Assembly: GCA_964017235.1 (NCBI GenBank)
Contig: OZ024934.1
Coordinates: 78,582,706-78,646,705, forward strand
DNA: 64,000 bases
Reading direction: 5' to 3'
From: Sabellastarte sp. h YS-2021
Taxonomy: Eukaryota; Annelida; Polychaeta; Sabellida; Sabellidae
In this document: positions 1 to 64,000 of the stretch, one piece after another
How positions within the stretch are numbered: the stretch's first letter is position 1
Layout: every line of letters starts with the position of its first letter
Translations under genes and position numbers: made by a program
The notes under the pieces: generated by a model
What the model was told of the DNA's origin: nothing
What the model saw: only the letters and a program-made list of their open reading frames with translations
Databases searched by the model: none

Positions 1-2
1 AT

Positions 3-863
3 CCAGCTAGAAATTCTGAAACCAGTGGACTGCTACGTGACCAGTTTGTAAAGACTCCACGTTCTTCCAAGTGGTACGAAATGCAAGCAGTTAAGAAGGG
101 CGACGCGTCTACCCAGGCTGTATCCCACTGGTCTCCGGAACCGGCAAAGCTGAACAGCATGTTCTCTAGGGTCGCAAGAAGAAGTTTACCTTCTGCTCCA
201 GCTTCCCGTACATTCAGCCAAGATACCCTTAGAAGGTGGGGGAAGGCATTCAGGGAACAATCCGTGATGTGTAATCACGCTGCTGGTTTATCTAGATGCC
301 TTACTAAAGTGCAGGATTCAATGGTTACCCAGCGGAAGTCTCTCCGGTCAGATTCATCAAAGGGCAAGAGTGCTGAGAGAACACAGCAAGCTGTTGAAGA
401 ACTTGAATATCTGGTGACCTTTAACCGGTCAATCTCTCAAGCTATGCAACGCACCATGCAGGATCTCTCAGAGGGAGTTTTCATCAGCATGGCCAACCTC
501 ACTCTGGCACGTCGGGATAGCTATCTGGAGTTTATCCGTGGTGGAGTTAAACCTGACACCTTAGCTGCCTTGCGTACATCTCCAGTCCACTTACTCTCAC
601 TGTTCCCAGACAGCTTACTGGTCAAGGCAGAAGATGAGATTTCCCGTAGTGAGGAGAGGCGTTCTATGGGTAACACACAGAGGAAACCCGGACGTTTTCA
701 TCCGTACGTTCCCTCCAGTACTAAACCTTCACACCAGCCGGACCGGAAACCCACTACACCGGCTTGGAAACAAATCAGAGACCGGCAAACTGGTCAGAAA
801 GGTGGGGGTAAAGCCTCAAACTTTAACCAGAAGCCGGCCAAAGGGTTTAAGAAGCATAAATGA
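3..863 (+). CDS. DIRS retrotransposon ORF1 (gag-like), 5' partial
   Basis: The frame is open from base 3 and carries on beyond the left edge; the first ATG in view is at 81, so this is the C-terminal part of a longer protein. The protein is basic and ends in a Pro/Lys/Gly-rich tail (from about 690 on) just before TGA at 861-863. The stretch at about 395-640, with the motif LARRDSYLEF, is typical of the structural first ORF of DIRS-type elements. Its position directly upstream of a DIRS-like reverse transcriptase frame supports this. Such proteins are thought to package the element RNA; no enzymatic motif is visible. The following pol frame overlaps it from 634. Assignment rests on context and recognisable family sequence, not on a catalytic motif. 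Confidence 0.75.
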   Translation, partial: PARNSETSGLLRDQFVKTPRSSKWYEMQAVKKGDASTQAVSHWSPEPAKLNSMFSRVARRSLPSAPASRTFSQDTLRRWGKAFREQSVMCNHAAGLSRCLTKVQDSMVTQRKSLRSDSSKGKSAERTQQAVEELEYLVTFNRSISQAMQRTMQDLSEGVFISMANLTLARRDSYLEFIRGGVKPDTLAALRTSPVHLLSLFPDSLLVKAEDEISRSEERRSMGNTQRKPGRFHPYVPSSTKPSHQPDRKPTTPAWKQIRDRQTGQKGGGKASNFNQKPAKGFKKHK

Positions 864-3192
864 CAATTATTGTGTTTCAAATGTGGTCGGATTGAAGGAC
901 TCTGTAATTGTATCCGACAAGATGGAGGGTTTGAACCCACCACCAGTGACAGATCAGAAGAACAGCCAATTGACTTTAAATGTAGACTCTCATGTTGCAA
1001 ATGCTCATATTGTCACCGGGTTGCCACAAAGGAAAGGTGTAAATCCCAATATATGTCAATTGTACACAGAAATAAAATATGTGAAAGATGTTTCTTGTGT
1101 AGGTCAATTACCTTCTGTAAAGCTTGTCACCAATGCCCAACATGCTGTTTTAGATCCCCCTGTAGGGGCGAGGTTAAACCAGTGTTGGCAGAAATGGGAA
1201 ACCCTGGGTTCAAGTCCAAAAGTGGTAAACATACTGAGGGAGGGTTACACTCTCCCCTTCCGGTTCAGACCCCACTTGACAAGGTCACCGACTGTAATAA
1301 GCAACTACCACAATCCAACCAAACAGTCCTTCCTTATAGAGGCACTGTATCAGCTGATAAACAAAAATGCAGTCGAACTGGTGGACAATCCAAATTCATT
1401 GGGGTTTTACAACCGGCTATTTTTGGTACCCAAACCCAGCAACCGGTGGAGACCCATCCTAGACCTGAGCACCTTGAACACCTTTTTAAACACAGGGTCG
1501 TTCAAGATGGAGACCCCAGAGACCATAAGAACCTCCTTCCAAGTAGGGGAGTGGGTCACATCCATAGATTTCAAAGATGCATACTTCCATATACCTATTC
1601 ACAGTCAGTCCAGGAAGTACATGCGTTTTCACCTCCAGGGTCGGTCCTATCAGTTCAAAGCCCTTCCCTTTGGCCTTTCCACGGCTCCCATGGAGTTCAC
1701 AGTGGTGGCCAAAGAGGTCAAACTCATGGCCCTTCAGAAGGGTATAAGGATCCACCAGTACCTAGACGACTGGCTGGTGAGAGCCTCTACCCTCCATACC
1801 TGTCTCCAGCATACTCAAACCCTGGTCACACTTTGTCAGGAGCTAGGGTGGCTGGTGAACAAAGAAAAGTCAGAACTGGCACCCAAACAGGTCTTCAACT
1901 TCGTAGGTTACCAGTTCGACCTGAAAGAGGGCAAGGTCAGACCAACAGAAGAACGTTGGCAGGCCTTGACAGACAAGATCAGATCAATGATGTCGGATCC
2001 GGTATGTCCGGTCCGGAAATTCATGTCCCTCATAGGTCTCCTCACAGCAACAGAAAAACAAGTCCACTTAGGGCGACTCCACATGAGACCCATACAGTGG
2101 CACTTGAAAAACAATTGGAGGGTCCCAGAGTCACTGGAAAAGGTGATCCCGGTCCCCAAGTCCCTCCACCCTCATCTAAGGTGGTGGCTGGAGGAAAGCA
2201 ATGTGCTACTAGGTCAACCATTACACCCTCTAAAACATGCTCTGCAGATCTTTACAGACGCATCAAACGAAGGGTGGGGCGCTCACTTGGACGACCACAC
2301 TGCAAGGGGAACTTGGTCCCTTCCAGAAAGCAAGTTGCACATAAACCACTTAGAGCTAAAAGCAGTTTTTCTAGCTCTAAAGGAGTTTCGAACCCTGGTC
2401 TGCAACAAGACTGTGTTGATAGCTACAGACAACACAACAGTGGTTGCCTATATCAACAAAGAAGGGGGGATGAAGTCAGGGTCACTGTGTGCCCTACTGT
2501 GGAGAATCCTGTCCTGGTGCACCAGACAGCAGGTAACCCTCAGGGCACGTCACATCCCCGGCCAGCTGAACGTGATAGCAGACAAGCTATCCAGACTTGG
2601 CCAGACCATTCAAACAGAGTGGTCACTTCATCCAGCAGTATTTCAAGCTGTATGCGCAAGGTGGCACCAGCCACAAGTGGACCTGTTTGCCACCAGGTTC
2701 AACAACAAACTGCCTCAGTTTGTGTCACCGGTGCCAGACCCCCAGGCTTGGGCAGTGGATGCACTCAGTCTCTCCTGGGAGGACCTGGACCCATACGCCT
2801 TCCCACCGGCAACCATCTTGGGCAAAGTGGTGGAGAAGCTCCAGGACTACCCCTGCAACAGAATAATTCTGATTGCCCCAGGGTGGCCCAACATGCCCTG
2901 GTTTTGGGACCTGGTAGCAATGTCAAGCCAGATCCCACTGTGTCTGCCCAACCTACCCAACCTAGTGTCTCAGCCATTCAACCAGGTCCTTCACAGGAAC
3001 CTGTCGAATCTGAACCTACATGCCTGGCTCCTAGAGCCTCAGCAATCAAGGAGCAAGGCTTCTCTGAGGCAGTGGCAGCACGAATTGAGGCTCCTCAAAG
3101 AAGATCAACCAGATCTGTCTATGAGGCAAAGTGGACCATTTTTACAAAGTGGTGCCTCAGTAATCAGGTGGACTTCAGGGCACCACCTCTGA
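634..3192 (+). CDS. DIRS reverse transcriptase / RNase H polyprotein
   Basis: This is an uninterrupted 852-codon frame. Recognisable homology starts near 1150; the first 170 codons overlap the gag frame and may not be translated. The RT domain covers roughly residues 220-440, with LFLVPKPSNRWRPILDLS, DFKDAYFHIP, LPFGLSTAP and the catalytic box YLDD at residues 376-379 (codons 1759-1770). RNase H follows, with TDAS near residue 540, an LEL glutamate near 572 and TDN near 597. The C-terminal 170 residues (VDLFATRFNNKLP onward) are the DIRS-specific region often annotated as Dam-methyltransferase-like; I cannot confirm catalytic residues there. The enzyme copies element RNA into DNA for recombinase-mediated insertion. 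No stop or frameshift is seen, so this copy may be recent. The last 60 codons overlap the recombinase frame. Confidence 0.92.
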   Translation: MRFPVVRRGVLWVTHRGNPDVFIRTFPPVLNLHTSRTGNPLHRLGNKSETGKLVRKVGVKPQTLTRSRPKGLRSINDNYCVSNVVGLKDSVIVSDKMEGLNPPPVTDQKNSQLTLNVDSHVANAHIVTGLPQRKGVNPNICQLYTEIKYVKDVSCVGQLPSVKLVTNAQHAVLDPPVGARLNQCWQKWETLGSSPKVVNILREGYTLPFRFRPHLTRSPTVISNYHNPTKQSFLIEALYQLINKNAVELVDNPNSLGFYNRLFLVPKPSNRWRPILDLSTLNTFLNTGSFKMETPETIRTSFQVGEWVTSIDFKDAYFHIPIHSQSRKYMRFHLQGRSYQFKALPFGLSTAPMEFTVVAKEVKLMALQKGIRIHQYLDDWLVRASTLHTCLQHTQTLVTLCQELGWLVNKEKSELAPKQVFNFVGYQFDLKEGKVRPTEERWQALTDKIRSMMSDPVCPVRKFMSLIGLLTATEKQVHLGRLHMRPIQWHLKNNWRVPESLEKVIPVPKSLHPHLRWWLEESNVLLGQPLHPLKHALQIFTDASNEGWGAHLDDHTARGTWSLPESKLHINHLELKAVFLALKEFRTLVCNKTVLIATDNTTVVAYINKEGGMKSGSLCALLWRILSWCTRQQVTLRARHIPGQLNVIADKLSRLGQTIQTEWSLHPAVFQAVCARWHQPQVDLFATRFNNKLPQFVSPVPDPQAWAVDALSLSWEDLDPYAFPPATILGKVVEKLQDYPCNRIILIAPGWPNMPWFWDLVAMSSQIPLCLPNLPNLVSQPFNQVLHRNLSNLNLHAWLLEPQQSRSKASLRQWQHELRLLKEDQPDLSMRQSGPFLQSGASVIRWTSGHHL
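870..1245 (+). other. Cys-rich segment in the alternative DIRS frame
   Basis: In the frame shared by gag and recombinase, directly after the gag stop, an ATG at 870 opens a segment packed with cysteine pairs: CFKCG, CNC, CCKCSYC, CERCFLC and CKACHQCPTCC. This looks like a zinc-binding module. The same frame stays open all the way to 3494 across the RT gene. It could be translated by readthrough of the TGA at 861, by reinitiation, or as the N-terminus of a long recombinase ORF. The pol frame in this stretch shows no recognisable domain until about 1150. Confidence 0.55.
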
Positions 3193-4099
3193 AAGCCATT
3201 GCTGACTTCCTCCTGCACTTGTTTCAGGACAAGAAGTTACAACCAGGCACTATTGATGGCTACAGATCCGCCTTTGCTGACAAACTGGGCAATTCCACCA
3301 TTAATGTCAGCAAAGATGAGAATCTCACTCGTCTCCTGGATAGTTTCCATAGAGACAGACCTAAAGGCAGGAGGGGCATCCCCTCCTGGAACCTTTTACT
3401 GGTTTTACATCAGCTCACAAAGGCTCCTTTTGAACCCCTGAAAGAAACATTTGACTTTCAAGACTGTTTTCTTGCTGGCCTTGGGTTCAGGTAAACGCAG
3501 GAGTGAGATCCATGCTTGGTTACATAAGAACATCAGACACCAGTCAGACTGGTCTAAGGTGTCTTTGTACCCCTCACCCAGCTTCCTATCCAAGGACCAG
3601 CTGGCTAAGGAAGGTCCAGATAGTGTGGCGCCAGTGGTCATCCCAGCCCTGGCACCATCTCTGGATAGGTCACTCAAGGGTGACAGGTCCCTATGTCCAG
3701 TTAGAGCCCTGCGCTACTACTTGGACAGGACTGCAGACCTCAGGCAGAATAAGGAGTTATTTAGTCTTTGTCTCCTTCAAGAAGGGTTTTGATAAAGACA
3801 TCTCACCTGCCACCATCTCCTCATGGATCAAACAGACTGTGGTTCTGTGCTATGAGCTCTCTGACCAGGAGGCCCTCACCTTACATCAGGTTAAAGCCCA
3901 TGATGTTAGGGCCTTTGCTGCTTCTAAGGCCTTCCAATCAGGGATCTCCTTAGATCAGATCTTGTCAGCCTGCCACTGGAAATCTCACAACACCTTCACC
4001 CAATTCTATTTGAAGGATGTTGCCTGGGCTGACTCAGAGCTTTTCCACCTGGGACCTGTAGTGGCTGCCCAGCAGGTGCACCACCAGGCCCAGAAGTGA
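3015..4099 (+). pseudogene. DIRS tyrosine recombinase, two frameshifts
   Basis: This is the third DIRS protein, a tyrosine recombinase that inserts the circular cDNA. All hallmark pieces are present but spread over three frames. The N-terminal core-binding part (SVYEAKWTIFTKWC, GTIDGYRSAFADKLG) is read to TAA at 3492-3494. The next part has the first catalytic arginine in GSGKRRSEIHAW (about 3487-3520) in another frame, which runs to TGA at 3790. The last part has the H-x-x-R box (HDVRAFAAS, His codon 3899-3901) and the nucleophile in FTQFYLKDV (Tyr codon 4007-4009) and ends at 4099. The first shift looks like a short deletion near 3445. The second fits an extra TTTA near 3760. R, H, R and Y are all preserved, so inactivation appears recent. 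The start overlaps the end of pol, as is usual for DIRS. Confidence 0.88.
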
Positions 4100-4605
4100 G
4101 GGGATGTTGTATATATGTAAATATGTACATATTGTAAATATGTTAGATATGTACATAATGTAAATATGTTGAGTGTACATATATTTTCAAAAAAAAACAA
4201 AAAAAAAAAAACTGTGACTTGCTTCCTTTGGGAAGTTTATTTCTTCTGGGACTGAACTCAGCCCCTCTCTCTCTGTCTTTCCCTCCTCAGACCATCTCTG
4301 GAAGGAAAGAAAAAGGGGGGGGGGCAACGTCGGTAGGCTCCCGGTTAACCGGTGAGTTAGTGGCATCCAATGGACAGGCAAGGCCCACCCAACCGGCCCC
4401 GCTATCAGCTTACTAGGGGTCTTACTAGGATTAGACACGAAAAAGATGCTATGACGTCAATAGGTAAACAGGAAATGAAGTACCTTGCGCCACCTGGCGA
4501 ATGCACACTCTGTGACCGGTTCTGCCGGTAGTATATACAGGACGTCTTTTTCTGACGTTTGGCGGGACTGGTCACGCCGACCGGTAAAGCAATTGTCCAT
4601 TGGAT
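4100..4605 (+). repeat. DIRS 3' non-coding region and right terminal repeat
   Basis: After the recombinase stop there are short tandem TGTAAATATGT-like repeats (4108-4180), an adenine-rich run, a C/T-rich stretch and a G-run at 4316-4323. A terminal segment then ends near GTCCATTGGATAG (4592-4604). The last 75 bp match 46741-46817 in opposite orientation, which marks them as the inverted terminal repeat. An internal complementary region, needed for circle formation in this family, is probably also here, but the left end is missing so I cannot define it. Confidence 0.6.
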
Positions 4606-5147
4606 AGGGTATTAACTTATAAACATTTAATTTACTTATTAAATTTGCAAAACTGTATGGTTTTGTATAGGAAGCCAGCTAAGTTGCATTGACTTTTAAA
4701 CAAATATTAAGTATTTGAATATTCAGTAAAGATCATAACCAAATATACAAGTAATGATATTCCTATTTGCTTTCAGCTGAAGTCAATAAAAACATGGAGA
4801 GCCCTTCTTTGTGTTATTTTTAAAACATCATTTGTTGATGTGAACATTATATTTACAAGAAGTATCTTCTAAGATGGTCGTAAAAGCCAAATGATTGGAT
4901 TGTCAGAATTTTTCCAGATCGATATGTATTTCATGTTTGACTTGTATAACTGCTATATGCTATACCAATTAACAAAACAACAAAATACAGCAAAACAAAT
5001 TGACTGTAGGTTGCTCATTGATTGGAAAACTGTACAATTAATCACCCCCAAATATGACCAATACTGATTGTTACTATATTAAACTATTATACCAATAAAC
5101 ATACTGTGTCCATTTCATCACAAAATTTATTTCTTTTTTTCCCTTAG
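4606..5147. other. Intron sequence, no recognisable element
   Basis: This is AT-rich DNA between the DIRS end and the SAC exon. No reading frame, terminal repeat or tandem repeat was recognised. It ends in a pyrimidine-rich tract and the splice acceptor TTCCCTTAG at 5139-5147. Confidence 0.6.
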
Positions 5148-5303
5148 ATTTTACACTATCAGCTTGAATTACTTGGACTTGCAAATAAACAGCAGATGAT
5201 GTCCAGATTCTCTGAGGTCTACAAACAGATGTGGCATCTCAACGGGGACCACATAGCTCGTATCTATGCTGGTACAGGGGCACTAGGTGGTGGGAGGTCA
5301 AAG
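5148..5303 (+). CDS. Synj: Synaptojanin-type SAC domain exon
   Basis: This 156-bp exon (52 codons, phase 0 at both ends) has a clean acceptor (pyrimidine run plus CCCTTAG) and donor (AAG|GTTAGT). The translation contains [19 protein letters not shown]. This matches the late part of the SAC phosphoinositide phosphatase domain in the synaptojanin form; other SAC proteins differ in this stretch. The SAC domain removes phosphates from PI4P, PI3P and PI(3,5)P2 and in synaptojanin acts with a 5-phosphatase domain in clathrin-coat shedding. The catalytic CX5R motif would be in an upstream exon outside the window. The next exon is 5974-6130, and the two join in frame ([18 protein letters not shown]). 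The intron before this exon holds the DIRS element. Confidence 0.85.
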
Positions 5304-5540
5304 GTTAGTGCCCAAGGTCAAGTGGAAGATATATATGTAAAATAGAAGGTGCTCTTGTGTAAATGTATATTATACATTCTAGGTCATCTGAACATGTTTA
5401 TCAAATTTGTTCGTGTATAAAAGCATCAAGGCTAATAATAATAATAATAATACAAATATGAATTATGGTCTTTTATTTGCAATGTGAAGATGAAATTGTT
5501 TGAACAAAATTAGTTGTTCTGTTTGAAACCTTCCATTCAT

Positions 5541-5792
5541 TATAAAGACCGGAAATGCGCAGTGAACGAATACCCGTCTGTGCGCATAGAATCAGCACAG
5601 AGTAAAACCTCCAATAACGGCCCGCTGAGAAACGGAAGTGCTGTTTCAATTGCTCGATTGTATGTCGATAGTAAAATTGTCTGCTTTTACGAGAGCGATC
5701 ATGCATTCAAAACAATATGGCGGCGTCCTTGTTCGTGTCACCTCGTAAAAATAAATAGATATTTCTTTCAACCAGGTAGGCCGGTCTTTATA
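5541..5792. repeat. Small element with 12-bp inverted ends
   Basis: TATAAAGACCGG at 5541-5552 is exactly inverted at 5781-5792. The 252-bp segment has no coding potential and abuts the 160-bp palindrome at 5794. It is probably a MITE or the left part of a composite with that palindrome. No convincing target duplication was found. Confidence 0.45.
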
Positions 5793-5793
5793 A

Positions 5794-5953
5794 TAGTAAT
5801 AAATACCTCATGCTCGGGCGTTTGTTACAGGATATATGCCCGGCAAAATTCCAAATAATGCCAGAGCGCCGTTAGGCGCGAGGGCATTATTAAGGAATTT
5901 TTGCCGGGCGTATATCCTGTAATAAACGCCCGAGCATGAGGTATTTATTACTA
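5794..5953. repeat. 160-bp near-perfect palindrome (foldback MITE)
   Basis: The arms of about 70 bp, starting TAGTAATAAATACCTCATGC and ending with its reverse complement, pair with only a few mismatches. The centre, 5861-5881, itself contains GCGCC-GTTA-GGCGC. A transcript would form a long hairpin. The element sits in the intron between the two SAC exons, ending 20 bp before the acceptor AG. Confidence 0.85.
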
Positions 5954-5973
5954 CATCCGTATCTTTACTGTAG

Positions 5974-6130
5974 GCTGGTGATGCCACCAGATCAGCTGCT
6001 AGGACTATCCAAAACAACTTCCTTGACAACAGTAAACAGGAAGCCATTGACATGCTTGCCGTGGGACCAGGTGCTCGCAGTGAGTGGGCAGATAAGGCCA
6101 GGGCGCTGCTGTCACAGGTTGGACTCTATG
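5974..6130 (+). CDS. Synj: Synaptojanin-type SAC domain, next exon
   Basis: The exon is bounded by CTTTACTGTAG (acceptor) and TATG|GTATGT (donor). It has 157 bp, enters in phase 0 and leaves in phase 1. The product includes [20 protein letters not shown] and ends ALLSQVGLY. This is the conserved tail of the synaptojanin SAC domain, where dimer-rich residues lead into the linker before the 5-phosphatase domain. A 160-bp palindromic element ends only 20 bp upstream of this acceptor, so the branch point must lie in or next to that element. I could not recognise the following 5-phosphatase exons anywhere in the window; either the next intron is very long or this is a partial gene copy. Confidence 0.85.
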
Positions 6131-6254
6131 GTATGTTATTATTCATTCTGCACTTTTTGTCACATTGAAAATATACTCTGTATATCCAATACATCCAATG
6201 TATTGCAGTGTTGTTAATGAAATGCCAGTATTCAAAAATAACTGTCCAAATAAA

Positions 6255-6549
6255 AAGGTCACTGGGGGTTACTCAATACTACCCATCTGTACACAAATCA
6301 AAAAAACACTTCGGTCACAGTTTTGCTTTTGATGCTCCCCACAGTTTTGAATGATTTACCTGATGATATTGTCGTTTTGCTTCAGCTCTTGCCTGTTTCA
6401 GAAAAAAGCTAAAATCTTATTGCTTCACTAAGACTTTTCCACCCTAGCATACATGTGTTTTAAATGATGATTACTGAACTGGATATGGTGTTTCGCCTTA
6501 TAGACTGCCTTGGCAGAGAGTAAGCACCATAAAAGTATAGAATAGAATT
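6255..6549 (+). repeat. 3' fragment of L2/CR1-like LINE
   Basis: It is homologous to the 3' end of the LINE at 11819-15043. The region coding for FAFDAP and the following residues aligns with FAYDAPKIWNELPDN. The non-coding end (CGCCTTATAGACTGCC, GGCAGAGAGTAAGC, ATAAAAGTATAGAATAG) aligns with the LINE tail at 14965-15020. It is a 5'-truncated, decayed insertion. Confidence 0.75.
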
Positions 6550-6855
6550 CAGGTTTTAGTTTGGTAAAGGGAGAAACAAACAAAAATCAGTAAAGATTAT
6601 GAAGAACTTGTTCTTCAGAATGCTTGCATTTTACACCTATGTATAAAAATAGTTTCAAAATACTATCAGTTATCTTTATAAATGTATGAATATTATATTT
6701 ACACCTTCAATACTTTTTACACATAAACGTTTTAATCTATTAATTTAAAAATTTAAGTGGTACATATAATTGACTCGGCAGAAATCTTGAAAAGACAATA
6801 TGGTGGCTGATGTAAAGAGATGAAAAGACCACAAAAAGTGTTAAATATATTGCTG
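6550..6855. other. AT-rich intergenic/intronic DNA
   Basis: No reading frame, repeat or known element recognised. Confidence 0.5.
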
Positions 6856-6863
6856 TACACCCT

Positions 6864-7278
6864 AGTGTTGGAACTCGCCTCCAACTTTCAGGGTCGATTA
6901 TTCGTCATTTTTCTGAACGATGATCGACCCCAATCGATTATTTTACTTCATTGTTGGCCATTAATTAAAAAACACTTTCCGGGATAAAGTACAGGCCCAT
7001 AGGGTAAAAATAACGGTGTTCCCATATTTAGAATCTACCAAAAAGACCCACTCCCTGTGAATATGGCGGTAGACATAAACTCGAAAGTCAGGACAATTGT
7101 GTTAATTTATTAAGTAAAAATGCATAAGATATATGAAAAATATGTGGATCTTGAGATAAACTGGGAAAGGTAAGATTTAAGCTGCATAGTCGATCATTAG
7201 AAAACGTTAATGACCAACCGCGATTGTATACTGTCACCAATGATTAATCGAGCACACATCTAATCGTCCACCCACTAG
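6864..7278. mobile_element. hAT-like non-autonomous element
   Basis: The 8-bp direct repeat TACACCCT occurs at 6856-6863 and 7279-7286 and fits a hAT target-site duplication. The ends are related inverted sequences (AGTGTTGG at the left, CCACCCACTAG at the right). The interior has repeated TCGATTAT/ATAATCGA words, as seen in many hAT-derived MITEs. At 415 bp there is no transposase. Confidence 0.7.
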
Positions 7279-7286
7279 TACACCCT

Positions 7287-7700
7287 TAGTTTATAAAATA
7301 ATCACTTAAAAGATGTTTCCAGTAATCTGCCTTGCTTAGAAGAATATATGACAGTCCACCTATGAAATTAAGCACAAATTCCAGCTGGTACTTAGGAATC
7401 ACCTTTTCAAGCACAGACTGCTGGTAATCTACAAGTAAAACTCTGAAGCGTATATGGGTAATGTAACCAAATATATTCAAAAGTTGGGGAATGGCATTTA
7501 TGACAATGAAAACCAGTCGGGTATTCACTCATGTTTTAGTGTACACCAACTGGAAGTAAAGTGCACTTGATGTAAAGTAATCTCTCCGAAGTGAAATGTG
7601 AAACAACAGCTAAAATAAGGAAGATTTTGTTGAAAATGGATACTATCAAATTACAGCTATTATTGGGTTGTAATGGTTAATGCTGGGACGATGTTTGCAA
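7287..7700. other. Unassigned DNA
   Basis: The minus strand carries an 80-codon open stretch (7286-7528) with hydrophobic segments. I do not recognise it and see neither splice sites nor homology, so I do not call it a gene. Confidence 0.4.
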
Positions 7701-8859
7701 ACTTCGGTATTATTGCTCGTTGGCTCAACAACTTGAGGAATCAGCAGAGCTTTACTATAATTCTCCTCCTAAACCATATAATGTTCGTTCTGGCACTCTC
7801 AAGCCCCTACAGCTAGGTTTGGAGGTTTTGTCATTACAATCTTCCCAGCCGGTTTCACCTATTCCGGGCACTGCTTTACAAAAAAGAATTGAGAAATCCT
7901 TTGGCACTAAAATGCAGTTAGAAATGGGGATTTTTCAGGCTTCCAAGCCTTCAATTAATTGTCAGAACAACAAAAATCCCTTCAGGACCCTTCAGAACTC
8001 AGATTTATCACGGTCCGAGGTAGTCAATGGAAGTGGAAGTTGTTGGACATCCCCTTCCACCTTGTCTTGTCCGAGGGTAGGTCTCAGATGTGTCTGACTT
8101 GCCCTAACAGTACACTAAGGATATTGAAACTTTTAGACAGGTCATCAATATCCCTGACCCCAAGGACAGCATGCCAGATTCCTCTGCCTCAGTGTGGGTC
8201 TAAACAAAGTGGCTCAGCAATAGGAACTCAGACCTAAAGGTCCGTCAGCTATGCTCCCAGCTAGTCCCACTCACAAAGGGGCCCTAGAAAAATTTGAACA
8301 AGAACTTAAAGATGCGAATCTTCCTGAATGGAAATTCATTAAGCCACCTCCACTGCAAAGTGGTATAAGTTGGTCTTTCCTATCTTGAAGAAAAGTTGCA
8401 GTAAAATCAGCAGTATTCAACACAGATTGAACAAACATTTGTATCTCTCCTAAACCCTCTGGTACTCCTATGGGTTGGAACATCAGACCAGGCAAAACCT
8501 CTATACCCTCAATTTTTTGGTTGCCTTTAATCAGGTCATTTCTGAGTGCAACCTGGTTATGGAAAGCCACAGGGAAACCATCAAGGTTACTTCCAAACAG
8601 ATCAAAACTCAAATCCAAGAAGGTGCCAATCCTGAAATGGCAGCTAGAAATGGTTATGGAAGAACTGTGACTATTTTGATATCCTAGATAAGAGGATCCA
8701 TATTCAGCTCCAATCCACTCCAAGCAGTAACCTATCATTTTCCTCAGGCAGGGGGAATTCAACCAACAGAGGTAACAAAGGCCGTTTTCAACCTAAGGGG
8801 CAGAGGGCATGGAAACCCCTCTTACCAATGACTACCTATCCTCAGACAGTCCACCAGTG

Positions 8860-9432
8860 GGTGGTCGCCTCTGTTCTTTCAGGAGAGACTGTCTAAAAGA
8901 AAAGTGCTCAAACAACACGTTAAGCATTATTACAAATAGTTACATTCTACCATTCATCACAAAAGCAAAATTGGTCAGACATCCCTTGATTCTTGCAGGA
9001 TACAAGGCCCATCAGAAAGCCCCATCTCTCGCCTCTTGTATCCAGTCTCTCCTGAGCAGGAGTGCAATCGAAAGGGTAGAAAATGTAAGGTCTCTTGGTT
9101 TTTATAGTCACCTGTTTCTAGTTCCAAAGCCTCGGTTCAACCGCTGGTCTCAAATTTACCAGAATGAATATACCTCTCTTTTTTTCAGCCTAGCCACCGC
9201 CCCACATAGTATGATAGTGAAGGAATAGAAGCTTATGGCTGTCATCAGAGGGATCAGACTTCACCAATATCTGGACGATTGGCTTATCAGGGGCCAGTCT
9301 CAGGAAGAGGCACAACTAAACACACAGATCATGGTGGACCTAACCCAGTCCTTAGGGTGGATAGTAAATCAAGAGAAGTCCAAACTCAACCCACTCAGGT
9401 GTTTTCGTTCATGGATTATAAATACTACCTAG
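8860..9432 (+). pseudogene. DIRS reverse transcriptase remnant
   Basis: The motif PVGGRL (about 8854) marks the conserved start of the DIRS RT region. LGFYSHLFLVPKPRFNRW follows. Then the frame jumps, with the palm core between these and LATAPHSM deleted. After a stop at 9226, LMAVIRGIRLHQYLDDWL retains the YLDD box, then LTQSLGWIVNQEKSKLNP. About 80-100 residues, including the first catalytic aspartate region, are missing, so the enzyme is dead. RNase H is absent after 9432 and coding similarity resumes only at the DIRS C-terminal domain (9535). Confidence 0.85.
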
Positions 9433-9534
9433 ATTCGGCCCTTGTAAAACCCAGATGAGACAGATAGCTCAAACCAATCAACAGAATGGTCACTTCAGAT
9501 GTCCAAACAGATCTGTCAAAGTTGGTTCACTCCT

Positions 9535-9894
9535 CATGAAGACCTATTTTCCACTCGTCTGAACCACAAGCTCCCACTATTTGTATCTCCAGTCCCAGAC
9601 CAAAATGTATGAGAAATAGATGCTCTGAAAATAAAGTGGTTGGGTCTCATTGCCTATGCTTACCCTCTTACGGCTCTCCTCAGGGTGATCCAAAAAATAT
9701 GGCAGTGCAATTGCCTCATCACACTAGAAGCCGCAGGCTGGTCAGGGATGCCTTGGTTTTTGGACTTAATTAGTGCAGCTCTCACAGAGATCCCACACCA
9801 AGTACCAGTGTCAACTACAGTTCTCAAACAGTCCCACAACAAAGTGTTTCACAACAACCCACAACATCTGATCCTCCATGCCTGGTGTCTATGA
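9535..9894 (+). pseudogene. DIRS polyprotein C-terminal remnant
   Basis: EDLFSTRLNHKLPLFVSPVP, then an in-frame stop, then EIDALKIKW, AYAYPLTALLRVIQKI and AGWSGMPWFLDLI align with the C-terminal domain of the intact DIRS pol (about 2665-3045). The terminal HLILHAWCL mirrors LNLHAWLLE of the first element. It overlaps the recombinase start at 9885, as in the complete element. Confidence 0.8.
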
Positions 9895-10850
9895 GTATAC
9901 TACTCAAAGAACAGGGCTTCTCTGTGGAAGTGGCAGAGAGAATTACTGCCCCTGAAAGGTCATCGACAAGGACCGTCTACAAGTCAAAGTGGGCCCTATT
10001 TGAAAAGTGGGGCAGAGAAATTTCGGTAGATTTCTCCTGTGAAACAAGTCTCAAACTTTTTCATGTACCTGTACCAAGACTTAAATAGGTGCCCATCAAC
10101 CATTGATGGCTATAGGACTGCAATTGTTGACTCCTTAGGCCCAGTGGGGCCCCTGTCTCTCAATGCTCGGATCTTAACAGGTTGCTTTCCAGCTTTCACA
10201 GATTGATCTAAGTGTTCCAGAAACTTACCAAAGTGGAACCTTTCCATTGTTCTTAGTGAAATCACGAAAGCACCCTTTGAGCCTATGAAAGACACAGACC
10301 TCAAACATCTTACCCTTAAAACTGTTTCATTGCTAGCTTTGCCCTTTAGCAAGTGTTGCAGCAAAGTCTACGCTTGGGTTGCAAACAAAGTGTCAAATTA
10401 AGGCCAATGGAAAAAGGTAGCTCTTTTCCCCTCTTCAGATTTCATAGCCAAAAACCAACTGGTAAGAGAGGTTCTCACACTCTCACCTGTGTCCAGTATG
10501 GGCCTTGAGGTACTATCTGGAATGCACCAAAGACCTGAGAAGTTCTCAATCCCTACTCTTAATTTTCTTTAAGAAAGGACATAACTCAGATAATCGACAC
10601 ACTATTCTCTCTTCTTGGTTAAGACAAACTATCCTATTATATTATAAACAAGGGATCATCAAGCCTTGGACCTGGTCCAGGTAAAAGCTCATGATATTAA
10701 TGCCTTTGCAGCCTCTAAGCATTTGCACAGTGGGGTTTTGGTGGACCAAATCATGCAAGCTTGTCACTGGAAGGCCCACAATACTTTCACAAATTTTTAC
10801 CTAAAAGACCTGACTTGGTCAGACATTGACAACAATATTTCAATATGTAC
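9885..10850 (+). pseudogene. DIRS tyrosine recombinase remnant
   Basis: The N-terminal part (LLKEQGFSVEVAERITAPER, TRTVYKSKWALFEKWG) is followed by stops and frameshifts. The middle with the first catalytic arginine is degraded: a CSKVYAWVANK-like stretch near 10350 stands where GKRRSEIHAW is expected. The C-terminal part keeps QVKAHDINAFAASKHLHSG and HNTFTNFYLKDLTW with the nucleophilic tyrosine, but the H-x-x-R box reads HDIN, so the second arginine is lost. Non-functional. Confidence 0.82.
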
Positions 10851-11118
10851 TTGGGGCCACTATTGGCCGCTGAACAAGTTCAGGCTCTTCCCCTCAGACT
10901 GGTCATTCTCAGTCAAAAAAAGAAAGGGGGGGGGGGGGGCGGGGGCGAAGAAGGGCACAGCCACTACAGCCAAGTCTTTCAGAGTCTAACTCTCAGGAAC
11001 ATCAGGTACAACAGTTACCTCCTCAGGATATCTGGTAAGGTCAGTTTTCCTTCTTTAAAGTGTATAACTTATTTAATATTATTATTTGTCTCCCGAGGTA
11101 ACCCACAAAATCCCATTA

Positions 11119-11700
11119 TTGTATCCCCGGACGAAAGTCGGGGATACTTAGGATTCAGTACGGTCACATTGCCGCCGCCGCAGAGATTTCCTTTTGGACC
11201 CGATAACTTAAAAAATATTTTAGTTAGCACTTTCAAATTTGGTATGTGGGTATATATGTGACCTTGTACGGACCCATCACGGAGACGCCGAAAATTTAAC
11301 AGCTATTTTATTTTCGTTTCTGATCGTCACTATACACATATATTTCATATATTATTGATGGTTATCTGTCTTTTTACTGATATTATTTCATAAAGTTGTT
11401 GCTGGGAGTTTATCTATGTTGATTTACAATAATATTTCCTTGTATTGATATTTGCGGGTATTATCGCCCACTACCGGGAATTATCGTTCTACATCCAAGT
11501 TCTGTCACATTGTGTTTCTACTTTCCTTTCACAACAAATTACTTACACAACACCATACTCCAGAATTTCCATCTATTTTAGGTCCCAATAAGGCTTTCCT
11601 ATGTTTTTCAGGCCCCTCTAAGGTTTTTATTTTTTATTTTCTTTGCAGTGGCTCCAGTGGGGTAGTTAGGGTGCCTGTGAAACGCCCACAGGATGAAGAT
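11119..11700 (+). mobile_element. Hairpin-headed Helitron-like element, head copy a
   Basis: It begins TTGTATCCCC after an A. The hairpin arms are GTATCCCCG (11121-11129) and CGGGGATAC (11139-11147). A GGATTC spacer, a GCCGCCGCCGC run (11171-11181) and AGAGATTTC follow, the same order as heads at 16410 and 51655. The 3' terminus is not identified; the end coordinate is only a guess before the LINE. No protein is encoded. Confidence 0.55.
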
Positions 11701-11818
11701 TGACTTGAGTGTAAATTACTGAACCGACTGTAAAGCTTAGTGGACACTAGCTATAAGGTCATTTTTATTTTAGACTCCCCACAGTCCTTTTGTGTGTTAA
11801 GGCTCGGGAGTATGAAAA

Positions 11819-13264
11819 ATGTACCTTGTATGCTGTCTGGTATTCATCAGTCTTTTCCTCATCAGTATGTCCGACCATAAAGTACAGGTCAAGGGTTGTT
11901 TTGTGGGCTCCGTACTACCTCGATCTTTCAGACTGGCTAGTTCTGTTACAAATGCAAGATGCTTTCCCTCATCAGTGAAATCACGATCCCTCTGTGTTCT
12001 CTTGCTTTTATGTGGGGATATATCCCTAAATCCTGGACCTATTGTGATGGGGGTTGCTAACTGTCGGTCTGTAAGAAACAAGGCTCCAATGATTTCTGAC
12101 GTTGTGTTCAATCACTCACTGGACATATTATCACTGGTCGAAACTCATATTCGCCCGACTGATACCGATTGGCTGCTTCAATCCATCACACCACCATCTT
12201 ATAAATTGTGTCAAAGACCTCGTGCACATGGCTCGGGTGGAGGAGTTGGCTTTCTCATAAATAGCAGCCTGTCTCATAGAATTGTGGATCATCCCACTTT
12301 CACCTACTTTGAATGTCTGGTAGTCAGTATTGGATCGAATGCTCATTCTACACTGGTTGCTTGTGTTTATCGTTCTCCAGGTTCATGTTCCAATCCTTTT
12401 TATGATGAGTTTTACAGGTTGGTTGAGTTCCTCTCATCTATGAATTCCTCCTTCATCATTTGTGGCGACTTTAATGTTCATATTGACACAACATCAAGAG
12501 ATAGTGTTAATTTCCTTAATACTCTTGACTCCTGCAATATTACTCAACATGTTCACTCTGCTACCCATCTTCATGGCCATACCCTAGATCTCATCCTTAC
12601 TTCTGATAGTTCTCTGGTTTCAAATGTGGTTGTCAGTGACTACATCTCCAACCATGCAATGATCAAATGTCAAGTTGAAACTCCAACAACTGCTAAATCA
12701 CAAGCTAACAGAGTGACTTACAGGAGATATCATAAAATAAACATGGACACTCTACGTAATGACTTGAGCAATTGCTCCTTTGTTGCTTGTCCGGGTGACA
12801 CTGCGAAAAAATTGTATGATCAATACACTAATGATCTTTCCAACCTTCTGGACAAACATGCTCCAGAGGTTACTCGCTGTCTTGCCAAGGAGCCAGCAAA
12901 GTGGATATCAGATACCTACAAAAATGCCAAATCTATTCGACGACAGTTTGAACGCATCTGGCGTAAAAAGAAAACTCCTCTTAACCGTGCAAAGCTGCGC
13001 AAACAAATTGCCAGGTGTAATTCACTTGCCAATAAAGACAAAGCCACATATTACAGAGCTTTTGTTAATGAAAACGGTGATGACCCTAAAAAACTATGGC
13101 AAGTTCTGCGTTCTGCCTTGCACCGTATCCTTGACAAGGTTCTTCCATCAAATAGTTCACAAAAAAATTGGCTGAACAGTTTGCCGCTTTTTTCACCAAT
13201 AAGATTGCTAAAATCCGAGAGTCTTTTTCCAGTTTTTCATCTTTTTCCTTGCCATCTCCAGTGA
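11819..13264 (+). pseudogene. LINE ORF2 5' part: apurinic endonuclease domain
   Basis: This 481-codon frame holds the endonuclease half of an L2/CR1-like retrotransposon polyprotein. LLLCGDISLNPGP precedes the domain. Endonuclease motifs follow in order: NCRSVRNKA (about residue 80), DILSLVETHI, VACVYRSPG, FIICGDFNVH and SNHAMIKC. The endonuclease nicks target DNA to prime reverse transcription. Past residue 330 comes the linker (AKWISDTYKNAKSIRRQF, YYRAFVNENGDDPKKLWQ). The frame is lost at a run of seven A residues (13161-13167); one more A would join it to the RT frame beginning LAEQFAAFF. All visible catalytic residues are present. The C-terminal 35 residues after the shift are spurious. 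The start codon is uncertain. Confidence 0.9.
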
Positions 13265-14913
13265 ATCCGCCAGGACTTGTCAAATTTGATGATGCCTCAC
13301 CTGACGATATTGCGAAGGTAATCAAAAATTCACCTACAAAATCCTGTCTCCTGGATCCTTGGCCCACTTTCCTAGTTAAGGATTGCCTTGATATACTGCT
13401 TCCTTCTATCACAAAACTTGTGAATTGTTCTTTGTTGGAAGGTGCTGTCCCAGATGGCTTCAAAAGTGCTGTTGTCACTCCACTGATAAAGAAATCTTCT
13501 TTATCAAAGGATGAACTAAAAAACTATCTCCCTGTGTCTGGGTTGAGCTTTATCTCAAAACTCGTAGAACGTGTAGTTGCCTCACAACTCAGTAGACATG
13601 TCTCTCTCCATGGGTTGGAAAACGAGTATCAATCTGCCTATAGACGTGGCCATTCAACTGAAACAGCTCTTTTGTCTATAAAGAATCAGATTCACCTATC
13701 TCTAGCCAGAGGTGAGGCCACAGCTGTGGTGCTGCTTGATCAATCTGCAGCGTTTGACACCATTGATCATGACAAACTCCTTGATTGCTTAAGAAAATGG
13801 TTCGGTGTCGGGGGTAGATGCCTTGACTGGTTCAAATCATACCTTTCTGATCGCACCCAATGCATCAAGATTGGTTCTGTTCTGTCTGAGGCTAGAAAGC
13901 TTAAGTTTGGTGTACCACAAGGTTCAGTTCTTAGTCCTATTCTTTTTTTGTTGTATACCACACCTTTGAGCAAAGTAATCTCTAAACATCCAGATGTCAA
14001 ATTTCACTTTTATGCAGATGACACACAGCTGTTTATTCACCTCAAACACAAAAATGCAAAAATTGCCTTCGATCGGCTAGGAAAGTGCCTCGAAGATGTC
14101 AAACTATGGCTGTGTGCAAATAAACTAAAGCTGAATGCTGATAAGATTGACTGTATTATATTTGGTGCCAAGTCTCAACAAGAAAAGTTTAACCCATTCT
14201 TTCCAGTAAATATATTGGGCGAATCACTGATACCTTCAGATGCCGTTAAGAATTTGGGTGTCTGGTTTGACTCAGACTTTTCCTTCACCAAACATGTTAA
14301 AAATGTATGTAAACTATGTTTCATCCAGATGAGGGATCTTAGACAAATTCGAAAGTACTTGACTCGTGATGCTGCTCTTACGGCTGCAAACGCACTTGTG
14401 GGCAGTAGGCTTGACTACTGTAACTCCTTGTTTAGGGGTCTATCTGATGCTAACCTACGCAAGCTACAATGCATTCAAAACAGTCTCGCCAGAATTGTTT
14501 GCAGAACCACATGTCTTTCTCACACCACTCCACTAAGAAAAGCCCTTCATTGGCTACCCAGAAGGCACCGTTGCATCTTCAAGACTGCCTTGTTGGTATA
14601 TAAATACCTACATACTAACAGTCAAAAATATTTCAGCCCATTTCTCAAAGTTAGACAATGTGCCTATAATACTCGGTTGAGTCAATCTGATGGTATAATT
14701 CTACATGTTCCTCAATACCAACCATCTATTTACAAATCCACAAAGCAGTTTGGTCTAAGCTTTGCATATGATGCTCCCAAAATATGGAATGAACTCCCTG
14801 ATAATGTACGATCTGCCACTTCATTGCTTCCTTCAGAAAAAAACTTAAGGCATACCTATTCTGCCAAGCTTATCCTCCTTAGTATTTTCCACCTCATATG
14901 GCGTTCTCCGTGA
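13168..14913 (+). CDS. LINE reverse transcriptase domain (L2/CR1-like)
   Basis: A 581-codon frame carries the full RT and C-terminal part. The motifs in order are QSAYRRGHSTETALL, VVLLDQSAAFDTIDH (first catalytic Asp), FGVPQGSVLSPILF and FYADDTQLF with the YADD active site (about 14010). The thumb region and the family-typical C-terminus (HWLPRRHRCIFKTALLVYK, FAYDAPKIWNELPDN) follow. It is the downstream half of the same ORF as the endonuclease, separated by a one-base shift in an A-run, so it is not an independent gene. No other disruption is seen. The 3' end of the element follows directly. Confidence 0.92.
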   Translation: MAEQFAAFFTNKIAKIRESFSSFSSFSLPSPVNPPGLVKFDDASPDDIAKVIKNSPTKSCLLDPWPTFLVKDCLDILLPSITKLVNCSLLEGAVPDGFKSAVVTPLIKKSSLSKDELKNYLPVSGLSFISKLVERVVASQLSRHVSLHGLENEYQSAYRRGHSTETALLSIKNQIHLSLARGEATAVVLLDQSAAFDTIDHDKLLDCLRKWFGVGGRCLDWFKSYLSDRTQCIKIGSVLSEARKLKFGVPQGSVLSPILFLLYTTPLSKVISKHPDVKFHFYADDTQLFIHLKHKNAKIAFDRLGKCLEDVKLWLCANKLKLNADKIDCIIFGAKSQQEKFNPFFPVNILGESLIPSDAVKNLGVWFDSDFSFTKHVKNVCKLCFIQMRDLRQIRKYLTRDAALTAANALVGSRLDYCNSLFRGLSDANLRKLQCIQNSLARIVCRTTCLSHTTPLRKALHWLPRRHRCIFKTALLVYKYLHTNSQKYFSPFLKVRQCAYNTRLSQSDGIILHVPQYQPSIYKSTKQFGLSFAYDAPKIWNELPDNVRSATSLLPSEKNLRHTYSAKLILLSIFHLIWRSP

Positions 14914-15043
14914 TGTCGACCATAGCAATGGACAAGGACAATGATTTTTGTAACTATGCTTATGATGTTGCGCCTTAGAGTCTGTCACTTCGGCAGAGAT
15001 TAAGCGCTATAAAAGTTGGAATTGGAATTGGAATTGGAATTGA

Positions 15044-15259
15044 ATATGGGCAATGCCACGAACGCTATTGTCTTGTGACCTTGACCTTCAATCTCAAGGT
15101 CACTGGTGGCCTCTTAAAGGTCAGATTTTGGCCATTTTTTCACTTTTTGGCCCAGTTCTCCTATACAGAAAGTCAGATCATCCTATGGCTGGTATATATA
15201 ATACATATATATGTCCTCTGTAAGCATGCAGAAATTTGACCTTGAAGCTATTCATTGAA
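15044..15259. repeat. Degenerate flank of the 174-bp array
   Basis: GGTCACTGG, GGTCAGATTTTGGCC and similar words resemble diverged units of the following array. No coding potential is visible. Confidence 0.45.
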
Positions 15260-15835
15260 GGTCATCCACTGACCGCCAAAGTACCTGACCGAGGGTCATT
15301 TTTGGCCTTTTTGGAGATATTTTCACACTTAATGCTGACTATATTGCATGGAAACTATTGAAAATGGCTTTGGAGGTTGAGTACATGATGGACTTCTACC
15401 ATCCAGGCTTACTGGGTACAGATCTTCATTTAAGGTCATCCACTGACTGCCAAAGTACCTGACCAAGGGTCATTTTTGGCAAATTTGGAGATATTTTCAC
15501 ACTTAATGCTGACTATATTGCATGGAAACTATTGAAAATGGCTTTGGAGGTTGAGTACATGATGGACTTCTACCATCCAGGCTTACTGGGTACAGATCTT
15601 CATTTAAGGTCATCCACTGACTGCCAAAGTACCTGACCAAGGGTCATTTTTGGCAAATTTGGAGATATTTTCACACTTAATGCTGACTACATTGCATGGA
15701 AACTATTGAAAATGGCTTTGGAGGTTGAGTACATGATGGAGTACCAGCATCCAGGCTTACCGGTTACAGATCTTCATTTAAGGTCATCCACTGACCGCCA
15801 AAGTACCTGACCGAGGGTCATTTTTGGCCCTCTAT
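15260..15835 (+). repeat. 174-bp tandem array
   Basis: GGTCATCCACTGAC recurs at 15260, 15434, 15608 and 15782, exactly 174 bp apart. Units 2 and 3 are nearly identical. The array passes into TTTG repeats (15835-15850) and then the dimeric GGATCC-rich repeat. Confidence 0.9.
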
Positions 15836-16409
15836 TTGTTTGTTTGTTTGTGAACAAGATAACTCAAAAACTGACAGATGGATTTTGATAAAATTTTCAG
15901 GATATGTCCAAAATGGTAAAAGGAAGATATGATTAAATTTTGGGAGTGATCCGGATCACTGTCTGGATATTCTGGATCCATGAAATTTTATTTTTAAAGA
16001 CAGATAACTCAAAAACTTATGGGTGCATTTTGATGAAATTTTCAGGAAATGTCCTTAATGGGACGAGGAACAAGTGATTACATTTTGGGAGTGATCTGGA
16101 TCACTGTCTGGATCATATTTGTGTACAACATAGCTCAAAAACTTATGGATGGATTTTGATGAAATTTTCAGGATATGTCTGAAAAGGTAAAAGGATGAAA
16201 TGGTTGAATTTTGGAAGTGATCCGGATCACTATATGGATCTTCTGGATCCATGAAATGTAATTTTTAAAGACAGATACCTCAAAAAGTTATGGATGGATT
16301 GTGATGACATTTTCAGCAAATGACCTAAATGGTACAAGGAACAAGTGATTACATTTTTGGAGTGATCTGGATCACTGTCTGGATCATCTGGATCCAGGCT
16401 GCAACATAA
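15836..16409 (+). repeat. Dimeric ~280-bp GGATCC-rich repeat, segment 1
   Basis: Half-units of about 140 bp alternate: one begins GATCCATGAAATGTAATTTT and the other GATCCAGGCTGC. Each contains a core ATAACTCAAAAACTTATGG, then GATTTTGATGAAATTTTCAG, then GTGATCTGGATCACT. The segment is interrupted after GCAACATAA (16409) by the element at 16410-19684. The sequence resumes at 19685 without loss. Confidence 0.88.
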
Positions 16410-16487
16410 TTGTATCCCCGACGCGAAACGGGGATACTATGGATTCATCGTCGTCGTCCGCGCCCTCGTCCGCGTCCGCAGAGATTT

Positions 16488-16795
16488 CTTGTTAGCGACC
16501 TACAGTCCACATTTCTTTCCGCATTTCTTTCATATTTGGCCGGTGGCTTGATATGGTAGAGGACTCGCCACCCTATCTTTTTGGTAGGCTTTATGTCTAA
16601 ATTAGGCCTGTGGTAGACAAAAATGTCTAAAATGTGGAATATTGCTTGTTAGCGACCTACAGTCCACATTTCTTTCCAGATTTCTTTCATATTTGGCAGG
16701 TGGCTTGGTATGCTAGAGGACTCGCCACCCTATCTTTTTGGTAGGCTTTATGTCTAAATTAGGCCTCTGGTAGACAAAAATGTCTAAAATGCATT
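16488..16795 (+). repeat. Two 157-bp tandem units
   Basis: CTTGTTAGCGACCTACAGTC occurs at 16488 and 16645. The two units differ at only a few positions. They lie directly after the GC-rich head of element b. Confidence 0.85.
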
Positions 16796-16796
16796 A

Positions 16797-17930
16797 AAAT
16801 TCATGAAATCATGCACTAAATCACTTGTAACTTGAAAAGTGTTGCATTTAGAGCATTTTGTTAAACTATGTTATTCAGATACTTTTTTCATAGCTACAAC
16901 ATGGTGAGTAACTTGGGTGTCTGTCTCAATAGCTAAGTGAGTAATAGCTACTTTTGGGCTTTTCAGTAACTTCCATCGTGAGTAAAATCACTTGTAACTT
17001 GAAAACTATTGCATTTAGAGTATTTTGTTTCAATATGTTATTCAGCTATTTTTGGGTCAGCTATAACATAGTAAAATTTCAGACCTGTAGCTCATGGCAT
17101 AGCTGAGTAATAGCTACTTTTAGGTTATCACTGTTGAGTAAATTGCTTATAACTTCAAAAGTATTACATTTAGAGTATTTTGTTTCAATATGTTATTCAC
17201 CTATTTCGGAGTCAGCTATAACATAGTGAAGTTCCAGACCTGTGGCTCATTGCATAGCTGAGTAATAGCTACTTTGAAGTTCACACTGTTGAGTAAATCA
17301 GTTGTAATTGGAAAACTATTGCATTTACAGAAATTTGTGTAAATATGTTATTCAGCTACTTTTGGGTCAGCTATAACATAGTGAAATTATAGACCTGTAG
17401 CTCATGGCACAACTGAGCAATAGCTATTTTCAGGTACTGACTGTTGAGTAAATGACTTGTAACTTGAAAAATATTGCATTTGGAGTATTTTGTTAAAATA
17501 TGTTGTTCACCTACTTTTGGGTCAGCTATAACGTCGTGAAATTACAGACTTATAGCTCATGGCATAGCTGAGCAATAGCTATTTTCAGGTTCTCACTATT
17601 GAGTAAATCAGTTGTAACTTGAAAACTATTGCATTTACAGTATTTTGCTTAAATATGTTGTTCACCTAATTTTGGGTCAGCTATAACATAGAAAAAATTC
17701 AGACATGTAGCTCATTGCATAGCTGAGTAATAACTACTTTGAGGTTATCACTGTTGAGTAAATAAGTTATAATGTGAAAACTATTACATTTACAGTATTT
17801 TGTTTAAATATGTTATTCATATAATTTTTGGTCAGCTATAACAGAGTGAAATTGCAGACCTCTATGTCATGGCATAGCTTACCAATATCTACTTTCAGGT
17901 TCTCACTGTTGAGTAAATCATTGTATCCAC
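16797..17930 (+). repeat. 155-bp tandem array, copy 1 (~7 units)
   Basis: Units carry TAACTTGAAAACTATTGC, GTCAGCTATAACATAG and GCATAGCTGAGTAATAGCTA. They are moderately diverged from each other. The array ends GTTGAGTAAATCA, directly abutting an internal TTGTATCC head at 17931. The same array type with the same end occurs at 32008-34378. Confidence 0.85.
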
Positions 17931-18095
17931 TGGATAGCCGCAGTGTGTAGAGAGATTTCAACATTTACCTCTCTAACGAAAAAAATATTATAGCTAGCCT
18001 TCTCAAGTTTGCAAGGTATATTAGAGGGTGCACCACAGTATTCTATTGGTAGGCTTTATGTCTAAATTAGGCCTGTGGCTAAATTACTTGCCTAC
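17931..18095 (+). mobile_element. Internal head remnant inside element b
   Basis: It starts TTGTATCCACTGGATAGC, then GCAGTGTGTAGAGAGATTTC and TATTATAGCTAGCCTTCTCA. This matches the head of the element at 51655 with the right hairpin arm and GCC-repeat deleted. It marks where a second element's 5' end became internal. Confidence 0.7.
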
Positions 18096-19362
18096 TAAAA
18101 ATGAGTAATTCTGCATTTTCTCTAAAAGTATTGCAGATAGCAAATTTTTCTTAAATAACTCATTCACCTACTTTTGGGAGAGCTTTTACATGCTGAAGTT
18201 CCAGACCTGTAGGTAATTACTCACCTACTCAAAATGAGTAAATGCGAATTATCTCTAAAAGTATTGCAGATAGCCAATTTTTCTCAAATAACTCATTCAC
18301 CTACTTTTGGGAGAGCTTTCACTTGGTGAAGTTTCAGACCCATAGGTAATTACTCACCTACTGAAAATGAGTAAATGCAAATTATCTCTAAAAGTATTCC
18401 AGATAGCCAATTTTTGTCAAATAACTCCTTCACCTACTTTTGGGAGACCTTTCACTTGGTGAAGTTTCAGACCTGTAGCTAATTATTCACCTACTCAAAA
18501 TGAGTAAATGCTAATTATTTCTAAAAGTATTGCAGATATCCAATTTTTATCAAATAACTCATTCATCTACTTTTGGGAGAACTTTCACATGGTGAAGTTT
18601 CAGACCCATAGCTAATTATTCACCTACTCAAAATGAGTAAATGCAAATTATCTCTAAAAGTATTCCAGATAGCCAATTTTTGTCAAATAACTCCTTCACC
18701 TACTCTGTGGAGACCTTTCACTTGGTGAAGTTTCAGACCTGTAGCTAATTATTCACCTACTCAAAATGAGTAAATGCGAATTATCTCTAAAAGTATTGCA
18801 GATAGCCAATTTTTCTCAAATAACTCATTCACCTACTTTTGGGAGAGCTTTCACTTGGTGAAGTTTCAGACCCGTAGGTAATTACTCACCTACTAAAAAT
18901 GAGTAAATGCAAATTATCTCTAAAAGTATTCCAGATAGCCAATTTTTGTCAAATAACTCCTTCACCTACTTTTGGGAGACCTTTCACTTGGTGAAGTTTC
19001 AGACCTGTAGCTAATTATTCGCCTACTCAAAATGAGTAAATACTAATTATCTCTAAAAGTATTGCAGATATCCAATTTTTATCAAATAACTCATTCATCT
19101 ACTTTTGGGACAGCTTTCACATGGTGAAGTTCCAGACCCGTAGGTAATTACTCACCTACTGAAAATGAGTAAATTCGAATTATCTCTAAAAGTATTGTAG
19201 GTAGCCAATTTTTCTCAAATAACTCATTCGCCTACTTTTGAGAGAGCTTTCACTTGGTGAAGTTTCAGACCCGTAGCTAATTATTCACCTACTCAAAATG
19301 AATAAATGCGAATTATCTCGAGAAGTATTGCAGATAGCCAGTATTTCTCAAATAACTCATTA
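18096..19362 (+). repeat. 133-bp tandem array, copy 1 (~9.5 units)
   Basis: TGAGTAAATG recurs at 18501, 18634, 18767 and 18900 (133-bp spacing). The unit contains TTATCTCTAAAAGTATTGC and CACCTACTTTTGGGAGAGC. It is a diverged relative of the 155-bp unit: both share TTCACCTACTTTTGGG and GTGAAGTTTCAGACC-like blocks. The array degenerates at 19362. Confidence 0.88.
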
Positions 19363-19653
19363 ATATAAAAACAACTTATAGGAAGTCATGGGCTGCAAAT
19401 CTTTTCATGTGGTCAGATTTGACCTTGGGCCCCTCCTGCTTATTATTGGTCCTAGAGGTTTGCAATGTGAAAACGACTTATAGGAAATCATGGGCTGCGA
19501 ATCTTTTGATCAGGTCAGACTTCACCTTGGGCCCCTGCTACAGGGTCAAATAAGGGTAACCAAACTTAAAAGTGCTTTCAGCTTGCTTATTAACGAAAAA
19601 TGCTGTTTATCTTCTAAACTATGTTAGTTGGCCTTTGTCGGTGGATACATCCA
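19363..19653 (+). repeat. 147-bp type units and 3' end region of element b
   Basis: Two diverged units of the 147-bp family (ATTATTGGTCCTAGAGGTTT) are followed by a 100-bp unique tail leading to the terminal hairpin. The tail resembles 53650-53717 of the element at 51655. Confidence 0.7.
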
Positions 19654-19684
19654 GCATCTGGCCACAGATGCGTCCTTAGTCTAG

Positions 19685-20754
19685 TTTTAGGATGAATTTT
19701 GATGATATTTTTAGGATATATTACAAATGGTAAAAGGAAGAAGTGGTAAAAGGAAGAAATGGTTCAATTTTGCGAGTGATCTGGACCACTATCTGGATCT
19801 TCTGGATCCATGAAATATAATTTTTAAAGACAAATAGCTCAAAAAGTCATGGGTGGATTTTGATGAAATTTTCAGGAAATGTCCTAAATGGGACAAGGAA
19901 CAAGTGATTAGATTTTGGGAGTGATCTGGATCATCTGGATCCAGGCTCCCAGATGTGTTTGTGTACAAGATAAATCAAAAACTTATGGACGGATTTTGAT
20001 GAAATTTTCAGGATATGTCTGAAAAGGTAAAAGGATGAAATGATTGAATTTTGGAAGTGATCCGGATCACTATATGGATCTTCTGGATCCATGAAATGTA
20101 ATTTTTAAAGACAGATACCTCAAAAAGTTATGGATGGATCGTGATGACATTTTCAGCAAATGATCTAAATGGTGCGAGGAACAAGTGATTAGATTTTGGG
20201 AGTGATCTGGATCACTGTCTGGATCATCTGGATCCAGGCTGCCAGATGTGTTTGTGTACAATGTAGCTGAAAAACTTATGGACGGATTTTGATGAAATTT
20301 TCGGGATATGTCTGAAAAGGTAAAACAATGAAATGGCTGAATTTTGGAAGTGATCAGGATCACTATATGGATCTTCTGGATCCATGAAATGTAATTTTTA
20401 AAGACAGATACCTCAAAAAGTTATGGATGGATTGTGATGACATTTTCAACAAATGACCTAAATGGTACAAGGAACAAGTGATTACATTTTTTTGGAGTGA
20501 TCTGGATCATCTGGATCCAGGCTGCAACATAATTTTAGGATGAATTTTGATGATATTTTTAGGATATGTTAGAAATGGTAAAAGGAAGAAGTGGTAAAAG
20601 GAAGAAATGATTCAATTTTGCGAGTGATCTGGACCACTATCTGGATCTTCTGGATCCATGAAATATAATTTTAAAGACAAATAGCTCAAAAAGTCATGGG
20701 TGGATTTTTATGAAATTTTCAGGAAATGTCCTAAATGGGACAAGAAACAAGTAA
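19685..20754 (+). repeat. Dimeric ~280-bp GGATCC-rich repeat, segment 2
   Basis: It continues the array broken at 16409. GGATCCATGAAAT recurs at about 280-bp spacing (near 19807, 20088, 20379 and 20655). It contains the intact paralog GCAACATAATTTTAGGATG (20523-20541), which proves the clean insertion of element b. It is broken after CAAGTAA by element c. Confidence 0.88.
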
Positions 20755-20778
20755 TTAAGCGTCCCGCAAGGGACGCTT

Positions 20779-21179
20779 GTTTGTGTATGGGAGAGCTTCC
20801 GGCTCCGCCGGCTCCGCCGGCTCCTGCGGCTCCGCCGGCTCCGCCGGCTCCGCATTTTGTTTTCCTTATAACTCTGTAACCGTTAGGCGGATTCTTTTCA
20901 AATTTGGCAGGTTTAGGCAGTAGCCCTGGGGAATTTTTTTGAATATGCTGCAGTGACATTTCAACCAATCAGAGAGGTCACATGACCAAAAATGTCTTTT
21001 TTCGATGGGGAAGCTTGTCCGGATGATAACTTGAAAGGAATTTTATCAATTCACCTGAAACTTGGCAAATACATTCATTCTATTAAAATCTGGAAATCAT
21101 TAGATTTTGGCATTGATTGGTCAAGAAATGGCCGAGTAATTAATGATTAATTAATCATTACGAATTTTCCAAATAAGGA
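20779..21179 (+). other. Head region of element c
   Basis: After the terminal hairpin, a 9-bp GC-rich repeat is followed by about 320 bp of apparently single-copy AT-rich DNA. No gene is seen. Confidence 0.55.
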
Positions 21180-22287
21180 AAACACAAAAATGCTTATATC
21201 TCGAAAACCGTGCTAGATAGAGCGATTTCGACGAAATTTTTGACCCGCAGGGTATCTCTGCGGAGTAGTTTTCCCAATTTTCAAAAAATTTTTCTCTCGC
21301 CCAAAATGGCGGCCATTTTGAATTTTCGAAATTTTCGCAAAAATTGCAAAACACAAAAATGCTTATATCTCAAAAACTGTGCTAGATAGAGCAATTTCGA
21401 CAAAATTTTTGACCCGCAGGATATCTCTGCAGAGTACTTTTCCCAATTTTCAAAAAATTTGTCTCGCCAAAAATGGCGGCCATTTTGAATTTTCGAAATT
21501 TTCGCAAAAATTGCAAAACACAAAAATGGTTATATCTCAAAAACCGTGCTAGATAGAGCGATTTCGACGAAATTTTTGACCCTCAGGGTATCTCTGCAGA
21601 GTAGTTATCCCAATTTTGAAAAAATTTTTGTCTCGCCAAAAATGGCGGCCATTTTGAATTTTCGAATTTTTCGCAAAAATTGCAAAACATAAAAATGGTT
21701 ATATCTCGAAAACCCTGCTAGATAGAGCGATTTCGACGAAATTTTTGACCCACAGGGTATATCTGCAGAGTAGCCATGCCAATTTTCAAAAAAAATTTGT
21801 CTCGCCAAAAATGGCGGCCATTTTGAATTTTCGAATTTTTCGCAAAAATTGCAAAACATAAAAATGCTTATATCTCAAAAACCCTGCTAGATAGAGAGAT
21901 TTCGACGAAATTTTTGACCCGCAGGGTATCTCTGCAGAGTAGCCATGCCAATTTTCAAAAAAAAATTTCTCGCAAAAAATGGCGGCCATTTTGAATTTTC
22001 AAATTTTTCGCAAAATTGCAAAACACAAAAATGCTTATATCTCGAAAACCGTGCTAGATAGAGCGATTTCGACGAAATTTTTGACCCACAGGGTATCTCT
22101 GCAGAGTAGCCGTGCCAATTTTCAAAAAAATTTTGTCTTGCCAAAAATGGCGGCCATTTTGAATTTTCGAATTTTTGCGCAAAAATTGCAAAACACAAAA
22201 ATGCTTATATTTCCAAAACCGTGCTACATAGAGCGATTTCGACGAAATTTTTTATCTTCAGGGTATCTCTGCAGAGCAGCTATCCCA
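21180..22287 (+). repeat. 168-bp tandem array (~6.6 units)
   Basis: TTATATCTCGAAAACCGTGC recurs at about 168-bp spacing (21195, 21364, 21531 and on). Each unit holds GATTTCGACGAAATTTTTGA, CAGGGTATCTCTGCAGAG and AAAATGGCGGCCATTTTGAA. It is a subfamily of the 169-bp satellite of element d, with which it shares the GGCGGCCATTTT block. It joins the 133-bp array at 22287. Confidence 0.9.
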
Positions 22288-23289
22288 AAGAGCTTTCACT
22301 TGGTGAAGTTTCAGACCCATAGCTAATTACTCACCTACTCAAAATGAGTAAATGCGAATTATCTCTAAAAGCATTGCAGATAGCCAATTTTTCTCAAATA
22401 ACTCATTCACCTACTTTTGAGAGAGCTTTCACTTGGTGAAGTTTCAGACCCATAGCTAATTACTCACCTACTCAAAATGAGTAAATGCGAATTATCTCTA
22501 AAAGTATTGCAGATAGCCAATTTTTGTCAAATTAATCATTCACCTACTTTTGGGAGAGCTTTCACTTGGTGAAGTTTCAGACCCATAGCTAATTACTCAC
22601 CTACTCAAAATGAGTAAATGCGAATTATCTCTAAAAGTATTGCAGATAGCCAATTTTTCTCAAATAACTCATTCACCTACTTTTGGGAGAACTTTCACTC
22701 TGTGAAGTTTCAGACCCATAGCTAATTAGTCACCTACTCAAAATGAGTAAATGCGAATTATCTCTAAAAGTATTGCAGATAGCCAATTTTTCTCAAATAA
22801 CTCATTCACCTACTTTTGGGAGAGCTTTCACTCTGTGAAGTTTCAGACCCATAGCTAATTACTCACCTACTCAAAATGAGTAAATGCGAATTATCTCTAA
22901 AAGTATTGCAGATAGCCAATTTTTCTCAAATAACTCATTCACCTACTTTTGGGAGAGCTTTCACTTGGTGAAGTTTCAGACCCATAGCTAATTACTCACC
23001 TACTCAAAATGAGTAAATGCGAATTATCTCATAAAGTATTGCAGATAGCCAATTTTTGTCAAATTAATCATTCACCTACTTTTGGGAGAGCTTTCACTTG
23101 GTGAAGTTTCAGACCCATAGCTAATTACTCACCTACTCAAAATGAGTAAATGCGAATTATCTCTAAAAGTATTGCAGATAGCCAATTTTTCTCAAATAAC
23201 TCATTCACCTACTTTTGGGAGAGCTTTCACTCTGTGAAGTTTCAGACCCATAGCTAATTACTCACCTACTCAAAATGAGTAAATGCGAA
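22288..23289 (+). repeat. 133-bp tandem array, copy 2a (~7.5 units)
   Basis: The same unit as at 18096-19362, but more homogeneous. It is cut at GCGAA (23289) by element d and resumes at 29909. Without the insert the junction reads as a perfect unit. Confidence 0.9.
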
Positions 23290-23734
23290 TTATGTCCACC
23301 CCCCTGGGGGGTGGATATATTATTTTTGCTTTTTTCGCCGTCCGATGTCCGATGTCCGGCGTCCGGCGTCCGGCGTCCGATGTCCGGCGTCACGCATGGT
23401 TTCCGCTCATTTAAAGGAAAAGTATTAGAGCTATTGTCACCAAATTTGGTATGCAGGCTTATTGGGTCAGTAGCTTGCTTGGGATTGCTTTTGGCTGTTG
23501 TACCTCTTTTGCTTACTGAGTAATACTTAAGTACAGCTATTTTCAGTACCCATTGGTTTCCGTGCATTTAAGCCAAAATAATTAAAGATATTTTACTACA
23601 ATTTTGAATACAAGATTGTTATGTCCATAGCTCGCTTGGTATTGCATTTGGGACTGATAGCTTTGTCAGTACATGAGTAATAGCCATTTAGGTACTTCAT
23701 TGTGTATTTTCAGTACTACTTTTGAGTAATTTGC

Positions 23735-26700
23735 TAATATCTCAGAAACCGTGTGAGATAGAGCGATTTCGTCGAAATTTTCGACCCACAGGGTATTTAA
23801 GGAATGTAATATTTGCAATTTTCAAAAAATTTTCCCCTCCCCAAAAATGGCGGCCATTTTGAATTTTCGAATTTTTGCCAAAAATGGCAAAACACAAATT
23901 TGCTTCTATCTCCTTAACCGTGCGAGATAGAGCGATTTCGTCGAAATTTTCGACCCACAGGGTATCTAAGGAATGCAATCTTTGCAATTTTCAAAAAAAT
24001 TTTCCCCTCCCCAAAAATGGCGGCCATTTTGAATTTTCGAATTTTTGCCAAAAATGGCAAAACACCAATCTGCTTCTATCTCCTTAACCGTGCGAGATAG
24101 AGCGATTTCGTCAAAATTTTCGACCCACAGGGTATCTGAGCATTGTACTCTTGGTAATTTTAAAAAAATTTTCCCCTCCCCAAAAATGGCGGCCATTTTG
24201 AATTTTCGAATTTTTGCCAAAAATGGCAAAACACAAATTTGCTTCTATCTCCTTAACCGTGCCAGATAGAGCGATTTCGTCAAAATTTTCGACCCACAGG
24301 GTATCTGAGCATTGTGCTCTTGGTAATTTTTACAAAATTTTCCCCTCCCCAAAAATGGCGGCCATTTTGAATTTTCGAATTTTTGCCAAAAATGACAAAA
24401 CACTAATTTGCTTCTATCTCCTTAACCGTGCGAGATAGAGCGATTTCGTCGAAATTTTCGACCCACAGGGTATCTGAGCATTGTGCTCTTGGTAATTTTC
24501 CAAAAATTTTCCCCTCCCCAAAAATGGCGGCCATTTTGAATTTTCGAATTTTTGCCAAAAATGGCAAAACACTAATTTGCTTCTATCTCCTTAACCGTGC
24601 GAGATAGAGCGATTTCGTCGAAATTTTCGACCCACAGGGTATCTAAGGAATGCAATCTTTGCAATTTTCCAAAAATTTTCCCCTCCCCAAAAATGGCGGC
24701 CATTTTGAATTTTCGAATTTTTGCCAAAAATGGCAAAACACAAATTTCCTTCTATCTCCTTAACCGTGCCAGATAGAGCGATTTCGTCAAAATTTTCGAC
24801 CCACAGGGTATCTGAGCATTGTACTCTTGGTAATTTAAAAAAAATTTTCCCCACCCCAAAAATGGCGGCCATTTTGAATTTTTGAATTTTTGCCAAAAAT
24901 GGCAAAACACAAATTTGCTTCTATCTCCTTAACCGTGCCAGATAGAGCGATTTCGTCAAAATTTTCGACCCACAAGGTATCTAAGGAATGCAATCTTTGC
25001 AATTTTCCAAAAATTTTCCCCTCCCCAAAAATGGCGGCCATTTTGAATTTTCGAATTTTTGCCAAAAATGGCAAAACACAAATTTCCTCCTATCTCCTTA
25101 ACCGTGCCAGATAGAGCGATTTCGTCAAAATTTTCGACCCACAGGGTATCTGAGCATTGTACTCTTTGCAATTTTCCAAAAATTTTCCCCTCCCCAAAAA
25201 TGGCGGCCATTTTGAATTTTCGAATTTTTGCCAAAAATGGCAAAACACTAATTTGCTTCTATCTCCTTAACCGTGCGAGATAGAGCGATTTCGTCGAAAT
25301 TTTCGACCCACAGGGTAACTAAGGAATGCAATCTTTGCAATTTTCCAAAAATTTTCCCCTCCCCAAAAAATGGCGGCCATTTTGAATTTTCGAATTTTTG
25401 CCAAAAATGGCAAAACACAAATTTGCTTCTATCTCCTTAACCGTGCGAGATAGAGCGATTTCGTCGAAATTTTCGACCCACAGGGTATCTAAGGAATGCA
25501 ATCTTTGCAATTTTCAAAAAAATTTTCCCCTCCCCAAAAATGGCGGCCATTTTGAATTTTCGAATTTTTGCCAAAAATGGCAAAACACCAATCTGCTTCT
25601 ATCTCCTTAACCGTGCGAGATAGAGCGATTTCGTCAAAATTTTCGACCCACAGGGTATCTGAGCATTGTACTCTTGGTAATTTTAAAAAAATTTTCCCCT
25701 CCCCAAAAATGGCGGCCATTTTGAATTTTCGAATTTTTGCCAAAAATGGCAAAACACAAATTTGCTTCTATCTCCTTAACCGTGCCAGATAGAGCGATTT
25801 CGTCAAAATTTTCGACCCACAGGGTATCTGAGCATTGTGCTCTTGGTAATTTTTACAAAATTTTCCCCTCCCCAAAAATGGCGGCCATTTTGAATTTTCG
25901 AATTTTTGCCAAAAATGACAAAACACTAATTTGCTTCTATCTCCTTAACCGTGCGAGATAGAGCGATTTCGTCGAAATTTTCGACCCACAGGGTATCTGA
26001 GCATTGTGCTCTTGGTAATTTTCCAAAAATTTTCCCCTCCCCAAAAATGGCGGCCATTTTGAATTTTCGAATTTTTGCCAAAAATGGCAAAACACTAATT
26101 TGCTTCTATCTCCTTAACCGTGCGAGATAGAGCGATTTCGTCGAAATTTTCGACCCACAGGGTATCTAAGGAATGCAATCTTTGCAATTTTCCAAAAATT
26201 TTCCCCTCCCCAAAAATGGCGGCCATTTTGAATTTTCGAATTTTTGCCAAAAATGGCAAAACACAAATTTGCTTCTATCTCCTTAACCGTGCCAGATAGA
26301 GCGATTTCGTCAAAATTTTCGACCCACAGGGTATCTGAGCATTGTACTCTTGGTAATTTAAAAAAAATTTTCCCCACCCCAAAAATGGCGGCCATTTTGA
26401 ATTTTTGAATTTTTGCCAAAAATGGCAAAACACAAATTTGCTTCTATCTCCTTAACCGTGCCAGATAGAGCGATTTCGTCAAAATTTTCGACCCACAGGG
26501 TATCTAAGGAATGCAATCTTTGCAATTTTCCAAAAATTTTCCCCTCCCCAAAAATGGCGGCCATTTTGAATTTTCGAATTTTTGCCAAAAATGGCAAAAC
26601 ACAAATTTCCTCCTATCTCCTTAACCGTGCCAGATAGAGCGATTTCGTCAAAATTTTCGACCCACAGGGTATCTGAGCATTGTACTCTTTGCAATTTTCC

Positions 26701-29690
26701 AAAAATTTTCCCCTCCCCAAAAATGGCGGCCATTTTGAATTTTCGAATTTTTGCCAAAAATGGCAAAACACTAATTTGCTTCTATCTCCTTAACCGTGCG
26801 AGATAGAGCGATTTCGTCGAAATTTTCGACCCACAGGGTAACTAAGGAATGCAATCTTTGCAATTTTCCAAAAATTTTCCCCTCCCCAAAAATGGCGGCC
26901 ATTTTGAATTTTCAAATTTTTGCCAAAAATGGCAAAACACAAATTTCCTTCTATCTCCTTAACCGTGCGAGATAGAGCGATTTCGTCAAAATTTTCGACC
27001 CACAGGGTATCTGAGCATTGTACTCTTGGCAATTTTTAAAAAAATTTCCCCTCCCCAAATATGGCGGCCATTTTGAATTTTCGAATTTTTGCCAAAAATG
27101 GCAAAACACTAATTTGCTTCTATCTCCTTAACCGTGCGAGATAGAGTGATTTCGTCGAAATTTTCGACCCACAGGGTATCTAAGGAATGCAATCTTTGCA
27201 ATTTTCCAAAAATTTTCCCCTCCCCAAAAATGGCGGCTATTTTGAATTTTCGAATTTTTGCCAAAAATGGCAAAACACAAATTTCCTTCTATCTCCTTAA
27301 CCGTGCGAGATAGAGCGATTTCGTCGAAATTTTCGACCCACAGGGTATCTAAGGAATGCAATCTTTGCAATTTTCAAAAAATTTTCCCCTCCCCAAAAAT
27401 GGCGGCCATTTTGAATTTTCGAATTTTTGCCAAAAATGGCAAAACACCAATCTGCTTCTATCTCCTTAACCGTGCGAGATAGAGCGATTTCGTCAAAATT
27501 TTCGACCCACAGGGCATCTGAGCATTGTACTCTTGGTAATTTTTAAAAAATTTTCCCCTCCCCAAAAATGGCGGCCATTTTGAATTTTTGCCAAAAATGG
27601 CAAAACACAAATTTCCTCCTATCTCCTTAACCGTGCCAGATAGAGCGATTTCGTCAAAATTTTCGACCCACAGGGTATCTGAGCATTGTGCTCTTGGTAA
27701 TTTTTACAAAATTTTCCCCTCCCCAAAAATGGCGGCCATTTTGAATTTTCGAATTTTTGCCAAAAATGACAAAACACTAATTTGCTTCTATCTCCTTAAC
27801 CGTGCGAGATAGAGCGATTTCGTCGAAATTTTCGACCCACAGGGTATCTGAGCATTGTGCTCTTGGTAATTTTCCAAAAATTTTCCCCTCCCCAAAAATG
27901 GCGGCCATTTTGAATTTTCGAATTTTTGCCAAAAATGGCAAAACACTAATTTGCTTCTATCTCCTTAACCGTGCGAGATAGAGCGATTTCGTCGAAATTT
28001 TCGACCCACAGGGTATCTAAGGAATGCAATCTTTGCAATTTTCCAAAAATTTTCCCCTCCCCAAAAATGGCGGCCATTTTGAATTTTCGAATTTTTGCCA
28101 AAAATGGCAAAACACAAATTTGCTTCTATCTCCTTAACCGTGCCAGATAGAGCGATTTCGTCAAAATTTTCGACTCACAGGGTATCTGAGCATTGTACTC
28201 TTGGTAATTTAAAAAAAATTTTCCCCTCCCCAAAAATGGCGGCCATTTTGAATTTTCGAATTTTTGCCAAAAATGGCAAAACACAAATTTCCTCCTATCT
28301 CCTTAACCGTGCCAGATAGAGCGATTTCGTCAAAATTTTCGACCCACAGGGTATCTGAGCATTGTACTCTTGGTAATTTTTAAAAAATTTTCCCCTCCCC
28401 AAAAATGGCGGCCATTTGAATTTTCGAATTGTTGCCAAAAATGGCAAAACACTAATTTGCTTCTATCTCCTTAACCGTGCGAGATAGAGTGATTTCGTCG
28501 AAATTTTCGACCCACAGGGTATCTAAGGAATGCAATCTTTGCAATTTTCCAAAAATTTTCCCCTCCCCAAAAATGGCGGCCATTTTGAATTTTCGAATTT
28601 TTGCCAAAAATGGTAAAACACAAATTTGCTTCTATCTCCTTAACCGTGCGAGATAGAGCGATTTCGTCGAAATTTTCGACCCACAGGGTATCTAAGGAAT
28701 GCAATCTTTGCAATTTTCCAACAAATTTTCCCCTCCCCAAAAATGGCAGCCATTTTGAATTTTCGAATTTTTGCCAAAAATGGCAAAACACAAATTTGCT
28801 TCTATCTCCTTAACCGTGCGAGATAGAGCGATTTCGTCGAAATTTTCGACCCACAGGGTATTTAAGGAATGCAATCTTTGCAATTTTCCAAAAAATTTTC
28901 CCCTCCCCAAAAATGGCAGCCATTTTGAATTTTCGAATTTTTGCCAAAAATGGCAAAACACAAATTTGCTTCTATCTCCTTAACCGTGCGAGATAGAGCG
29001 ATTTCGTCGAAATTTTCGACCCACAGGGTATCGAAGAAATGCAATCTTTGCAATTTTCCGAAAAATTTTCCCCTCCCCAAAAATGGCGGCCATTTTGAAT
29101 TTTCGAATTTTTGCCAAAAATGGCAAAACACAAATTTGCTTCTATCTCCTTAACCGTGCGAGATAGATCGATTTCATCAAAATTTTCGACCCACAGGTAT
29201 TTCAGCATTGTATTCTTGGCAATTTAAAAAAAAATTTCCCGTCCCCTAAAATGGCGGCCATTTTGAATTTTCAAATTTTTGTCAAAAATGGCAAAACACA
29301 AATTTGCTTCTATCTCCTTAACCATGCGAGATAGAGCGATTTCGTCGAAATTTTCAACCCACAGGGTATCTAAGGAATGTAATCTTTGCAATTTTCAAAA
29401 AATTTTCCCCTCCCCAAAAATGGCAGCCATTTTGAATTTTCGAATTTTTGCCCAAAATGGAAAAACACAAACTGGCCTTAACCGTGCAAAATAGAGTTAT
29501 TTCGTTGAAATTTTCGACCCATAGGGTATCTAAAAAATGTACTCTTGGCAATTTTCAAAAAAATTTCCTTTTCCCAAAAATGGCGGCCATTTTGAATTTT
29601 CAAATTTTTGCCAAAAATAGAAAAACAGGAATTTGCTTCTATCTTCTTAACCGTGCCAGATAGAGTGATTTCGTCAAAATTTTCAACCCA
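23735..29690 (+). repeat. 169-bp satellite array (~35 units) with higher-order repeat
   Basis: The unit contains CTATCTCCTTAACCGTGCGA, GATAGAGCGATTTCGTC, CGACCCACAGGGTATCT, AAAATGGCGGCCATTTTGAA and TTGCCAAAAATGGCAA. Two variants alternate after GTATCT: AAGGAATGCAATCTTTGC and GAGCATTGTACTCTTGG. A block of nine units (1523 bp) is repeated almost exactly: 23875 onward equals 25398 onward, through about 26800. A further related block lies at 27600-28200. CpG dinucleotides are retained. The short open frames on both strands (70-106 codons) are by-products of the repeat and not genes. Confidence 0.93.
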
Positions 29691-29908
29691 ACCAATGCAA
29701 AAAGGCATGAAGCTGAAATAATTTACATCTACACTAACAAATATTTAAGCATCATTGATATATTTTACAAATGAAACAGGGTCTTGTAAGACTACTGTAC
29801 AATTTGGGCAAAAGGTTCATGGGTGGACATTACACATGATAATGTGTGTTCTTCTATGCTATCCTGTTTCTATTCGCATCTACTATCAACAGGGCGGCCA
29901 ATTTCTAG
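29691..29908 (+). repeat. Conserved 3' tail of element d
   Basis: Nearly the same 220 bp occurs at 38010-38236, starting at ACCAATGCAAAAAGGCATGA and ending TTTCTRG. It includes CACAT-GATA-ATGTG and the arms CCTGTT/AACAGG near the terminus. It marks the 3' end shared by elements d and f. Confidence 0.85.
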
Positions 29909-30912
29909 TTATCTCTAAAAGTATTGCAGATAGCCAATTTTTCTCAAATAACTCATTCACCTACTTTTGGGAGAGCTTTCACTTGGTGAAGTTTCAGACC
30001 CATAGCTAATTACTCACCTACTCAAAATGAGTAAATGCGAATTATCTCTAAAATTATTGCAGATAGCCAATTTTTCTCAAATTAATCATTCACCTACTTT
30101 TGGGAGAGCTTTCACTTGGTGAAGTTTCAGACCCATAGCTAATTATTCGTCTACTCAAAATGAGTAAATGCGAATTATCTCTAAAAGTATTGCAGATAGC
30201 CAATTTTTCTCAAATAACTCATTCACCTACTTTTGGGAGAGCTTTCACTTGGTGAAGTTTCAGACCCATAGCTAATTACTCACCTACTCAAAATGAGTAA
30301 ATGCGAATTATCTCTAAAAGTATTGCAGATAGCCAATTTTTCTCAAATAACTCATTCACCTACTTTTGGCAGAGCTTTCACTTGGTGAAGTTTCAGACCC
30401 ATAGCTAATTATTCACCTACTCAAAGTGAGTAAATGTGAATTATCTCTAAAAGTATTGCAGATAGCCAATTTTTCTCAAATAACTCATTCACCTACTTTT
30501 GGGAGAGCTTTCACTTGGTGAAGTTTCAGACCCATAGCTATTTATTCACCTACTCAAAATGAGTAAATGCTAATTATCTGTAAAAGTATTGCGGATACCC
30601 AATTTTTATCAAATACTCATTCATCTACTTGTGGGAGAGCTTTCACATGGTGAAGTTTCAGACCCATAGCTAATTACTCACCTACTCAAAATGAGTAAAT
30701 GCGAATTATCTCTAAAAGTATTGCAGATAGCCACTTTTTCTCAAATAACTCATTCACCTACTTTTGGGAGAGCTTTCACTTGGTGAAGTTTCAGACCCAT
30801 AGATAATTATTCACCTACTCAAAATGAGTAAATGTGAATTATCTCTTAATAGTATTGCAGATAGCCAATTTTTCTCAAATAACTCATTCACCTACTTTTG
30901 GAAGACCTTTCA
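29909..30912 (+). repeat. 133-bp tandem array, copy 2b (~7.5 units)
   Basis: Continuation of the array broken at 23289. Later units are more diverged than the first ones. It ends at GGAAGACCTTTCACACACG. Confidence 0.88.
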
Positions 30913-31260
30913 CACACGAAAATGAAAAATTGTGAATATCTCCGAAAAGCTATTTCTTCTGCTTTAATGCTCGGCGGGAGATACACACCACGGCAGTGGT
31001 CTTGACAAAAATTTTTGTCTCCCCAAAAATGGTGGCCATTTTGAATTTTCAAAGTTTTTGCAAAACACAAAAATGCTTATATCTCGAAAACTGTTCTATA
31101 TGGAGCGAACTCAACAAAATTTTGGACCTGCTGGGTATCTCTGCAGAGTAGCCATGCCAATTTTCAAAATATTTTTGTCTCGCCAAATATAGCGGACATT
31201 TTTAATTTTTTTATTTTTTGCAAAACACAAAAATGCTTATATCTTGAAAACCGTGCTAGA
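30913..31260 (+). repeat. Diverged 168-bp type units
   Basis: Two decayed units of the family at 21180 (AAAATGGTGGCCATTTTGAA, TTATATCTCGAAAACTGTTC, GGGTATCTCTGCAGAGTAGC). They place 168-type sequence on both sides of the 133-bp array within element c. Confidence 0.75.
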
Positions 31261-31418
31261 TAGAGCAGACTGCGCTGACTTTGGTTGCCACAACAGTATA
31301 AGGCTAGAAACGAAGCATTTTCTTAATACTTTAGCACTCACCTTTATATCCTTTTCGGGACACTTTGTTTTTGCTATGCAAAAACATTATCTTTTTTTTT
31401 TTGCGAGCGATCCTCTAG

Positions 31419-31615
31419 TTAGATTTTGGGAGTGATCTGGATCATCTGGATCCAGTCTGCCGGATGTGTTTATGTACAAGATAAATCAAAAACTTATGGA
31501 CAGATTTTGATGAAATTTTCAGGATATGTCTGAAAAGGTAAAAGGATGAAATGATTGAATTTTGGAAGTGATCCGGATCACTATATGGATCTTCTGGATC
31601 CATGAAATGTAATTT
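31419..31615 (+). repeat. Dimeric ~280-bp GGATCC-rich repeat, segment 3
   Basis: Resumes exactly where segment 2 stopped (…CAAGTAA|TTAGATTTTGGG). It is broken again after GTAATTT (31615) by element e. Confidence 0.88.
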
Positions 31616-31685
31616 TTATGTCAGCTGACTTGTCAGTCAGCTGACATTATGTCGTCACTCTGCGGCGTGGGCGTACGCGTACGCG

Positions 31686-32007
31686 TGAACAACTTCTCCT
31701 CCAAAACTACAAGGCCTAGAGACGTGCTGTTTTTTTTAAAAGATACCTTATCTATCGAGGATGAAAAATTGTTCAAGGCATGCAAATCTGTCTGTTCGTC
31801 TGTTTGCTAGAGACATTACAAGGGGGGTACCCCCACCAAAAGTGTGAAAATTTCAACACTTAATCACAATTTTCTCAGTGACTATTGCAGGGATTTCTCT
31901 CATATCTTGCATATATGTACTAGGCCAGAGGTAGATTCTCTTGTGTGAGTATGAGACCTGGATCTGTCTTACTTTTTTTTTAATAATTTTTTTTAATAAT
32001 TTTTAAT
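31686..32007 (+). other. Head region of element e
   Basis: About 320 bp of single-copy sequence between the GC-rich head and the 155-bp array. A T-rich run lies at 31971-32007. No gene is seen. Confidence 0.5.
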
Positions 32008-34378
32008 GCATTAAAATTCATGAAATCATGCACAAAATCATTTATAACTTGAAAACTGTTGCATCTAGAGCATTTTGTTAAAATATGTTATTCAGCTACT
32101 TTTTTCATAGCTACAATATGGTGAGTAAGTTGGGTGCCTGTCTCAATAGCTAAGTGAGTAATAGCTACTTTTGGGCTTTTCAGTAACTTCCATCATGAGT
32201 AGAATCACTTGTAACTTAAAAACTATTGCATTTAGAGAATTTCGTATAAATATGTTATTCAGCTACTTTTGGGTCAGCTATAACATAGTAAAATTTTAGA
32301 CCTGTAGCTCATGGCATAGCTGAGTAATAGCTACTTTTAGGTTATCACTGTTGAGTAAATCGCTTATAACTTCAAAACTATTGCATTTAGAGAATTTCGT
32401 ATAAATATGTTATTCAGCTACTTTTGGGTCAGCTATAACATAGTAAAATTTCAGACCTGTAGCTCATGGCATAGCTGAGTAATAGCTACTTTTAGGTTAT
32501 CACTGTTGAGTAAATCGCTTATAACTTGGAAACTATTGCATTTAGAGTATTTTGTTTCAATATGTTATTCACCTATTTTGGGATCAGCTATAACATAGTG
32601 AAGTTTCAGATCTGTGGCTCATTGCATAGCTGAGTAATAGCTACTTTGAAGTTCTCACTATTGAGTAAATCGGTTGTAATTGGAAAACTATTGCATTTAG
32701 AGAATTTCGTATAAATATGTTATTCAGCTACTTTTGGGTCAGCTATAACATAGTAAAATTTCAGACCTGTAGCTCATGGCATAGCTGAGTAATAGCTACT
32801 TTTAGGTCATCACTATTGAGTAAATCAGTTGTAACTTGAAAACTATTGCATTTACAGTATTTTGCTTAAATATGTTGTTCACCTAATTTTGGGTCAGCTA
32901 TAACATAGTAAAATTTCAGACCTGTAGCTCATTGCATAGCTGAGTAATAACTACTTTGAGGTTCTCACTATTGAGTAAATCAGTTGTAATTGCAAAACTA
33001 TTGCATTTAGAGAATTTAGTATAAATATGTTATTCAGCTACTTTTGGGTCAGCTATAACATAGTAAAATTTCAGACCTGTAGCTCATGGCATAGCTGAGT
33101 AATAGCTACTTTTAGGTCATCACTATTGAGTAAATCAGTTGTAACTTGAAAACTATTGCATTTACAGTATTTTGCTTAAATATGTTGTTCACCTACTTTT
33201 GGGTCAGCATATAACATAGTAAAATTTCAGACCTGTAGCTCATGGCATAGCTGAGTAATAGCTACTTTTAGGTTATCACTGTTGAGTAAATCGCTTATAA
33301 CTTGGAAATTATTGCATTTAGAGTATTTTGTTTCAATATGTTATTCACCTATTTTGGGGTCAGCTATAACATAGTGAAGTTCCAGACCTGTGACTCATTG
33401 CATAGCTGAGTAATAGCTACTTTGAAGTTCTCAATGTTGAGTAAATCACTTGTAATTTGAAAACTATTGCATTTAGAGAATTTAGTATAAATATGTTATT
33501 CAGCTACTTTTGGGTCAGCTATAACATAGTAAAATTTCAGACCTGTAGCTCATGGCATAGCTGAGTAATAGCTACTTTTAGGTTATCACTGTTGAGTAAA
33601 TCACTTATAACTTGAAAACTATTGCATTTAGAGTATTTTGTTGCAATATGTTATTCACCTATTTTGGGGTCAGCTATAACATAGTGAAGTTCCAGACCTG
33701 TGACTCATTGCATAGCTGAGTAATAGCTACTTTGAAGTTCTCACTGTTGAGTAAATCAGTTGTAATTGGAAAACTATTGCCTTTACAGAAATTTGTGCAA
33801 ATATGTTATTCAGCTACTTTTGGGTCAGCTATAACATAGTGAAATTACAGACCTGTAGCTCATGGCACAACTGAGCAATAGCTATTCTCAGGCACTGACT
33901 GTTGAGTAAATCAGCTATAACTTGAAAAATATTGCATTTGGAGTATTTTGTTAAAATACATTGTTCACCTACTTTGGGGTTAGCTATAACATAGTGAAAT
34001 TACAGACCTATAGCTCATGGCATAGTGGAGCAATAGCTATTTTCAGGTTCTCACTATTGAGTAAATCAGTTGTAACTTGAAAACTATTGCATTTACAGTA
34101 TTTTGCTTAAATATGTTGTTCACCTACTTTTAGGTCAGCTATAACATAGAAAAAATTCAGACATGTAGCTCATTGCATAGCTGAGTAATAGTTACTTTGA
34201 GGTTCTCACTCTTGAGTAAATCAGTTGTAACTTGAAAATTATTACATTTAGAGTATTTTGTTTAAATATGTTATTCACATAATTTTTGGTCAGCTATAAC
34301 ATAGTGAAATTGCAGACCTCTATGTCATGGCATAGCTGAGCAATAGCTTCTTTCAGGTTCTCACTGTTGAGTAAATCA
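32008..34378 (+). repeat. 155-bp tandem array, copy 2 (~15 units)
   Basis: GCATTTAGAG recurs at 32228, 32383, 32538 and 32693, exactly 155 bp apart. Units alternate between variants (GAATTTCGTATAAATATG and GTATTTTGTTTCAATATG). The end, CTGTTGAGTAAATCA followed by TTGTATCC, is the same as in element b. Confidence 0.9.
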
Positions 34379-35205
34379 TTGTATCCAACCTGTAGGAAAT
34401 CATGGGCTGGGAATCTATTAATATGGTCCGATTTGACCTTGGAACCCTCCTTCAAGGTCAAATGAGGATAGCCAAACATAAAAGTGCTTATAACTCGCTT
34501 ATTATTGGTCCTAGAGGTTGGAATGAAAACCAACCTATAGAAAATCATGAGCTGGGAATTTTTTGGTGTGGTCGGATTTCGCCTTGGACCCCTCCTTCAA
34601 GGTCAAATGAGGATAGCCAAACTTAAAAGTGCTTATAACTCACTTATTATTGGTCCTAGAGGTTTCGAATGGAAAACCAACCTATAGAAAATCATGGGCT
34701 GGGAATCTTTTGGTGTGGTCGGATTTGACCTTAGACCCCTCCTTCCAGGTCAAACGAAGATAGCCAAACTTAAAGTGCTTATAACTCGCATATTATTGGT
34801 CTTGGAGGTTTGGGATGGTAAACCAACATATAGGAAATCATGGGCTGGGATTCTTTTGGTGTGGTCAGATTTGACCTGGGACCCCTCCTTCAAGGTCAAT
34901 TGAGGATAGCCAAACTTACAATTGCTTAGAACTCGCTTATTATTGGTCCTACAAGTTTGGGATGGTAAACAAGCTACAGGAAATCATGGGCTGGGAATTT
35001 TTTTGTGTGGTCGGATTTGACCTTGGACCCCCTCCTTCAAGGTCAAACAAGGATAGCCAAACTTAAAAAGTGCCTATGACTCACTTATTATTGGTCCGAG
35101 AGGTTTGGGATGGTAAACCATCCTAAATTCTTTGGCTGGGAATCTTTTGGTATGGTCAGATTTGACCTTTGGACCCCTTCTTCATGGTCGAACGAGGATA
35201 TTGCA
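34379..35205 (+). repeat. Internal TTGTATCC head fused to a 147-bp array (~5.5 units)
   Basis: TTGTATCCAACCTGTAGG passes straight into 147-bp units (TTATAACTCGCTTATTATTG, GGTCCTAGAGGTTTGG, AAATCATGGGCTGGGAATC, GACCCCTCCTTCAAGGTCAA). Units are more diverged than in the array at 52040. Confidence 0.8.
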
Positions 35206-35481
35206 TTTATAGTATTTCTTTAAATATTTTTAACCTACTTTTTACACTTAAACAATTACCTTGTTACTTTATTTCATAATACCATTTGCAGGGCACAACT
35301 TTTTTGTCCTTTTCTTCTGTCAGCTTCGGAATATCTTTCGAACATGCTGTTCAGTTACCATTTACTGTATTTCTGTACAGCCCTTTCCCTGATAATTATG
35401 CTTTCCTCTCATTATCACCATCACAAATCAAAAACATTCAGTCAGCTGACACAGTGCCCGTTCACGGGCACTCTCCTCTTG

Positions 35482-36043
35482 TTAAAGACACATACCGCAA
35501 AAAGGTATGGATGGATTGTTTCAGCAAATGGCCTAAATGGTACAAGGAACAAGTGATTAAATTTTTGGAGTGATCTGGATCACTGTCTGGATTATCTGGA
35601 TCCAGGCTGCCACATAATCTTGGGATGGACTTTGATATTTTTAGGATATGTTACAAATGGTAAAAGGAAGAAGTGGTAAAATTCAGAAATGATTGAATTT
35701 TGCGAGTGATCTGGACCACTATCTGGATCTTCTGGATCCAAGAAATGTAATTTTTAAAGACAAATAGCTCAAAAAGTCATGGATGGATTTTTATGAAATT
35801 TTCAGGAAATGTCTTAAATGGGACAAAGATCAAGTGATTAGTTTTTGGGAGTAATCTGGATCACTGTCTGGATCATGTGGATCCAGGCTGCCAGATGTGT
35901 TTGTGTACAAGATAACTAAAAAACTTATGGACGGATTTTGACGAAATTTTTAGAATATGTCTGAAAAGGTAAAAGGATGAAATGATTGAATTTTGGAAGT
36001 GATCCGGATCACTATATGGATCTTCTGGATCCATGAAATGTCA
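35482..36043 (+). repeat. Dimeric ~280-bp GGATCC-rich repeat, segment 4
   Basis: Last part of the array interrupted by elements b, c and e. It ends with GGATCCATGAAATGTC near 36043. Together the four segments make up about 2.4 kb of what was once one continuous array. Confidence 0.85.
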
Positions 36044-36656
36044 TTTTTAATTAATTTTAGTTTCATATCTAATCATGAGTGACAATTCATATTATAAGGG
36101 ATTTCCTAATTCTTGGGCTTGTATTCATAGATAGGGAAGCCGTTTGGGCAACCAAAAACTGCAAGTGTGCAAGTGAGGGTTTTTGGCTTTTTACAGTACT
36201 TGTTTTTAACGTGTTCACTGTAATTGGGACTCAGACTGGTATAATCTAATGTTTATACAAATTTACAAGAAACATTCATGCAGTATTTCTGTTAGGCCTC
36301 AACTCGTGATCGGGAACATCTCGAGACTGTCCTGGCACAAACTTAAGATCTTGATTTGAGGCAAACATACACAACATTTGCTCAATATTTCCTATCTCAG
36401 CTGTAACCCCTCTGCCTAGCGGTTGGATTTAGCACTGAGTTCCACATGGTAAGCTATTATAGTAAAATAAAATTGAAAATAATTTTAATATCTTTAATGT
36501 AGTTTTTATAAGCTACAAGCTTACCATATTTTTACCAGAGCAAAATATCGTTGGTTGTGCTACTTAACTGCGGATAGGTAACCAGTCACAGCTGTACTTA
36601 GAATCTGCCAGTACAATGACTCAGTACTATAAAGGTATGATAAAATTATTTCAGAA
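36044..36656. other. Unique DNA with a possible LINE tail
   Basis: Mostly single-copy. 36593-36640 (CTTAGAATCTGCCAGT, ACTATAAAGGTAT) resembles the 3' tail of the L2/CR1-like LINEs. No gene is seen. Confidence 0.45.
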
Positions 36657-38236
36657 TTATGTCCACCCACTTGGGGGTGGACATATTATTTTTGCTTTTT
36701 CCGCCGTCCGGCGTCCCACTTGGTTTCCAGACATTTTAGGCAACAGTTCTTATCCTATCTTTACCAAATTTGGCATGCAGGTTTATTGGGTTAATAGCTT
36801 GTATGGGATTGCTTTTGGTGGTGATAGCTCTATAGCTAGAGTGAGTAATAGCTACTTTGCTACTTTTGAGTATCTCTTTGGTTTCCAGACATTTTAAGGA
36901 ATGCTATTAAGCCTAGCTTTCTGAAATTTGGTATGGAGGTTCATTGGGTTAATAGCTTGTATGGGATTGCTTTTGGGGGTAATTGCGTCGAAAATTTCGA
37001 TCCACAGGGTATCTAAGGAATGTAATCTTTGCAATTTTCAAAAAAATTTCCCCTCCCCAAAAATGGCGGCCATTTTGAATTTTCGAATTTTTGCCAAAAA
37101 TGGCAAAACACAAATTTGCTTCTATCTCCTTAATCGTGTGAGATAGAGCGATTTCGTCGAAATTTTCGATCCACAGGGTATCTAAGGAATGTAATCTTTG
37201 CAATTTTCAAAAAAATTTCCCCTCCCCAAAAATGGTGGCCATTTTGAATTTTCGAATTTTTGCCAAAAATGGCAAAACACAAATTTGCTTCTATCTCCTT
37301 AACCGTGCGAGATAGAGCGATTTCGTCGAAATTTTCGACCCACAGGTTATCTCAGAAATGTACTCTCAGCAATTTTCCAAAAAATTTCCCCTCCCCAAAA
37401 ATGGCGACCATTTTGAATTTTCGAATTTTTTGCCAAAAATGGCAATACACGAATTTGCTTCTATCTCCTTAACCGTGCGAGATAGAGCAATTTCGTCGAA
37501 ATTATCAAGCAACAGGGTATCTGAGCAATGTACTGTTGGTAATTTTCAAAAAATTTTCCCCTCCCCAAAAATGGCGGTCTTCTTGAATTTTCTAATTTTT
37601 CCCAAAAATGGCAAAATACAAAATTGCTTCTATCTCCTTAACCGTGTGAGATAGAGGGATTTCGTCAAAATTTTCGACCCACAGGGTATCTGAGCAATGT
37701 ACTCTTGGCAATTTTCAATAAATTTTCCCCTCCCCACATATGGTGGCCATTTTGAATTTTCGAATTTTTGCCCAAAATGGAAAAACACAAATTTGCCTTA
37801 ACCGTGCAAAATAGAGTTATTTCGGTGAAATTTTTGACCCATAGGGTATCTAAGAAATGTACTCTTGGCAATTTTCAAAAAATTTTCCTCTTCCCAAAAA
37901 TGGCGGCCATTTTGAATTTTCAAATTTTTGCCAAAAATAGAAAAACAGAAATTTGCTTCTATCTTCTTAACCGTGCAAGATAGAGTGATTTCGTCAAAAT
38001 TTTCGACCCAACCAATGCAAAAAGGCATGAAGCTGAAATAATTTACATGTACACTAATAAATATTTAACCATCGTTGATATATTTCACAAATGAAACAGC
38101 GTCTTGTAAGACTACTGTACAATTTTGGCAAAAGGTTCATGGGGCGGACATTACACATGATAATGTGTGTTCTTCTATGCTATCCTCTTTCTATTCCTAT
38201 GTCGCAGCTACTACCAACAGGATGTCCTATTTCTGG
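36657..38236 (+). mobile_element. Hairpin-headed Helitron-like element f, short relative of d
   Basis: It starts TTATGTCCACC with arms 36660-36668 and 36675-36683, then ATATTATTTTTGCTTTTT and GCCGTCCGGCGTCC. A single-copy part similar to 23430-23520 of element d follows (CCAAATTTGG, GGGATTGCTTTTGG). Then come about six 169-bp units (36985-38008) and the 220-bp tail, ending CTGG (38233-38236). The flanks are A at the left and T at the right, as in the other elements. It gives a second, independent view of the same element with a much smaller array. Confidence 0.85.
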
Positions 38237-38935
38237 TTTGATTAAATTTTGAAAGAATTTCCTGAAATAAGGGAATTTTTTAAATGATTAAATTCACATG
38301 ATGTGGTGACATTCATATTTTTTTTACTAGACAGAACAGAGTTAGAAGTTTTACTTTCGATAAGTCATGCTACTTTAATAGGATGTGTGAGTTTTTATAA
38401 GATCGCTGACTCACTGTTTGCAGTTTTTTGGCATGAGCCTTAAATTTAAAAACATGTTTATATTGAAATAACTGTACTACACAAGAGATAACATAAAAAA
38501 ATGATGTCATGTGTCCCAAACGTGGACAAAAATACTCTGTCACCTTAATAACTTTTACTTTTGGTATTGTATATTTTGCCACTCTATAAATAGGCCCTTT
38601 GAAATCATGTCTATGTAAAATGATTATGATTCACTGTATGCATTTGTTTTTTTTTTTAATGAAAATTCCATGTGGAGTTTGAAATTGTGTTTATTTTGAA
38701 ATAGCTGCCTGGAACAGGGAGGGGGGAATAGCATAAATAAATGCCATACTTGCTCAACTGTTAAAAATAAAACAATTCATAAACCATTGCCTGTTGATTC
38801 TGGCTTAAGTTCCTGTTTTCCATACTTTTTTATTAGTTTGATTTAATTCAAACTCCCTTTATATTCAAAAAAATATTTTTTCTTTGCAAGGAATACAAGT
38901 ACCTTACCACTGGCAAGCAAAAATATTTTGCCCCG
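38237..38935. other. Unique AT-rich DNA
   Basis: No gene, tandem repeat or terminal repeat recognised. Confidence 0.5.
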
Positions 38936-39310
38936 TAGTTGTCTTTGTATATGTCTGCTGTTAAAACAAGACATAGCAATCCAGAAAAGAAGTTTGTCAA
39001 GGTTCCTTTCTACAGCTCCTCAGTGGATAAATTTAAAGTTCATTTCAACAAATGCTTCTCATATGATCCTCCAAAACTATGGAATGATGGAAATTTGAAC
39101 TGCCCCTACACTTTCATGTTTCAAAAGATGACTGAAAATCTATCAGTTTCATAAGTCTTTCCCTCCAAAGTTTTTCTGATTACCAAACACAGATGGTCCA
39201 CTTGGTGATGACACAACCTTGTTTTATGACTTTTTGTTTTGTGTATTACGATTTGGATGGTGTGTCTTAGAATCTGCCAGTTTGGAGAATAAGCACAAGG
39301 ATACCTGATA
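38936..39310 (+). pseudogene. 3' fragment of L2/CR1-like LINE
   Basis: A short frame with KTRHSNPEKKFVKVPFYSSS and FSYDPPKLWN matches the C-terminal part of L2/CR1-clade RTs. The intact copy at 14740-14800 reads FAYDAPKIWN there. The end GTGTCTTAGAATCTGCCAGT, GAGAATAAGCAC matches the family tail. 5'-truncated and decayed. Confidence 0.7.
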
Positions 39311-40044
39311 CCAATTGTCAAAGACTTGTTCAAAGAGATAAATTTAGTTGATAAAGTGGGTATATTTTTATCAATATACCATGAGCAGGCACTCTCTGCA
39401 AAAAAAGACTAAAACATACAGCTTATTTGATTACTTTGGTAATTTGTGGTAAACTATGAAAACACTTTAGATAAGCTAGGACAGGAACTTCAAGTTAAAT
39501 ACTCTGAAGTACACACATAGGCTCTATTTAAGGAAGCCTTCACTGGTAACCTATTTTATAGAGATATATGTTTAGAAAATATCCATTTTAGTTTATAGAA
39601 GTCCAAACTGACTCCTTATACAGTGTTAGTATGATATTGAACCAGTTAATTAAAAGCCCAGCTTTCACCTTTGGCTCATATTTGAGAGGAATGAATGATT
39701 TTGAATGCCCTTTGACCTCTCAATTTTGGGGTTTAGCTTAACTTCTAGATGCAGAAAAAATATAGGGTAAAATTTTATGATATTTGCCAGTGGGAAAACT
39801 CCTTGCTGATCTGTTTACCCGCAGTAAATTGTTTTAATTCTTGGCATTTTTAATTCAAACTTGATGCAAACGTGGTCCGAATTTTGATTAATTTGTCTTA
39901 CTTGTTAAGGTGTGTTCAGAAGTGGGACAATTACATGAACTGTGAGAAATGTCACATTTTTAAGCACAAGCTCTAGCGAGGCTTGGCTTATAGAAATCAC
40001 TTTTTTTTTTTCGTTTTTATTTTCTCTGGACATTCATGAATTGT
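39311..40044. other. Unique DNA, nothing recognised
   Basis: No feature supported apart from a T-run at 40002-40012. Confidence 0.45.
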
Positions 40045-40141
40045 GGCATGGCATGATGAGTGCCTGTCTCTTCACTGAAGTTAAGCATCAGTGGGCTACA
40101 TTAGTACTTGGATGGGTGACTGCCTCAGTGCACTACTGCTG
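40045..40141 (+). ncRNA. 5S rRNA-like sequence (pseudogene or 5S-derived SINE)
   Basis: GAAGTTAAGCATCAGTGGGC (40078-40097) followed by TTAGTACTTGGATGGGTGAC (40101-40120) aligns with the internal promoter half of eukaryotic 5S rRNA (A box, intermediate element, C box). The 5' half (GGCATGGCATGATGAGTGCC) is strongly diverged and the 3' end is only partly matched. The promoter half is the best kept, so a SINE with a 5S-derived head is as likely as a dead 5S gene. Confidence 0.7.
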
Positions 40142-40221
40142 TCTCTGATGACTTTGTGGCTCATGCTAGTAGACTGAAACCCCTTTTTGGCCTTGTTTAC
40201 TCCAAATGCTGATAGTCAAAA

Positions 40222-40399
40222 TACCGTAATTTTCCAAAATATGGCCTGGGCGTTAATTATTTTCAAATGGCATCAGACCAGGCGTTAAATTGAACCAGGC
40301 GTTCTTTTGAAATACAAAAACAGTGTAATAAATTGTAAACAGTGTGCTTGGTACCAGGCATTTATTTGAACCTGGGCATTATTTTGGAAATTTACGGTA
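40222..40399. mobile_element. 178-bp MITE with TACCGTAA ends
   Basis: TACCGTAATTTTCCAAAATA at the left is matched by the reverse complement of TATTTTGGAAATTTACGGTA at the right. The interior has repeated CAGGCGTT words. No coding capacity. Confidence 0.75.
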
Positions 40400-40578
40400 C
40401 TACACAGTGTGTTGTGATAAATATTGAATACATCATTTCACTGTCTTGTTATTTTATAGCAAATTGCAGATTGCATAAGATAACTAGAAAGCACTCACAG
40501 AGCATGGACCTCCACCCTGGGTGGGCATTTCTGAAAATTCTGGATTTTTTTTATCCAGAAGATGATCTGCTTGTTTTG

Positions 40579-40809
40579 TTAGAGTAAGAAATCTAAAATT
40601 CTCCACATATCTGAAATTCGCCACATGTGAAAATACTGATAAAATAAATGAATTGTGGTGAGATTTGTTGACTGTATAGTAAATTAAGGCTTTTTGAATT
40701 GAAAAATACCAATTTTTAGACAAAAACATCATTTTCTTCATAAAATTAACCAAGGTTTTAGAGGTGGCGAATTTTAGATTCCTGACGAATTTTAGATTTG
40801 TTACTCTAA
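40579..40809. mobile_element. 231-bp MITE with 23-bp inverted ends
   Basis: The left terminus starts TTAGAGTAAGAAATCTAAAA and the right ends TTTTAGATTTGTTACTCTAA, inverted with one mismatch over 23 bp. Further subterminal inverted words are GAATTCGCCAC-like. Family not identified. Confidence 0.75.
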
Positions 40810-41062
40810 ATGTAATCACTCCTTCCTTTGGACAGGCCTTACCCACATAAAAATTTCAAAAGGTCAACCAGATAGCCAAAGTCATTTGACCTTCTGAAAA
40901 ATTCACAATTTTTTTGTGTCCATTGTGATCCCGATGTTGCATAAAGTTTACTCATTCTTTCCCCTACAAAATTTCAGTAAAATCTGTTGATTACTATTGG
41001 AGTTATTGTGAATACAGACAAACAAATCAGCAGACAAATTAAAGTATCAAACATAACATCCT

Positions 41063-41334
41063 GGGCCCAGTTTCACAAAAGCCTACTATCTAATTAGTAG
41101 GCTGCTAAGTGCTAATAGTCTACAAGCCTGTACTATCTGCTTCACTGAGATAATTCTTTACTGTGGTAATTAGTAGGCTGTCCTCACTAGAAGCCCTGCT
41201 ATCTCTGGAACTTGTTAGATCCCAAATATCAGCTCAGTGGAACACTTTTGTAGTGGCTACTAAGGGCCTACTAAGATCTAGATTTAATAGCATACTTTCT
41301 TCTATATTTAGTAGACCTTTGTGAAACTGGGCCC
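41063..41334. mobile_element. 272-bp MITE with GGGCCCAGTTTCAC ends
   Basis: GGGCCCAGTTTCACAAAAG at the left is inverted at the right as CTTTGTGAAACTGGGCCC. Inside are repeated TAGTAGGC/GCCTACTA words. The element at 49311-49676 is a likely relative. Confidence 0.8.
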
Positions 41335-41508
41335 TGGTGGAAGTAATTGTAACATATACATATATATTATAAGTTTTAAATTATCAGTATAGTACCATCT
41401 GCCTCACTTATAATAATACTGTACTGAGGTGTAAAAATCAAACAGTTATCATTTGGTTATGAGACGTACATTAACAACTCATACATTTATTAGTTTCAGC
41501 AGGTTTAA

Positions 41509-42455
41509 CCCTTTCGCTACTGAAGGAACATTATTCTGCTGGACTGTAGCGATATGACGTCATATCACGTCAGAAATGCGTATAAAGTAAGATATTAACT
41601 CACGACCGTATAAACGTCATTTGCGGTATTTTTCGGCATATTTTATTATAGGAATAAAAGACATATTCAAGTGCTTTATGATGGTTTTAAACTATCGATC
41701 GGCTGTATTAAAGCCACGAAGCCGGAAGGGCTGAGTGCTTTAATACAGCAGATCGATAGTTTAAAACCATCATAAAGCACGAGAATTTGTCTTTTATTCC
41801 TATTCTAAAATGGTTACAAATTATTTTAGTCAAAATAAGGGGTAAATTTTACGCAAAAATCTAAATAAATCCAACGCCATGTTGGCTGTTCCATCAATGC
41901 AACATACATGGTGATATCTAGGGTAAAAAACAAGTATTTTGTGTTACTCTATTTTCACAGAAGTTGTTATGAAATATTGACAGATTGTCATTGTAGATGA
42001 TTTTATTTTGTTGTAAGCTTTAAAACGATATGTTAATTGTTAAAATCAAGCAAGAAATAACAATTTTATGAATATTTTAACCACTAATTCTACCGGGAGT
42101 TGTTTGTTTACATTTGTACGCGAAGGGACGATGTACGAGATTTCAACAGCGTGCTTTATTTACCGTTCTATATTCGCGATTTCTGAATTGCACAAAAGAC
42201 GTGTCCACGTTCACTGCATAAATACGGCAATATGTACAGAAACCATTTAAAATAGGTGAAAATGGTAAAATTTATTAAACTATAACATAACTTCCATATC
42301 GTTTTAATACTGATACACCAACAAAAACCTATTGCAGTATACTTAAGGGAAAGAAGAAATCAATATTATTGTCGTTGACTCTCTGTCGACAGACATGGTA
42401 CCTTATAATATATATTGACGTCGACTGCTAGTCATCATAGATGGTAGCGAAAGGG
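41509..42455. mobile_element. 947-bp piggyBac-type non-autonomous element
   Basis: TTAA stands on both sides (41505-41508 and 42456-42459), with terminal repeats CCCTTTCGCTAC and GTAGCGAAAGGG. TTAA targets with CCC...GGG ends are the piggyBac signature. No transposase frame is present. A second, independent 156-bp palindrome is embedded at 41648-41803. Confidence 0.78.
41648..41803. repeat. 156-bp internal palindrome
   Basis: The arms run from ATAGGAATAAAAGAC to GCTGTATTAAAGC and back (CTTTAATACAGC to GTCTTTTATTCCTAT), with minor mismatches and a 20-bp centre. It resembles the palindrome at 5794 in size and design but not in sequence. It may be a MITE nested in the piggyBac-type element. Confidence 0.8.
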
Positions 42456-42459
42456 TTAA

Positions 42460-43916
42460 GTTAAATATTTAACTAGAATAAGGAAAATAGACACAAATCT
42501 ACACAAGCCTAATCAAAAAGATTTTAAAAATGATCATAAAAAAACTTTTCACCAACTTCTCCCTCTATCTATATAATGTTACTAGTCATTTTGAAACCTG
42601 GGTAGCCATTTCAAAATGGCCAAATATATCTGATGGCTGTTTCAAAACCAAGGTGAGGTTTGCTTATACAGTGATTGACAAATCAACATCAAAGGATTGA
42701 CTTTCATAGTTTTGAGACCCTTTCTCATCATTCTCCAGTAGTCACAAAGAATATATTTACTTATAAATGCCAGTATAGCTGTGGGGTAAATTACAACAAT
42801 TGTAATTCATTTAAGGAACCATGTTGTTGGTTAAAATGCAAATTACTTGTTTGAATTCCATAAATAACTGGGAAATGTCATTAAAGTAAGCAAGGTAATC
42901 GGATGAATTTGGTAAAACAAGTAGCACACAGAGTCAAACAGATCAACATAAAAGAGTCTTAAAACAATAGATGAATTGTAGTCTGATCCAGTTACTTAAT
43001 AACTCCCCTAGAGGGGAAGTAAATCAGAGTCGAAAAAGTGTCATGAACTAAAAAAAAACACCTAGTATAATAACCTCCCCCCCCCCCCCCCCCCCCCCCC
43101 CATTGTCAAAAATATCAACTATACTCTGACTGTGTACGTTTTGAATTGATGTGGCTGTTAAAAAAAAACAAGAAAATGGCAAGATCATTTACTTGGCAAT
43201 TTCGAAATGGCCAATGACTGTTTTGAAATGGCCAGGAACATGTTACACTTTACCACAATTAGCAGAGGAGAAGATGGAGCAGAATAAGTTAAGAAAGTTG
43301 ATGTTCACACTAAATATATTCCCATAATGTTAGTGCTTATGACATCAAGATGTTTTGCCATTTTGACAATATACTACTAGTACTAACATAAAAGGATGAT
43401 TTTCATCAGATTGACAACCGATTAGTTGAAATTTATTGCCAATCTTTATAACTGAAAACCTTTTTACTCACAATATACAATGTATGAAAAAAAACCCAAA
43501 GAAACTTTGGTGTATTTCATGACATCAAAACTTAATAACAAGAACATTCAGAGAGCGCATGCAACTGCCACAGCACACAATAATAAGTAATTTGGAAAAT
43601 CCGGATTTTTTTTTGTATGCAGATGATGATCAGATGACTCCAGCTTTCCCACTTGATGTTGGGCTGGGAATCAAACTGTGATCTAACAGGTTGGAGGCAA
43701 GTATGAGTCACTATGGCCCCTCAAACAAACAGTCAGGGAAATCAAGTTGAAACGCCTATGATGTACTTTGCCTATTCACAGCGATGCTGGCACCATGCAA
43801 TGTGAAACAGTTTTTCTTTTGAAAAATTCTGTCAGCTCAGTAGGCATTTTCAGCAAGTAACATATAATCCTTTTTAAAGTGAGCATAGCTTACTTATTTC
43901 TGAACCGATTTAAAAT
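42460..43916. other. Intergenic DNA downstream of the receptor gene
   Basis: Contains a C-run of about 24 bases (43077-43100). ATTTCAAAATGGCC-like words at about 42610 recur inverted near 43200, possibly an old inverted repeat. Otherwise nothing recognised. Confidence 0.5.
43660..43725 (-). repeat. tRNA-like SINE head fragment
   Basis: Read on the minus strand it gives CATAGTGACTCATACTTGCC then CAGTTTGATTCCCAGC, resembling the A and B boxes of a tRNA-derived promoter. No cloverleaf can be completed, so it is a SINE remnant at best. Confidence 0.4.
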
Positions 43917-43922
43917 TTTATT
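43917..43922 (-). promoter_or_regulatory. Poly(A) signal of the receptor gene
   Basis: AATAAA on the minus strand, 39 bp after the stop at 43961 of the longer C-terminal frame. Its distance suits that stop much better than the one at 44242, which supports the longer frame as the original end of the protein. Confidence 0.5.
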
Positions 43923-43960
43923 CTTTCACCATTGTTTCGGACCAAAAGAGAGCACATATC

Positions 43961-44298
43961 TCAGTGTAAAGTATCAGTTTTGGTGTTTCCCAAATTGGTC
44001 TTCTTCACAAGTTCTATTGGTCTTTCCCTTCCTTCATCAGGAAAGTGCGCGTAGACATAAGAATAATCCTTTTCTTTATCTATAATATCAATTGGTCCTT
44101 CATCATGCATGTCTCCATTGCTTTTATAAATTTGGCTTTCATTTTCCTTTTGACTTGTACCATCTTCTGCCTGTACTTCAGTTGAGCATCTGGTATCAGT
44201 CACATCTGCATTATCTCCATATATAGCGTTGTCTACCATGTCTATATCTTCATTACACATGGGGGTGAGTGTGTTATCCCCTCCTTCTGGGTTGCTGA
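43961..44298 (-). pseudogene. Receptor tail C-terminus in a shifted frame
   Basis: In the frame offset from exon 3 there is an open stretch reading SNPEGGDNTLTPMCNEDIDM, then VDNAIYGDN, ESQIYKSNGD and KEKDYSYVYAHFPDEG, ending at 43961. It has the same acidic, Asn/Thr-rich, tyrosine-motif character as the receptor tail. VDNAIYGD echoes the DNSVYE repeats. It begins only after a stop in its own frame, so it must be entered by a frameshift near 44295, or through an unseen splice event. It may be an assembly or allele indel rather than true loss. The poly(A) signal follows 39 bp later. Confidence 0.6.
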
Positions 44299-46186
44299 CA
44301 GGTTGTCAAAGTTATAACCCTCATAGTCTGACTCCACCTCATACACCAGTGAAGCACCAGACTTGTCTGCTTGTGTATTTTCTTTGTCAGCCTTATTGTT
44401 CATCTTTGTGAATGTGTCTGGTGATCTCTTGTATTTACCTTCTATATTGCTCAAATGAACAGGCTGAGGATTGTATAGTTCTTCAATCTCAGTAATTGTG
44501 TCATTGTTGTTTGGACTTTTGGCCATGCCTCCAGCTTTGGTTTCCCATTTTGAAAGTAATCCTTTTGAAAGCTGCACTGAAGAAGGCCTTATTTGATTTG
44601 GTGAATATATGTCTTCATAATCTTCAGTGTCTTGATCAAAAGGAACATCTGTTTGTCCTGCTGAATAATTTCCTTGTTTTGCAGGGTTAGCAGACAACAA
44701 ATTTTCATTACATTCTTGTTGCATATTACTTTGTTCGTACACACTATTGTCTGTCATATCTGTAATACTATGTCTTTCATTGTTCTTTACTGTGTCCAGA
44801 GTGTCCCCTTTTGACAAAGAAACACAAAGATTCTGTGGTGTTGGTGGATGATGAGTGCCCTGACTAACTGAGACATCTGTTTGTTCTGCAGAAAAAATTT
44901 GTTTTTCTTGTTCTGTATGGTTTGTAGCCACTAAAATCTCATCATATTCTTGTTGCGTATCAGTTGTTTCATACACACTGTTGTCTGTCATACCCATAAC
45001 GCTATGTCTTCCATGGTTGTTTTCTCTGTTTGGAGTGTCACCTTTTGACAAAGAAACACAAAAATTCAGTGGTGTTAGATTATGACTGTCTTGATCAGTG
45101 TCGTGATTATCAGAAGCATCTGGTCGCTGTTCAGAATGACTTCCTTGTTTCTCTTCTTGTGCAGCCAACCAAATTTCATTACATTCTTGTGGTATAACAG
45201 TTGGTTCATAAACACTGTTGTCTGTCATATCGGTAACACTATGTCGTCCACTGTTCTTTTCTCTGTTGAGAGTGTCTCCTTTTGACAAAGACACACAAAG
45301 ATTCTGTGGTGTTGGTGGATGATCAGTGTCATGATCAGCGTTATGTCCAACAGACACATGTTTTTGTCCTGCATAATAATTTTGTTTGTCTTGTTCTGTA
45401 GGGTTTGCAACCAACAAAATCTCATCATATTCTTGTTGCATATCAGTTGTTTCATACACACTGTTGTCTGTCATACCAGTAACACTATGTCTTCCACTGT
45501 TGTTTTCTTTGTTTGGAGTGTCACCTTTTGACAAAGAAACACGAAGATTCTGTGATGTTGGTGAATGATGATATTGTTGATCGCCTGTTTCCTCCTTTCC
45601 AGTATGAGTAGTAAAACGGCTTCCAAAAGGTTTCATGTTCTTGGAATCCAGAACTGTAGGATCCATATTCTGTTTATGAACAATGCTTTTATCACTAGAA
45701 GGCGAGACTGGGGGACTGATATCTATTTCATCATAATCTGTATCACCACATAATAGAGGAGTGAAACCATCGTGGGTCTTATCTTTATCTTGACTTTGAC
45801 ATATTATTAATGGTTCAGTACCTTGGCTATTTCCTTTAGGTTTTGAAGGTGTGATCTGAACTGATGCCTCTAAAACATGTCTACTTTGATCTTCACTTCG
45901 GTCAGTTTCATTGGTTGAATGTTGCACTTCTTTGAGCTTGTACTGTTGATTCTTTGTGCTTGCAGCCATGTGATTGGTAGAATTTGGCCCTGACTCAAGC
46001 GAATAATGATCTGTTGTATTTGTCTGAATCTGATTGGTTGGTTTTTGCACTAATTCATAAGAATAATGGCCTGTTGGATTGGTTGAGTTTCGGCTTTCCT
46101 GCTCCAAGTAGTATGTGTTCTCTCCTGTCATAAGTCTCTCAGTTTGTGACTGTTGCTTTTTGACACCTAATCTCTTTCTTTTTTTC
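44242..46186 (-). CDS. Lectin-like receptor exon 3: cytoplasmic tyrosine-rich tail
   Basis: The exon begins after the acceptor TTCTTTTTTACAG. Its first base completes an AGG arginine codon split by the intron, giving RKKRKRLGVKKQQ as stop-transfer. The tail of about 647 residues is acidic, Ser/Thr/Asn-rich and looks disordered. Four repeats of about 80 residues (coding roughly 45570-44620) each carry VSLSKGDT, RHSVT and MTDNSVYE. Repeats 1 and 3 continue QQEYDEIL; repeats 2 and 4 have ECNEI or ECNEN in its place. Further tyrosine motifs are YDEIDIS (upstream), DYEDIYSPN and SDYEGYNFD. The Y-x-x-I/L and SVYE motifs could bind SH2 proteins after phosphorylation; that is inference. No kinase or known globular domain is seen. 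The frame ends at 44242, but a shifted frame extends it by about 110 codons. Confidence 0.85.
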
Positions 46187-46482
46187 CTGTAAAAAAGAAT
46201 TAAAGACACATTCATTAAGTCTTAGAAATAAGTGAGTAGCTGTTTTATAGATAAACCCATTCAGAAGTTTTCTCTGTGAAGTCTTCACTGCTTCACTATT
46301 TTCAATACAGAAAAATTAATGTTCAGTCAAAATTATTTGAATGCACTTGTCTCTGTGTAACTAGAACCTCAGCTCAATATCCCCAGCATTTGGTTCTATT
46401 TATACATAACTTCCATATTTACTTACAGTGGACCTGGAAACTGTCGCCAAGGTATATCTAACTACTGGCATTTGTTTATTTA

Positions 46483-46600
46483 CAAAATAACTCAAAAAGC
46501 TGTGGATGGATTTTGATGAAATTTTCAGGAAATGTTGACAAATTGGCATAATAGTTAAATTTTGAAAGTGTTTCAGATCAGTATCATTATAATGGTACTG
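46483..46600 (+). repeat. Solitary dimeric-repeat unit
   Basis: AATAACTCAAAAAGCTGTGG and GATTTTGATGAAATTTTCAG match the core of the GGATCC-rich repeat at 15836-36043. It shows that the family also occurs as single dispersed units. Confidence 0.7.
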
Positions 46601-46740
46601 GGCCTCTTAGAAGGACTGTTCTCTCCGAGTGCTTTTCTAGTTCAGTAAGATTTCTACTTAAGAGATTTTAGTTAAGATATTGTGCCTTCATGATGATAGA
46701 TAGTTTAGATTAATATAACCATTTTTTGTGTTAATACATC

Positions 46741-46817
46741 CTATCCAATGGACAATTGCTTTAAGTCAGCGCAACTGGTCCCGCCACATGCCAGAAAAAG
46801 ACTTCCTGTATATAATA
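46741..46817 (-). mobile_element. Solo DIRS terminal repeat fragment
   Basis: CTATCCAATGGACAATTGCTT, GGTCCCGCCA, CAGAAAAAGAC and TCCTGTATATA match the reverse complement of 4533-4604, the right end of the DIRS element, with some divergence. No other DIRS sequence adjoins. Confidence 0.8.
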
Positions 46818-46819
46818 CC

Positions 46820-46990
46820 GGTGTAACGCCATATTTTACACCCCTGCCATATTTTACACCCTTTCTTTGATCTTTTAGGGGGTGCTTTATATGGCAATCA
46901 TATTTTACACCCCTAACAGTGGGGGATTAAGGGGGTGTAAAATATAGCTGCCATATTTTACACCCCCACCAAAAGTTACACCCCCTATCA
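46820..46990. repeat. TTTTACACCCC repeat block 1
   Basis: Direct and inverted copies of CCATATTTTACACCCC with a TTCTTTGAT spacer. A homologous block is at 49765-49975. It is probably a small foldback element; it starts directly next to the DIRS fragment. Confidence 0.65.
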
Positions 46991-48611
46991 GTCCATACAG
47001 AGCAAATCAATGGGGGATTAGGATCAAACCCTTTCTTGGTTAGATTGCAATTGAGTTTGGAAATTGCCTATTGTCTAACCGCTGCTTAGAACTTGATTTG
47101 TTTTACTTTTGGGGTGTGACAGATACTGGATTAGATTATGATATGTCTATTGTCTATTGACTCTTAAGTTGATTTGTTTGGCTATGTATATTTGACTTGG
47201 TAAATGGATTAGTCTTAGATTTGCCTTTTGTTTTAGCATTCTTTTGAACTTGTGGTTAAGTGACCAGCCAAGCTAACAGGATTAATGGGTATTGTTGAAA
47301 AACCCTTTTAAGCTGTTTTTGGGAGATACAACTCCTCCATGATAATGTTACATAAATTCCTTTCATTTACACAAGCTTTTATGGTTTATATTATTTAGAG
47401 TTAAAGACATTCTTGAAGCATTTTATTATACTATTATTATTACATAGAAAATTGTAAAATACCATTGTTAATAAAATACTGTGACATACAGTAACATTCA
47501 ATGTGCTCAGATATCATAAAATACATTTCAATATTCATGGGAATTAATCATATATTACAACAGTTCAATCAATTTATGTACATATGTCATTTTTGCTTGT
47601 TCATGTCCCATCTGGTAATCCTGGTAACATAACTAAGGAGAACCCACAGCTAAAATGAAATTTTCAACACATTAAATACTACTACTAACACAGAAGAAGA
47701 AGCTGTATCCAAATAGGATGATAAGTAAGAAATCCTATCTAATTTCTAGCTTCTAGATTAGAAGCCACAGCTAAGTTGGTCAATGGACCCATTTAGTTCA
47801 TTATGTGATATAAATCCAACCAAAAGAGACAATGCATAGATTATCTAATAAACTAATCACTCACTAGTCATGAAACAATAACTTATGTCTTACCTAGCAA
47901 TGTTAGTCTCTTTGAAGTCAATAAATGAAAGCACTAACAGTACACAAAACAAGAACCCCAGGTGAGAAGCCACAGTTAGCTTAAAGCCTTGCACATAGTT
48001 GCAGGTCTATTGGCAAGATTCTAATCAACCAGCTGTGGTGATTTGAGACAACAATAGGGATAATTTCAATTAGGGACTAGCCTAGTGAATACAAGTCAAC
48101 AACAATGGTTTGGCCTCTCATATCAAAGGGAGATATATAGAAATGATTTTGTCCCACTGTATTAACACAAAATATATTTTATTTCATTTGGTTTATTAAT
48201 CTTAGACATTAGTGAATTAACTGAAAAGTCACTGGATAATAATTAGCTATTATTATTTAGATGGGCAATCAAATATTTTAAAAATGTAGATCTATAATTT
48301 AAATGGGCCATCAAATATTTTAAAAATATTTATCAATTTGTAAGCAAAGGAATTATTGTCTTTGAGTTTTAATGCTTAATTTGTGGATGTTTATAGCTGT
48401 TGAACTTCACTTATTTCATAATATAGCAACTGTAACGAATTCCACCAAGGAGTGTAAAATATGGCAGGGGATTGAAATTTAGGTACAAGAGAGTAAGTTC
48501 TTTTGAACTAAGATTACATTAAGAACTCTGATGGCTGATATTTTAACCAGTGACGACTTCAGATATAAATTGCTCAGCAACTAGTATACAGCCACATAAT
48601 TTGAACCTTAC

Positions 48612-48756
48612 CTGCAGCAAATGAAGATGGCTATAACCACACAGATGAGTGGAAAAACCACTGCAAAAGCAACACCAATGGGCAGAGAAAGATTCCCTTT
48701 GCCCAGGTCAACTTCACGATCTGGTGAAGTCAGGTCTTGTGGCGGGGTGGCAGACA
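48612..48756 (-). CDS. Lectin-like receptor exon 2: transmembrane segment
   Basis: This 145-bp exon has acceptor TTATTTACAG and donor CTGCAG|GTAAGG on the minus strand. It enters in phase 1 (completing a valine codon with the last G of exon 1) and leaves in phase 2, matching exon 3 exactly. The product is a 25-residue juxtamembrane stalk (SATPPQDLTSPDREVDLGKG) and a transmembrane helix, LPIGVAFAVVFPLICVVIAI followed by FICC. The basic RKKRKR of exon 3 follows at once, so the protein is type I single-pass with the lectin part outside. The matching phases are strong support that the three exons form one gene. Confidence 0.88.
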
Positions 48757-49310
48757 CTGTAAATAACCGAAAGTTCAACATAAGCCTTCAAATTTGTACC
48801 AAAAGTGTTTTCAGGGACATATAAGAAAGCTTGTATTCATAAAGCACTCCTGCATGTTTGGAATTATATGCTCATCTGAACAGTTTGGTGAAGTAAAAGC
48901 AAGAAGAGTACATTATAAAAAAACCAAGACTTTATTTTGTAATCTGATTTTTTTTTCTGAATTACGAAGAAACTCAAAGCCTTAAGCAAGGCTAGTTTAG
49001 CATTAGAACACCCATAAAATTATCCTTCAACTGTCACAGTCCATTTTCACAAATATTCTTTAAGTATTACGCTTAGAGTATTCTAGGAAAGATTCTTTGA
49101 ATTTTTAAATTCCTTAGAATGTTAGATATCTTAGTAGCTGTCAGCCTGTCAAGCATGTGTTACAAAAACTGTGTTACAAAGTACTGTTTTATGGCATTTT
49201 AAAAAAAATTCCTATCATAAGAAATTGTTCTTATTTATAGATTTTTTTGTCATAATATTTCCATTTTCTTGAACATTTTTAGAATAGGAATTTCAGTGAA
49301 TAGGGATCCT

Positions 49311-49676
49311 GTGGCTGGTTCAACGAAGTCGCCTTTAGAAAGGGCCTCCTTTAGGAAAGGAAGGCCATCTTTTTTCCTTTGGGAATGCTACCTTTAAATT
49401 CAGTATCACAAAGCCTCCTTTAACTCTCCCTACCAAAGGTCTTCTTTAAAACTTAAGGAGGGAGCAAATGTTTTTTTAAAGTTATTAAACATTTCTTGAA
49501 GGACACTTCCTTAAATTTATGGTAAGTCCTTAACTTCCGTGAAATTTAAGGGATTTTTCAAGGTGTCATTTAAGGAAGGAGGCTTTGTGAAACTGAGATT
49601 TTTAAAGCAGGGACAAAATCAAGGGAATCCTTGAATTTAAGGTGACTTTCTATTAAGGAGGCTTCATGAAACTGCC
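49311..49676. mobile_element. Foldback MITE, CAGTTTCATGAAGCC type
   Basis: The left end GTGGCTGGTTCAACGAAGTC pairs imperfectly with the right end GGAGGCTTCATGAAACTGCC. Internal TCACAAAGCCTCCTTTAA and GGAAGGAGGCTTTGTGAAAC form a second inverted pair. Related in style to 41063-41334. Confidence 0.65.
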
Positions 49677-49764
49677 CCCCCCCCATTCCTTTACAGGATT
49701 CTTTTATTGATGTCTACCCAGTTAGCTGAGATTCCTGTTTTAAAGGGGGAATTTAGTTTGTGTC

Positions 49765-49975
49765 TCAGTGTAATGCCATATATTTTACACTCCTGCCATA
49801 TTTTACACCCTTTCTTTGATTGTTTAGGTGGTGGCAATCATATTTTACACCGCTAAAAATGGGGATTAAGGGGGTGTAAAATATGGGAGCTGGTGTTATA
49901 TATGGCAAGGAGAGTAAAATATGGTAAGTGAACTTGCCATATATTACACCCCCCCCATGTATGTTATGTTGGATG
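49765..49975. repeat. TTTTACACCCC repeat block 2
   Basis: Aligns with 46820-46990 over GCCATATTTTACACC, CCTTTCTTTGAT and GGGGATTAAGGGGGTGTAAA. Another single word (GTGTAAAATATGGCAGGGG) is at 48455. Two copies in two introns of one gene suggest a short mobile element. Confidence 0.65.
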
Positions 49976-50689
49976 TAAAATCTGGTGCTACACCTGGAAC
50001 AAAAATCTGCTTAAATTTAATTTTTGACATTTATTTTTGCTATCTACAAGTCTTAGAAGAAACAAATTCTTGTGAACTGAACTAACCACTCGAGCTTTAG
50101 ACAAGGCTAATTGTAGGCTTGTGGGGTACATAAAAAGCTGTAAGTGCAAAAGTTTGTGTCATTATAGGAAGTTAATATTTGTGAGAATAATTTTAAGTTT
50201 TTGTTTGCCTCAGCTGAATGCAATGACCTGCTTATATAAATTGCGTTATGTTTTATATAGTATGTACTTTATGTGAGCTGACTAAGTTATTGACTTCTGT
50301 TGGCATGGTAATGTAATGTCCACTTACACCTCATTGATTCTTGGTGAAGCAACAACAGCTAGGGACATGTTGATGATTTTATCTGATTGGCTTGTTCATG
50401 TAGCTCTCACAGTGGTATCCAGATCATTTTGTAACAATATTTCAAAGTGAGGTCCACTTAAGTTTTTGGTGAAACATGTTTTGGCCATTTACTCCCAACC
50501 ATGAGAAGGGATTTTTCAGAAATTGTTTTACCACAATACCATACTACATTTGCTTTTTAAAAATGTATTTTTAGCATATTTTGTAGTCACTATTGTACTG
50601 AAAATTGCAGTCTGTATTGACTATTTTCTCACTACCTATTAATTAGATGTCAACATTACCAGTTCCTACAGGGTAAAGGATGTGAGATA

Positions 50690-51005
50690 AGGAGTGTTTA
50701 AAGTTAAAAGTTCCTAATATCTCGCAGACAGTGTAAGATATGTCATGAAATTTTAGTTAAATTTTGGCCCAGAGGGCTGTAGCATTGTCATATAAATTTA
50801 TACAGCTTCCCAAAAATCATCATTTTTTTTCCAAAATCATTCTCCCATTTTTTCTGACCATATTCAACGTCTGTGTAAAATGCACATTTATCTTGCAAAC
50901 GGTAAGAAACTGAGAAATTCTCTCAAATTTTCGACCCATTGGACATTTACGTTTTTACCAAAAAAAAAAAAAGGTCTCGCCATTTTTGGCAACCATCTTT
51001 TTTGG
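50690..51005 (+). repeat. Very diverged 169/168-type units
   Basis: AATATCTCGCAGACAGTG, GTCATGAAATTTTAGTT, CTCAAATTTTCGACCCATTG and GTCTCGCCATTTTTGGCAACC follow the order of the 168/169-bp satellite unit. It is an old relic in intron 1. Confidence 0.6.
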
Positions 51006-51421
51006 ACCACAAGGCATTTTAAACTCTCAGGGACGCTTCACTTTTGTTAGCAAAAGCATTCATCTAGTTTTAAATGAAGGTACATATTGTATGATGCTAG
51101 CCTGGCACATATTTCAGGGGATACATAAAATATTTCTACTTAACTGGGATTTCAACATGACTGAGTAAATGTCTGTAGAAAAAGCCTTCAAAAGGTCAAA
51201 CTCAATGTTTCCTACTTCAAGGTAATTCTACTTATTACAGTTTTATGTAACAATGTTTAACTGTATTTAATAACACAAATCAAAGTCTAAGTCCACTGTA
51301 AGTAATAAACTGATTACAACCTTACATCATCAATTAAGTTTATAATCAAGCAACTTATTGCCAATTCATTGTTAATCAATTTGTCAATATAGAAACTGTG
51401 GAAGATGATTCTACAAACTCT

Positions 51422-51523
51422 TTTTATAATTTAAGAGAAGGAATTCAGTATCCCTTAATATACATTGTACGCTTTTATAATTTAAGAGAAGGACTTCAGT
51501 ATCCCTTAATATACATTATACTC
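51422..51523. repeat. Two 51-bp tandem copies
   Basis: TTTTATAATTTAAGAGAAGG starts at 51422 and 51473; the copies differ at two positions. Confidence 0.8.
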
Positions 51524-51654
51524 TGTATAACTAGAACCTCCAATATGCATTAACTCCCACCAGTGACTGAAGGCCTTGGTCGTGAGATTATAAAACATCT
51601 TCCGTGCGTCCGTCCGTTTGCCACGTTTTTTCATAAACCTAAATATCTCATTCA

Positions 51655-53717
51655 TTGTATCCACCGGATAGCATCCGGTGGATACTATGGATTTGACTTC
51701 GTTATGCCTACGCCGCCGCCGCCGCAGTGTGTAGAGAGATTTCACCGTTACCGCTCTAACTAAAAAAATATTATAGCTAGCCTTCTCAAATTTGCAGGAT
51801 ATATTCATAACCATAATATCTTGTCTGGGAATATTTTTGCCCTCATTTTGAAAAACAAGATGGCTGCCACGGCCGTTTTTCGACTTTAAATAAGGACTTT
51901 TGGTGGCCCTCTAGAGCAAAGGGTATTATAGGTAGAGATCTCAAATTCGCAGGATATGTTCCTCATAATAAAATCTTGACTGGGAATATTTTTGGCCTCA
52001 TTTTGAAATACAAGATGGCCGCCACAGGCGTTTCTTTGAAGTCATGAAAAGTGCTTATATCTCCCTTATTATTGGTCCTAGAGGTTTGGGATGGTAAACC
52101 AACCTATAGGAAATCAGGGCCTGGGAATCTTTTGGTGTGGTCAGATTTGACCTTGGACCCCACCGTCAAGGTCAAACAAGCATAGCCAAACTTAAAAGTG
52201 CTTATAACTCGCTTATTATTGGTCCTAGAGGTTTGGTATGGTAAACCAACATATAGGAAATCATGTGCTGGGAATCTTTTGGTGTGGTCGGATTTGACCT
52301 TGGACCCCTCCTTCAAGGTCAAACGAGGATAGCCAAACTTAAAAGCGCTTATAACTCGCTTATTATTGGTCCTAGAGGTTTGGGATGGTAAACCAACATA
52401 CAGGAAATCATGTGCTGGGAATCTTTTGGTGTGGTGGGATTTGACCTTGGACCCCTCCTTCAAGGTCAAACGAGCATAGCCAAACTTAAAAGTGCTTATA
52501 ACTCGCTTATTATTGGTCCTAGAGGTTTGGGATGGTAAACCAACCTATAGGAAATCATGGGCTGGGAATCTTTTGGTGTGATCGGATTTGACCTTGGACC
52601 CCTCCTTCAAGGTCAAACGAGGATAGCCAAACTTAAAAGTGCTTATAGCTCGCTTATTATTGGTCCTAGAGGTTTGGAATGGTAAACCAACCTATAGGAA
52701 ATCATTGGCTGGGAATCTTTTGGTGTGGTGGGATTTGACCTTGGCCCCCTTCTTCAAGGTCAAACGAGGATAGCCAAACTTAAAAGTGCTTATAACTCGC
52801 TTATTATTGGTCCTAGAGGTTTGGGATGGTAAACCAACCTATAGGAAATCATGGGCTGGGAATCTTTTGGTGTGGTCGGATTTGATCTTGGACCCCTCCT
52901 TCAAGGTCAAACGAGGATAGCCAAACTTAAAAGTGCTCATAACTCGCTTATTATTGGTCCTAGAGGTTTGGGATGGTAAACCAACCTATAGGAAATCATC
53001 AGCTGGGAATCTTTTGGTGTGGTCGGATTTGACTTTGGACCCCTCCTTCAAGGTCAAACGAGGATAGCCAAACTTAAAAGCGCTTATAACTCACTTATTA
53101 TTGGTCCTAGAGGTTTGGGATGGTAAACCAACATATAGGAAATCATGTGCTGGGATTCTTTTGGTGTGGTTGGATATGACCTTGGACCCCTCCTTCAAGG
53201 TCAAACGAGGATAATCAAACTTAAAAGTGCTTATAACTCGCTCATTATTGATCCTAAAGGTTTGGGATGGTAAAACAAACCTACACAAAACATGGACAAG
53301 GAATCTATTGCTGTGGTCGGATTAGACCTTGGAACCTCCATCGAGGTCAAACGAGGATTGCCAAACTTAAAAGTGCTTATAACTCGCTTATTATTGGCCC
53401 TAAAGGTTTGGTATGGTAAACCAACATATAGGAAATCATGTGCTGGGAATCTTTTGGTGTGGTTGGATTTGACCTTTGGCCCCTCTTTCAAGGTCAAATG
53501 AGGATTGCCAAAATTAACAGTGTTTGTATCTTGCTTATTCATATTCCTAGAGGTTTGCAGTGTCACACTAACCTATAGGAAATCATGGAAATCTTTTGAT
53601 ATGGTCAGATTTCACCTTGGGCTTCTCCTTCAAGGTGAAGCGATATCAGAATGGCTTTGGTGAGTTTTCTTTGTGGTGGATGCAATTTGCATCGGTTCTC
53701 CGATGCGCTAGGTCTAG
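51655..53717 (+). mobile_element. Hairpin-headed Helitron-like element g, 2.1 kb
   Basis: The 5' end TTGTATCCACC has perfect 13-bp hairpin arms (51657-51669 and 51673-51685, loop AGC). ACTATGGATTT, a GCCGCCGCCGCCGC run (51713-51726) and AGAGAGATTTC follow. About eleven 147-bp units occupy most of the interior. The 3' end has hairpin GCATCGG/CCGATGC (53689-53695 and 53700-53706, loop TTCT) and stops at CTAG (53714-53717). The flanks are A and T. The flanking DNA resembles an old repeat seen again at 55805-55910. It lies in intron 1 of the receptor gene. No protein is encoded. Confidence 0.85.
52040..53640 (+). repeat. 147-bp tandem array (~11 units)
   Basis: GGTCCTAGAGGTTTGG recurs at 52074, 52221, 52368 and 52515 (147-bp spacing). 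Most units differ at few positions, so homogenisation or expansion is recent. The last two units are more diverged. Confidence 0.93.
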
Positions 53718-54250
53718 TTTATAAAGGTATCTTCATTTGCAGGGAATGTTTATGGCTATGAAAACTTGTCTGTGTTAAATTTTGGCCTTATTTTGAAAAA
53801 CAAAATGGCCACCATATCACATGTTTATTGTCAAATGGGGTTATCTTATTAAAAAGGCCTTTTATTTCCCTTACCATTGCTCCTAGGGGTTCGGAATGTG
53901 AAAACAAGTTACAGGAAGTCATGGCCTGAGATTCTTTTCCAATTGCTCACTTTGACCTTTGGCCCCTTCTTCAATGCCATTATAGAGGGGTCATCTTACT
54001 ACAAAGGCTTTATATCTCCGTTATTTCTCCATTATTAATGATCCTAAAACGGAAGATAACCGCTGATGTAGTAGTTTGTTTAATTTGATTCTGGTTATGA
54101 CTTACTTCTGCTTACACAAAAATATAGCTATTGGTGACATCAGAAGTTTAATGATTGTTGCACTTGTAATTACAACACAATTTAACACAGGTTCCGCTTA
54201 TACAGAGTGTACTGCTTATAAATGTGCTTGAAAAATAATGAAACATATTT
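53718..54250. repeat. Old diverged repeat DNA
   Basis: Words such as AAACAAAATGGCCACCATAT, CCATTGCTCCTAGGGGTTCG and GAAGTCATGGCCTG are diverged relatives of the 147-bp units. Similar stretches lie at 55800-56075 and 57983-58320. Confidence 0.6.
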
Positions 54251-54309
54251 TGAGTCATAGATTTATGCTTATTTTTTGTGCTTTCAAATTTGAAAGTAAC
54301 AAGTCTTAC

Positions 54310-54910
54310 CTGCATTACTTAAGCACCTGTAGTTTAGTGTTGCCCATTTGGACCAGTAAAGAGTGTCATCTGTTTTATCATAATATTTTACATCATCTTT
54401 ACAATAATTAAACAGATTCTTTGGCTCTATTGTTATTGTGCACTCATTCTTTGCTTTACAGTCTTGTCTGTACATGTCAAGATTTTCCTGAGTCTGCTCA
54501 CATAGTTCTTTTGGTCTCTTACAAGTTGTTCTACAGTGTTTTAAGCCAGTCTTGGTGGTGCAGTCTTCAGGTTCTGACAGATTTTCCAAATTTGTAATAC
54601 ATTTTTCTGTTGAGTTATATATGCACCAGTCATTATAATTCAAAGAAAGGGAGTAACTTATGTTTGTAACATCCACAAATTGGTCTGTTTCAGAACATGA
54701 CAGCTTAATAGTAGCTTTCAAAACATTGTTTCTGTGTGGTATTAAACACCATTCATGTGTATAATATTCTGCGCAATGATATTGCATTTCAAAATGGATT
54801 ATAACTAGAGCAGCAGAATTTGCATAAGTATCAATCCACCAATAGAATAATAAAATGACAGAAGTATAATATGCTATTATTTTAGCAGCCATATCACTGA
54901 ATTTCCACAT
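54310..54910 (-). CDS. Lectin-like receptor exon 1: signal peptide and SUEL-like ectodomain
   Basis: The first ATG is at 54910; a second in frame at 54892 gives MAAKIIAYYTSVILLFYWWI, a good signal peptide. The exon ends AATGCAG|GTAAGA in phase 1. The mature part of about 165 residues has 14 cysteines. The order KATIKLSCSE, DWCIYN, QDCKAKNECTITIEPKNLFN and the closing WATLNYRCLS follows the SUEL/rhamnose-binding (Gal_lectin) domain. In that fold a C-x-G-K-x-x-C-x-V segment and a final Y-x-C are typical. This assignment is from pattern, so moderate. N-glycosylation sequons NIS, NST and NLS are present. With exons 2 and 3 the full product is about 896 residues: ectodomain, helix, long tyrosine-rich tail. 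A surface receptor role, perhaps in recognition of carbohydrates, is inferred. Confidence 0.82.
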
Positions 54911-54919
54911 TAACTGAAG

Positions 54920-54960
54920 CACTGAATGAGTTCTTATTTTCTATCAATATATCCTATATA
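54920..54960 (-). promoter_or_regulatory. Putative TATA box and initiator of the receptor gene
   Basis: On the minus strand TATATAG lies at 54954-54960 and an initiator-like TCATTCAGT about 30 bp downstream (near 54921-54929). This is 10-20 bp before the first ATG, so the leader would be very short. The spacing is right for a TATA promoter, but the region is AT-rich and chance is possible. Confidence 0.4.
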
Positions 54961-55254
54961 ATGTAGTTTGCTTGACAATTTATGCTAATAAACACACAAA
55001 TTCAACCAAAGTGGTAATGCCACCCACACTAGTTTGCATTTAAATGTACTGTAGAGAACAAACTGTAAAATCTCCTGATCTATTGTGAAAGCAAAACAGA
55101 AGCAAAATTTCCACAGCTATTTGTATAAATGTAGAATTGAGTATTTATTAATGTATTATTAACAGGATGTACCTATTCTTAAAATGCCTCCACTCTCTGA
55201 TTAGTTACATAACACAAAAGGGAAGGCTTCTTTTAATTTACTGTAATTTATATG
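54961..55254. other. Upstream region of the receptor gene
   Basis: Single-copy AT-rich DNA with no recognised element or reading frame. Confidence 0.45.
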
Positions 55255-56075
55255 AAATATGGCAGCAACTGTTGCCATTACAACACTTTTAAGATTTTTG
55301 AGTCTTAAAGTTTGTGGGTATTCCACAGCCTAAACCCATCCCCGGAGTTTCACCAAATTTTCCGTGTATGTTTAGCCCGAGAGGATCTAGAGCTAATTAG
55401 ATTTTAGGGGGTATCTAGTAACAATTGTTTCCATGGCAACACTTAAGATTTTTAGGTCTTAAAGTTTATGGGTGTTCCACAGCCTAAATTCATGCATGGA
55501 TTTTGACCAAATTTTCAGAGTATGTTTACCCCAAGAGGATCTAGAGCTGATTAGTTTGTAGGGGATAATTGGCAACAACTGTTGCCATGGCAATGCTTTG
55601 AATATTTTTTGGTTTTAACATTTCCACAGCCTAAACCAATTTTTTTGGAAATGTTAATTGAAACAGGATCTACAACTCAGTAGGTTTGGGAGGTAATCTG
55701 ACAACACCTGTTGCCATAGCAATGCTTTAAATACTTTTCAATCTTCTATTTCTTAATTGAAAAAAGGGCGCTATTAAACCAATGTTGCTACAGTTGCATT
55801 TTAATTATTAAGATTATGAAACACCTTCCGTTTGTTATCTTTTTAAATCAAGCTTATGAAGATATCTTCAACAAATTTGCAGAGAATGTTTATGGTTGTG
55901 AAAACATGTCTGTAAAAAAGTATGGTATTCATTTTAAAAAGCAACAGGGTTGCCATAGCCGATTCCTCGAAAATCATTGGTATGTTCTAAAATTAAAAAT
56001 ATTGCAGCTAGCTGTGTCAGATTTGCACAAAATGTAAATGGCTAGGAAAGCTTGCCTGAGGGTAATTTTGGCCTT
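55255..56075 (+). repeat. Diverged tandem repeat with TGTTGCCAT words
   Basis: AACTGTTGCCATTACAAC, CAATTGTTTCCATGGCAAC, CAACTGTTGCCATGGCAATG and CACCTGTTGCCATAGCAATG recur at about 130-180 bp, with TAGCCCGAGAGGATCTAGAG between them. From 55800 the sequence changes to GAAACACCTTCCG and TTTGCAGAGAATGTTTATGG, also found at the flanks of element g. Old array, no gene. Confidence 0.65.
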
Positions 56076-57982
56076 GCCCCTGCCAAATTGTCCAGTAATA
56101 ACCATGGTTAACCATTGTTAAAGCAAGGTTAACCACGGTTAACCATGGTAGTATAACCTTGGTTTATCCCATGGTTGACCATGGCCTACCTTGGTCAACC
56201 ATGGTTAAAATTTAACATTTTTGACAAATTGCACCATTACCAACCATGGTTGCAAACCATGGTTTTAAGTAACCATGGTTTGTGACAATGGTCTACCATG
56301 GTTATTAACCATGGGCGACCATGGTTACAGACGACGATTATAGACCATGGTTAACTATGGTATACCATGGTCTACCACGGTAAAAATTTAACATTTTTGA
56401 CAAATCGCACCATTGCTAACCATGGTTGCTTCAAATAACCTTAGTTTGTGACAGTGGTTCACCATGGTTAGTAACCATAGTCACCCATGGTTGTTAACCA
56501 TGGTTACCGTAATACACCATGGTTGACTGTGGTTCACCATGGTTATAAACTATGGTTGTTACAATGGTCTAACACAATAATAAACTTGAATTAAATGTGT
56601 TATTCAACAAAGTGATATCAATAATATATGTCATCTTAAATACTTACACATAAACTCCAGATGGTTGCTGCAATTTTTAAATATACTTTATTTTACTGAA
56701 AGACATGACCAGTAATTTCATGTAACATTTAAAATATAAATCTTGTAACTGCAATATGTAATTATCTCAATATTCCCACAATCACAAGGGTATTTGATCT
56801 TTCTATTGATATTTGGCTTCATCTTAAAAGCCTTCTGGAGAGAAGTAAGAATGTAACCCTTTAGATTATATATCCTGTTATTCCATTGATGAGTATGTAC
56901 ATGCATTCCTTCTATTATTATCTGACATCAACTTATATGCCTATTTTGTAAGTATTATATATCTAGTTTCTTCTTTATTAACAAACCACTTGCATTGTTC
57001 ATGTCAATATAATACTTGTTTCATTCTATCCAAATAAAGTGAGCACTATATAAAGCAAAAAGAAACAACAGCTTTATAATGCAACTTCTTGTTCACTTTT
57101 TCTTTTGTGTTTGAAATTCCCTCCATTCTATAAAAACTTCCCATGGCCTGGCCAATCAAAATGCAAGATACAAAGATGACTCAACTAATCTTCTCTTTCA
57201 CTGTATCTGTTGTTTATGTGATAAATAAAGAGCATCTCCCACACATCTATTCATAGATTCAGTCTGTGTGAGGGATGATGTGCTAACCTAAACAAATACC
57301 CTGTGGCTATTTTGTTTGCATGTGGGGTGTTATATATACAAGGTCTATTGAGGAACTGGACCTAGTATAACAGAGTATCCCTTGTCAATTTCTTTGGTAA
57401 TGAATTAATCAGTCTTGTTGCATTAATTTTGTGTCTTATGTGATCATACTAGAGTTCTGTATTTAGTGCATATTTGCTGTTTTGCATATATTCACTATCA
57501 TGCAGATAATTCATTTAATTAAAAAGTAATCTATTCAGTATATTATATATTTGGTTATTAAATGTATTATTTATATAAGACAGCATGCAATAAAGTACAA
57601 ATTCAGTACAAACTAAAAAATTATGGACCTAATTTTAACTGTATAGTTCTGTCATAGGATTTTTAATGTACTTGTAACCTTATAATTTATAATATAATAA
57701 GCCACCATTAACTACATTCAAACCAAGGTTAATTTAGGTTTAATCATGGTTATTAAAACTTAACCATGGTTTTGCTTTCAACCATAACTTGAAAGCATGA
57801 TCATCCATGGTTACTCAGTGTTTGAAATCATGGCTAACCATGGTTAACCATGGTCATAATTCTAACCATTTCCAAATATTGTCCGGCAATGGTTTAACCA
57901 TGGTTTCTCCCTTGGTTAACCATGGTTGACAGTGGCCAACCATGGTAACCATGGTCAACCATGGTTGACTTTTGGCAGGGGC
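56076..57982. mobile_element. 1.9-kb foldback element with AACCATGGTT-rich ends
   Basis: The 12-bp inverted ends GCCCCTGCCAAA (56076-56087) and TTTGGCAGGGGC (57971-57982) enclose two blocks dense in AACCATGGTT-like palindromes (56098-56575 and 57700-57965). Between them are about 1.1 kb of AT-rich DNA without a gene. The flanks join as TTTTGGCCTT/GTTTTGAAAAC. This resembles the uninterrupted related sequence TTTTGGCCTTATTTTGAAAA near 53782, so the insertion is clean. No transposase. Confidence 0.78.
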
Positions 57983-58029
57983 GTTTTGAAAACAAAATGG
58001 CTGCCATATCACATTTTTAATGTAAAATG

Positions 58030-58060
<31 letters not shown>

Positions 58061-59172
58061 TGTCAAAAAGTCCTAATATCTCCCTTATCGTTGAAAACAA
58101 AATGGCCACCATATTAATGTCAAATGGGGGTCATTGCAAAAGATCCTAATATCTCCCTTATCATTGGTCCTAGGGGTTTGAAATGAGAAAACAACTTCTT
58201 GGAAATCGTGGTCTGCACATACTTTGCAAGTGTCATCATGCAAAAGAGGCCTTATATCTCCCTTAAATTGGTTCAAGGGCTTCAAAATTTGAAAACAACT
58301 TGTAAGAAACCATGGCCTGTGGATGTTACATCTGACAACAGTTTATGGATTCTGTATACTTCTTACAACTGAAGTTGTTCCTAAGATTTTCCCAATTCTC
58401 AATGTTGTTGCCAATTTATGTGTACCTGCGAGCTGGGGTTGTTGCCTGCCCAGGCTGGCTATATTTATCCTTGTCCTTCCCCTTTGGGGCCCAAATTGGG
58501 TATGTGGCTATTGTAATTGGGTGACCCTTTATTTGGTTATATGTCTGTCTGACAGTGTGTACATAACTTGAAAACTATACATTGGATCTGGGCCATATTT
58601 TCACACAATGAGGTACTACAAGTGGCTTGGTCCTTCTCAAAGGATCTAGATCTGGATGGAGTCTCCAGATTTTTTTTGTGTTATTTTCAGTACTACCTGT
58701 GGGCGAGGGTTTGTCTGTTCTGAGGGACTGCTTGTTAGTCGAATCTTTGATTCGAGTTATGTACTGAGTTGCGGCCACGATTTTAAATTGGCCGTTTAAG
58801 CCCTTAAATATCAAATTCTGCATAATATTTCTTCACATATCTGTACACTAAGGTGTATATTATACACTCTGCCATTTTGAAGATTTTTAATGCCTTTATT
58901 AAGTTATATTTTATGAAGTAAAAAGCATGTCTAGCACTTCGTCTGGCTTTCTCAAAGAACCCGTATGTCCTAGAAACTATTGTTTTCCCCATTGTGATGG
59001 CCTACTCGAACGAGTCTTTTTTAACGGTTTCGTCTGCTGGTTTCTAGACGTGGAAACCCAATTAATTTATTGGTCTGCTGGTTTATCACGCAGTCACTGT
59101 TAATATAAAACTGTTAACAAAGGGGGTTTTGGTCTCCATGAGCGTGAATTAAAGACCAGAAATGCATAATAT
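57983..59172. other. Old repeats, G-run and Penelope 3' flank
   Basis: 57983-58320 has diverged 147-type words (CATTGGTCCTAGGGGTTTGA) and a run of about 32 G (58028-58059). 58320-58900 is single-copy with no gene. 58960-59172 is probably the 3' non-coding part of the Penelope-like element; GTCTGCTGGTTT occurs twice (59032 and 59082). A 62-codon minus-strand frame at 58804-58992 has no recognisable domain. Confidence 0.5.
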
Positions 59173-61569
59173 TCAAATGAATTGATTTATGCCTGTTGGG
59201 TGGACAGCTCCAATATTCCACATCCACCACTGCTCACGCCTTCTTCTGTGGGCTGTTGATGGTGTGTTGTATTTGGGAGTGCACCACTCTAGGATTGAGA
59301 ACTGCATATCCTTAATAGAGTGACTTTTTCCAGTGAAATGTTTGGAAACTGGTGTCACTCTATTATCCTTAGGTTTGTTTACTGAGAGTCTGTGTTCATA
59401 TATTCTCTGTCTGAACGCCCTCCCTGTTTCTCCAACATAATATTTACCACATTTTTTGCATGTGATTAAATATACAATATCACTGAGTTCACATGAGATT
59501 AGTTTTGGGAGGTTTTTAGGTTGGTATTTATCTCCACTGATGTTACAGGTAATTTCACTTATTTTAGTGATTAGAGGGCAGTAAGTGCATTTACCCAGCC
59601 GGGTGCAATGGGTGGGTATTAGTTTTGTCCTTACCATTTCTTTTGGTGGGTATGAAATGGAGGCTTTAGTAAGCATATCTCTTAGGTTAGGTAACCTCTT
59701 GAAGCCAATGATAGGTTTATCTGGGAATGTACTTGAGCAGTCATTACTGTGCTGGATAATGTTCCAGTTGTCATGAATGAAGCCCTTTATGTCAGGGTTC
59801 TGGGGGTTAAAGGTAGTGGTCATGACAGGGGTGGTCGTAACTTCTTTTGTTTTAACCTCTAGTAAATCATCTTGTGTGTATCTACTAGCTCTTAGCATAT
59901 GTTTTTTGAGGGTTTTGAATGGGTATCCTCTTTTCATGTAATGCTCAATCATTTTCATTCCATTATCAATGAAATCTTTGTTCTTAGTACATATTCTTCG
60001 TATTCTGAGGAATTGACCAAATGGCCCTTTCTGATGGCATGGTTTATGGTGAGCAGATTGGTAATGTAAATACAGGTGTGTGTCTGTAGGTTTTTCATAC
60101 AGTGTTGTGTATATGGATCTGTCAGCGTCAACCTTGACTGTGGTGTCCAGAAAGTTAACATGTGTGTCATTAATCTCAGATGTGAATTTAATTTTGGGAT
60201 GTATACTGTTCAGGTAATTGATGAATTTATTGAGTTCATCTCGCCCATGTGTCCAGATCATAAATATATCATCTATGAACCTGAGCCATAACAGTGGTTT
60301 AAGGTGCCACTTTTCTAGGGCTTTTGTCTCAAAACGGTCCATGAATAGATTGGCGTAATTAGGGGCTACTGCTGTGCCCATTGCAGTGCCTCCTACTTGC
60401 AAGTAATGTTCTTCATTAAATGTGAAGTTCATACTGTGCAATACTAGTTCTAGTAATTTGAGGAGGAACGGGGTGATAGGATCCTTTGTTCTGTCACGCC
60501 TTAGGTGGGCTGCCACTGCTAATATCCCTTCCCTATTTGGTATGTTAGTGTAGAGAGAGGATACATCTAATGTGACTAATAGTGCACCTTCAGGCAGTTT
60601 ATCTAGAGTTTTGAGTCTGCTAATAAAATGTTGTTTGTCCCTAACATATGATGCTGTCTTGGGTACATAGTCTTTGATATGTGCATCAATAAACTTGGAG
60701 ATGTTACATGTTGGATGACCAATCGAGCTGCATATTGGTCTCCCTGGTATACCTTTTTTATGTATTTTGGGTAGTAAGTAAAATCTACCTGATTTTGGAT
60801 TGTCTATGTTTAGATAATTGAAGTTCTTTTCAGTGTTCAAGTTAACATTTTTCATATCTGTGAGTACTTGGCATATCTTTTTGGATATGTCAATAGTAGG
60901 ATCATCTTTGAGTTTGGTGTAGAAGTTACCATCGCTAAGTTGCCTGTAACCTTCCCTTAGATAATCTGTGGTGTTCATTATCACTACTGCTGAACCTTTG
61001 TCAGCTTTTTTGATGACTATGTGGGGATTGTTCTGTAAATCCCTCATACCTGCTCTTTCATCCTTTGTTATATTTTGTAGTGGATTTTTGTTGAACTTAC
61101 ATTCTAATAAGTTCATCTTGAATGCTCTTTTGAAAGTATCCAGTGTTTTGTTAGGTGGATTTGGTTTCCAGCTTGATTTATTTTTGAATTTTTGGTGGAT
61201 TTCATTGTAAGGGTTATTGACTGTTATGTCCTCATATTCGTCCTCAGCATTTTTGTTCATAAAATCAATAATGCTTTGTGTGATTTCAAGGTCAATATTT
61301 TCATTTGTTGGTTTGAAAAACTGTGCTAATTCCAACCTTCTGTGGAATTCCTTGAAGTCATTCCAGATTTCTGACTTGTCTGGTCTAGGCGGTGTAGGGC
61401 AGAAAGTCAGTCCTTTTTCCAACACTTTAAGTTGGTGTTCATTGAGTTCATAATTAGAGATATTGATGACATTGTGACCTATATAACTTTCAAATTTAGT
61501 ATTAGGTGGTAGAATGCCTGGTGGGGCATTCATGGCTGCTAGTTCTAAGTCTGCCTTAGATTGAGCCAT
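59173..61569 (-). CDS. Penelope-like element RT with GIY-YIG endonuclease, intact
   Basis: This is an uninterrupted 798-codon frame from ATG at 61569. RT motifs in order: RFYLLPKIHKKGIPGRPI (about residue 265), LVTLDVSSLYTNIP (motif A, about 338), GGTAMGTAVAPNYANLFM (motif B, about 405), and the catalytic FIDDIFMIW (motif C, about 445), where FIDD replaces YADD. HVNFLDTTV follows at about 480. A linker with CTRLGKCTYCP leads to the C-terminal GIY-YIG nuclease: IVYLITCKKCGKYYVGETGR (about 715-735), RQRIYEH and SKHF. This nuclease with RT defines Penelope-like elements, which prime on cut target DNA. All recognised motifs are complete, so the copy could be active. The start has a CACC|ATGG context. 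The upstream 168 bp is one arm of the palindrome shared with the next copy. Confidence 0.95.
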   Translation of the reverse strand: MAQSKADLELAAMNAPPGILPPNTKFESYIGHNVINISNYELNEHQLKVLEKGLTFCPTPPRPDKSEIWNDFKEFHRRLELAQFFKPTNENIDLEITQSIIDFMNKNAEDEYEDITVNNPYNEIHQKFKNKSSWKPNPPNKTLDTFKRAFKMNLLECKFNKNPLQNITKDERAGMRDLQNNPHIVIKKADKGSAVVIMNTTDYLREGYRQLSDGNFYTKLKDDPTIDISKKICQVLTDMKNVNLNTEKNFNYLNIDNPKSGRFYLLPKIHKKGIPGRPICSSIGHPTCNISKFIDAHIKDYVPKTASYVRDKQHFISRLKTLDKLPEGALLVTLDVSSLYTNIPNREGILAVAAHLRRDRTKDPITPFLLKLLELVLHSMNFTFNEEHYLQVGGTAMGTAVAPNYANLFMDRFETKALEKWHLKPLLWLRFIDDIFMIWTHGRDELNKFINYLNSIHPKIKFTSEINDTHVNFLDTTVKVDADRSIYTTLYEKPTDTHLYLHYQSAHHKPCHQKGPFGQFLRIRRICTKNKDFIDNGMKMIEHYMKRGYPFKTLKKHMLRASRYTQDDLLEVKTKEVTTTPVMTTTFNPQNPDIKGFIHDNWNIIQHSNDCSSTFPDKPIIGFKRLPNLRDMLTKASISYPPKEMVRTKLIPTHCTRLGKCTYCPLITKISEITCNISGDKYQPKNLPKLISCELSDIVYLITCKKCGKYYVGETGRAFRQRIYEHRLSVNKPKDNRVTPVSKHFTGKSHSIKDMQFSILEWCTPKYNTPSTAHRRRREQWWMWNIGAVHPTGINQFI

Positions 61570-61904
61570 GGTGACAAATCAGGTTAGTAGGGGTTGTGCG
61601 GTGTCCCCTAAGGTACTAAATGAGATGTGCAAATGCGCCTGTTTCATAACATATAGCATTTATTTTATCAATAAAGTATATAAGGTTAAGGTGCAATTAA
61701 TGAGTTGACACAGGTGGAAATGTGGAATGTGTAATAACATTACACATTCCACATTTCCACCTGTGTCAACTCATTAATTGCACCTTAACCTTATATACTT
61801 TATTGATAAAATAAATGCTATATGTTATGAAACAGGCGCATTTGCACATCTCATTTAGTACCTTAGGGGACACCGCACAACCCCTACTAACCTGATTTGT
61901 CACC
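61570..61904. promoter_or_regulatory. Shared 5' region between the two Penelope ORFs
   Basis: These 335 bp are two mirror copies of the same 5' leader meeting at 61737. If it carries a promoter, both ORFs would be driven divergently. I looked for the hammerhead ribozyme core (CTGANGA ... GAAA) often found in Penelope terminal repeats and did not find one here. Confidence 0.5.
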
Positions 61905-64000
61905 ATGGCTCAATCTAAGGCAGACTTAGAACTAGCAGCCATGAATGCCCCACCAGGCATTCTACCACCTAATACTAAATTTGAAAGTTATATAGGTCAC
62001 AATGTCATCAATATCTCTAATTATGAACTCAATGAACACCAACTTAAAGTGTTGGAAAAAGGACTGACTTTCTGCCCTACACCGCCTAGACCAGACAAGT
62101 CAGAAATCTGGAATGACTTCAAGGAATTCCACAGAAGGTTGGAATTAGCACAGTTTTTCAAACCAACAAATGAAAATATTGACCTTGAAATCACACAAAG
62201 CATTATTGATTTTATGAACAAAAATGCTGAGGACGAATATGAGGACATAACAGTCAATAACCCTTACAATGAAATCCACCAAAAATTCAAAAATAAATCA
62301 AGCTGGAAACCAAATCCACCTAACAAAACACTGGATACTTTCAAAAGAGCATTCAAGATGAACTTATTAGAATGTAAGTTCAACAAAAATCCACTACAAA
62401 ATATAACAAAGGATGAAAGAGCAGGTATGAGGGATTTACAGAACAATCTCCACATAGTCATCAAAAAAGCTGACAAAGGTTCAGCAGTAGTGATAATGAA
62501 CACCACAGATTATCTAAGGGAAGGTTACAGGCAACTTAGCGATGGTAACTTCTACACCAAACTCAAAGATGATCCTACTATTGACATATCCAAAAAGATA
62601 TGCCAAGTACTCACAGATATGAAAAATGTTAACTTGATCACTGAAAAGAACTTCAATTATCTAAACATAGACAATCCAAAATCAGGTAGATTTTACTTAC
62701 TACCCAAAATACATAAAAAAGGTATACCAGGGAGACCAATATGCAGCTCGATTGGTCATCCAACATGTAACATCTCCAAGTTTATTGATGCACATATCAA
62801 AGACTATGTACCCAAGACAGCATCATATGTTAGGGACACACAACATTTTATTAGCAGACTCAAAACTCTAGATAAACTGCCTGAAGGTGCACTATTAGTC
62901 ACATTAGATGTATCCTCTCTCTACACTAACATACCAAATAGGGAAGGGATATTAGCAGTGGCAGCCCACCTAAGGCGTGACAGAACAAAGGATCCTATCA
63001 CCCCGTTCCTCCTCAAATTACTAGAACTAGTATTGCACAGTATGAACTTCACATTTAATGAAGAACATTACTTGCAAGTAGGAGGCACTGCAATGGGCAC
63101 TGCAGTAGCCCCTAATTACGCCAATCTATTCATGGACCGTTTTGAGACAAAAGCCCTAGAAAAGTGGCACCTTAAACCACTGTTATGGCTCAGGTTCATA
63201 GATGATATATTTATGATCTGGACACATGGGCGAGATGAACTCAATAAATTCATCAATTACCTGAACAGTATACATCCCAAAATTAAATTCACATCTGAGA
63301 TTAATGACACACATGTTAACTTTCTGGACACCACAGTCAAGGTTGACGCTGACAGATCCATATACACAACACTGTATGAAAAACCTACAGACACACACCT
63401 GTATTTACATTACCAATCTGCTCACCATAAACCATGCCATCAGAAAGGGCCATTTGGTCAATTCCTCAGAATACGAAGAATATGTACTAAGAACAAAGAT
63501 TTCATTGATAATGGAATGAAAATGATTGAGCATTACATGAAAAGAGGATACCCATTCAAAACCCTCAAAAAACATATGCTAAGAGCTAGTAGATACACAC
63601 AAGATGATTTACTAGAGGTTAAAACAAAAGAAGTTACGACCACCCCTGTCATGACCACTACCTTTAACCCCCAGAACCCTGACATAAAGGGCTTCATTCA
63701 TGACAACTGGAACATTATCCAGCACAGTAATGACTGCTCAAGTACATTCCCAGATAAACCTATCATTGGCTTCAAGAGGTTACCTAACCTAAGAGATATG
63801 CTTACTAAAGCCTCCATTTCATACCCACCAAAAGAAATGGTAAGGACAAAACTAATACCCACCCATTGCACCCGGCTGGGTAAATGCACTTACTGCCCTC
63901 TAATCACTAAAATAAGTGAAATTACCTGTAACATCAGTGGAGATAAATACCAACCTAAAAACCTCCCAAAACTAATCTCATGTGAACTCAGTGATATTGT
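61905..64000 (+). CDS. Second Penelope-like RT, head-to-head, truncated by window end
   Basis: An open frame from ATG 61905 to the window end, about 699 codons, mirrors the copy on the other strand base for base about position 61737. RT motifs A, B and FIDD are intact; the window stops inside the GIY-YIG domain (at LISCELSDI). I found three substitutions relative to the mirror copy: 62449 (Pro to Leu), 62638 (Asn to Ile) and 62839 (Lys to Thr). No insertion or deletion was found in nearly 2.3 kb. The copies are therefore very young but not identical. Confidence 0.93.
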   Translation, partial: MAQSKADLELAAMNAPPGILPPNTKFESYIGHNVINISNYELNEHQLKVLEKGLTFCPTPPRPDKSEIWNDFKEFHRRLELAQFFKPTNENIDLEITQSIIDFMNKNAEDEYEDITVNNPYNEIHQKFKNKSSWKPNPPNKTLDTFKRAFKMNLLECKFNKNPLQNITKDERAGMRDLQNNLHIVIKKADKGSAVVIMNTTDYLREGYRQLSDGNFYTKLKDDPTIDISKKICQVLTDMKNVNLITEKNFNYLNIDNPKSGRFYLLPKIHKKGIPGRPICSSIGHPTCNISKFIDAHIKDYVPKTASYVRDTQHFISRLKTLDKLPEGALLVTLDVSSLYTNIPNREGILAVAAHLRRDRTKDPITPFLLKLLELVLHSMNFTFNEEHYLQVGGTAMGTAVAPNYANLFMDRFETKALEKWHLKPLLWLRFIDDIFMIWTHGRDELNKFINYLNSIHPKIKFTSEINDTHVNFLDTTVKVDADRSIYTTLYEKPTDTHLYLHYQSAHHKPCHQKGPFGQFLRIRRICTKNKDFIDNGMKMIEHYMKRGYPFKTLKKHMLRASRYTQDDLLEVKTKEVTTTPVMTTTFNPQNPDIKGFIHDNWNIIQHSNDCSSTFPDKPIIGFKRLPNLRDMLTKASISYPPKEMVRTKLIPTHCTRLGKCTYCPLITKISEITCNISGDKYQPKNLPKLISCELSDI

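Follow-up and report, generated by a model that had tools for sequence, protein, structure and literature searches.

Helitron2 transposons were defined by a hairpin at the 5' end, in which compensatory changes were reported (Bao and Jurka 2013, PMC3627910). For HINEs, the non-autonomous Helentrons of the Helitron2 group of rolling-circle transposons, Thomas et al. 2014 (PMC4067079) described subterminal repeats that are palindromic and lie 2-4 nt inside the 5' end. The same layout, including a microsatellite and a centre of satellite-like repeats, was described in an oyster by Vojvoda Zeljko et al. 2020 (PMC7492417). In the sections of these papers available to us, the inverted repeat of a HINE forms a hairpin at the 5' end and recurs near the 3' end, where another hairpin lies; between them are a microsatellite and satellite-like central repeats, and insertion is at TT without duplication. 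The elements found in the window analysed here, a 64-kb stretch of DNA, are almost certainly HINEs.

The likeness to Cg_HINE of Crassostrea gigas (PMC7492417) is one of layout as described in the accessible part of that paper. It covers a 5' subTIR with a complementary inverted repeat 1-12 bp away, a microsatellite whose units are GTCC-like in several cases, satellite-like repeats in one or two arrays, a 3' subTIR and, less clearly, a palindrome, T-rich insertion without duplication, and related flanks with divergent arrays. Unlike Cg_HINE as described there, the window has several elements nested in others and one with two heads. With HINE-Mo and the Helentrons, as far as the available text of PMC4067079 describes them, the elements share the TT target, the palindromic subTIRs placed 2-4 nt inside the 5' end and, less clearly, the 3' palindrome, which is weak in 2/6, and a candidate Rep/helicase/endonuclease partner, but central satellites dominate most window elements. 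As in the available account of Helitron2 (PMC3627910), the 5'-ATIR and downstream bases form the 5' hairpin, the 3'-ATIR stands just before the 3' hairpin or candidate hairpin and related elements differ by compensatory changes; unlike in that account, the coding copy of this genome shows a C-terminal endonuclease match, though a weak one, which likens it to Helentrons. On present evidence, the hairpin-headed elements are not an unknown transposon class. A preliminary description of this DNA had taken them for an unusual rolling-circle class and knew of no family with a freely varying 5' stem. The rolling-circle assignment and the distinction from canonical Helitrons were upheld but the novelty was not, as the layout was published as Helitron2, with compensatory changes in its 5' hairpin, in 2013 (PMC3627910, in the portion available).

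Heads were scanned as TT followed within 6 bases by a perfect stem of at least 9 bp, with GC of at least 40% and a loop of at most 10. The window has 21 TT positions with this pattern, vs 0-4 (mean 1.5) in 20 dinucleotide shuffles. The seven heads (11119, 16410, 20755, 23290, 31616, 36657, and 51655) account for 12 of the 21 positions, hairpins counting several TT positions each. Between 56 and 58 kb, a tract of palindromic ACCATGGT contains seven more, and two, 15073 and 46927, are isolated. All seven heads lie at the coordinates and have the stems given in the preliminary description: each opens with TT, and its perfect stem is 9-13 bp long. The 5' subterminal repeat stands a few nt from the 5' end and pairs with downstream bases into the hairpin in 7/7 heads. 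Heads 11119 and 16410 have the same stem; at 23290 the perfect stem runs from 23295 and the outer arm has one G-T mismatch (12/13 standard pairs). The GC-rich short repeat that had been reported to follow was recognized, by eye, downstream of all seven heads. The tandem arrays that were said to come next are present after 6/7 heads and not at 11119, where a retrotransposon is found instead.

Six complete elements were delimited in the window (Table 1). For 11119, a search allowing at most 1 mismatch gave no 3' end, and this head was therefore left out of the tail count. Element 20755 is interrupted by the nested element 23290-29908, whose host site is a 133-bp monomer. The AGTGATCC satellite array is the recipient of elements 16410, 20755, and 31616 and the source of their empty sites.

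Table 1. Features of the hairpin-headed elements, with coordinates counted within the 64-kb window except for the coding copy; the complete elements are named HINEs according to our class assignment.
Feature	Coordinates	Strand	Remarks
5' hairpin of element 11119	11121..11147	+	GTATCCCCG stem
Non-LTR retrotransposon downstream of head 11119	about 11.8-15.0 kb		
AGTGATCC satellite array	15847..36022	+	pieces 15847-16387, 19751-20757, 31419-31591, 35490-36022
HINE unit 16410	16410..19684	+	complete; two 5' heads (16410, 17921), one tail; 155-bp, 133-bp, 146-bp arrays
5' hairpin of 16410	16412..16437	+	
Inner head 17921	17921..17938	+	decayed, 51655 type; right arm of hairpin deleted
3' subterminal repeat of unit 16410	19637..19648	+	
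3' hairpin of unit 16410	19654..19671	+	GCATCTG/CAGATGC
HINE 20755	20755..31418	+	complete; 169-bp and 133-bp arrays
5' hairpin of 20755	20757..20778	+	AAGCGTCCC/GGGACGCTT
3' subterminal repeat of 20755	31354..31365	+	10/12
3' hairpin of 20755	31366..31386	+	9-bp stem
HINE 23290	23290..29908	+	complete; 169-bp array, 35 copies
5' hairpin of 23290	23295..23315	+	TCCACCCCCC/GGGGGGTGGA
3' subterminal repeat of 23290	29819..29830	+	10/12
Candidate 3' hairpin of 23290	29827..29845	+	6-bp stem, not above shuffles
HINE 31616	31616..35481	+	complete; 155-bp and 146-bp arrays
5' hairpin of 31616	31618..31647	+	13-bp stem
3' subterminal repeat of 31616	35441..35452	+	11/12
3' hairpin of 31616	35453..35472	+	AGTGCCCGT/ACGGGCACT
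HINE 36657	36657..38236	+	complete; 23290 type
5' hairpin of 36657	36658..36685	+	11-bp stem
3' subterminal repeat of 36657	38140..38151	+	9/12
Candidate 3' hairpin of 36657	38148..38166	+	6-bp stem, not above shuffles
HINE 51655	51655..53717	+	complete; 147-bp array
5' hairpin of 51655	51657..51685	+	13-bp stem
3' subterminal repeat of 51655	53672..53683	+	9/12
3' hairpin of 51655	53689..53706	+	GCATCGG/CCGATGC
Coding copy	G000:C3:168667289-168678957		11,669 bases

The complete elements end in CTAG (4/6), CTGG (36657), or CTTG (31616). In 5/6 elements the head arm recurs in the tail in inverted orientation, with 9, 9, 10, 10, and 11 matches over 12 nt. Among 4947 random 12-mers of the window, at least 9 matches were reached by 6.3%, at least 10 by 0.8%, and at least 11 by none, and the 9/12 repeats of 36657 and 51655 are weak when taken singly. 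The tail of unit 16410 matches the inner head 17921 at 9 of the 12 positions and heads 51655 and 11119 at 10 each; the outer head 16410 matches its own tail at only 7/12. The palindrome that follows the 3' repeat has a 9-bp stem in two elements, a 7-bp stem in two and a 6-bp stem in two. The 6-bp stems are at shuffle level, being reached in 36/200 (23290) and 25/200 (36657) mononucleotide shuffles, and the hairpins of 16410 and 51655 are modest (6/200 and 7/200). The preliminary description had given most elements a 3' hairpin and CTRR; CTRR holds for 5/6, the exception being 31616. Exact 3'-end motifs in fetched genomic loci were followed by TT in 7/7 cases, four of which are one duplicated locus.

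The same genome contains 24 PF14214 matches. One is a Rep-helicase frame, open over 2245 codons, that matches Helitron_like_N and PIF1 and, at its C-terminus, an endonuclease domain, this last match being weak and under the curated Pfam cut-off. On its 5' side, this coding copy shows a run of T, a hairpin with an 11-bp stem and a microsatellite of the GTCC type; on its 3' side, it has a 12/12 3' repeat and the end CTTG^TT, and the longest perfect stem after that repeat is 3 bp. A Rep/helicase copy with the same ends had been proposed as a check: the ends are of the same kind, but the stem is none of those in the window. No coding copy with window stems and both ends was found among five PF14214 loci read in part. 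At locus L093 the stem resembles that of 20755 but is preceded by ATG, not TT; no 3' repeat was found there and the locus was left out of the complete-element count. At L090, L094, and L095, in stretches that may stop short of the ends, no hairpin was found with a 3' repeat above 8/11.

Base-exact empty sites were found in neighbouring satellite monomers for 4/6 complete elements, all of the form N^TT: ACATAA^TTTTAGG (16410), AGTGA^TTAGATT (20755), GCGAA^TTATCTC (23290, with a joined flank identical at 100/100 positions), and GTAATTT^TTAAAGAC (31616). None was found within the window for 36657 and 51655. TT flanks 6/6 elements on both sides, and for the four elements with an empty site the two junctions have TT, TTA, TTAT, and TTA in common. 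Cut-and-paste transposons of a MITE-like or foldback type, bounded by inverted repeats, might leave such junctions by duplicating a short target, TT or TTA. We consider such an origin extremely unlikely and rejected it, since TT alone is common to all junctions, the 5' repeat folds into a hairpin, the 3' one is subterminal, and the same kind of ends is found on a Rep-helicase copy. No duplication was observed beyond bases shared with TT by chance, insertion at TT being indistinguishable from a 2-bp TT duplication at these sites. It is also very improbable that the elements are canonical Helitrons (Helitron1) whose 5' ends are unusual; A^T insertion, a CTRR end and a 3' hairpin some 11 nt before the end would be expected of these. 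The CTAG/CTGG ends and the A before the element (both 5/6) would suit them, as would the 3' hairpin lying 9-13 nt from the end in 3/6, and CTAG-ended Crassostrea gigas elements with subterminal repeats have been viewed as possible Helitron-Helentron intermediates (PMC7992393, in the text available). Those Helitron-like elements share with ours the CTAG end, the A before T at the target and, in part of them, the subterminal repeats, but as described in the same text they differ by a 5' TC and, with one exception, the lack of a microsatellite. The canonical assignment was rejected because the 5' end here is TT plus a hairpin, not TC without one; a 3' copy of the 5' repeat is present in 5/6, and 31616 was inserted after T and ends in CTTG.

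The preliminary description had gone further, proposing a new rolling-circle class whose enzyme reads hairpin shape only, so that stems vary freely. The seven heads indeed display six different stems, to which the coding copy adds a seventh, nearly all fully paired, and heads 23290 and 36657 belong to related subfamilies with differing stems. Within families, however, the stem is near-constant: it was identical in 17/20, 29/30, and 30/30 of the best-scoring genomic copies of three families, with only one arm changed in the exceptions, although all these copies were picked by score and a looser sample could contain more variants. The stems thus differ between families but do not vary freely, and their sequence is constrained too, because 5/6 elements carry the arm again near the 3' end. 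This and the structure already published as Helitron2 (PMC3627910, in the part available) led us to reject recognition by shape only, which we regard as highly unlikely. In the 51655 family, 20 fetched copies have exactly the same 5' end and unrelated upstream DNA. They point to TNA^TT before the elements, with T at -3 also in 10/20 copies that have another middle base, a pattern partly exposed to score bias as the query held TCA. The GAA before TT in the 23290 family and the TTT in the 31616 family were set aside, since these matches were picked by score and the query held those bases. Among the 40 matches listed for the 23290 family, 37 are on the + strand; the scarcity of minus-strand matches probably reflects how candidates were ranked rather than biology.

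If the window elements are HINEs, an autonomous Helentron elsewhere in the genome would supply a Rep-helicase-endonuclease that, by the literature, would nick the 5' end, peel off one strand and stop at the 3' end. Bao and Jurka (PMC3627910, in the part available) proposed that the 5' hairpin is opened when the 5' repeat pairs with its 3' counterpart, which marks replication as complete. Such a role would preserve both pairings while stem sequences drift between families; the arrays, common to different families, would be cargo. The interior of unit 16410-19684, with two heads and swapped satellites, could mean that it moved as a composite, replicated from one family's head to another's tail. 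We hold this to be unlikely: head 11119, which has the same stem as 16410, matches the tail at 10/12. The tail may therefore belong to the same type as the outer head, which lowers the odds of a composite. If the unit did move in this way, one Rep-helicase-endonuclease would serve unlike heads, and hairpin shape together with a compatible 3' repeat would suffice across families. The window is a clean example of these elements, as the satellite monomers yield base-exact empty sites for four nested HINEs. A genome in which young HINE families occur alongside an open Rep-helicase frame whose ends are of the same kind would lend itself to testing the roles of the 5' hairpin and the 3' repeat.

All seven hairpin heads of the preliminary description were found at their positions, with the stems claimed, in a sequence check of the window. 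TT-adjacent hairpins occurred at 21 TT positions, whereas 20 dinucleotide shuffles averaged 1.5; 12 lie in the seven heads, seven in a palindromic tract at 56-58 kb and two are isolated. The base pairs kept in the seven stems are 9/9, 9/9, 13/13, 12/13, 10/10, 13/13 and 9/9. A GC-rich short repeat, seen by eye, stands behind every head. A tandem array follows six of the seven and is absent after the other. Tails (the 3' ends of the elements) were located through inverted copies of head arms and by reading the array ends, and were recognised for six elements. No tail was recognised in the window for head 11119, after which a non-LTR retrotransposon comes.

Features of the window, named where possible by start coordinate
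Feature	Coordinates	Strand	Content
DIRS-type element (presumed)	565-4099		875-codon frame, reverse transcriptase + RNase H (Pfam RVT_1, RT_RNaseH); following 214-codon frame without Pfam match
Non-LTR retrotransposon	11816-14913		downstream of head 11119; endonuclease + reverse transcriptase frames, then TTGGAA repeat
16410	16410-19684		head + tail
20755	20755-31418		head + tail
23290	23290-29908		head + tail
31616	31616-35481		head + tail
36657	36657-38236		head + tail
51655	51655-53717		head + tail
Palindromic tract	56099-57969		dense ACCATGGT/AACCATGGTT; no relation to heads
Penelope-like element (presumed from domain pair)	59173-61578	-	open 801-codon frame, reverse transcriptase + GIY-YIG domain

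The 12 bases after the TT of each head were reverse-complemented and compared with the final 120 bases of its own element. They matched at 10 positions in 20755 and 23290, 11 in 31616 and 9 in 36657 and 51655; among 4947 random window 12-mers, at least 9 was reached by 6.3%, at least 10 by 0.8% and at least 11 by none. Head 16410 fits its own tail at 7/12, a common chance value. Most elements have a 3' hairpin after this repeat, with 9-bp stems in 20755 and 31616 (reached by 0/200 mononucleotide shuffles) and 7-bp stems in 16410 and 51655 (6/200 and 7/200); the candidate 6-bp stems of 23290 and 36657 are at shuffle level (36/200 and 25/200).

Elements 16410, 20755 and 31616 are inserted in a AGTGATCC satellite array, which picks up again after each, and 23290 is nested in the 133-bp array of 20755. 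The joined flanks agree with undisturbed monomers at 100/100 (23290), 80/82 (16410), 94/100 (20755) and 85/88 bases (31616); for 36657 and 51655, no match to the empty site occurs within the window. Since the bases common to both junctions vary (TTAT, TT, TTA and TTA, respectively), TT is the sole common junction sequence, and TT insertion and a 2-bp TT duplication look the same in these data. TT flanks both sides in 6/6 elements. Passages of PMC7492417 and PMC4067079 describe T-rich insertion without larger duplication for HINEs, the non-autonomous Helentrons of the Helitron2 group, and the four window elements with empty sites resemble them in inserting at TT without duplication beyond the possible 2 bp. 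T-N-A precedes the TT in 20/20 fetched copies of the 51655 family, close to the TNAT preference reported for Fusarium Helitron2-like elements.

The tail of 16410-19684 fits a decayed second head, 17921, at 9/12 and head 16410 at only 7/12, and the unit therefore has two heads and one tail; its outer limits fall exactly on the clean empty site. The same tail fits heads 51655 and 11119 at 10/12 each, and the 11119 stem is that of 16410. One reading is replication from the head of one family to the tail of another. The unit may also reflect recombination between similar tails, or the tail may be of the type that goes with the outer head.

Searches of the genome (1.786 Gb, 647 contigs) place the heads in large families, with first-look candidates numbering 641 for 11119, 1364 for 31616, 449 for 23290 and 2387 for 51655; in each search 40 rows were scored. 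In the 11119 search, 11/40 rows cover just a second repeat that comes after the head. For 51655, 39 further places were listed; the best 20 were fetched, and in all 20 the 5' end is the same and the DNA preceding it is unrelated. The proposal of a freely varying stem finds no support within families: the stem is identical in 17/20 best-scoring copies for 51655 (the remaining three altered in one arm only) and, window copy counted, in 29/30 loci for 31616 and 30/30 for 23290, the copies being picked by score and thus biased toward stems resembling the query. Between families the stems differ and pairing is maintained (one stem at 12/13). Heads 11119/16410 and 51655 differ at 2/9 shared stem positions (C-G vs A-T, G-C vs C-G), both paired; subfamilies 23290 and 36657 have different stems, one with a mismatch. 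Compensatory changes in Helitron2 elements appear in passages of Bao and Jurka (PMC3627910). The 23290-head family was on the + strand in 37/40 listed matches, probably a candidate-ranking artefact. Four 31616-family heads (G000:C4, ~102463369-102475847, same assembly) lie at intervals of 3.7-4.5 kb and share their flanks, a 31616 tail preceding each, as in a tandem or duplicated locus.

Among 24 genomic matches to PF14214 (Helitron_like_N), one sits in an open reading frame of 2245 codons that also matches PIF1 helicase and, at its C-terminus and below Pfam's cut-off (21.4 bits, E 0.00023), an endonuclease. This coding copy (11,669 bases) has on its 5' side a T run, an 11-bp perfect hairpin and a GTCC-type microsatellite. 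A 3' repeat matching the head arm at 12/12 begins 36 nt before its end, CTTG^TT, which resembles that of 31616; a 3' hairpin is not apparent, the longest perfect stem there being 3 bp. Another head of this type is found 600 bases farther upstream, so double heads occur here too (G000:C3:168666691 and 168667291). A second copy is broken, its Rep frame separate from the helicase-endonuclease frame; its head resembles that of 20755 (one G-C to A-T and one T-A to T-G change), ATG rather than TT precedes it, and a search for the 3' repeat found none. Three other loci, read in part and possibly ending before the element ends, gave no hairpin accompanied by a 3' repeat better than 8/11. The coding relative, whose stem differs from all those in the window, supports the class assignment rather than naming a partner for the window's own families.

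The 155-bp repeat is common to 16410 and 31616, the 133-bp repeat to the 17921 part and 20755, the 146-bp repeat to the 17921 part, 31616 and 51655, and the 169-bp repeat to 20755, 23290 and 36657. The satellite arrays are cargo common to several families; passages of PMC7492417 describe Cg_HINE elements with related flanks and divergent arrays. For the rolling-circle mechanism and for what the hairpin does, this account relies on passages of PMC3627910, PMC4067079, PMC5148889, PMC7992393 and PMC7492417. The analysis itself shows the ends, the empty sites, head-tail repeats in 5/6 elements and a coding relative whose ends are of the same type, and non-autonomous Helentrons are almost certainly a good description of these elements.
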